Of a stretch of 25,866 nt of DNA, positions 1 through 25,866 are shown piece after piece (within the stretch, counting starts at the first letter, position 1; every line of letters begins with the position of its first letter). A model generated the notes under the pieces. That model saw only the letters and a list, made by a program, of their open reading frames with translations, had not been told where the DNA came from and made no database searches. The stretch lies in IMG/VR virus record IMGVR_UViG_3300031787_000736, positions 1 to 25,866 of that record; one strand, 5' to 3'. The translations under genes and the position numbers were made by a program. The DNA comes from a virus.

Positions 1-46
1 CGCGCATTGAACGCAAGTGCCCGAACCAGACCGATAAATTCCTGCG

Positions 47-76
47 AGCTATAAGCTGACAACAATGCTTATAGCT
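47..76. repeat. Perfect 10-bp inverted repeat abutting the small-terminase start
   Basis: AGCTATAAGC (47-56) and GCTTATAGCT (67-76) are exact reverse complements separated by 10 nt, so the arm centres are 20 bp apart, about two helical turns. The right arm ends one base before the ATG at 78. The spacer contains TGACA, a near copy of the TTGACA element seen before other genes (CTGACA 56-61, 16 nt from the ATG). It could be an operator, a terminase-recognition site or an RNA hairpin that hides the start; the sequence alone does not decide. Confidence 0.75.
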
Positions 77-77
77 T

Positions 78-644
78 ATGAGCCAGACAGAACTTGCGAA
101 GGCGCTTGGCATCAGCCAGCCCGCCGTCGCGCAGTTGGTGAAGAAGGGAATGCCCACGGGCAGCGTCGAGGAGGCGCAAAACTGGCGCGCGGCCAACGTG
201 GGCCAGAAGCGCGGGCGACGAGTTAGCCAACCGACAACACCCATCGGCCTCTCGGCCTTGCCAGACTTGCCCGATGATCTCGCCGTCACCGACAAGCTCC
301 GAAAAATCGCCATCACTGACTTTGAGCGAGCAGGCACGATTCAAGAGCGAAGCGCGGCCAGCCGCACGGTGAAGGATGCCGAGGAGGCCCACGAGATCCG
401 CAAGCGCGACCTCGTCCGCTCCGAGCAAGAGGCTCAAAACCTCATGCACCGCGACCAGGTGCAGACCGTCATTGCCGAAGAAGTCGGCAAACTCCGCGCC
501 CTGCTTGAAGCCATGCCGGGGGCCATTGCAATGGCCGCAAACCCTCACGACCCCGAACTGGCCCGAGATGCCGTGGCCGACTATCTGGAGCAAGTCTTCT
601 CCACCTTGAGCAACACAGGCAATGCGCTGCGCGTGGATTCCTGA
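78..644 (+). CDS. Terminase small subunit (Nu1-like)
   Basis: The 188-aa product should recognise phage DNA and load the large terminase for packaging. Residues 1-30 form a winged/helix-turn-helix-like segment (TELAKALGISQPAVAQLVKKGMP), typical of Nu1-type small terminases, followed by a basic KRGRR patch. Residues 60-185 are charged and helical, suited to oligomerisation and large-subunit contact. It is the first gene of the block and overlaps the start chosen for the large terminase by 23 nt. The ATG at 78 directly follows a perfect inverted repeat. Its TGA stop lies inside CTGACA (641-646). The family is inferred from the N-terminal fold pattern and from its neighbour. Confidence 0.8.
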   Translation: MSQTELAKALGISQPAVAQLVKKGMPTGSVEEAQNWRAANVGQKRGRRVSQPTTPIGLSALPDLPDDLAVTDKLRKIAITDFERAGTIQERSAASRTVKDAEEAHEIRKRDLVRSEQEAQNLMHRDQVQTVIAEEVGKLRALLEAMPGAIAMAANPHDPELARDAVADYLEQVFSTLSNTGNALRVDS

Positions 645-2394
645 CAGCCGAGAAAAGGCGCTGGCAATGTGGCGAGCCCAATGGGTGCCGCATCCGCGCC
701 AAAGCGTGACCGAGTGGGCAGAGGCCAACCTGTCTTTCTCGTCGCGGTTCACTTCGTCGCCCGGGCCGTTTCGCGTGCGGAGTTATCCGTATATGCGCGA
801 ATGGCTCGACTGCTTCCACCCGGCCAGCGGCGTCCGCTCGATGGCGCTGCTCTGCGGGGCACAGGTGGCGAAAAGCACGGCCATCCAAGTTGGCATGGCC
901 TACCGCCTCGTCCGCGCCCCAGCCCCCGCGCTGTGGGTTCTGGATACCCAGACCAACGCCCAGAGCTTCAGCGAGTCGCGCTGGCAAGTGATGATTGATG
1001 ACAACGAGGTTTTGCGCGCTCAACTCCCGCGAAACAAAGACAAGTTTAAGAACCTCGACCAAGCATTTGCGCGTATGCACTTGTGGTTCATCGGCAGCAA
1101 CAGCCCCGGCAACCTTGCGGGCCGTAGTATTTCGCTCCTCTGCTTGGACGAGGTGGACAAATACAAAACCAAAACCAAGCAGGAAGCCGCCGCCGTGCAG
1201 CTTGCCGTGCAACGTGTCGCGTCCTTCCCGATGCACTTGATCGTGATGACCAGCACGCCCACGACTCAGGAAGGCTCAATCTGGAAGGCATGGCTGGAAG
1301 GCGACCAACGCCGCTTCTGGTTGCCGTGCCCGCATTGCAACGAGATGACGCTCCTCTCGTGGCCGATGATGAAATGGGACGATGACGCCCGCATTGACCA
1401 GAACCAATGGGATCTAAAGCGCGTCCGTGAAACCGCGCGCCTTGAATGTCCGCATTGCAACGGCCACATCACCGACGCCCTAAAGACCAAGATGCTGCGG
1501 GGAGGGGAATGGCGCGCGGAGAATGCCAACGCACTGCCGGGGCATCGCAGCTACCACTTGTCCGCGCTGTATTCGGTGCGCCGAAGCTTCGGCGCGCTGG
1601 CCGTGAAATTTCTGCAAGACAAGTCTTCGCTCATGGGCCTGCAGGATTTCGTCAACAGCATCTTGGCCGAGCCGTGGGAGGAGGCCATGACCGACGAATC
1701 CCGCCCGCTCACCGTGGGCGAATACAACCTCCGCGCCGAGCCCGAAGAAGGCACCGCCCGAATCATGGCCGTGGACGTGCAGCAGGACTGCTTCTATTTC
1801 GTATGCCGCGCTTTTGCAAAAGACGGCAGCAGCAAACTCGTCGACGAAGGCCGGCTCACCACCTGGGCCGATCTGGAGTTCAAGGTGCAGGAACTCGGCC
1901 TCGACACCCCGCGCAACATTGGCGGCACGATGGCCAAGCTCGTTGTGGTCGACTCCGGTTTCCGCACCGACGAGGTGCTCGATGTCTGTCTACGCAACCG
2001 CTACATCCCGGCCAAGGGCGAAGACCGCGCGGACGGATACGGCGTGAAATTCGGCAAGACGCTTCGCAAGGCCATCTCGGTCCTCAAGCCATATCGGCGC
2101 GGATATTTCCTCATGCTGTTCTCGTCACCCGCCGCGCAAGACGTATTGGAATGGCTGCGCGGAGGCAAAGGCCCGGCGTGGACGGTGGCCGCTGACGCAA
2201 GCGAGGAATACAAAGCGCACCTCGACGCGCACCGCAAGGTGGTAAAGCGCAGCCCGCTCACGGGTCGGGAGAACTACATCTGGCGGCAGATCGGGCGCAG
2301 GCCGAACCATATGCTCGATTGCGAGTTAATGATTCTGGCGCTGGCGGAATACGGGAACATCATCCGCCCCAAGTTGGACGAGCCAACAGAGTAA
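622..2394 (+). CDS. Terminase large subunit, GpA family
   Basis: This 590-aa protein is the packaging motor and nuclease of the lambda gpA family. The N-terminal WAEANLSFS motif matches the conserved WADAN region. A Walker A-like GAQVAKST lies at about residues 79-86 and a Walker B LLCLDEVD at about 172-179. Two CPHCN motifs (near residues 236 and 276) look like a zinc ribbon. The C-terminal nuclease region begins near MAVDVQQD and ends with HMLDCELMILALAE. The ATG at 622 overlaps the small terminase. An alternative ATG at 667, preceded by AAAAGG and leaving 17 residues before the WAEAN motif, is also plausible. The length is close to that of lambda gpA, so the gene looks intact. Confidence 0.95.
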   Translation: MRCAWIPDSREKALAMWRAQWVPHPRQSVTEWAEANLSFSSRFTSSPGPFRVRSYPYMREWLDCFHPASGVRSMALLCGAQVAKSTAIQVGMAYRLVRAPAPALWVLDTQTNAQSFSESRWQVMIDDNEVLRAQLPRNKDKFKNLDQAFARMHLWFIGSNSPGNLAGRSISLLCLDEVDKYKTKTKQEAAAVQLAVQRVASFPMHLIVMTSTPTTQEGSIWKAWLEGDQRRFWLPCPHCNEMTLLSWPMMKWDDDARIDQNQWDLKRVRETARLECPHCNGHITDALKTKMLRGGEWRAENANALPGHRSYHLSALYSVRRSFGALAVKFLQDKSSLMGLQDFVNSILAEPWEEAMTDESRPLTVGEYNLRAEPEEGTARIMAVDVQQDCFYFVCRAFAKDGSSKLVDEGRLTTWADLEFKVQELGLDTPRNIGGTMAKLVVVDSGFRTDEVLDVCLRNRYIPAKGEDRADGYGVKFGKTLRKAISVLKPYRRGYFLMLFSSPAAQDVLEWLRGGKGPAWTVAADASEEYKAHLDAHRKVVKRSPLTGRENYIWRQIGRRPNHMLDCELMILALAEYGNIIRPKLDEPTE

Positions 2395-2415
2395 AACCCC
2401 CAAAATCAAGGGGTT
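2395..2415 (+). terminator. Weak hairpin after the large terminase gene
   Basis: AACCCC (2395-2400) and GGGGTT (2410-2415) form a 6-bp stem with a 9-nt loop directly after the TAA stop. A-rich rather than T-rich sequence follows, so any termination would be weak. It sits before the candidate promoter at 2458 and may separate two transcription units. Confidence 0.4.
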
Positions 2416-2457
2416 AGCAGGGGGCAAAAAAATTTTCAAAAAAGTGCTGTTTTGGCC

Positions 2458-2485
2458 TTGCATACGCAAGCAGCTGGCGTATAGT
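2458..2485 (+). promoter_or_regulatory. Sigma-70-like promoter before the small-gene cluster
   Basis: TTGCAT (2458-2463) and TATAGT (2480-2485) are separated by 16 bp, 10 nt before the ATG at 2495, in an AT-richer intergenic stretch. TACGC and GCGTA form a short inverted repeat inside the spacer. The short distance from the -10 box to the start would give a very short leader, so the transcript start needs testing. Confidence 0.4.
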
Positions 2486-2494
2486 GAGGGCGTA

Positions 2495-2812
2495 ATGAAA
2501 ACACAGAACACACCAACGGGCGCGGAGAACACCACTGCCGCGCAGGAAGATCGCATCATTCGTTTGCCTCGGATGTTTTATGACGATCATCAAGAGCGCG
2601 ACCTGCCTACGCCCGAAGCAATTCGCGGCAATGCAAAGTCAGTCTGGGTTTCGCTCGACGATCCGAACCTCGACGAGTTACTCGATGACGCGGAATACTA
2701 CGCCATTCCCTACGGATGGGGTGATGGCGCGGAGCGTTATCACAAAGCTGCCGTGCGTCTGCTCGCGGCCTACAACGATCAAGTCACCGAGGACGAGGAG
2801 GACGCACAATGA
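2495..2812 (+). CDS. Hypothetical acidic protein
   Basis: The 105-aa protein is acidic, especially at the C-terminus (TEDEEDAQ). It has no signal peptide or membrane segment and no family I recognise. An upstream GTG at 2444 would extend it, but ATG 2495 is preferred because it has a GAGGG ribosome site at a suitable distance and lies just after a promoter-like sequence. Its stop overlaps the next ATG in an ATGA junction, so it heads a translationally coupled run of four small genes between the large terminase and the head genes. Confidence 0.75.
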   Translation: MKTQNTPTGAENTTAAQEDRIIRLPRMFYDDHQERDLPTPEAIRGNAKSVWVSLDDPNLDELLDDAEYYAIPYGWGDGAERYHKAAVRLLAAYNDQVTEDEEDAQ

Positions 2813-3015
2813 GCCGCGCCATCTTAGACTACTGGCGCAGCACCGAGACTGCGATTGCCCGCCGCTCCATTCACGACTCGCCGCTGGCGAGCGCGGATGC
2901 CAGCGCGCGGCGTGGCGAGCGCGGCGATGTTGTCGATGTCGATGACCTCGACGGCTTGGTCTATGTGGACTTTGGTCGCGGGGCCATCGCCTGCTACCCG
3001 GAGGAACTCAAATGA
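2809..3015 (+). CDS. Hypothetical small protein
   Basis: The 68-aa protein starts at an ATGA overlap with the preceding gene and has a GAGGAGG ribosome site about 9 nt upstream. The sequence is polar, with an acidic centre (VVDVDDLDG) and a C-terminal half that looks like a small beta structure (VYVDFGRGAIACYPEELK). No known domain is visible. It belongs to the coupled cluster at 2495-3381. Confidence 0.65.
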   Translation: MSRAILDYWRSTETAIARRSIHDSPLASADASARRGERGDVVDVDDLDGLVYVDFGRGAIACYPEELK

Positions 3016-3197
3016 ACATCACCGAAATCGCGCACGCCGCCGCGCACTTCAACGAGCAGCACGACTACGATATCGCTTCCGCTCTCAAGCTGACCGAGAT
3101 CGTGATTCGCCACGCGCACCTTGTTCAAGTCGCCCGCGTTCAAGCCGCCGACCCGCAACTGGAGCTTCCTATTGAGGTTGGCAACGATGCCCTCTAA
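3012..3197 (+). CDS. Hypothetical small helical protein
   Basis: The 61-aa protein starts at an ATGA overlap with the previous stop, behind a GGAGGAAC ribosome site. It reads as mostly helical and rich in His and Ala (IAHAAAHFNEQHDYDIASALKL region). No function is recognisable. Its end overlaps the start of the next small gene by 11 nt. Confidence 0.6.
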   Translation: MNITEIAHAAAHFNEQHDYDIASALKLTEIVIRHAHLVQVARVQAADPQLELPIEVGNDAL

Positions 3198-3381
3198 CAT
3201 TGCGGGCGTGAAATGCCCGAACTGCAACAAGCCTTTGCCAGCCAGTTTCGTGGACACCCGCGCCACTGGCAGCAAAGGCGGCAAAGTTAAGGGGCCGAGC
3301 AAGGCCCGAACACGCGAGCAGGCGCAAGCCGCCATTCGAGCGCGGTGGGCCAAGTATCGCGCCAAGCAAGCCAAAGCCTGA
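3187..3381 (+). CDS. Small basic protein with a single CxxC knuckle
   Basis: The 64-aa product begins MPSNIAGVKCPNCNKPLP, carrying one CPNC pair, followed by a Gly/Lys-rich stretch and a basic helix rich in Ala, Arg and Lys. It could bind nucleic acid. A complete zinc ribbon would need a second pair, which is absent, so metal binding might require a dimer. A longer reading from 3121 is possible, but it would overlap most of the previous gene; ATG 3187 matches the natural beginning of the motif. Function unknown. Confidence 0.6.
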   Translation: MPSNIAGVKCPNCNKPLPASFVDTRATGSKGGKVKGPSKARTREQAQAAIRARWAKYRAKQAKA

Positions 3382-3385
3382 CGCA

Positions 3386-3407
3386 TTGACATCCGATCGC
3401 GGAAGCA
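3386..3407 (+). promoter_or_regulatory. TTGACA start-proximal element
   Basis: TTGACA is at 3386-3391, followed by the hairpin TCCG-ATCG-CGGA (3392-3403) and then ATG 3408, 16 nt after the hexamer. This is one of the repeated copies of the window-wide element. No Shine-Dalgarno sequence is present at this start. Confidence 0.6.
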
Positions 3408-3731
3408 ATGTCTCCGCGCGCGTTTATTTTCTCAGCTTGGCTTGCGTCGGGTAAATCAGCGTCGAAGACCAAGGCCGCGCTAGAGCTAATCGGGGCCAAT
3501 CAATACAACGCCCAAAAGGAGGGCGGGCGGCTTTTGGTATCCGCTTCAATGGGGGGAAAGAGCTTCTCCTACAGTTTGCCGCCCGACATGACGGCTTCGA
3601 CCGTGGCGGAAATGGCGCTCACTTGTTGGGCTTTGGTCAAAGACATGACCGACTCCGAGCTTGAGGCGTATCTGACACGCAAGAACCCCAAGACGATGAT
3701 CGCCGCCTTTAATTACCCGCTCTACTCATGA
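3408..3731 (+). CDS. Small protein in the gpW position
   Basis: The 107-aa protein lies between the terminase and portal genes, where lambda encodes the head-tail joining protein gpW. An AALELI helix is followed by a beta-hairpin-like GGRLLVSASMGGKSFSYSL segment and a helical C-terminus. This loosely resembles the helix-hairpin-helix plan of gpW, but similarity is too weak to claim homology. The start is preceded by a TTGACA-hairpin element, and the stop overlaps the portal start (ATGA). Alternatives are an unrelated accessory protein or an inhibitor of the packaging complex. Confidence 0.7.
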   Translation: MSPRAFIFSAWLASGKSASKTKAALELIGANQYNAQKEGGRLLVSASMGGKSFSYSLPPDMTASTVAEMALTCWALVKDMTDSELEAYLTRKNPKTMIAAFNYPLYS

Positions 3732-5227
3732 AGCTCGCAGACCGCTGGAAACTTGTAAGCAAAGCCTTCAGCCCCAAGGCCGTCAGCTACGATGCCGCGC
3801 GTCCCTCGATTCAGCGCCGGATGCCCGCCAACGCGCGGGCCGTGGACTCGCACATTGATGTCACGGGCTTCGACCGCGAGCGCCTCATGCGCTTGTCCCG
3901 CTACCTTTACAACAACGTGCCGCTGGTGCGCGGCATGATTACCGAAAAAGCCCGCTACGTTGCCGGGGGCGGTGGCATCCGCCCGCAGGCGCGCAGCGGC
4001 GACGAACAATGGGACGCCGCCGCCGAGGCGTTTTTCGCGCAGTGGAGCCGCGTGGCCGACATTCAAGGGCGCTACTCATGGCGCGAAATGGTGCGCTTGG
4101 CCTCGATTGCCGTTGACCGCGACGGCGAAATCTTTTTCCGCACCGCGCAGCAAAGCACGGGATACCCCGCGCTTGAAATGATTCTGGCTCACAGGATCGC
4201 GGACGATCCAAACGTCATCTACAAGCCAAACGGCATCGGGCGCGCCACGGGCCAGCGCGTAATTGACGGCGTGGTGGTCAATGCGGACATGAGGCCGATC
4301 TTTTATCGCCGCGTTTTGGGCGATGATGGAGACGTTCCGCAGAGCCTTGATTTTGAAGACATCCCGGCCACGCAGATGATCCATCTCGGAGAAGCCAGCG
4401 CGGGCGACGAATTGCGTTTTGTCACGCCGATGGCCCCCTCGATCAACCACTTGCGCGACCTGCAAGATGCAATCTCGTTTGAAAAGATGGCGCTGAAGAT
4501 CAACAGCTACGTTGCGCTGGCGATCAAATCGAGCAACCCGCAGGGCGCGGATTTCTTTGGCGAGTCGCAGTCCGTGGCAAACCCTGACGGCACTTCCGAG
4601 ATGACCGTGGAGAGCCTCGGAACTACGGGCGGGGCCATCCCGCGCCTCGGCATGGGCGAGGATCTGGTCGCTTGGTCAAGTGACCGCCCGAAACAATCTT
4701 TCATGGACTTCAGCAATGCGCTGATCCGCGAGGTGTGCATCAACTTGGGTGTGCCTTTTGAATTTGTGGTGCGTCCCGCAGATGCCGGGGGCGCGGCGCT
4801 TCGTTCGGTGCTGGTGCGCGCGCAGCGCACGTTTGAGCATAGGCAGGCGCTTCTCATTGACCGCTTTTGCAATCGCGTTTGGGCACACGTTATCACGACG
4901 GCCATGTCGCGCGGTCTCATCCCGCAAAACGACAACTGGTGGCGCGTGGATTGGCAGACGCCCGCCGCCGCGAGCGTGGACTATGGCCGCGAGGCGCAGG
5001 CCAATCTCAACGATGTGCGCGCGGGGCTCCGCACCTACGCAGAGGATTACGCGGAGCGCGGGCGCGAGTGGAAAGACGAACTGCGCCAGCGCGCTACCGA
5101 GGCGAAGTATTTGGCCGAACTGGCTGCGGAGTTTGAAATCAGCCCCGACAGCATTGCCACTTTTAACCCCAATCCCGCGCCGCCTGTAGCGCAGCCTGCG
5201 CCGACCGCACCACCGCAGCAAGATTGA
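3728..5227 (+). CDS. Portal protein (lambda gpB family)
   Basis: The 499-aa protein is the dodecameric portal through which DNA enters and leaves the head. The family pattern is clear: a Tyr/Arg-rich N-terminus, LSRYLYNNVPLVRGMI near residue 55, a WREMVRLASIAVDRDGEIF segment, and a C-terminal half with FDFSNALIREV-like and GVPFEFVVRP motifs and the late DNWWRVDWQTPAAASVDYGREAQ segment typical of lambda-type portals. The extreme C-terminus is Pro/Ala-rich. Length is near that of gpB (533 aa). The start is ATGA-coupled to the preceding gene. Its stop TGA lies within the next TTGACA element. Confidence 0.93.
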   Translation: MKLADRWKLVSKAFSPKAVSYDAARPSIQRRMPANARAVDSHIDVTGFDRERLMRLSRYLYNNVPLVRGMITEKARYVAGGGGIRPQARSGDEQWDAAAEAFFAQWSRVADIQGRYSWREMVRLASIAVDRDGEIFFRTAQQSTGYPALEMILAHRIADDPNVIYKPNGIGRATGQRVIDGVVVNADMRPIFYRRVLGDDGDVPQSLDFEDIPATQMIHLGEASAGDELRFVTPMAPSINHLRDLQDAISFEKMALKINSYVALAIKSSNPQGADFFGESQSVANPDGTSEMTVESLGTTGGAIPRLGMGEDLVAWSSDRPKQSFMDFSNALIREVCINLGVPFEFVVRPADAGGAALRSVLVRAQRTFEHRQALLIDRFCNRVWAHVITTAMSRGLIPQNDNWWRVDWQTPAAASVDYGREAQANLNDVRAGLRTYAEDYAERGREWKDELRQRATEAKYLAELAAEFEISPDSIATFNPNPAPPVAQPAPTAPPQQD

Positions 5228-5243
5228 CACCGCGCGGGCGGTA
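5224..5243 (+). promoter_or_regulatory. TTGACA start-proximal element with hairpin
   Basis: TTGACA at 5224-5229 contains the portal stop codon. ACCGC (5229-5233) pairs with GCGGT (5238-5242) around a 4-nt loop, and the protease ATG follows at 5244, 14 nt after the hexamer. Confidence 0.65.
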
Positions 5244-6338
5244 ATGAAGCCCGCCGCCTCCCGCTGGTATGCAATTCAATCGACCGAAAACGGCAGCGCC
5301 GAAATCTCCCTTTTTGATGAGATCGGTTTTGGGGGAACAAGCGCGAAGGAATTTATTGCGGAGCTTAAAAAACTCAGCGGCCAACATATCCACCTCCGAA
5401 TCAATAGTGTCGGAGGAAGTGTTGTCGAAGGCACCGCGATCTACAACGCATTACGTCGGCACAAGGGCGGCTTAACTGTTCACGTCGAAGCACTTGCGGC
5501 CAGTATGGCCTCGGTGGTGGCAATGGCCGGGGAAGAGGTTGCCATCTCGGACAACGCGCTGCTCATGATCCACAACCCCTGGTCGATGAGCATGGGCGAT
5601 GCGGACGATCTTCGCAAAGAAGCCGACATTCTCGACAAGCTCAAAGCCACGCTGGTCAATGCTTACAAGCGCAAGACGGGCATGGATTCCGAGCAGATCG
5701 CCGCGCTGATGGACGACGAGACATGGCTTGGCGCAGAAGAAGCCGTGGCAATGGGTTTTGCCGATTACGTCGAAGACGGGCTGGAAGCCGCCGCCTCTAT
5801 CACGCCCGCCGAAGCGCGCAGCCGCTTTGACAAATTTTCCAACTCTATGCGTAAGCCCGCGAAAAACCGCAAAGCCGAGGAGGCTGTTCCCGAAGTCGTG
5901 GAACCGTCCGTCGAAGCGCCCGTGACCACGGACGCCGTTGACATCTCCGAGGAAGTTAACATGAACGCTGAACTTCAAGCGCAGGTTGACGAACTTCAAG
6001 CCAAGCTGGCCGAAGTCGAAGCCGCCAAAGTTGACGCCGAAGCCGTCGCCGCGCAAAGCGCCGAAGACGTTGCCAAGGAAATCGAAACCCTGCGGGCCGA
6101 AGTCGAGCGCCTCGCTTCCGAGTCCGCCGCCAAAGACGAGGAGATCAACGCGCTTCGCGCTGCCTCCAAAAGTGCTGGCGAACAGGCTGCTGCAATCGTG
6201 GCTGGCATCGGCGTTGATCCGTCCTTGGCACAGCCGGAACTGACCCCGGCGCAGAAGTTTGCCTCCCTCACTGGCCCCGAAGCCACCACCTATTTCCGCG
6301 CTCACAAGAGCGAAATCATCAAATCCCTCAACTCCTAA
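5244..6338 (+). CDS. ClpP/S49-like head maturation protease with C-terminal scaffold domain
   Basis: This 364-aa protein should process the prohead. Residues 1-175 form a ClpP-like fold: INSVGGSVVEGTAIYNAL, then the nucleophile motif AASMAS with Ser87, then the catalytic-type His110 in MIHNPWS. The linker at 200-239 is rich in Glu, Pro and Val. Residues 240-315 are a strong Ala/Glu/Lys coiled coil, as expected of a scaffold, and the C-terminus carries a PEL/FASL-type segment. The layout matches lambda gpC, whose 3' end encodes the Nu3 scaffold in the same frame. It lies between the portal and major capsid genes. Confidence 0.93.
   Translation: MKPAASRWYAIQSTENGSAEISLFDEIGFGGTSAKEFIAELKKLSGQHIHLRINSVGGSVVEGTAIYNALRRHKGGLTVHVEALAASMASVVAMAGEEVAISDNALLMIHNPWSMSMGDADDLRKEADILDKLKATLVNAYKRKTGMDSEQIAALMDDETWLGAEEAVAMGFADYVEDGLEAAASITPAEARSRFDKFSNSMRKPAKNRKAEEAVPEVVEPSVEAPVTTDAVDISEEVNMNAELQAQVDELQAKLAEVEAAKVDAEAVAAQSAEDVAKEIETLRAEVERLASESAAKDEEINALRAASKSAGEQAAAIVAGIGVDPSLAQPELTPAQKFASLTGPEATTYFRAHKSEIIKSLNS
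5961..6338 (+). CDS. Nested in-frame scaffold protein (Nu3-like), internal start
   Basis: ATG 5961 is codon 240 of the protease gene and opens a 125-aa coiled-coil product beginning MNAELQAQVDELQAKL. It has its own GAGGAAG ribosome site at about 6 nt. It also has an exact TTGACA at 5938-5943, 17 nt before the ATG, the same arrangement seen before separate genes. In lambda and relatives the scaffold is made from an internal start in the protease gene; here both the coiled coil and the start signals agree with that. A second TTGACA-ATG pair in frame lies at 5827/5847 and could make a longer 164-aa form. Confidence 0.65.
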   Translation: MNAELQAQVDELQAKLAEVEAAKVDAEAVAAQSAEDVAKEIETLRAEVERLASESAAKDEEINALRAASKSAGEQAAAIVAGIGVDPSLAQPELTPAQKFASLTGPEATTYFRAHKSEIIKSLNS

Positions 6339-6344
6339 AATTCT

Positions 6345-7241
6345 ATGGCTACCATCGCATCCGATCTGAATGATCGTCTATACAGTCAGTTGGCCCTTGA
6401 GTCCTTTGTTCGGACTCTCGCGCCGCTCAACGTGTTCTCAACCAGCTATTCCTCGGATGCTGTCGCTCGCGGCGCTTCCGTTGAAGTTCCGCTGATTGCG
6501 AACCTCACCGCCACCGATTTTGCCGACACCTACGAGGCCAACGGCGGCACCATCAACGCGACCCGCGTCAATGTGGACAAGCACAAGATTGTGACCGTCC
6601 GCATCTCCGACACGGAGTTCAGCCGCAGCACCAACGCCGACATCCAGAAATTCGCCTATCAGCAAGGCCGCGCTCTCGCGCAAGCCGTGATCGACGATAT
6701 CTTCAGCGCGTTTGTTACCACCGCCTCTGGCGCAGCGCAATTTGCCGCGACCGTGACGGGCTTGACCACGCTCACGCTCGCCAACGTCCGCGCTCTTCGT
6801 AAAGCCATGAGCGCCGACCGCGTGCCGCTCGATCAGCGCAGCTTGATCCTCGACAGCGACCTCTACGACGGCCTGCTCTCTCAGAGCAACCTGTCCGACG
6901 CTTCGCAGTTCGGTGCTCGTGACGCCATCGTTGATGGCCGCGTGCCCCGCGTCTACGGCATGAACGTCTACGAAGTGACCTCGACTCCCTCCAACAGCAT
7001 TTCGCTGAAGGGCTTCGCGGTTCACCCGAACGCTCTGGCCGTTGCCGTGCGCTCCCTCCCGGCGCAGGCTCCTTCGGAATACCTCGCGGCCACCACGGTC
7101 AACGATCCCGAAACGGGCCTCTCGATCAACTATCGCCGCCACTTCAATCCGTCGAGTGGTCAGCATTTCGCCAGCTATAGCTGCACCTACGGCTACACTC
7201 GCGGAATCACGGCGGCAGCGAAACTCGCTCTCGGAGCCTAA
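6345..7241 (+). CDS. Major capsid protein
   Basis: The 298-aa protein follows the protease/scaffold gene by 6 nt and is followed by a strong terminator, the classic place for the major coat protein. The N-terminal part (DLNDRLYSQLALESFVRTLAPLN, then GASVEVPLIANLT and VDKHKIVTVRISDTEF) resembles the P-domain strands of HK97-fold coat proteins. The C-terminal half has GMNVYEVTSTP and an aromatic beta-rich tail with a YGYTRGI segment. I cannot assign an exact coat-protein family. No separate decoration-protein gene of the lambda D type is present between scaffold and coat. Identity rests mainly on position and overall pattern. Confidence 0.85.
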   Translation: MATIASDLNDRLYSQLALESFVRTLAPLNVFSTSYSSDAVARGASVEVPLIANLTATDFADTYEANGGTINATRVNVDKHKIVTVRISDTEFSRSTNADIQKFAYQQGRALAQAVIDDIFSAFVTTASGAAQFAATVTGLTTLTLANVRALRKAMSADRVPLDQRSLILDSDLYDGLLSQSNLSDASQFGARDAIVDGRVPRVYGMNVYEVTSTPSNSISLKGFAVHPNALAVAVRSLPAQAPSEYLAATTVNDPETGLSINYRRHFNPSSGQHFASYSCTYGYTRGITAAAKLALGA

Positions 7242-7268
7242 GTCTCCATCTCCAACCGCAACACGGAG

Positions 7269-7298
7269 CCCCCGGCACACGCCGGGGGTTTCTGTTTG
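7269..7298 (+). terminator. Rho-independent terminator after the major capsid gene
   Basis: CCCCCGGC (7269-7276) and GCCGGGGG (7281-7288) form a perfect 8-bp GC stem with an ACAC loop, followed by TTTCTGTTT. It would uncouple high capsid expression from the glycosyltransferase and neck genes downstream. Confidence 0.85.
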
Positions 7299-7306
7299 TG
7301 GGGAAG

Positions 7307-7329
7307 TTGACAGGCGCTCACGCGCCGAG
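7307..7329 (+). promoter_or_regulatory. TTGACA element with hairpin before the glycosyltransferase
   Basis: TTGACA (7307-7312) is followed by GGCGC-TCAC-GCGCC (7313-7326), a perfect 5-bp hairpin, and ATG 7330, 17 nt after the hexamer. It lies 9 nt after the terminator tail, so if it acts on its own it is the only visible signal at the start of this gene. Confidence 0.65.
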
Positions 7330-9093
7330 ATGAGAGAAAAAATATCCCTGTGCGTTATCACGCACAATGAACCGAAGCGGCTGGATCGCTGCCTTACCTT
7401 GTTCAAACCCGCCGTGGACGAAATATGCGTAGTCCACGCGCATGGCAACACGCCGCCCGACTTGGAAATCACCCGCGTCTGCGAGCGCCACGGGGCCAAG
7501 ATGGGTGTTTATGCCAACGACCCGAAGAACGATTGGCCCCATGTGGACGATTTTGCCGCAGCCCGCCAGGCGTCCTTTGACCTTGCCAGCAATGATTGGT
7601 GCTTGTGGGTCGATGCCGACGATGTTCCGGGCGACAATTTTGCACCCGCCCTGCACGAACTACTGGAGCAGCACGGCAAAGATTTCGACGGCTTCTGCCT
7701 TTACCACAATGTCGCGGGCAGGCAGATCGCGCACAATGCCCGCGAGCGCCTTGTGAGGCGCAGCAAGGGCCGCTGGCGTGGCCGCATCCACGAAAACTTT
7801 TTGCCGCTGGAGGGCGACGGCAGAACCTACGCCCGGTGCGATGCACCCGTGGTCATTCACCTTCCCGACGAGGAGGCCAAGCAGGGCAACGAGCGCAACC
7901 TCCGCATCCTTGACTCTATCCCCGAAGCCGAGCGCACGGTGCGCGATCTTTACCACATCCAAGGCGAATTGATGGGCCAAGGCCGCAAAGACGAGGCGCT
8001 GACCCTCGGCCAACAGCTTGCCCAACGCGAAGACCTTCAACCCGTGGAGCGTTATGAGGTGCTGCTTAACGTGGCCGAAATGGTGCGCCCGCCCGTCGTG
8101 GAGCGCCCAAGCCCCGAATATGCCGCCATGTGCGCGGCCCTGCACGCGGCGTATGCTCTTATGCCTAACCGCCGGGAAGCCCTAGCCCTGCTTGGTGCGC
8201 TTCATCTCGATCTCTTTGATCTCGTCCGAGCCGAAGCCTACCTGCGACAGATGATCGCCACGCCGCGCCCGGCAGAATTGCCGTGGACGCACAGAGACGC
8301 GCTTTACTCTTGGGGAGGCGAACAGCTTTGGACGCAGCTTCTACGCATCACGGGGCGCATCGAACAGGCCGACAAGATTGAGCGCGACCGCTTGGCCCAA
8401 TGCGTCAAGGACGGCAAAATCACAATCAGCATCGTCCACCCCACACGCGGACGCCCCGAGCAAGCCGCCCGCGTCCGCAAGGCATGGCTGGATTCTGCCG
8501 CTGACGCCTCGCGCATCGAATACATCTTTGCCTTCAGCCAGGATGACCAAGAAACGGGCGGGCTTCTTCACCGCTTCCGCCACGCCCTTTCACCCGCCGG
8601 AAAGCTCGACCAAGTGGGCGGCACGCTGGTTGAAAACTACAATGCAGGCGTCCGCGCCAGCACCGGGCACATTATCCTGACCGTGCAGGACGATCTGCAT
8701 TGTCCGCTCCATTGGGACAAGCAGATTGAGGAGGCGCTGGCCGACAAGCTCGAGCAGCCCGCCGCCCTGCAAATACGCGACGGCTACCGCACCGACGATT
8801 TGCTCATCACCTTCTGCGTCACGCGGCCCACGCTGGATCTGTTCGGATTCGATGGCGGCATCGTCTGCCCCGAATACCACGGCGTTTTCTGCGACAACGA
8901 CTACACCCGCCTTGTGCAAAAACACGGCATCCTCGTCCCGTCCGACATTACCTTCCGTCACGAGCATCCCGCATGGAATCCCGCCGTGCCGATGGACGCC
9001 ACCTACGCCATCGAGAATAGCGAGCCGGGCTATGCCTACGGCAACGAAGTCTACCGCCGCCGCTGGCCCGCTGACACCGCTCCCAGCGCATGA
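7330..9093 (+). CDS. Two-domain family 2 glycosyltransferase
   Basis: The 587-aa protein contains two GT-A-type domains. Domain 1 (about 1-190) opens MREKISLCVITHN, has the metal-binding DADD at 95-98, and carries an RRSKGRWRGRIHENF segment typical of GT2 enzymes. The middle (190-350) looks TPR-like and helical. Domain 2 (about 362-560) restarts with ITISIVHPTRGRPEQ and has a VQDD at 452-455 in place of the usual DxD. Reading frames extending upstream into the capsid gene are rejected: ATG 7330 lies at the natural N-terminus and directly after the TTGACA hairpin. It probably transfers sugar to a virion protein or host surface; the acceptor is unknown. The stop overlaps the next gene (ATGA). 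Confidence 0.9.
   Translation: MREKISLCVITHNEPKRLDRCLTLFKPAVDEICVVHAHGNTPPDLEITRVCERHGAKMGVYANDPKNDWPHVDDFAAARQASFDLASNDWCLWVDADDVPGDNFAPALHELLEQHGKDFDGFCLYHNVAGRQIAHNARERLVRRSKGRWRGRIHENFLPLEGDGRTYARCDAPVVIHLPDEEAKQGNERNLRILDSIPEAERTVRDLYHIQGELMGQGRKDEALTLGQQLAQREDLQPVERYEVLLNVAEMVRPPVVERPSPEYAAMCAALHAAYALMPNRREALALLGALHLDLFDLVRAEAYLRQMIATPRPAELPWTHRDALYSWGGEQLWTQLLRITGRIEQADKIERDRLAQCVKDGKITISIVHPTRGRPEQAARVRKAWLDSAADASRIEYIFAFSQDDQETGGLLHRFRHALSPAGKLDQVGGTLVENYNAGVRASTGHIILTVQDDLHCPLHWDKQIEEALADKLEQPAALQIRDGYRTDDLLITFCVTRPTLDLFGFDGGIVCPEYHGVFCDNDYTRLVQKHGILVPSDITFRHEHPAWNPAVPMDATYAIENSEPGYAYGNEVYRRRWPADTAPSA
9071..9089 (+). promoter_or_regulatory. CTGACACC variant of the start element
   Basis: CTGACA (9071-9076) lies inside the end of the glycosyltransferase gene. 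It is followed by CGCT-CCC-AGCG (9078-9088), a 4-bp hairpin, and ATG 9090, 13 nt after the hexamer. It differs from the consensus only at the first base. Confidence 0.45.
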
Positions 9094-9395
9094 GCCAGTT
9101 TGCCCAGGCCTACACCGCCGCCTCCACCGAAGCAGTCGGCACCATCCGTGACCAAATCGAATACCGCGAGAGGTGCTATCTGGCCGTGGTAGGCGAGGAA
9201 ACCTATGGCAACGCCTTGGGCGAAGGCGGCTTTGAAGCGGCGAGGGGACTCACCGCCACCGTGCTCAAAGCCGGCGCCCCGGCCTACCGCCTCGGCGGCA
9301 TCGTGAAATTCCAAGACCGCCGCTACCGCATTACCGGAATAGACACCGATTTAGCAACGATTGACCTCACCCTGCAAAGCCCCGACAGCAAATGA
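9090..9395 (+). CDS. Head-tail connector / head closure protein candidate
   Basis: The 101-aa protein has a helical N-terminus and then a beta-rich segment ending VLKAGAPAYRLGGIVKFQDRRYRITGIDTDLATIDLTLQSP. This Gly-x-x-V-x-F-x-x-x-x-Y-x-I pattern is common in small head-closure (stopper) proteins. It is ATGA-coupled at both ends and sits at the start of the neck genes, where lambda FII-type joining proteins occur. Family assignment is by position and pattern only. Confidence 0.6.
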   Translation: MSQFAQAYTAASTEAVGTIRDQIEYRERCYLAVVGEETYGNALGEGGFEAARGLTATVLKAGAPAYRLGGIVKFQDRRYRITGIDTDLATIDLTLQSPDSK

Positions 9396-9886
9396 GCGCC
9401 CCCGCTTACAGCCTTGAAGAATCCCTAGAGCGCGCCGTGGATACGGTTCTCAGCGCCGACGCCAACCTCGCCGGGTGCCGCATCACCTCCGCCGACGAGT
9501 CCGACGAGGACAGCCTGCCGATGATCGCCATCCGGGCCGAGAAGCTCGATGAGGTTGTCCTTGGGATGCAAACGTGGAACACCCGCGTCAGCATCACGTT
9601 GACCACAGCCGCCGACGAAACGCCCGACGAAGAGCGCAACGAACGCCGCCTGCCCGACCCCGCCGACGATGACGAAGGCGCGGCCGGCTTCAAAGAGCTG
9701 TGGCACGACCTCTGGGCCAACGTGGACGGCCCGAATTTTCTGACCAACCTCAACGCCACCGACCTCGTCAAAGTCTGGGGCATCGAGTTTGACCCTGTCT
9801 CTTATGAAAACGAAACGAGATCCTTCCGCCGCAGCATCAACCTCCGATGCTGGGTCAACGAAGCATACCCAACGCCCGCGCCTTGA
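9392..9886 (+). CDS. Tail terminator / tail completion protein candidate
   Basis: The 164-aa protein begins SLEESLERAVDTVLSADANLAG, a helix usual in tail-completion proteins, followed by alternating strands (MIAIRAEKLDE, TRVSITLTTAADE) and a C-terminal half ending YENETRSFRRSINLRCWV. The overall alpha-beta plan, size and position just before the tube-protein region fit gpU/gpZ-type terminators. An acidic insert (RRLPDPADDDEG) is likely surface-exposed. Its ATG overlaps the preceding stop. Confidence 0.6.
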   Translation: MSAPAYSLEESLERAVDTVLSADANLAGCRITSADESDEDSLPMIAIRAEKLDEVVLGMQTWNTRVSITLTTAADETPDEERNERRLPDPADDDEGAAGFKELWHDLWANVDGPNFLTNLNATDLVKVWGIEFDPVSYENETRSFRRSINLRCWVNEAYPTPAP

Positions 9887-9899
9887 GCCCGTTGACGGC

Positions 9900-10028
9900 G
9901 TGATCCGTCTGCCGAATTGGCCGGATTGCTTGGCCGACAAAGCCGTGGCCGCGTCCATCGAGGGCGCTGTATTTGAGGGCTACGAGCAGAAATCAGGTCA
10001 GCGCACGGGGATTTATCGAGCGCGCTAG
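9900..10028 (+). CDS. Small hypothetical protein
   Basis: A 42-aa product from GTG 9900 would read MIRLPNWPDCLADKA and end RTGIYRAR; it starts 13 nt after the previous stop. The open frame extends upstream to ATG 9804 (74 aa) and 9789, but those starts overlap the tail-terminator gene deeply and have no ribosome site. The sequence ends just before a TTGACA element. No function is recognised; the start is uncertain. Confidence 0.5.
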   Translation: MIRLPNWPDCLADKAVAASIEGAVFEGYEQKSGQRTGIYRAR

Positions 10029-10029
10029 G

Positions 10030-10048
10030 TTGACACCGCCCCTAGTGC
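10030..10048 (+). promoter_or_regulatory. TTGACACC start-proximal element
   Basis: TTGACA at 10030-10035 lies one base after the previous TAG stop, with ATG 10049 13 nt further on. CTAGG (10025-10029) and CCTAG (10041-10045) form a different inverted repeat around the element. Confidence 0.55.
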
Positions 10049-10399
10049 ATGGCAGCGACAATCGTAGGACTCACCAGCATCACCTTCGGCGGCTCGGCGG
10101 AAACAGTCGCCGTTTTCACTTCTTTTTCTCAAACCACAGATTCGGACAAGACCGTAGTGGTTGACCACGATGGCGACCATATCGCGGTGGCTTACCACGG
10201 CCTCAAAAGTGTGGCCAGCATGAGCGGCTTTTTGAAGTCCACCATCCCAACTGTCGGAGCTTCCATCAGCTTGGCAAATTCAATCAGCACTATGGGCGGG
10301 ATTAGCGGCGGCACGTTCTACATCGACTCCGTTGCCGTCAACAAAGCCCCCAACGATTTTCATCAAGTCACCGTCTCGGCGACAAATCACAACTTCTAA
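10049..10399 (+). CDS. Putative small tail tube or structural protein
   Basis: The 116-aa protein is beta-rich with Ser/Thr/Gly-heavy strands (ATIVGLTSITFGGSAETVAVFTSFSQ, TVVVDHDGDHIAVAYHG, GTFYIDSVAVNK). It lies between tail-terminator and chaperone genes, where the major tail protein is expected in siphoviruses, and has its own TTGACA element, consistent with a distinct expression level. It is small for a tube protein, so a decoration or minor tail role is possible. No clear family motif. Confidence 0.6.
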   Translation: MAATIVGLTSITFGGSAETVAVFTSFSQTTDSDKTVVVDHDGDHIAVAYHGLKSVASMSGFLKSTIPTVGASISLANSISTMGGISGGTFYIDSVAVNKAPNDFHQVTVSATNHNF

Positions 10400-10439
10400 G
10401 CAGCAGGGGCAATGACCCCACATAGAGATCAGATATTAT

Positions 10440-10847
10440 ATGCAAGGCCCGGTCGGACACTACGCTACCACTGATACCAAAGTCGCCGCGACGCTCGCCA
10501 CCGTGGGCGTTCGCATTCGCCAGCAAGATCCCATCTCGCGCGTCGTGCAAAAAGGCCGAGAAACGTGGCATTATTGGTTTGAGCTGGACGGCGCCAACGG
10601 CGTGCCAACAGCAAAAATTGTGCAGGCCATTATTGAGGGCCAAGAAGCCTGCGAAAGCCTTCGCTCAAAGTTGCCAGACTTGCCCGGGGCGCGCGCGTCA
10701 TTGTTTAACCGCGAAAACCTCCTCGACTTGGGCCACAACAAATGTCGCCGGCTTGTTATGGTCAACTTGCCCGGAGGCGGCATTATGCTGGCCGACGAAA
10801 AACTTTCCCCCGAGACCAAGCGCCAAGTGGCGCAGATGGTGCTTTAG
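10440..10847 (+). CDS. Hypothetical protein
   Basis: The 135-aa protein has no membrane segment or recognised motif. Its N-terminal half is mixed alpha-beta (HYATTDTKVAATLATVG, WHYWFELDG) and its C-terminal half is helical and ends PETKRQVAQMVL. The 40-nt gap upstream contains a small GGGG-CAATGA-CCCC hairpin (10406-10419) and AT-rich TATTAT just before the ATG, but no ribosome site. It ends 2 nt before the GTG of the next gene. Confidence 0.65.
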   Translation: MQGPVGHYATTDTKVAATLATVGVRIRQQDPISRVVQKGRETWHYWFELDGANGVPTAKIVQAIIEGQEACESLRSKLPDLPGARASLFNRENLLDLGHNKCRRLVMVNLPGGGIMLADEKLSPETKRQVAQMVL

Positions 10848-10849
10848 CC

Positions 10850-11713
10850 GTGGCCTCGGTTCGCAGCTTGCGGCTTTTTCCTTGGGGCTGCGTGCCGCGC
10901 TTCCCGCCAGAAAGCACTCTTGGCGGCCTTACCGAAGACGGAGAGCCGACCGGCGAGAGGTTGATCTTTGATACCGGAAGCGGCACCTATTACCCGTTTG
11001 AGATGCCCATCAGCCACGCCGTGCAAATGTGGTGGCGTGTGCGACATTGGAAACTTTCTTTTGAGTATTATTACTTCCGAACCCTGACCACCGAGGACCC
11101 CGGAAGCTACCAAGAGACGCCACAGGAGGCCATTACCCTCACCACGGAGGACAGCCCCCCTAGCGACGCTTTTTCTGCCCCCTATCTTTTCGCCGAGGAT
11201 GAAATGGACTTGGCTTGCCGTGGAGGCTTTGGCGACTACGAAACGGCGGCAGTGCAGTTGCAATGGACAAAAGAGATAACGCGCAATTTTGTTATCACCA
11301 CCCCTCCAGCACGGTCCGGGTCGTTTCAGGCTCCGTTGGTTGCCGCTTTTTCTGTCAGCACCCAGCAACAAGGATTCCCGCCACCGTTTTGTTTTACGGC
11401 CTCTTCTTCTGAATTCAACGGAGGTCGAATTGCCGGAAGCATTGTCCACGCCTGCTTCGAGCTGTCCATCGGCGGCCACAGCACCCTGCGCGCGCCTGGG
11501 GCGGAGCCGACCGCCACGGCGCAGCTCAAGCTGGGCTTTTTGGGCAAGACTTACAGCGCGCAAATGTATTGCCAGCCAGACGCAAACATCGACGAACAAA
11601 TCAGCAGCGTGATTATGGAGCCGATAGAATTTTGGCCATACAACCCCGGCGACGGCGGGGGACCCATATACGATAAAACCACTGGCAGCCAACTCCGCCC
11701 CTTCTCCTCTTAA
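10850..11713 (+). CDS. Hypothetical probable virion protein
   Basis: The 287-aa protein is best started at GTG 10850 (MASVRSLRLFPWGCVPRF), immediately after the preceding TAG; an open frame reaches back to 10742 but overlaps the previous gene. The sequence is rich in aromatic residues and short strands (YYPFEMPISHAVQMWW, WKLSFEYYYFRTL) and acidic loops, suggesting a beta-rich structural protein. No recognised family. The middle of the gene is less GC-rich than its flanks. It sits among the tail genes before the assembly chaperones. Confidence 0.7.
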   Translation: MASVRSLRLFPWGCVPRFPPESTLGGLTEDGEPTGERLIFDTGSGTYYPFEMPISHAVQMWWRVRHWKLSFEYYYFRTLTTEDPGSYQETPQEAITLTTEDSPPSDAFSAPYLFAEDEMDLACRGGFGDYETAAVQLQWTKEITRNFVITTPPARSGSFQAPLVAAFSVSTQQQGFPPPFCFTASSSEFNGGRIAGSIVHACFELSIGGHSTLRAPGAEPTATAQLKLGFLGKTYSAQMYCQPDANIDEQISSVIMEPIEFWPYNPGDGGGPIYDKTTGSQLRPFSS

Positions 11714-11733
11714 AATCTCTAACTGTCGGCCAT

Positions 11734-11755
11734 TTGACACCTCTGGGCGGTCGAT
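11734..11755 (+). promoter_or_regulatory. TTGACACC start-proximal element
   Basis: TTGACA at 11734-11739 precedes ATG 11756 by 16 nt in the 42-nt gap between genes. Only weak pairing (ACC with GGT) is visible before the start, and there is no Shine-Dalgarno sequence. Confidence 0.55.
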
Positions 11756-12160
11756 ATGCAAGATATTGACCCGGAAAAGCGGACGGGCCTGCTTGAGCAG
11801 GCGGCATTAGGCGCAAACCAAAGCATTAACGGTCTCGATTTGCGGCCCGTTACTTCGGCAACGTGGAGCCTTCTTTCGCGGCTAAAAAACAATTTTATCA
11901 CTGGCGAACAAGACGGTGACTACGCTTTTGCGGTTTATTCGTTTGTCTATTTGCACTCACTTCCGATCTCGGACATTCGCAAGCGCATTGCGACTATTGA
12001 CGATCTGCGCGGCGACATTTACGAGTGGATGGATTCGCGCCCTGTTGAGGATCTGTTTTCTTTTGTGCCTTGGATCACGGCGCAAATGGAGCAAGTCGCG
12101 GCTACCATCACGCAGGCAGCGCCAAGCCCAGCAACCTCCGACAACGCCCCAAAAGTTTAG
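11756..12160 (+). CDS. Tail assembly chaperone, short form (gpG-like)
   Basis: The 134-aa helical protein lies two genes before the tape measure, where siphoviruses encode the chaperone that coats the tape measure during tail assembly. It has a compact helical body (TSATWSLLSRLKNNFITGEQDGDYAFAVYSFVYLHSL, DIRKRIATIDDLRGDIYEWM) and a Pro/Ala/Ser-rich tail. The slippery heptamer CCCAAAA sits three codons before its TAG stop, and a -1 reading frame continues past it, as in lambda G and GT. Sequence similarity to gpG itself is not visible; the call rests on architecture. Confidence 0.75.
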   Translation: MQDIDPEKRTGLLEQAALGANQSINGLDLRPVTSATWSLLSRLKNNFITGEQDGDYAFAVYSFVYLHSLPISDIRKRIATIDDLRGDIYEWMDSRPVEDLFSFVPWITAQMEQVAATITQAAPSPATSDNAPKV

Positions 12161-12203
12161 CGGCCCGCCCGGCGTGGCAGCTTTGCCTTGCCGCACGGGT
12201 CGC
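12148..12203 (+). promoter_or_regulatory. -1 programmed frameshift site with downstream stem
   Basis: CCCAAAA (12148-12154) matches X XXY YYZ exactly in the frame of the upstream gene (zero-frame codons CCA AAA at 12149-12154). After 5 nt, GCGGCCCG (12160-12167) can pair with CGGGTCGC (12196-12203) with one G-U pair, giving a stimulatory stem at the usual distance. The zero-frame stop TAG is at 12158-12160. Confidence 0.8.
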
Positions 12204-12381
12204 CAAATACGGAATCAGTCTGGAGGACGCCATTTGGCATTTGCCGATGGCCGCTCTAAACCAGCTTATCATCTACGACGAACTAGCGAGCGGTCGCTCG
12301 CCGCGCTGGATAGATAGCGGCGAGGAGGGGGCTAAAGACATAGAGGCGTTGTTGGCCGACGCGCTGACACCAAGCCTCTGA
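12154..12381 (+). CDS. Tail assembly chaperone extension (T-like), expressed by -1 frameshift
   Basis: The -1 frame encodes 75 residues after the slip (SLAARPAWQLCLAARVAKYG onward, ending ALTPSL), giving a G-T-like fusion of about 208 aa from the ATG at 11756. The body is helical and includes WHLPMAALNQLIIYDELAS, the kind of segment found in tail chaperone extensions that bind the tube subunit. No convincing independent start with a ribosome site exists. The end carries a CTGACACC element for the next gene. Confidence 0.75.
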   Translation, partial: SLAARPAWQLCLAARVAKYGISLEDAIWHLPMAALNQLIIYDELASGRSPRWIDSGEEGAKDIEALLADALTPSL

Positions 12382-12382
12382 C
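12364..12382 (+). promoter_or_regulatory. CTGACACC variant of the start element
   Basis: CTGACA at 12364-12369 lies within the last codons of the chaperone extension and precedes ATG 12383 by 13 nt. There is no hairpin; the first base differs from the consensus. Confidence 0.4.
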
Positions 12383-13141
12383 ATGGATTCCGTAGTGCAG
12401 GCCGACTATCGCGCCGTGAGCCGATTTCATGCGGCCATGCGTGAGCTTGCCTCAATCAGCGGCAAGGATTTCCAACAAGTCATGCGCCACGAAGTCGGCG
12501 CTATTCTAAACGCTTCCGTTCGTGGGACGCGCAAGGCCACGACTAAAAGCATCCAAAGCAACCATGATAAACAGCCGGGCTCCCGATATGCCTTTGACTA
12601 TGCCGGGCCAGAGTCTCGCAGCGGCAAACAATACAGCGCCGCCGATGTTTTGCGCTTGCGCCAAAGAGCAGCAGAGCGCCGATCTAAAGCCAAGAACGGC
12701 AAGATGGTCTATTATTTTTCCAAAAGCAACGAGCCCAAGGCTTACCCAGCGTGGGTATGGCGTCAGATCCAAGATCGTCGCGCCAAAAGCCTAAAGGCCC
12801 GCATGGGAGCGCGCGGCCTCGCCGCCTCCATGTGGACGAAGATCGGCAGCCAGCTTGGCATTGACGTAAAAGCGCCAGCCTATGTCCGCAACGCCAAGCA
12901 CCACAAAAAAGGCGGCATGGAGGAAATGGTGCAAGCCTACCAAAAGGGCAGGGGCAAAAGCTATGAGATCGGGTTTGTAAACGCCCTGACGCACTTGAAC
13001 CAATGGAACCGCGTCGGCGTGGTGTTTCGCAAGGCGCTAAATGCAAGGGCCAACTTCTTCAGCCAAGCGGTCAAACTACAAGCTAAGGGAACCATAAAGC
13101 GCGTCATGGACAGGTATCCCGGCATGGCAAGCGTCTCTTGA
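12383..13141 (+). CDS. Hypothetical basic tail protein
   Basis: The 252-aa protein is strongly basic, with long Lys/Arg-rich helices (RLRQRAAERRSKAKNGK, RRAKSLKARMGARGLA, AKHHKKGGMEEM). It lies between the tail chaperone and tape measure genes, so a tail-tip or tape-measure-associated role is likely. Basic proteins containing an early RHEVGAILNAS-like helix are common in phage tail modules, but I do not recognise a named family. Its TGA stop is inside the next TTGACA element. Confidence 0.7.
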   Translation: MDSVVQADYRAVSRFHAAMRELASISGKDFQQVMRHEVGAILNASVRGTRKATTKSIQSNHDKQPGSRYAFDYAGPESRSGKQYSAADVLRLRQRAAERRSKAKNGKMVYYFSKSNEPKAYPAWVWRQIQDRRAKSLKARMGARGLAASMWTKIGSQLGIDVKAPAYVRNAKHHKKGGMEEMVQAYQKGRGKSYEIGFVNALTHLNQWNRVGVVFRKALNARANFFSQAVKLQAKGTIKRVMDRYPGMASVS

Positions 13142-13161
13142 CACACTGAGCAAGGCAGAAA
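13138..13161 (+). promoter_or_regulatory. TTGACA start-proximal element
   Basis: TTGACA at 13138-13143 contains the TGA stop of the preceding gene. The tape measure ATG is at 13162, 18 nt after the hexamer, the longest spacing seen. No clear hairpin is present. Confidence 0.5.
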
Positions 13162-15261
13162 ATGGACGGCGCATTAAAATTCTTTAGCAGCCTAAACACG
13201 GCGGGCTTTGAGTCTGGCGCGAAGCGGATGCAGCAAAGCGCGGACACCGTTTCCGCTGGCGTGAAAAATGCCTTTGCCGGGGTTGCGCGCGCCGTGGTTG
13301 CCATCGGCGGCGCGTTTTTGGCCGTGCGAGCGTCAGCCGACGCCTTCAACAAGGCACTCGATCTTGGCGGAAAGCTAAACGACCTGTCGGCGCGCACGGG
13401 CGAGTCTGCGGGCAATCTTGCTATTCTCCAACGCGCCTTTGAAAACGCGGGATTGGGGGCAGATCAAGTAGGGTCAATGCTCGATAGAATGTCTCGCTAC
13501 ATGGTGGAAAGCACCAAGGCTGGCAGCGAGCAGCAAAAGACCTTGGCTGCGCTTGGCCTCTCATTTGATTCTTTGCAGGGCAAAACACCCACCCAGCAAC
13601 TGCAAGCCCTTGCCTCTGCTGTGTCTTCTGTCGAAGACCCGGCAATTAGAACCAAGGTTGCTATGGAAATTTTCGGGCGAAGCGGCGGCGAGCTTATGCC
13701 GCTGCTTCGGGCTATGGGCTCCGAGTTGGACATAGCGCGCCAGCAACTTGGCTCTCTGCCGTCCGTTATGGACAAGTCTGCCGAAGCCTTCGACAAACTT
13801 GGCGACAGCCTTGCTGCTATTGGCAACAAGGGAACAGAGCTTGCCGCAGGCATTTTGGAAAAGCTCGCCCCGGCGCTTGCAAGCGTGGCCGAGCGCGTTG
13901 CTGCTATTGATGCAACGGGGCTTGGCAAAGCGCTTGGAGAATATGCCGTGCAAACGGCCAAGTGGGTTGCCGAAACGCTAAAAGTCAGCGAGGCCATCAC
14001 GGCAGTAAAAACGGCCATCGCGGGGATTGCGGTTGGGGAAGTCGGCAAGGGCTTTGAATTGCTATTCACCACGGCCAAGATCGCTGGACTCAATGCCGTC
14101 AATGAAGTGGTTGCGGCGGCCATGGCTGCTGTTGAATCGGTAGGCGCCGCCCTGCAATCACTATTTGGCTCTGACTCAACAACGATGGCTTTCATCAATG
14201 GCTCTTTTGAAATGCTCGGAGCAAAAATTGCATCCAACATTTCCAAGCATTTAGCCGACGTTCTGGAGCAAATTCCATTTATGGGCGCGGCGGCAGAAGC
14301 AATACGCGCAACGCAAAAAGAAGCGGAGCAGGCCGTCCAAGACATCAGCAACATCATGTATTATGAGGCTGATAATTTGAAAAAAGAATGGGGCGGGATC
14401 ATGGCCGAAATGCCAAAGCGATTTGCCGAATCCTACGAACAAAACGCAAGATCGCCCCTTTTTGATCTCACTAACGAACTTGCCAAACAAAAAGAGCTTT
14501 CCGCAGAACTCGCCAGCAATATCCGAGCGGCGGGCATATCGGCTGGAGATTTTTCCAATGCGCTAAACAACTCGCCACTGAGGGGCGGAAGCCTCATGGA
14601 TCGCCTTACCGGGGGCGATGCCGACTCGCCATTTCCCGACACTACGCGCGGCGGCGGGGCAAAAATACCAATCAAAATTGATCCTGCGGCCCTTGCATCG
14701 TCAGAAAAAGAGGGCGGTGGAACCTCTGCGAAGAGCCAGACCACATCCGCCCTTGACGCCCTTCGCAAAGCCGCCGAAACCGATGCGCGGGCACGCGCCG
14801 ACCTTTTCCGTATCGAGGCCGAGATGAGCCGCCGCACCTCGCGCGTGCCAGAACTCATGGACAAGGGACAGTTTGGCTCCGCCGCCACCACCGAACTCCG
14901 CGCCGAGCGCAACGCCGAAAGGCGCGCGCAGGATATAATGTCCCGCCGCTCCGCGACCGATTTACTCTTTGGCGAAGACAGCCCGCTTAAAAACATGGGC
15001 GATCTTGAGCAACAATTCCGCCGGCAAAACCCGTTTGGCAGGCGGGAAGACTTTGACCGCTTCGTGCGCGACCAATCTAAAACCCAAGCCGAACGTGTGC
15101 GCGAATCTACCCAGGGCGGCGGAACCGGCGGGAAAGACGCGAAACCGCAAGCCGACCCGATGAGCGGCATGGCAAGTGACATTGCCCAGATTAAAGAGGT
15201 TCTTATCCGCGCCGACGGCATCCACGACAGATTGCCAATCCGAGCACTTTCTGCCGCATAA
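13162..15261 (+). CDS. Tape measure protein
   Basis: The 699-aa protein sets tail length and is ejected during infection. Pattern: an amphipathic N-terminus, a hydrophobic stretch at about residues 39-57 (AGVARAVVAIGGAFLAV), long Ala/Gln-rich helical repeats, and a segment LNDLSARTGESAGNLAILQRAF typical of tape measures. There are further hydrophobic stretches around residues 285-325 and a low-complexity Gly/Lys linker near 515-530. The C-terminal third is charged and rich in Arg (AERRAQDIMSRRS). It is the longest gene of the tail module apart from the fibre and follows the frameshifted chaperones, as expected. It is short compared with lambda gpH (853 aa), implying a shorter tail. Confidence 0.92.
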   Translation: MDGALKFFSSLNTAGFESGAKRMQQSADTVSAGVKNAFAGVARAVVAIGGAFLAVRASADAFNKALDLGGKLNDLSARTGESAGNLAILQRAFENAGLGADQVGSMLDRMSRYMVESTKAGSEQQKTLAALGLSFDSLQGKTPTQQLQALASAVSSVEDPAIRTKVAMEIFGRSGGELMPLLRAMGSELDIARQQLGSLPSVMDKSAEAFDKLGDSLAAIGNKGTELAAGILEKLAPALASVAERVAAIDATGLGKALGEYAVQTAKWVAETLKVSEAITAVKTAIAGIAVGEVGKGFELLFTTAKIAGLNAVNEVVAAAMAAVESVGAALQSLFGSDSTTMAFINGSFEMLGAKIASNISKHLADVLEQIPFMGAAAEAIRATQKEAEQAVQDISNIMYYEADNLKKEWGGIMAEMPKRFAESYEQNARSPLFDLTNELAKQKELSAELASNIRAAGISAGDFSNALNNSPLRGGSLMDRLTGGDADSPFPDTTRGGGAKIPIKIDPAALASSEKEGGGTSAKSQTTSALDALRKAAETDARARADLFRIEAEMSRRTSRVPELMDKGQFGSAATTELRAERNAERRAQDIMSRRSATDLLFGEDSPLKNMGDLEQQFRRQNPFGRREDFDRFVRDQSKTQAERVRESTQGGGTGGKDAKPQADPMSGMASDIAQIKEVLIRADGIHDRLPIRALSAA

Positions 15262-15264
15262 ACC

Positions 15265-16149
15265 ATGTCAGAAGAAACCAACATATTGCCCGGGCGCATC
15301 TTCTTTAACGAAGCAAAATTCCCGCCAAACACCCTGCTCGTTACACAAAGCCGCGCCACTTACGATGCCGGATTGTATGCCATATCCGTTGAAGGATTTT
15401 ACCGAGGCGAGCCGAACGACTTGGAAAGCCTTCGGTTGCGGACGGGCGGCTCGGTTCCCGCCGATGTTGTCGAACAAATACGGCGCGGCAATGCAGCCAT
15501 GTTTGGTCAAGATGATGTGATTCTTGGAATGTTTATTTCTAGCCCGCCACAAGTGGAGCATGTTGCGACAAACCAAGAGCACACCATTACAGTTACAAAC
15601 GAAAATGGCTCGCAAGAGCAAAAAGACATTCCGCGACAGGAATTATTCCGTTTTTCCTTCGACGCTGTTGCCGCCAAGAGATTTGAAGACCTGACGTGGC
15701 AAAACAATTTCGACGTATCGGTTCAATCCCAAGTTGTCCGCAAATCTTTTTCCGACAGCTACAACGATGTTTTCCGAAGCACTACGGATGTGGGCCAAGT
15801 GGTTGCCGGAGGCATTACGCGGCAAATCTCGTTTGACTACTTTGTCCGAGAACACACTGTAACGGTTTATTTTACCGACGCTCCGCCTTACGATGAGCTT
15901 ATTCGCAAAATTCTCGGAACTTTTGAGGTTGAAATAGTTTTAGACCCAGACACAGGCAAAGAGTTTTTCAACTACATCAACATCAACAACTATGTGTTTG
16001 AATCCGCAGATATGCCAGTTTCCGACATTCCTCCCAAAGGGGACACCCTGTTTATCAAAACTCACACCGCGTCTTATGAAATAGTTGCCGGGGGCGTTTT
16101 GCGATACACCGTCCAACTTGCCGGGGCTTGGCAACGCCAGGGCGCCTAA
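15265..16149 (+). CDS. Distal tail / tail-tip protein candidate
   Basis: The 294-aa protein starts 3 nt after the tape measure stop, where distal tail or tip proteins are encoded. It is beta-rich, with regular strands (TLLVTQSRATYDAGLYAISVEGFYRGE, RFEDLTWQNNFDVSVQSQV, TVTVYFTDAPPYDELIRK, EIVLDPDTG) and no membrane segment or enzyme motif. The gene is distinctly AT-richer than its neighbours. I cannot name a family; the tail-tip role is inferred from position. Confidence 0.65.
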   Translation: MSEETNILPGRIFFNEAKFPPNTLLVTQSRATYDAGLYAISVEGFYRGEPNDLESLRLRTGGSVPADVVEQIRRGNAAMFGQDDVILGMFISSPPQVEHVATNQEHTITVTNENGSQEQKDIPRQELFRFSFDAVAAKRFEDLTWQNNFDVSVQSQVVRKSFSDSYNDVFRSTTDVGQVVAGGITRQISFDYFVREHTVTVYFTDAPPYDELIRKILGTFEVEIVLDPDTGKEFFNYININNYVFESADMPVSDIPPKGDTLFIKTHTASYEIVAGGVLRYTVQLAGAWQRQGA

Positions 16150-16153
16150 AACT

Positions 16154-16435
16154 ATGGACTCCCGACTTCCCCACCACTTTGGCGAAATGGCAAAGCGCGA
16201 CAGCCGCCGCGCCGACCAACCGCCAAACGCCATTCCGGCCAGCGCCTTGGACGAAAACTTTCAAACTTGCTTGCCCAAAACAAACGAAGGATTCGACCGG
16301 CCCTACGACATCACGGTGGACAAAAGCGAAGGATGGACCCTGCGCGGGCGCACCCCATTTATGATCTGCGAAAATGGGAAGCCGGCCATCTATATGTTTT
16401 TTGCAACCCGCATGGCAGAGCAAGAGTCCTCATAG
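16154..16435 (+). CDS. Hypothetical small tail-region protein
   Basis: The 93-aa protein starts at ATG 16154 (MDSRLPHHFGEMAKRD), 4 nt after the preceding stop; a longer frame from 16085 overlaps the previous gene and is less likely. It is hydrophilic, with a C-terminal segment containing WTLRGRTPFMICENGKPAIYMFF. No domain recognised. It is followed by an 8-nt gap and then a TTGACA element. Confidence 0.6.
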   Translation: MDSRLPHHFGEMAKRDSRRADQPPNAIPASALDENFQTCLPKTNEGFDRPYDITVDKSEGWTLRGRTPFMICENGKPAIYMFFATRMAEQESS

Positions 16436-16443
16436 CCCATGAA

Positions 16444-16463
16444 TTGACACCGACACAGTGGAG
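16444..16463 (+). promoter_or_regulatory. TTGACACC start-proximal element
   Basis: TTGACA at 16444-16449 precedes ATG 16464 by 14 nt. A GTG at 16458 is also in frame, but the ATG fits the element spacing better. Only weak pairing is present before the start. Confidence 0.55.
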
Positions 16464-17822
16464 ATGCAGCCACGGGTGTTTTCAATTGAAGTCGGTGGAC
16501 AGACTATTTCGGGCGGGGCAACCGCTTTTTTTAGGGAAGACGTTGAAAAAATCCGCCTGCGTTTTGTCAATAACGGGCAGCCCATCGACTACAGCGGAGC
16601 CTCGGTCAGAATGGGCATCGGCTCCATCGGATCTCCAGCGGCAGGCGGCTACAAAATCAGCGACGCGGTCGGCACTTCTGCCGTCGTGTCTTTTTCGGCC
16701 ACTGCGGCCCAGGTTAAAACGGCCCTTGACGCCCTGCGATCCAATACAGGCTTGTTTGCCGCCGGCCCCTGCGCCGTCACGGGGGCCATGCCGCGCTATA
16801 CAGTCACGGTCGGTTCCAACAATACGGGAAGCGTTTCCAATCTTTCGGCTAGTGACATCACCCTTTCGCCTGACGCGGATGTTCGTTTCTTGGAGCGGCA
16901 ATCCGCCTCTAGCACGCGCCCTCTTGTTTTCGACATTGTCTTCCCTCGAAAGCCGGCCGTTTTGCAAACGAGCTGGTCAAGCGTCAGCACCTCGATCACC
17001 CCGACCGTCAGCACTATTGCCGCTGGCGGCAGCGGCAGCAACGAAGTGCAGTTAATTTCGATCCCGACCATACCCGACGAAGGCAGCTTTGCCATCACCA
17101 TGCCGGCGCGCAGCGTCACCGTGTCTTCCGTTTCATCTAGCGTTTTCACCTCGGTTAATCACGGCCTCTACGACGGTCAATCCGTCACGCTTTCAGCGTT
17201 CACTATTTCCAGCGGATTTTCCAACGGCGCGCAATACATTGTCACTTCGCGCACAAAAGACACTTTCCGCATCGCCAGCACGGCGGGCGGCGCCCCGCTT
17301 ACGGTGTCGGCCAGCAGTGGCGGCACCGCGCAACTCGCATCAACCTTGGTTGGCCCGATTGCTTACAACGCCTCGGCCAGCGCCGTTTCTTCTGCTTTTG
17401 TCGCGGCAGGATTCACCATAGGAGGCACGCAGCAAATTGTCTGCACGGCAACGCCTGGCAGAGAATACCGCCTCATCTTTGGGGGAGGGTCGGCAAATAT
17501 CGACTTCGCCCCTGTCACAATCATCTCCGACCTGAAAAGCCTCCCGGCCATAGAAGCCAACGTATCTTTCAACACCTTCGGCGTGAGGGACGCGGTCGAG
17601 CGCGGCGATAACAGCCTGTTCATGGAAGTTGAAGTCGCGCAAGGCGGAGTTCGCAAGACCTACAGAACTGGCGCTTCATTCTCCGCAGACCTTCTGGCGT
17701 CATCCGTTTCGTCTCCGGTTGTTGTCCCATTCAACGGATCAATAACCCTGCAAAGTTCCGACAGTTCGCTCTGGTCAATCACCGTGGACAACGACGGCAT
17801 CCTAACTGCAACCAAACAATAA
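16464..17822 (+). CDS. Baseplate/fibre protein with BppU-like N-terminus
   Basis: This 452-aa protein begins with a BppU-like N-terminal module: REDVEKIRLRFVNNGQPIDYSGASVRMGIG at about residues 24-53, the pattern of a strand, a charged turn and a 'sGAsv' strand that anchors fibres to the tail tip. The remainder is a long Ser/Thr/Gly/Ala-rich beta region resembling repeated carbohydrate-binding or stalk domains, including a VNHGLYDGQSVTLSAFTISSGFSNG segment and a C-terminal GSITLQSSDSSLWSI strand. It probably contacts the host surface. There is no signal peptide. The same type of N-terminal module appears alone in the gene at 18596. Confidence 0.75.
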   Translation: MQPRVFSIEVGGQTISGGATAFFREDVEKIRLRFVNNGQPIDYSGASVRMGIGSIGSPAAGGYKISDAVGTSAVVSFSATAAQVKTALDALRSNTGLFAAGPCAVTGAMPRYTVTVGSNNTGSVSNLSASDITLSPDADVRFLERQSASSTRPLVFDIVFPRKPAVLQTSWSSVSTSITPTVSTIAAGGSGSNEVQLISIPTIPDEGSFAITMPARSVTVSSVSSSVFTSVNHGLYDGQSVTLSAFTISSGFSNGAQYIVTSRTKDTFRIASTAGGAPLTVSASSGGTAQLASTLVGPIAYNASASAVSSAFVAAGFTIGGTQQIVCTATPGREYRLIFGGGSANIDFAPVTIISDLKSLPAIEANVSFNTFGVRDAVERGDNSLFMEVEVAQGGVRKTYRTGASFSADLLASSVSSPVVVPFNGSITLQSSDSSLWSITVDNDGILTATKQ

Positions 17823-17823
17823 C

Positions 17824-18399
17824 ATGAAAACTCTTCTCACCATCCTATTCGTCACCCTCTGCGCGGCCACCAGCTACGGCCAGACGATGAAGGCGCTGAT
17901 GTTTAACGCGAGCAACAATCAGGTGGTTGCAAGCACGGGCACCAACAATCTCACATTCACAAACAACGTAAATCTCCCATCGGGCTCATTGCTAAGATTC
18001 AATAGTGGTGCATCTCATATTGACGAGACTGGATTTTACGCAACTCAATACGGCTCGTTTTTTTCTTTTGAAGAGCAAAGACTACGCATGAACGATGCCA
18101 ACGTGTTTGAGTGGGACGCAAACGGCGTAGTTACGTTTGGCAATGCCCCGGCCACCCGCACCAACCTCGGCCTGGGCGCAAATTTCCTCACAAACGCCAA
18201 CGTCACCAATTTCCGCTCGGCTATTGGCTTGGGCCTCCCAGCCCTCACCAACACCAGCAATGTCACCATAATGCGGGCGCTGGCTGGAAGCGCGAATACC
18301 AACCAGCCATTTAGCGGAACATTTATAACTTACGATACAACAGACATTTATACTGTCACTGTTTCAAACGGAATAATTATTTCTGTGAACGTGCAATGA
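17824..18399 (+). CDS. Fibre-like protein with a Sec signal peptide
   Basis: The 191-aa protein begins MKTLLTILFVTLCAATSYG-Q, a textbook signal peptide with cleavage likely near residue 19 or 20. The mature part resembles tail-fibre sequence: Asn-rich strands (TNNLTFTNNVNLPSGSLLRF), a fibre-style motif ATRTNLGLG, and repeated Thr-Asn-Val turns. Virion proteins are normally assembled in the cytoplasm, so a leader on a fibre-like protein is unusual. It might be an exported host-surface factor, or a signal-anchored protein acquired from a bacterial adhesin. It is 1 nt after the previous stop and ATGA-coupled to the next gene. Confidence 0.8.
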   Translation: MKTLLTILFVTLCAATSYGQTMKALMFNASNNQVVASTGTNNLTFTNNVNLPSGSLLRFNSGASHIDETGFYATQYGSFFSFEEQRLRMNDANVFEWDANGVVTFGNAPATRTNLGLGANFLTNANVTNFRSAIGLGLPALTNTSNVTIMRALAGSANTNQPFSGTFITYDTTDIYTVTVSNGIIISVNVQ

Positions 18400-18599
18400 G
18401 CGACCAAGAACGCAAATCCGTCAACCTCGCCTTGGCATCCTTCGCCTTGGTGCTGATCGCGCAAACCGCTGCGATGTCCTGGTGGGCCGCTACGCTTCAG
18501 GCCAATGTCTCGCAGCATGACGAGCGGCTCGATGCGCTTGCGCCCCGTGTGGAAATGCTGGAGCAAGACTTCTATCGCCGTGGAGGGACGCCCCGATGA
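18396..18599 (+). CDS. Small single-pass membrane protein with coiled coil
   Basis: The 67-aa protein has a short basic N-terminus, one membrane segment at about residues 10-30 (LALASFALVLIAQTAAMSWWA), then a coiled-coil stretch (QANVSQHDERLDALAPRVEMLEQDFYRR). This resembles small inner-membrane spanin-like or superinfection proteins, but no family can be named. It is coupled by ATGA overlaps on both sides within the fibre cluster, not the lysis cluster, which argues against a spanin role. Confidence 0.65.
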   Translation: MSDQERKSVNLALASFALVLIAQTAAMSWWAATLQANVSQHDERLDALAPRVEMLEQDFYRRGGTPR

Positions 18600-18958
18600 G
18601 TTGCACCACCTCACAGGCCGATCTGTGTTGGACGCGCGGCGACTCCGGGCGGCTCGATGTCACGGTGAAAGACGCGAGCGGAGCAGCCTACAATCTTACC
18701 GGGGCCACGCTGTTTCTGACGGTCAAGAACGCGCTGACCGATGCCGACAGCGCCGCCGTCATTCGTAAAGAAGTGACGAGCCACGACAATGCCACGGGCG
18801 GGCTTTCGCACTTCGATCTTGCCACCACCGACAACGCCACAGCCGCGACTCGGTATTACGATGTCCAGGTAAAAACCTCGGACAACAAAATCTACACGCT
18901 CTTCGGCGGCTTGTGGAAAGTCCTCTCCGACGTAACCACGCGCACCGCGCCGCTCTAA
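18596..18958 (+). CDS. BppU-like N-terminal module as a stand-alone gene
   Basis: The 120-aa protein contains RGDSGRLDVTVKDASGAAYNLTGATLFLTVKN, the typical BppU-type fold pattern, followed by DAAVIRKEV and FDLATTDNATAATRYYDVQVK strands. It is nearly all module with no long C-terminal receptor part and lies directly before the long fibre gene, so it probably acts as an adaptor joining the fibre to the tail tip. A GGAGG ribosome site lies 8 nt upstream and the start overlaps the preceding stop. It is distantly similar to the N-terminus of the 16464 product. Confidence 0.78.
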   Translation: MSCTTSQADLCWTRGDSGRLDVTVKDASGAAYNLTGATLFLTVKNALTDADSAAVIRKEVTSHDNATGGLSHFDLATTDNATAATRYYDVQVKTSDNKIYTLFGGLWKVLSDVTTRTAPL

Positions 18959-18959
18959 A

Positions 18960-21836
18960 ATGGCCGCTTACCACAAAGTCGAAGTCTCGCTCAACACCAA
19001 CGCCGCTGAAGTTGGTATTCCTTCGCCGCAGACGGTGAATGTTGTCGTGCCGACGATTGGGCCAGCGGGGCCAGCCGGAAGTGTTGGGCCGACAGGCCCG
19101 CAAGGCCCGCAGGGTATTCCGGGAACGGGCATCGAAGTTTTGACCACGCAGGGCGATTTGCTTTATCGCGGCGCCTCTACGGGCCAGCGCCTTCCGATCG
19201 GCACGGCGGGTCAGATTCTAAAAGTTTCGTCCGGCGGAATACCTGAGTGGGGCGCGCCCCCGGCAAGCGGCGTGTCCTCGGTGAATGGACAAACAGGCGC
19301 GGTCACCATCACCGCCGCCTCGATCGACGCGGCCGAAGACTTTCACACCCACAACTTTTCCGACATTCAAGTCAACGGCGTGTTCATTTCGGGCGCGGGC
19401 GATGCCAGCGCCAACGGGCCATACCTTTACAGTGGAGATTTCGGAGACCGTGGAGCCTATCACAAGGACAAAGACTCGCTGATTTATTGGGACGGATCGG
19501 CGTGGATGATAAGCGTTAACGGGGACGATAGATACACCAGCACGCAGGACGTTTCTTTTCCCTATCAAGTCACATCATGGAGCGTCTTGCCCGGATCGGG
19601 AACCGCGCCCGCGCCGACCGTCAGCACGCGCCTTAACGGCCAAGAATTTGAGGAGGTTGTCGGCCAGCGCATCAACCCAACACTGCGCGGCGATGCTGCC
19701 GGGAAAAATGTCGGCACCGGCGCAAACGATGTGGCAGCGGGCAACCACAGGCACGGCAACCTATCCAACGACGGCAAAGTCGGCACCACCTCTGGCCTCC
19801 CGCTCAAAACAGGCACCAACGGCGTAGTCGAGGCGGGTTCTTTCGGCACATCGGCAGGGACGTTTTGCGAGGGGAATGATGCTCGGCTTTCGGACGCGAG
19901 GACGCCAAGCAGCACGTTGGCCCACGCCGCAAGTCACCAAGTAGACCGCGAAGCGCGATACGCAGGCAAAGCGTCTGGTATGGCGACCAAAGTCATCATC
20001 GTTGCCGACAATGTTGGGGCTGCTGGCAACAGCATTTCACTTTCGTTCAACGGCACAGATACCATCGAAACCGTGCTTGCCGCATGGAATGCAGCCAATA
20101 CCTCAAACACGGCGTCATTAGTAGCTGGCGATGAAACCCAAATTCCAAGCAACGGGCAGACAATTACATTAAGCGGAGGCGTCAACGCAGGAACGGACAC
20201 GCTTTCTCCGTTTAATCAATCGCTCAACACCACCGACTCCGTTGCATTCAGTGGTTTTACGGTAGGGGATGGAGAGGTGATAGCCGTTGGCGATAACTAC
20301 GGACAATTTACAAGCATAAATAGCAACACTGGTTTCATCATAAATCGCGGGCAGAATAACAACTTTGCGAGTCTGGACTTTTTAGAAGGCGGCAGCGGGG
20401 CAAGCGGATGGTCAATCCAGCTTCAGCCAAACATCGATAATCTTGCTTTTGCAAATCGTGTTCAAAGTTTCAATCAATTAACACTTCCCGCCACAGGAGA
20501 CGTTGGCCTTTCAGTTTCTGGAGACATTTCTGTATACGACAGAACAAACGAAGTCACTGCGACATTTGTCGCGCAAGAAAATCTTTCGGACAACAGGAGC
20601 TATCAGTTGCCCGATGCAGACGGAACCCTTGCTCTCACAACCGACAACGCCGACCAATTCGGTAGCGGAGCTGCAGCAGATGGCTACGTCCTGACCGCTG
20701 ACGGCGCTGGCGGGGCAGCATGGGAAGCGGCAACTGGAGGAGGAGGCGGCGATACCGTCTCAATCGAAACAACCGCCGCAGATGTTCTTTCCGTCTCTTC
20801 GGGCGCAATTTCTGCCGACGATGCGGGAGCGGATCGGATTGTTTACTGGAACAACACCAGCAACAAGCTCGCCTACGGCACACCCTCCGATGTCGGCGCG
20901 GCGGCAAGCTCGCACACGCACTCGGACGCCACACAGTCTGTCGCTGGCTTCATGTCCACGGCGGACAAGACCAAGCTGGACGGAATTGCTTCGGGCGCAG
21001 AAGCAAACGTCAACGCCGATTGGAACGCATCGAGCGGTGACGCGCAGATCCTCAACAAGCCTACCCTCGGCACGGCAGCAGCAGCGGCGACAACCGACTT
21101 TGCGGCGGCTTCGCACACGCATGCAGCCTCGGCCATCACTTCGGGAACATTGGATGTGGCGCGGCTCCCTGTTGGCACGGGCAGCACCAACGTCCTCGCC
21201 CCGACCATCGTAGACGCCAAAGGCGACCTCATCGTGGCCTCGGCAGCAGACGCCGTTGCGCGGCTCCCTGTTGGCGGCACGAACGGCCATGTGCTGACAG
21301 TCGATTCGGCTGAGACTTTGGGAGTGAAATGGGCGGCGGCGGCGGGCGGCGGATCTGGCGGCACAAAAACCTACGCCGTCTTCACCGCCGAACACAACCA
21401 ACCGCCATCGACCAGTTTCGCCACGCTCGACACCCGCAACAGCATCGCCGTCCTCGACTTCGATGACGCCTCGACCGAATCCGCTGTCTTCGTCGGCATC
21501 ATGCCCGAAGCTGCGTCACTCGGCAGTGGCCTAATCGTCAATCTTGACTTCATGGCGACCACGGCCACCAGCGGCAACGTGCGCTGGAGTGTCGCCTTTG
21601 AGCGTTGCAACACCGACCTCGACTCGGATTCTTTCGACACGGCCACCGCTGCCACTGTTGCCACCTCTGGCACCTCTGGCATTGTCGCCGTGGGCAGCAT
21701 CACCTGCACGGCGATCGACGGAATCACGGCTGGCGACTTGTTTCGTTTGCGGGTGCAACGACTCGGAGGTGACGCCGCAGACTCGGCCAGTGGGGACATT
21801 GAGCTTGTCGCTGTGGAAGTAAGGAGCGCGGCGTAG
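18960..21836 (+). CDS. Long tail fibre with collagen-like segment
   Basis: The 958-aa fibre starts with a short beta N-terminus, then a collagen-like Gly-Pro run at about residues 35-56 (GPAGPAGSVGPTGPQGPQG). It continues through fibre repeats: GDLLYRGASTGQRLPIGTAG, HTHNFSDIQVNG, SHTHSDATQSVAGFMSTADKTKL with a DGIASGAEANVN continuation, and GDLIVASAADAVARLPVGGT. These are familiar trimeric fibre and shaft motifs. The C-terminal 160 residues form a separate beta-rich receptor-binding-like domain. A less GC-rich stretch in the middle (about 20220-20620) suggests domain swapping. It starts 1 nt after the previous stop. Confidence 0.9.
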   Translation: MAAYHKVEVSLNTNAAEVGIPSPQTVNVVVPTIGPAGPAGSVGPTGPQGPQGIPGTGIEVLTTQGDLLYRGASTGQRLPIGTAGQILKVSSGGIPEWGAPPASGVSSVNGQTGAVTITAASIDAAEDFHTHNFSDIQVNGVFISGAGDASANGPYLYSGDFGDRGAYHKDKDSLIYWDGSAWMISVNGDDRYTSTQDVSFPYQVTSWSVLPGSGTAPAPTVSTRLNGQEFEEVVGQRINPTLRGDAAGKNVGTGANDVAAGNHRHGNLSNDGKVGTTSGLPLKTGTNGVVEAGSFGTSAGTFCEGNDARLSDARTPSSTLAHAASHQVDREARYAGKASGMATKVIIVADNVGAAGNSISLSFNGTDTIETVLAAWNAANTSNTASLVAGDETQIPSNGQTITLSGGVNAGTDTLSPFNQSLNTTDSVAFSGFTVGDGEVIAVGDNYGQFTSINSNTGFIINRGQNNNFASLDFLEGGSGASGWSIQLQPNIDNLAFANRVQSFNQLTLPATGDVGLSVSGDISVYDRTNEVTATFVAQENLSDNRSYQLPDADGTLALTTDNADQFGSGAAADGYVLTADGAGGAAWEAATGGGGGDTVSIETTAADVLSVSSGAISADDAGADRIVYWNNTSNKLAYGTPSDVGAAASSHTHSDATQSVAGFMSTADKTKLDGIASGAEANVNADWNASSGDAQILNKPTLGTAAAAATTDFAAASHTHAASAITSGTLDVARLPVGTGSTNVLAPTIVDAKGDLIVASAADAVARLPVGGTNGHVLTVDSAETLGVKWAAAAGGGSGGTKTYAVFTAEHNQPPSTSFATLDTRNSIAVLDFDDASTESAVFVGIMPEAASLGSGLIVNLDFMATTATSGNVRWSVAFERCNTDLDSDSFDTATAATVATSGTSGIVAVGSITCTAIDGITAGDLFRLRVQRLGGDAADSASGDIELVAVEVRSAA
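21159..21275 (+). repeat. 18-bp direct repeat inside the fibre gene
   Basis: GCGCGGCTCCCTGTTGGC occurs at 21159-21176 and again at 21258-21275, encoding ARLPVG in both fibre repeats. The flanks are less alike, so nucleotide identity exceeds what the protein motif alone requires. It may promote recombination between fibre modules. Confidence 0.75.
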
Positions 21837-21837
21837 T

Positions 21838-22479
21838 ATGGCTTACAATTTTACAGCAGCGAGCAGTCAGTATTTAAGTGCTTCAACAAGCACGGCGCAA
21901 GAGCCGCTTACGATTGCAGCTTGGTTTTATCCAACAACAATCGGAGTTGCTCAGGCGTTGGGGTCGATTGGAATAAATGGCGGGGTTGGAAGGTGTCAGC
22001 TATTCGTATCAATACCAAATACCCTTCGTCTGGCTCATACTGACAATTCTGGAGGAACTGCTGGGGCCACCATAGATGCGGCAGGGTCTGTGGTTCAAGA
22101 CCAATGGCAACATGGATGCGGGGTCTTTGCAAGCGAGTCATCGCGCACACCGTATCTAAATGGCGTTGCTGGTTCCGAAAATACTGTGACCATCGGAACG
22201 ACGGGGCCATTTGATTCAACCCTTGTCGGATCTCGATTTAATACAACACTGGGATTTTATTTTTCTGGACGCATTGCAGAATTTGGAGTCTGGAACGCAG
22301 CCCTCACCGCCGATGAAGTGGCCTCCCTCGCCAAAGGCATGACCTGCGACAAAGTGCGTCCAAACGCGCTCGTATTCTATGCCCCCTTAATCCGCAATCT
22401 CCAAGATGTGCGCGGCGGCTTGACCATAACGAACAACAATGGCGCGACAGTCGCCGACCATCCGCGAGTTTATGCCTAA
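21838..22479 (+). CDS. LamG/concanavalin-type carbohydrate-binding protein
   Basis: The 213-aa protein has the signatures of a LamG-type lectin domain: SSQYLSASTSTAQEPLTIAAWFYPTT near the start, DQWQHGCGVFASESSRTPYLNG in the middle, and IAEFGVWNAALTADEVASLAKG near residue 160. Such domains bind glycans and are common as receptor-binding tips of phage fibres. Its first two thirds are visibly AT-richer than the flanking genes, consistent with transfer. It starts 1 nt after the fibre stop and its end overlaps the next gene. Confidence 0.88.
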   Translation: MAYNFTAASSQYLSASTSTAQEPLTIAAWFYPTTIGVAQALGSIGINGGVGRCQLFVSIPNTLRLAHTDNSGGTAGATIDAAGSVVQDQWQHGCGVFASESSRTPYLNGVAGSENTVTIGTTGPFDSTLVGSRFNTTLGFYFSGRIAEFGVWNAALTADEVASLAKGMTCDKVRPNALVFYAPLIRNLQDVRGGLTITNNNGATVADHPRVYA

Positions 22480-22897
22480 ATACTACCGCATTTCCGACCC
22501 AAACGATGTCCGCGACCTTGGCGAGCAGATGGCCGCGTGGGAGCTTGCCGACAATCCGAAGCGTTTTGATTGGGCCGCGCAGCCCGAAGCGCCGTCAGCG
22601 GATGCCGTGTGGCAGAATGGGGCTTGGAGTGTGCCGCCTGTGCCCACTTACACCGCCGCCGAATGGGTAGACGCGCAAGGCTTCGCAGGCAACCGCAGCA
22701 CGACCATGCTGTATCTCAAGCTCAAGCTCGACGCCGCGCAAAAGACATCGCCCAAGCTCGCCGCTGTTCAGTCGTGGCTTGATGGCATGATTGTGGCGGG
22801 CGTGACCGCGCCGGATGAGCGGCAAAGTGCGTGGCCCGTGGCCCCTTATTCGTTTGAGGCCGCGAGCCAAGAGGCGTTGGCTGTGCTCGCCGGGTAG
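22472..22897 (+). CDS. Hypothetical fibre-associated protein
   Basis: The 141-aa protein starts at ATG 22472 (MPKYYRISDPNDVRDLGEQM), overlapping the previous stop by 8 nt. The N-terminal half has short strands and a Pro-rich centre (QPEAPSADAVWQNGAWSVPPVPTY), and the C-terminal half is helical (LYLKLKLDAAQKTSPKLAAVQSWLDGMIV). Its position after the receptor-binding gene suggests a fibre-assembly or tip-associated function, but no family is recognised. It ends 3 nt before the lysis-module TTGACA element. Confidence 0.65.
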   Translation: MPKYYRISDPNDVRDLGEQMAAWELADNPKRFDWAAQPEAPSADAVWQNGAWSVPPVPTYTAAEWVDAQGFAGNRSTTMLYLKLKLDAAQKTSPKLAAVQSWLDGMIVAGVTAPDERQSAWPVAPYSFEAASQEALAVLAG

Positions 22898-22900
22898 GCT

Positions 22901-22920
22901 TTGACACCCCTGCGCGGGGT
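22901..22920 (+). promoter_or_regulatory. TTGACACC element with perfect hairpin before the holin candidate
   Basis: TTGACA (22901-22906) runs into ACCCC-TGCGC-GGGGT (22906-22920), a perfect 5-bp hairpin that ends exactly at ATG 22921. It is the cleanest example in the window of the element-hairpin-start arrangement. Confidence 0.7.
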
Positions 22921-23091
22921 ATGAATTACAAGACCACGCTCCTCGGTGTGGCGACCATCCTCGGCGCGATTAGCAACGCCGTTGTCGCCCTGTTCGATGC
23001 CTCTGCCGCGACCAATCCCGATTGGGCTTTGACGCTGGCCGCGCTCACTTCGGGCTTCGGTTTGGTCTTCGCACAAGACGCCAAGAAGTAA
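22921..23091 (+). CDS. Small holin candidate
   Basis: The 56-aa protein has two hydrophobic stretches, TTLLGVATILGAISNAVVALF (about residues 5-25) and ALTLAALTSGFGLVFA (about 37-52), and a C-terminal charged KDAKK-type end. Size, double-hydrophobic pattern, a short Gly/Ala-rich connector, and position directly before a lipoprotein and an amidase fit a small holin. It is too short for a domain match and other small membrane proteins of this type exist. Its stop TAA overlaps the next ATG by one base. Confidence 0.7.
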   Translation: MNYKTTLLGVATILGAISNAVVALFDASAATNPDWALTLAALTSGFGLVFAQDAKK

Positions 23092-23228
23092 TGCGCTTGG
23101 CACTCATGGCGCTGGCCGCGCTGGCCCTCTGCGGCTGCGCGGGCGTGAAGTTGGGCGCGGGCTATAACTTCGACGCGAAGCAGTTGTTTATCAACATCGA
23201 GAAGCCGCTCGACGGCTTTAAGAAGTGA
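23091..23228 (+). CDS. Small lipoprotein (possible spanin-like)
   Basis: The 45-aa protein begins MRLALMALAALALCGC, a short lipoprotein leader whose lipobox-like end is LCGC with the acylated Cys at residue 16. The mature part is only about 30 residues (AGVKLGAGYNFDAKQLFINIEKPLDGFKK). It lies between holin and amidase, where Rz1-type outer-membrane lipoproteins occur, but it is not Pro-rich and no Rz-type partner is adjacent. The role is inferred from position. It overlaps the amidase GTG by 4 nt. Confidence 0.7.
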   Translation: MRLALMALAALALCGCAGVKLGAGYNFDAKQLFINIEKPLDGFKK

Positions 23229-23866
23229 ACCCGCTGCAATGGTTGAATCGCTTATTCGCGGCCTTGCGAAATGGCCCACCGTCGATCTCGCCGAGCTTGC
23301 CCACGCCATCCAAGCCATCCTTGCCAAGCGAGCCAAAGAAGCCGAGCGCGCCGTCAAAAAGCGCCCCCGCCACAAAGGCGAAAAGCCCTAAGAGCTACCC
23401 GGAGAAACTGCTTAACACGCCGAACGTCTCGCGTGGCAGGCGCATCCGGCCACAAGCCATTGTCCTGCACCACACGTCGGGCTCTTACGCGGGCAGCGTG
23501 GCATGGTGCATGAACCCTGCCAGCCGCGTGAGCTATCACGCCATCGTGGCGAAGGACGGCAGGCGCAGCACCCTGGCCGATCTCGATGAGCGCACATGGC
23601 ACGCTGGCAAAAGCGAGTGGCGTGGCAAGCGTGACCTTAACTCGTGGTCAATCGGCGCGGCCTTCGAGGGGGACACCTACAAACGGCCACTCGGAGAAGA
23701 CGAGATGGCGAGCATGGCCGAATACCTGCTGCCGATCATGCGGCGCTACGGCCTGACGCTGGCCGACGTTACCGATCACCGCACCGTCAGCCCCGGCAGG
23801 AAAGATGACCTCAACCCCGTCGAGCTTGCGCGCTTCAAGGCGTATTTGGGGAAGCAACTAACATGA
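23225..23866 (+). CDS. Endolysin: N-acetylmuramoyl-L-alanine amidase (Amidase_2)
   Basis: The 213-aa endolysin cleaves the amide bond between muramic acid and L-alanine in peptidoglycan. Residues 1-60 are a Pro/Ser/Lys-rich linker (PSISPSLPTPSKPSLPSEP), and the catalytic domain spans about 75-212. Zinc ligands: His in IVLHHTSG near residue 81, and TDHRTVSPGRKDDLNP near 190-200, which has the His and a downstream Asp as in AmpD-type amidases. YHAIVAKDG and WHAGKSEW are family motifs. No signal peptide is evident, so release probably needs the holin. It starts GTG at 23225, overlapping the lipoprotein stop. Confidence 0.93.
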   Translation: MNPLQWLNRLFAALRNGPPSISPSLPTPSKPSLPSEPKKPSAPSKSAPATKAKSPKSYPEKLLNTPNVSRGRRIRPQAIVLHHTSGSYAGSVAWCMNPASRVSYHAIVAKDGRRSTLADLDERTWHAGKSEWRGKRDLNSWSIGAAFEGDTYKRPLGEDEMASMAEYLLPIMRRYGLTLADVTDHRTVSPGRKDDLNPVELARFKAYLGKQLT

Positions 23867-23879
23867 AAGGAGGAACGCA

Positions 23880-24020
23880 ATGCACCGATCAACCGACAGC
23901 GGCCTTGTTTATGGCCCTTACGGCGGCGTTGGATTCGTCGAGCGGCACGCGCCGAATCGTCCTGCGGGACGGCTCTGCCTGTGGCGTTTGTTTAGACGTT
24001 TAGCCATGCTGCTTGCCTAA
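23880..24020 (+). CDS. Small hypothetical protein, one of two overlapping frames
   Basis: A 46-aa product (MHRSTDSGLVYGPYGGVGFV onward) starts at ATG 23880 behind a strong AAAGGAGG ribosome site. The +1-shifted alternative, 23863-24003, also 46 aa (MKGGTQCTDQPTAALFMALT), starts at an ATGA overlap with the amidase stop. Both are open for the same length. I favour 23880 because of the ribosome site, but cannot exclude the other or both. No function recognised. Confidence 0.5.
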   Translation: MHRSTDSGLVYGPYGGVGFVERHAPNRPAGRLCLWRLFRRLAMLLA

Positions 24021-24033
24021 TATGTCGATGCCA

Positions 24034-24058
24034 TCGACACGTTGCCGGGACGTGTCGA
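24034..24058. terminator. Convergent terminator hairpin
   Basis: TCGACACGT (24034-24042) and ACGTGTCGA (24050-24058) form a perfect 9-bp stem with a 7-nt loop in the gap between the rightward lysis genes and the leftward operon. The T-run is weak on either strand, but the position suggests a shared transcription stop. Confidence 0.55.
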
Positions 24059-24070
24059 ACATTTAGCGAT

Positions 24071-24217
24071 TCATCGCCAAGTCAGCCAAAGGAAACCCAC
24101 GTTCGCCAATGCATAGCCGCCAAAGGCCACGGCCATCGGGCCGTTGCCGTCGCGGAGAAAGCCCGCCGCCGTGAGGACGTAAAGCCCGGTGCAGATGAGT
24201 AGCGGCCAGAAGGTCAT
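24071..24217 (-). CDS. Small two-segment membrane protein
   Basis: The 48-aa protein (MTFWPLLICTGLYVLTAAGF onward) has two membrane segments, about residues 3-19 and 29-46, and a short turn containing DGNGP. It starts at an ATGA overlap with the metallopeptidase gene and is the last gene of the leftward operon. Longer readings upstream overlap the metallopeptidase and are rejected. Function unknown; it might be an antiholin or an unrelated membrane factor. Confidence 0.65.
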   Translation of the reverse strand: MTFWPLLICTGLYVLTAAGFLRDGNGPMAVAFGGYALANVGFLWLTWR

Positions 24218-24558
24218 TTGTCCCGCCTGTGCTGCCCGATGGAGATTTGCCCGCCCGTGAACTTGCTGGCCCATCGCGCCACCACGCTCGTCACTCGCTC
24301 AAAGTCGCGGATGTGCGTCTCGTCCACGATGGGGAAAACGCAATGGGCCATCTCATGCGCGATGATGCCGAGCATGTTTGTTTTGAGCGCGCGCGGGTGA
24401 AAATAAATTGTGCGGCGGCGGAAGTGACACATTCCTTCGCAAAGTTCTTTGCTCGGCGGGCGCTCGATGCGGACGCTCCACCATTCCCCGTCGAGCTTGA
24501 AGCGCATCCGAGGAACCCGCTTGCGGCGCTTGCGCGCCCCTGTGGCGCGCTTTTTCAT
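24214..24558 (-). CDS. HExxH metallopeptidase-like protein
   Basis: The 114-aa protein carries HEMAH at residues 68-72 (GIIAHEMAHCVF), the zinc-binding and catalytic motif of gluzincin and SprT-like peptidases, with acidic residues downstream (VDETH) as possible third ligands. The N-terminus is very basic (KKRATGARKRRKRVP). It is much shorter than most complete enzymes, comparable to minimal phage SprT-like proteins. The substrate is unknown. It is ATGA-coupled to its neighbours in the leftward operon. Confidence 0.75.
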   Translation of the reverse strand: MKKRATGARKRRKRVPRMRFKLDGEWWSVRIERPPSKELCEGMCHFRRRTIYFHPRALKTNMLGIIAHEMAHCVFPIVDETHIRDFERVTSVVARWASKFTGGQISIGQHRRDK

Positions 24559-24806
24559 TTCAGCTTGTAGTGCGGCACGGGATACCGCTTTTGCCCGGTT
24601 AAGACAGAAAAGGATTTGGCTTCGACATCTCCCGCCGCAACGCGGTCGCGCAGCATCCGGCCCACCGTTGTCTCGGCGCGACCCAACTTACCGGCAAGCT
24701 GCTTGACGGTGAGCCAGCCGGGCGGAACCACGTCGGGCGCTTGCGTGGTCGAGAGGACGGCGCACCAGCGGGCCAGATCGGGGTCGGGGTTGGCGCGCTT
24801 GCTCAT
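24555..24806 (-). CDS. Small HTH DNA-binding protein
   Basis: The 83-aa protein contains a winged-helix-like HTH segment, PPGWLTVKQLAGKLGRAETTVGRMLRDRVAAG (about residues 28-59), and a basic tail. It could be a phage regulator for this operon or for lysogeny. Coupled by ATGA overlaps to the phosphoesterase upstream and the metallopeptidase downstream. No exact family can be named. Confidence 0.7.
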   Translation of the reverse strand: MSKRANPDPDLARWCAVLSTTQAPDVVPPGWLTVKQLAGKLGRAETTVGRMLRDRVAAGDVEAKSFSVLTGQKRYPVPHYKLK

Positions 24807-25537
24807 AGGGGGAGGCGGTAGTGAGGGGAAAGCGTCTCCAGCCGCACGACGGTCAAATCATCGGAATACTCAAACCAGCACAGGCCGTGGGCCCAACCGA
24901 GGGTCTGGCGGCGAGTCTGGGCATACCCGACATCGAGCCGGATGCCGCAGCCGATGTTGTAGCCGACCACCGGGCGCTGAGTGCGCCCCTGTTCCTGGGC
25001 AACGCGATGGGTGTGGCCGAACACGCAGGACATCCCAAGAGCCTCGGCGTGGTCTCGGGCCGCGCTGACGTTATACATCACGCCGTGAAGGAAGAGGGCG
25101 TTGCCAAGCTGCACGCAGGCCGAAGGGCGCAGGCCGTCGTAGGGGATGAGCTTGGCCTTCATTTTCTTGGCCGCGTCGGAGATGCGCGCCAGGACGTTTC
25201 CAGCGGCGTAACTGACCACGGCATTGCCGCTGTGAGCTAGGCTCACCAGCCGATGTTCGTGGTTCCCGAGCAGAATGTGAGTCGGCTCCAACTCGCGCAG
25301 AAAAGACAACCCGGCGAGAAGGTCATCGGCCATGCTCTCGGCGCGGTCGGGATCGTCAGGCTTGGCCGAGGAGCGCAGTGCGGCCATGTCGGTGAAGTCT
25401 CCGAGATGCAGCACCGTGTCGGGCTTCCACTTCTCCCGCATCTTGAGCATGGCGGCGAGGGCTTTGGGATCGGCTTCGTGGCCGTGTGTGCAGGAAACCG
25501 CCAGACCTCGGCGGAATTTTCTGGTGATCGTCGCCAC
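24803..25537 (-). CDS. Calcineurin-like metallophosphoesterase with atypical motif I
   Basis: The 244-aa protein shows most dimetal phosphoesterase motifs in order: HLGDFTD with GD at residues 46-47, GNHEHR at 91-96, the later FLHG with His151, and GHTH at 174-177. Motif I reads SCTHGH (15-20), so the usual Asp of D-x-H is Cys16; His18 is kept. Activity or metal preference may therefore be altered. The start is GTG 25537, 16 nt after a TTGACA element. Upstream in-frame codons hit TGA with no other start. It heads the leftward operon. DNA- or nucleotide-directed activity is possible. Confidence 0.85.
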   Translation of the reverse strand: MATITRKFRRGLAVSCTHGHEADPKALAAMLKMREKWKPDTVLHLGDFTDMAALRSSAKPDDPDRAESMADDLLAGLSFLRELEPTHILLGNHEHRLVSLAHSGNAVVSYAAGNVLARISDAAKKMKAKLIPYDGLRPSACVQLGNALFLHGVMYNVSAARDHAEALGMSCVFGHTHRVAQEQGRTQRPVVGYNIGCGIRLDVGYAQTRRQTLGWAHGLCWFEYSDDLTVVRLETLSPHYRLPL

Positions 25538-25559
25538 GCATGGGCGAACGGGGTGTCAA
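25538..25559 (-). promoter_or_regulatory. TTGACACC element, leftward copy
   Basis: On the minus strand TTGACA (25559-25554) is followed by CC and lies 16 nt before GTG 25537. An AGGAGG is present immediately before it (25567-25562) but is too far from the GTG to serve as its ribosome site. It is the only copy outside the rightward block that stands before a gene. Confidence 0.5.
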
Positions 25560-25586
25560 AACCTCCTGTCATAGAAGACGGGGTTA

Positions 25587-25616
25587 GGGGTCAAAAATGG
25601 GACAGGATTTGACCCC
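25587..25616. repeat. Perfect 9-bp inverted repeat GGGGTCAAA / TTTGACCCC
   Basis: GGGGTCAAA (25587-25595) and TTTGACCCC (25608-25616) flank a 12-nt loop containing GGGACAGGA. It could be a mobile REP-like palindrome, an operator for the leftward operon or a bidirectional terminator. I cannot tell these apart here. Confidence 0.7.
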
Positions 25617-25687
25617 GAATTTACACAATGCTGGCAATCGTTGGCAGGGCTTTTGTAAGTGCCTGACTATTAGATGCGAACGCTCCC

Positions 25688-25745
25688 CTCGAAATCGAGC
25701 GTTGGGTTAAACCAACCGTGGGTTCGAATCCCACCCCTTCCGCCA
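25688..25745 (+). tRNA. 3' half of a tRNA-Ser(CGA) gene (fragment)
   Basis: From 5' to 3' I see the anticodon loop CTCGAAA (25688-25694, anticodon CGA), a 3' anticodon stem TCGAG, a long variable arm GTTGG-GTTAAA-CCAAC (25701-25716), the T arm GTGGG-TTCGAAT-CCCAC (25718-25734), the acceptor strand CCCTTCC, discriminator G and CCA (25743-25745). The 5' half is absent: no GGAAGGG or D arm lies upstream, and the 5' anticodon stem does not match. It is the reconstituting end of an integration site rather than a working tRNA. Confidence 0.85.
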
Positions 25746-25756
25746 TTTTTCTCTGT

Positions 25757-25816
25757 AAAAGCCGCACAAGCTCAGACACTTACGCCGCTCCAGTGTCTTT
25801 GCTTGTTGCGGCTTTT
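25757..25816. terminator. Long imperfect hairpin after the tRNA fragment
   Basis: AAAAGCCGCACAAGC (25757-25771) pairs with GCTTGTTGCGGCTTTT (25801-25816) with one bulged base, and inside it AGACACT (25774-25780) pairs with AGTGTCT (25792-25798). It ends in TTTT, so it works as a strong terminator in form, and it overlaps part of the att inverted repeats. Confidence 0.7.
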
Positions 25817-25866
25817 CGTTTGGCAATGTTGGCAGTTTAGGGTAGGTTTTTGGCAATTGTGGCAAT

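Follow-up and report, generated by a model that had tools for sequence, protein, structure and literature searches.

TTGACA placed before late-gene start codons points to an undescribed switch of virus-building genes in prophages of a Verrucomicrobiota-type order

In phage T4, late promoters with hairpins in the start region have been described for genes e, soc, 49 and I-TevI (PMC3014915, PMC2988022). For the single-element middle/late promoters of phiEco32 gp36 and the gp47 promoters of phage 7-11, transcription starts were mapped 6-8 bp downstream (PMC8948821). The L5/D29 stoperator consensus, GGTGG(c/a)TGTCAAG, has a TTGACA core when reverse-complemented (PMC5712189). In Trixie, an L5-type phage used as a stand-in for L5, many starts have TTGACAttCACC 23-31 nt ahead of them on the coding strand. 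No description of a TTGACA late-gene start element was found among 5.39 million open papers.

Placement of TTGACA in the window

The window analysed here, the whole stretch of 25,866 nt of viral DNA, contains 12 exact copies of TTGACA, 10 on the plus strand and 2 on the minus strand (16565-16570 and 25554-25559). The shuffle mean was 10.6, so the number is ordinary and the position abnormal. All 10 plus-strand copies end 13-18 nt upstream of an ATG that opens a frame, and one of the two minus-strand copies lies at the same distance from its start. TTGACA ranked first of the 4096 hexamers by copies 19-25 nt ahead of an ATG with a frame of at least 50 codons; 10 of its 12 copies were at that distance, compared with 3.9% for the average hexamer (binomial p 6e-13), which rules out chance placement. 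The recount agreed with the first-pass annotation, which had named these ATGs and the minus-strand GTG 25537, had given the spacing as 13-18 nt, and had reported no other plus-strand copy and a stray minus-strand copy at 16565-16570.

The plus-strand series begins at 3386-3391, 16 nt before ATG 3408, where 67 of 67 orthologues retained the hexamer despite changing flanks. The copy at 5224-5229, 14 nt before the head-protease ATG 5244 (55 of 65 orthologues), holds the portal stop codon (5225-5227), and the one at 13138-13143, 18 nt before the tape-measure ATG 13162 (8 of 8), holds the prior stop (13139-13141), so that two exact copies do span the stop of the previous gene as had been noted. Further copies were located at 7307-7312, 17 nt before the glycosyltransferase ATG 7330 (35 of 35 orthologues); at 10030-10035, 13 nt before ATG 10049, whose orthologues showed the strongest covarying start hairpin; at 11734-11739, 16 nt before ATG 11756 (21 of 24); and at 16444-16449, 14 nt before ATG 16464 (9 of 9). 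The last plus-strand copy, at 22901-22906, is 14 nt before the holin-like ATG 22921 and is followed by a CCCC..GGGG hairpin. On the minus strand, 25554-25559 lies 16 nt before the metallophosphoesterase GTG 25537 (7 of 8).

Nested protease-scaffold genes of the lambda C/Nu3 type have an in-frame internal start in the head-protease gene. The ATGs at 5847 and 5961 do have TTGACA ahead of them, at 5827-5832 (14 nt) and 5938-5943 (17 nt), but they are not separate genes as listed before; they are internal in-frame starts of the head-protease gene (5244-6338), that at 5961 being the likely scaffold start. Both sites were conserved in codon choice. At 5827, TTT (never TTC) GAC A was retained while the residues downstream varied, and at 5938, GTT GAC A was found in 14 of 14 site variants, GTT making up 18% of Val codons. 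Internal head-protease starts behind TTGACA were found in divergent prophages too.

The CTGACA variants reported before ATGs 78, 9090 and 12383 are present, all on the plus strand, but two of them behave differently. At terS (ATG 78; element at 56-61), many relatives have TTGACA, and the first base alternates between C and T among the orthologues, which retain a hairpin involving the spacer. The sites at 9071-9076 and 12364-12369, each 13 nt before its ATG and within the coding sequence of the upstream gene, are doubtful: the first base was always C in the former and C in 22 of 24 orthologues in the latter, and neither had a covarying start-codon hairpin.

Over 150 non-redundant sites, the conserved core was about 6 bp, with TTGACA strong, a weak C after it and a weak T before it. 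The claim that CC usually follows was therefore softened: within the window it held for 6 of 11 exact copies, and over the 150 sites C reached about 55% per position. The spacer between TTGACA and the start was GC-rich and C-rich. TTGACA is also the -35 consensus, and host sigma-70 promoters with miscalled start codons were considered. At 15-19 nt downstream of the 150 sites, the best -10 match averaged 2.09 of 6, less than the 2.42 in shuffles, and no site had a TATAAT-like sequence with at least four matches, compared with 10% in shuffles. In addition, such transcripts would begin within genes, and the start positions and their hairpins were kept across relatives. The earlier rejection of host sigma-70 promoters was thus supported, and we regard them as extremely improbable.

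Conservation of the element and the starts that carry it

The proposed check for enrichment in relatives was run on 78 related contigs, and 353 of 446 TTGACA copies were at the start-proximal position. Divergent prophages of one Verrucomicrobiota-type order had the same element, and both results replicate the placement independently. These results show that TTGACA 13-18 nt before late starts is a selected element in a large prophage group of this order. Akkermansia phage Moulinsart had 7 copies per strand, none of them 19-24 nt ahead of a start. A terminase-based host search of 84,980 species genomes gave no close match; the genome with the best tRNA match was G168. In 388 genomes of the phylum of G001, TTGACACC-N-ATG was in no more than modest excess over the reversed control, and in G168 0 of 321 genes had TTGACA at that position; a general host translation signal was rejected on these grounds.

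The element marks late genes with a start clear of the upstream gene, neither overlapping nor abutting it, together with the two internal starts of the head protease. It was found in 11 of 12 orthologue groups with such non-overlapping, non-abutting starts versus 2 of 28 other groups. A strict coupling rule is broken by the 5244 orthologues, which overlap the portal gene and carry the element. The element stayed anchored to the start codon however far away the previous gene lay, in-frame internal starts included. In the complete relative, TTGACA was restricted to late genes, and the early block had no exact sites. Reinitiation, one of the functions suggested before, is unlikely, as the element is mostly missing from starts in overlap with, or abutting, the prior stop.

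Start-codon hairpins and recognition of the hexamer

The spacer and the first codons form hairpins that enclose the start codon. This structure exceeded what composition explains, was preserved by compensatory change, and was absent at other starts. The start codon behind the element usually sits in an RNA hairpin. When the transcript was shortened from the spacer side, the excess structure fell gradually with no step, and a sharp transcript start could not be derived from truncation. Moreover, a terminator-like hairpin lies directly 5' of two elements. At the 7330 gene it has a T-rich tail and occupies 7266-7298, 3' of the capsid gene (19 of 20 distinct orthologues), and at the 11756 gene it was found in 10 of 23 orthologues.

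These hairpins, and the tracking of translationally uncoupled starts, would also suit the translation signal that had been suggested earlier. The ribosome, or an RNA-binding factor of phage or host origin, might recognise UUGACA in late mRNA, open the structured start and take the place of Shine-Dalgarno pairing where no ribosome can be handed on from upstream. The anchoring to the start codon, the 11/12 versus 2/28 split and the covariation all fit, as do the Shine-Dalgarno-like words found before only 13% of G168 genes. On the other hand, early genes manage without the element and host genes do not use it. The hexamer is no Shine-Dalgarno signal itself: it does not pair with CCTCC, and its spacing is 13-18 nt rather than about 5-10. 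Pairing of the element with 16S rRNA was rejected since the 16S locus of one host (G446) had no TGTCAA, and a phage antisense RNA with TGTCAA was rejected since there was no conserved locus. RNA recognition also fits poorly with avoidance of the hexamer on both strands, and we consider it possible but doubtful. The bolder version, in which UUGACA would be a new class of translation start, a Shine-Dalgarno substitute 13-18 nt before hairpin-locked starts that is read by a late phage factor and would serve phage late mRNAs in Shine-Dalgarno-poor bacteria, is as a whole unlikely.

In phage coding sequence elsewhere, exact TTGACA occurred 7 times against 69 expected on one strand and 6 against 42 on the other, and neighbour words were not avoided. 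The divergent prophages avoided it on both strands too (7 against 26.8 and 12 against 24.6). Avoidance confined to the sense strand, which would have spoken for an RNA signal, was thus not what we found, and the avoidance of the exact hexamer on both strands indicates that TTGACA is probably read as DNA. Because G168, in which no such prophage was found, avoids TTGACA as well, the avoidance may have a host cause. Host avoidance was discarded as a clue, since the word is avoided in G168 but scarcely so in the hosts of the divergent prophages.

A boxA-like RNA bound by NusB and ribosomal protein S10, for antitermination or ribosome recruitment, is very unlikely. A boxA-resembling TGTTCTTTGACATC adjoins the 16S gene of G446 (L185), and the elements before the 7330 and 11756 orthologues resemble boxA because of their T-rich 5' flank. 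However, both strands avoid the hexamer, and the 5' half was not conserved over the 150 sites beyond a weak T before TTGACA; of the TGTTCTTTGACA-like boxA of the host group, the 3' half alone was conserved.

A candidate reader is a phage helix-turn-helix (HTH) protein encoded directly before terS, ahead of the late block (192 aa in the complete relative). Its HTH appears to be sigma-region-4/repressor-like: residues 112-175 weakly matched a phage sigma family, phrog_351, in its region-4 portion (E 4e-4), and a search for region 2 gave no family match for the N-terminal half. The HTH alone showed weak similarity to a cluster A immunity repressor (E 0.031). Fold comparisons were weak (Z below 5) and not diagnostic, Foldseek with the model gave no match at E 0.001, and tblastn against 50,697 phage records gave none. 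The protein recurs in the divergent TTGACA prophages and is absent from ten control phages. On the G446 contig, which lacks the early region, the element is present and the HTH gene was not seen.

The repressor similarity and the both-strand avoidance would also suit a stoperator-like roadblock, in which a phage repressor on one-way TTGACA sites halts RNA polymerase before late genes until it is removed. The sites lie at gene boundaries in a single orientation along transcription, like the Trixie sites, and share the L5/D29 core. A roadblock, however, has no need of the fixed spacing, the internal in-frame sites or the start-codon hairpins; conservation extends over about 6 bp and not 13, and a lysogeny repressor should act in the early block, which in the complete relative has no sites. 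We consider it quite unlikely.

The reading that we favour, tentatively and at somewhat less than an even chance, is that a phage protein reads TTGACA as a site of late transcription and that hairpins keep read-through mRNA locked in the manner of T4. The protein, for which the HTH protein is the candidate, would recognise TTGACA in double-stranded DNA, and late transcription would begin right before each translationally independent late gene with a very short leader. Read-through transcripts from upstream would hold both hairpin arms and keep the start codons locked, while transcripts begun at the element, with most of the 5' arm missing, would be translated. This late-transcription site is consistent with the placement at starts in the window, the relatives and the divergent prophages, with the late-only distribution and the both-strand avoidance, and with the compensated hairpins whose structure is lost on shortening. 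The terminator-like hairpins ahead of two elements, the distribution of the HTH gene and the T4 precedent (PMC3014915, PMC2988022) also fit. Against it, the supposed start has neither a -10-like nor an AT-rich melting region nearby, the spacing has a spread of 6 nt, 13 start sites in 20 kb are many, and the hairpins reveal no sharp transcript start; the HTH match is weak, the G446 contig shows no HTH gene, and the avoidance may be host-caused. Of the functions suggested at first, regulator binding gains from the both-strand avoidance and from the HTH gene adjoining the late genes.

Comparison with known systems

The placement of TTGACA points to an undescribed switch that turns on virus-building genes late in infection. 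The element is a genome-wide late-gene signal in widespread, unstudied phages known almost solely from metagenomes, and it gives a rule by which their genuine start codons, and internal ones, can be located. As in lambda C/Nu3, there is an internal in-frame start in the head-protease gene; here, the internal starts share the TTGACA of the outer genes, in divergent prophages as well.

The likeness to T4 lies in late genes, a short upstream element and a start-locking RNA hairpin maintained in relatives, with the gating logic of gene e and I-TevI being the same as that proposed here. The T4 element is TATAAATA, while here it is TTGACA (150 sites); hairpin elements occur in few T4 genes and here in most late units; and the start region here is not AT-rich. 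With phiEco32 gp36 and 7-11 gp47 these phages share a repeated short element before late genes and a phage-encoded specificity factor, here a candidate and not an established sigma factor, but the sequences are unrelated. The L5/Trixie stoperators are likewise asymmetric TTGACA-core sites in one orientation, many per genome, at boundaries before starts (PMC5712189, PMC6550527, PMC9283540), and the HTH protein here is weakly similar to their repressor. Their core is 13 bp rather than about 6, and they are spread genome-wide, with sites also in the early block and at its promoter, where the complete relative has none; tight start spacing, restriction to the late block, start-codon hairpins and in-frame internal starts are features of the present element. 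The element may therefore connect two separate ideas, the hairpin-gated late expression of T4 and the TTGACA-core repressor arrays of L5.

Position of TTGACA and the genes that carry it

The window, an IMG/VR virus record, covers the late half of the genome of a temperate phage and contains terS, terL, portal, head protease, capsid, tail and lysis genes, as well as a minus-strand metallophosphoesterase (gene calls from a simple custom script). The 3' part of a tRNA-Ser, from the CGA anticodon loop to CCA (25688-25744), is attachment-site-like and likely the attachment site; an integrase gene adjoins this region in the complete relative G397. The best matches to the tRNA-Ser were genomes in the phylum of G001, in which one locus has the title Verrucomicrobia bacterium UBA1412, and distant terminase relatives were found in 17 of 213 genomes in the order of the best-matching genome, G168. 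A plausible sigma-70-like promoter (TTGCAT, 16 nt, TATAGT at 2459-2495) lies directly 5' of the small gene 2495, which is inserted between terL and the gene starting at 3408 and is common to few relatives. A two-domain glycosyltransferase (7330-9093) is located within the structural block, where it immediately follows the capsid gene and the terminator-like hairpin at that gene's 3' end. Close to the N terminus of the large tail protein (18960-21836) there is a short collagen-like repeat of Gly-Pro.

The placement of TTGACA 13-18 nt before start codons, proposed in the first-pass annotation, was correct for all 10 plus-strand copies in the window and for one of the two on the minus strand. The copy number equals the chance expectation, and it is the position of the copies that is abnormal: TTGACA ranked first among 4096 hexamers for start-proximal position in the window (10 of 12 copies, p = 6e-13). 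A start-anchored motif search, as the annotation had suggested, extended this to relatives. A terminase scan yielded 79 loci; in the relatives among them, 353 of 446 TTGACA copies began 19-24 nt before an ATG opening at least 80 codons, and control words had no such peak. Among orthologues grouped by gene in 78 contigs, TTGACA was kept at 3408 (67/67), 7330 (35/35), 16464 (9/9), 13162 (8/8), 5244 (55/65) and 11756 (21/24), counts that are not independent because the relatives share ancestry. Despite this ancestry the hexamer flanks differed strongly between relatives, and spacers and flanks varied freely among orthologues. Portal (n = 74) and capsid (n = 46) starts in these contigs had no TTGACA.

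Late-block starts have the element where they neither overlap nor abut the preceding gene. A gap of at least 15 nt was found in 11 of 12 ortholog groups with the element vs. 2 of 28 without (p = 4e-7; groups assembled by us from the orthologue table). The exceptions are 5244, which overlaps in relatives yet has the element, and 10440, which has a gap and lacks it. The early block of G397 had no element, even at starts with a gap. Moreover, 5847 and 5961 are conserved in-frame starts inside the head-protease gene (5244-6338), at the expected scaffold-start place, and this gene likely encodes a nested scaffold protein from them. TTT, not TTC, precedes GAC at the first site, and the second reads GTT GAC A in 14 of 14 variants, GTT being 18% of Val codons; residues after both sites vary while the codons preserve TTGACA.

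Divergent prophages and avoidance of the hexamer

The element was also found in divergent prophages of the genomes with distant terminase relatives, delimited with approximate borders, where TTGACA copies lay at the element position in 12/17 (G442), 12/14 (G446), 7/8 (G455) and 8/13 (G599) cases. In G446, G503 and G496 it also marks an internal start of the head-protease gene, so that the nested arrangement recurs there. The independent-start rule holds in G446 too, though the element-bearing genes partly differ. By comparison, all 14 copies in a 100-kb stretch of the G442 host core lay outside this position, and none of 321 genes had the element in G168.

With start sites masked and synonymous shuffling as the expectation, TTGACA occurred 7 times in phage coding sequence vs. 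69 expected, and its complement 6 vs. 42. None of its one-letter neighbours was similarly avoided on both strands, and only GTAC-containing words and CACGTA ranked above it. The observed and expected counts were 7/26.8 (complement 12/24.6) in the divergent prophages and 19/25 (14/21) in their hosts. If the word were read purely in RNA, avoidance would be expected on just one of the strands, and we consider an RNA signal less likely than a late start site; a caution is that G168 coding sequence (L145-L164) also avoids TTGACA (10 vs. 82 expected) and its complement (14 vs. 63). G168 additionally avoids CCCC and TTGAC in general. In the phage family, GTAC is nearly absent from coding sequence (4 vs. 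249 expected, four genomes) and several 6-bp palindromes are avoided, which look like signs of restriction in the host.

Hairpins at the start codons

The region from -15 to +15 nt of the start was more stable than its mononucleotide shuffles by 1.74 kcal/mol (t = -7.3, 150 non-redundant sites), and starts without the element, coupled or uncoupled, had no such excess. Swapping spacers between orthologues' coding starts destroyed the stability (174 variants sharing ancestry, p = 3e-4) and had no effect in 30 control groups; the start helix is therefore kept by compensatory change. The CTGACA groups 9090 and 12383, which had been listed as variants of the element, showed no compensatory helix in this test. 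Furthermore, a terminator-like hairpin lies directly 5' of the elements at 7307 (19 of 20 orthologues) and 11734 (10 of 23), suggesting that transcription may restart there. Phages also employ such terminators to reduce downstream expression. Our tentative reading, given somewhat less than an even chance, is that the element is a late start site; its weak point is that no melting region was found at the element sites.

A candidate reader and known systems

Because the window lacks early genes, a candidate reader is known from relatives only. It is a 192-aa HTH protein encoded directly before terS in G397 (L105:12031-12606, minus strand), whose C-terminal HTH matches the region-4 part of a phage sigma family (E = 4e-4) and, weakly, HTH_11/KorA. 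Homologues were found in G442, G595, G503, G496 and G455, weakly in G599, and in none of ten control phages or the host stretches; the G446 contig lacks an early region. Viral contigs with distant HTH matches had the element at starts above background. The AlphaFold model is all-helical (pLDDT 72), and its fold matches, sigma region 4 and other HTHs, were non-diagnostic (Z below 5).

The nearest PDB sequences were KorA-domain proteins (E = 0.017) and a mycobacteriophage immunity repressor (7r6r, E = 0.031). L5/D29 stoperators have the consensus GGTGG(c/a)TGTCAAG (PMC5712189). In the L5-type phage Trixie (L262), stoperator-like sites with the coding-strand sequence TTGACAttCACC lie at gene boundaries and cluster 23-31 nt before start codons, a striking likeness. 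A stoperator-like block is nevertheless improbable, since stoperators of L5 and Trixie differ from the element in site length, genomic distribution and spacing to the start codon. For the late-start-site reading the comparison is T4, where late transcripts begun within the 5' part of a start hairpin are translated and read-through ones are not (PMC3014915, PMC2988022). By analogy, late transcripts starting in the 5' part of the start-region hairpin would be translated here and read-through transcripts would not, a logic that fits most of the facts on the element.

Follow-up and report, generated by a model that had tools for sequence, protein, structure and literature searches.

A probable G/GT-type tail assembly chaperone gene with a predicted programmed −1 frameshift at CCCAAAA in a viral contig

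Do two overlapping ORFs in the tail module of a viral contig form a G/GT-type tail assembly chaperone gene, read both as a short protein and, through a programmed −1 frameshift, as a longer fusion? The contig in question is IMG/VR record IMGVR_UViG_3300031787_000736, analyzed here as one stretch of 25,866 bases that we refer to as the window. An initial annotation, made from the letters of the window, had proposed a programmed −1 frameshift at CCCAAAA with a lambda G/GT-like arrangement. Our analysis supports this proposal through an invariant heptamer, the exclusion in several relatives of an independent start for the full second domain and a conserved hairpin, and we put the probability that the locus is a G/GT-type tail assembly chaperone gene with a programmed −1 frameshift, giving short and fusion products, at about 0.9. 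The features discussed are collected in Table 1.

Table 1. Features of the putative chaperone locus, in window coordinates
Feature	Position	Strand	Basis or detail
G-like ORF, zero frame; predicted tail assembly chaperone short form, 134 aa	11756–12160	+	ATG 11756, TAG 12158–12160
Slippery heptamer C_CCA_AAA	12148–12154	+	CCA AAA in the zero frame, CCC AAA in the −1 frame; invariant in 32/32 sequences
Zero-frame stop TAG, one sense codon past the heptamer	12158–12160	+	Same offset in all relatives
Putative stimulatory RNA stem-loop, 5 nt past the heptamer	12160–12203	+	Folding energy
T-like −1-frame ORF, 77 codons	12148–12381	+	Coding pattern in the −1 frame
Conserved gene between the chaperone pair and the tape measure gene, function unassigned	12383–13141	+	Synteny in relatives
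Tail length tape measure protein gene	13162–15261	+	PHROGs tape measure families, E down to 1.7e-15

Anatomy and conservation of the slip site

In the window, the 3′ end of the G-like ORF overlaps a second ORF that lies in the −1 frame, as in other pairs of the G/GT type. The last codons of the G-like ORF read GCC CCA AAA GTT TAG, with CCA as the third codon before the stop, which bears out the initial claim that the heptamer is in the correct phase three codons before the stop. Read in the −1 frame, the junction becomes CCC AAA AGT TTA GCG and so on; this frame had been said to stay open to 12381, and its TGA indeed lies at 12379–12381. The fusion predicted from a shift at this point has 208 aa (133 + 75).

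CCCAAAA occurs seven times in the window against five copies expected by chance. The count alone is not unusual; it is the phase, position and conservation that are non-random. We collected relatives by using each protein, and alignments of relatives, as queries, which gave 31 contigs bearing a G-like gene, or 32 sequences with the window, 29 of them distinct. These relatives share ancestry and so are not independent samples, and their first-frame proteins are as little as 39% identical. In every one of the 32 sequences (29 distinct), CCCAAAA keeps its phase, and a single sense codon stands between it and the stop; the conservation check that had been suggested for the heptamer thus finds it kept without exception. 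The identity of the zero-frame stop varies across the relatives, with TAA, TAG and TGA all present. Within a non-redundant set of 21 sequences, each of the 30 columns 5′ of the heptamer varies and none of the seven heptamer columns does. Repeated searches with wider profiles returned no heptamer-less relatives and no more distant ones.

The same set of 21 sequences reveals a constraint just past the heptamer. The −1-frame codon after PKS (or PKN) is only ever CTA, TTA, CTG or ATA, and each is followed by A or G, the letter that creates the zero-frame stop. CTC, CTT and TTG are common leucine codons elsewhere in both ORFs, yet they are absent from this position. This restriction to codons that make a zero-frame stop means that the zero frame is kept terminating here and the −1 frame is kept open.

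Identity and surroundings of the proteins

Neither the G-like nor the T-like protein is matched by any PHROGs or Pfam family, whether searched singly or family-wide, in keeping with the earlier remark that the proteins have no visible sequence similarity to G or T. A profile search of PDB sequences returned no match to the G-like protein, tblastn searches of 50,697 phage records with this protein and with the 12383 gene product returned none for either, and the product of 12383–13141 has no credible PHROG or Pfam match. We modeled the G-like protein with AlphaFold2 (pLDDT 80.6, pTM 0.71) and compared the model with known structures using VIA-align. The HK97 tail chaperone gp13 (PDB 2OB9) came second in the list (Z 3.8, 86 residues, rmsd 4.1), after an unrelated HMG box with Z 4.3 and a much worse rmsd. 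HK97 gp13 is 6% identical to the G-like protein, with a Z too low to prove common descent, and was missed by the profile search of PDB sequences with the G-like protein. The weak resemblance of the modeled fold to the HK97 chaperone is suggestive only. Foldseek gave no convincing match of the model to the PDB, the second match in a viral structure library was an unnamed 206-aa protein, and the T-like domain has no fold match.

Gene order adds a second line of evidence. The head and tail module of the window encodes a GpA-type terminase, a lambda-family portal, a ClpP-like protease, a capsid protein and a tape measure protein, and the overlapping pair sits upstream in the tail part, with one gene between it and the tape measure gene, in an order kept in the relatives. 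The ORFs at 10049–10399 and 10440–10847 are candidates for tail tube proteins. A tail chaperone identity of the pair is supported by this gene order and weakly by the fold similarity.

Verrucomicrobia phage P8625 (NC_029047), the best match to the window portal among cultured phages (30.6%), offers a further comparison. Its gp18 (L094 7918–8538, annotated as hypothetical) lies directly upstream of the tape measure gene and has 206 aa, against 208 for our predicted fusion. In hhalign, gp18 matches the G-like profile along 60 columns (E 1.5e-4, probability 51%), and the T-like domain has no significant match to the C-terminal half of gp18, where the likeness is by eye only. Unlike the pair in the window, gp18 is one uninterrupted ORF with no stop between its parts and no visible frameshift, and on this comparison it seems to be the chaperone pair fused in a single ORF. 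The genes before the tape measure gene of Akkermansia phage Moulinsart were also considered as relatives and gave no match. Moulinsart is among the terminase matches, and a verrucomicrobial host appears likely from such sequence matches. Profile searches of genome contigs with the T-like profile and the terminase found no host prophage.

Could the frameshift be real and the proteins be something other than tail chaperones? The silence of the sequence families and the weakness of the fold matches speak for this reading. We nonetheless consider it improbable, as the relatives also have the pair in the tail module ahead of the tape measure gene, as its fold weakly resembles the HK97 tail chaperone and its short and long forms have typical sizes, and as P8625 gp18 adjoins its own tape measure gene.

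Several further observations concern the DNA around the pair and other loci in the window. Just 5′ of the G-like gene (window 11714–11758), most relatives (L063–L093) share the leader TTGACA(C/G)..CGG(T/G)CGATATG. Everything upstream of this leader differs: about a third of the relatives have a terminator-like GGGCGGGGC-TTCGG-CTCCGCCC hairpin with a T run, others have the end of a different gene, and the ORF at 10742–11713 is variable or missing. The interval between 10440–10847 and the chaperone gene has the look of a hot spot for insertions. A glycosyl transferase family 2 gene (7330–9093; Pfam E 3.9e-12), whose product might modify the virion, separates the capsid gene from the head-tail genes.

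The leader's TTGACA belongs to a wider pattern. Counted over the window and relatives L002–L092, whose shared ancestry overstates independence, 82 of 157 plus-strand copies of YTGACA fall in the four-position zone 13–16 nt 5′ of an ATG, against 0.7 expected, and the reverse complement is found there 0 times. For only 15 copies does the TGA double as the stop codon of a listed ORF upstream. The pattern is already visible in the window by itself, with sites at 5224, 9071, 10030, 11734, 12364, 13138, 16444 and 22901, among others. TGACA lies within 40 nt 5′ of 99 of 181 ORFs, about half, and an SD-like sequence of about 10%. No clear −10-like element was seen near YTGACA, and in neither P8625 nor Moulinsart is the motif enriched. 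SD sequences are scarce in some Verrucomicrobia (PMC10783764). YTGACA is possibly a non-SD translation start signal, and it could also be a repeated regulatory site.

At 5961 (and 5847) in the ClpP-like protease gene (5244–6338), TTGACA stands 17 and 14 nt before in-frame internal ATGs, and the C-terminal part of the protease is coiled-coil-like; by analogy with lambda C/Nu3, an internally started scaffold protein within the protease gene is possible. In the terminase gene, CTGACA at 641 stands 20 nt 5′ of an in-frame ATG, and the terminase may start at ATG 667 rather than 622.

The second frame and the RNA hairpin

Pairwise differences in the −1 frame are 0.31, 0.21 and 0.50 at codon positions 1, 2 and 3, a pattern that points to protein selection on this frame. 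Such a frame might instead be expressed as a separate gene, initiated internally or through coupling to termination upstream, with no fusion made. The window itself would allow this, as its −1 frame stays open over the 99 nt 5′ of the heptamer, with a TTG at 12070. In six relatives, however, the −1 frame is closed shortly before the heptamer, 3 nt 5′ of it in L073, L079 and L080 and 24 nt 5′ of it in L085, L088 and L089. None of the six has a start codon between this closure and the conserved domain, and the next possible start lies inside the domain. Because the frame is closed and no start codon follows, a full-length second domain is possible in these six relatives only as a fusion. A separate gene is contradicted for the full-length domain in L007–L009 and L016–L018. 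Moreover, the −1 peptide is conserved from the heptamer onward and not before it, with PK invariant and then S/N and L/I, and a separate gene would leave both the invariant heptamer and the hairpin unexplained. We regard this alternative as very unlikely.

The hairpin had been noted as a GC stem 5 nt downstream of the heptamer, and the stem-loop at this place folds at −31.9 kcal/mol in the window (z −3.3), with 0 of 200 shuffles as stable. Averaged over 21 relatives, the MFE of 48-nt windows falls from −19.6 at the heptamer to −26.4 at offset +12; outside the hairpin it is about −10 to −15. When synonymous codons are shuffled within the second ORF, z is below 0 in 21/21 relatives, with a mean of −2.1. 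In every relative the hairpin stands out as a sharp peak of stability. Its position is conserved, and its stability goes beyond the needs of protein and codon usage.

Two clades differ by one codon inside the stem, and each folds the hairpin in its own way. RNAalifold recovers the hairpin clade by clade; from one alignment of all relatives, in which a 3–6 nt indel inside the stem separates the clades, it recovers none. Compensatory changes number two pairs per clade, which is not clearly above shuffles in pair-shuffle controls that are themselves weak. It is stability, not covariation, on which the hairpin rests. An Rfam scan of the window gave no match, and the relatives' alignment contains no conserved SD-like element upstream of the slip site.

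The A run at the junction also raises transcriptional slippage, a process known from other recoding cases (reviewed in PMC5009743), by which mixed mRNAs would be made. The run consists of only four A residues (five in one relative), and slippage of the polymerase would not select for CCC, for the phase or for the hairpin. Transcriptional slippage normally needs long runs of A or T, and we give it hardly any credence here. Coincidence, a decayed gene or an assembly error, for which the chance-level frequency of CCCAAAA might speak, is refuted by the comparative data, as 31 further contigs repeat the arrangement, giving 29 distinct sequences with the window, and both frames are under selection.

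Proposed mechanism and relation to known systems

The lambda G/GT heptamer is GGGAAAG, whereas the heptamer here is CCCAAAA. The window further differs from lambda in the stop fixed one codon past the site, in the strong downstream hairpin, in the extra gene between the pair and the tape measure gene and in the lack of recognizable sequence similarity between the proteins. Both have a pair of overlapping ORFs ahead of the tape measure gene (reviewed in PMC5009743), and in both, by prediction for the window, −1 tandem slippage on an X_XXY_YYZ heptamer close to the 3′ end of the first ORF produces a longer fusion. The related heptamer C_CCA_AAG is reported to be very prone to shifting in E. coli, and phage tail genes are known with shifts of −1, −2 or +1 (PMC5009743).

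For a programmed −1 frameshift at this locus, we propose the following course. Most ribosomes would read the zero frame to its stop and make the 134-aa protein. A minority would have CCA AAA in their P and A sites while the hairpin hinders them, and in these a tandem slip back by one base would let both tRNAs re-pair with CCC AAA. The shifted ribosomes would bypass the TAG and end at 12379, giving the fusion with its extra helical domain. The short lambda product binds the tape measure protein, and the longer one has the tail shaft subunit as an additional partner (PMC5009743). By analogy, the 134-aa protein here may form a coat on the tape measure protein, and the rare fusion may recruit the tail tube subunit. 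We infer the slippage itself, its frequency and the chaperone roles of both products.

The pair is probably a G/GT-type arrangement in a new probable chaperone family that lies beyond sequence recognition. A broader scenario is conceivable, and we hold it as doubtful: the family would have no common descent with lambda G/T and HK97 gp13 and would use the same −1 design in phages that are mostly SD-less, with the hairpin, and perhaps the stop fixed one codon on, acting as stimulators without an upstream SD-like element, and P8625 would represent a switch between frameshifted and fused forms.

The analysis names a probable tail chaperone, with the frameshift that would set its two forms, in a phage group where databases recognize neither protein. 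It also supplies a comparative set of 29 sequences in which the slip site never varies and the hairpin keeps its position, a well-defined test case for −1 slippage in probably SD-poor hosts. In uncultured phages, such a frameshift is usable as a sequence-independent marker of tail chaperone genes.
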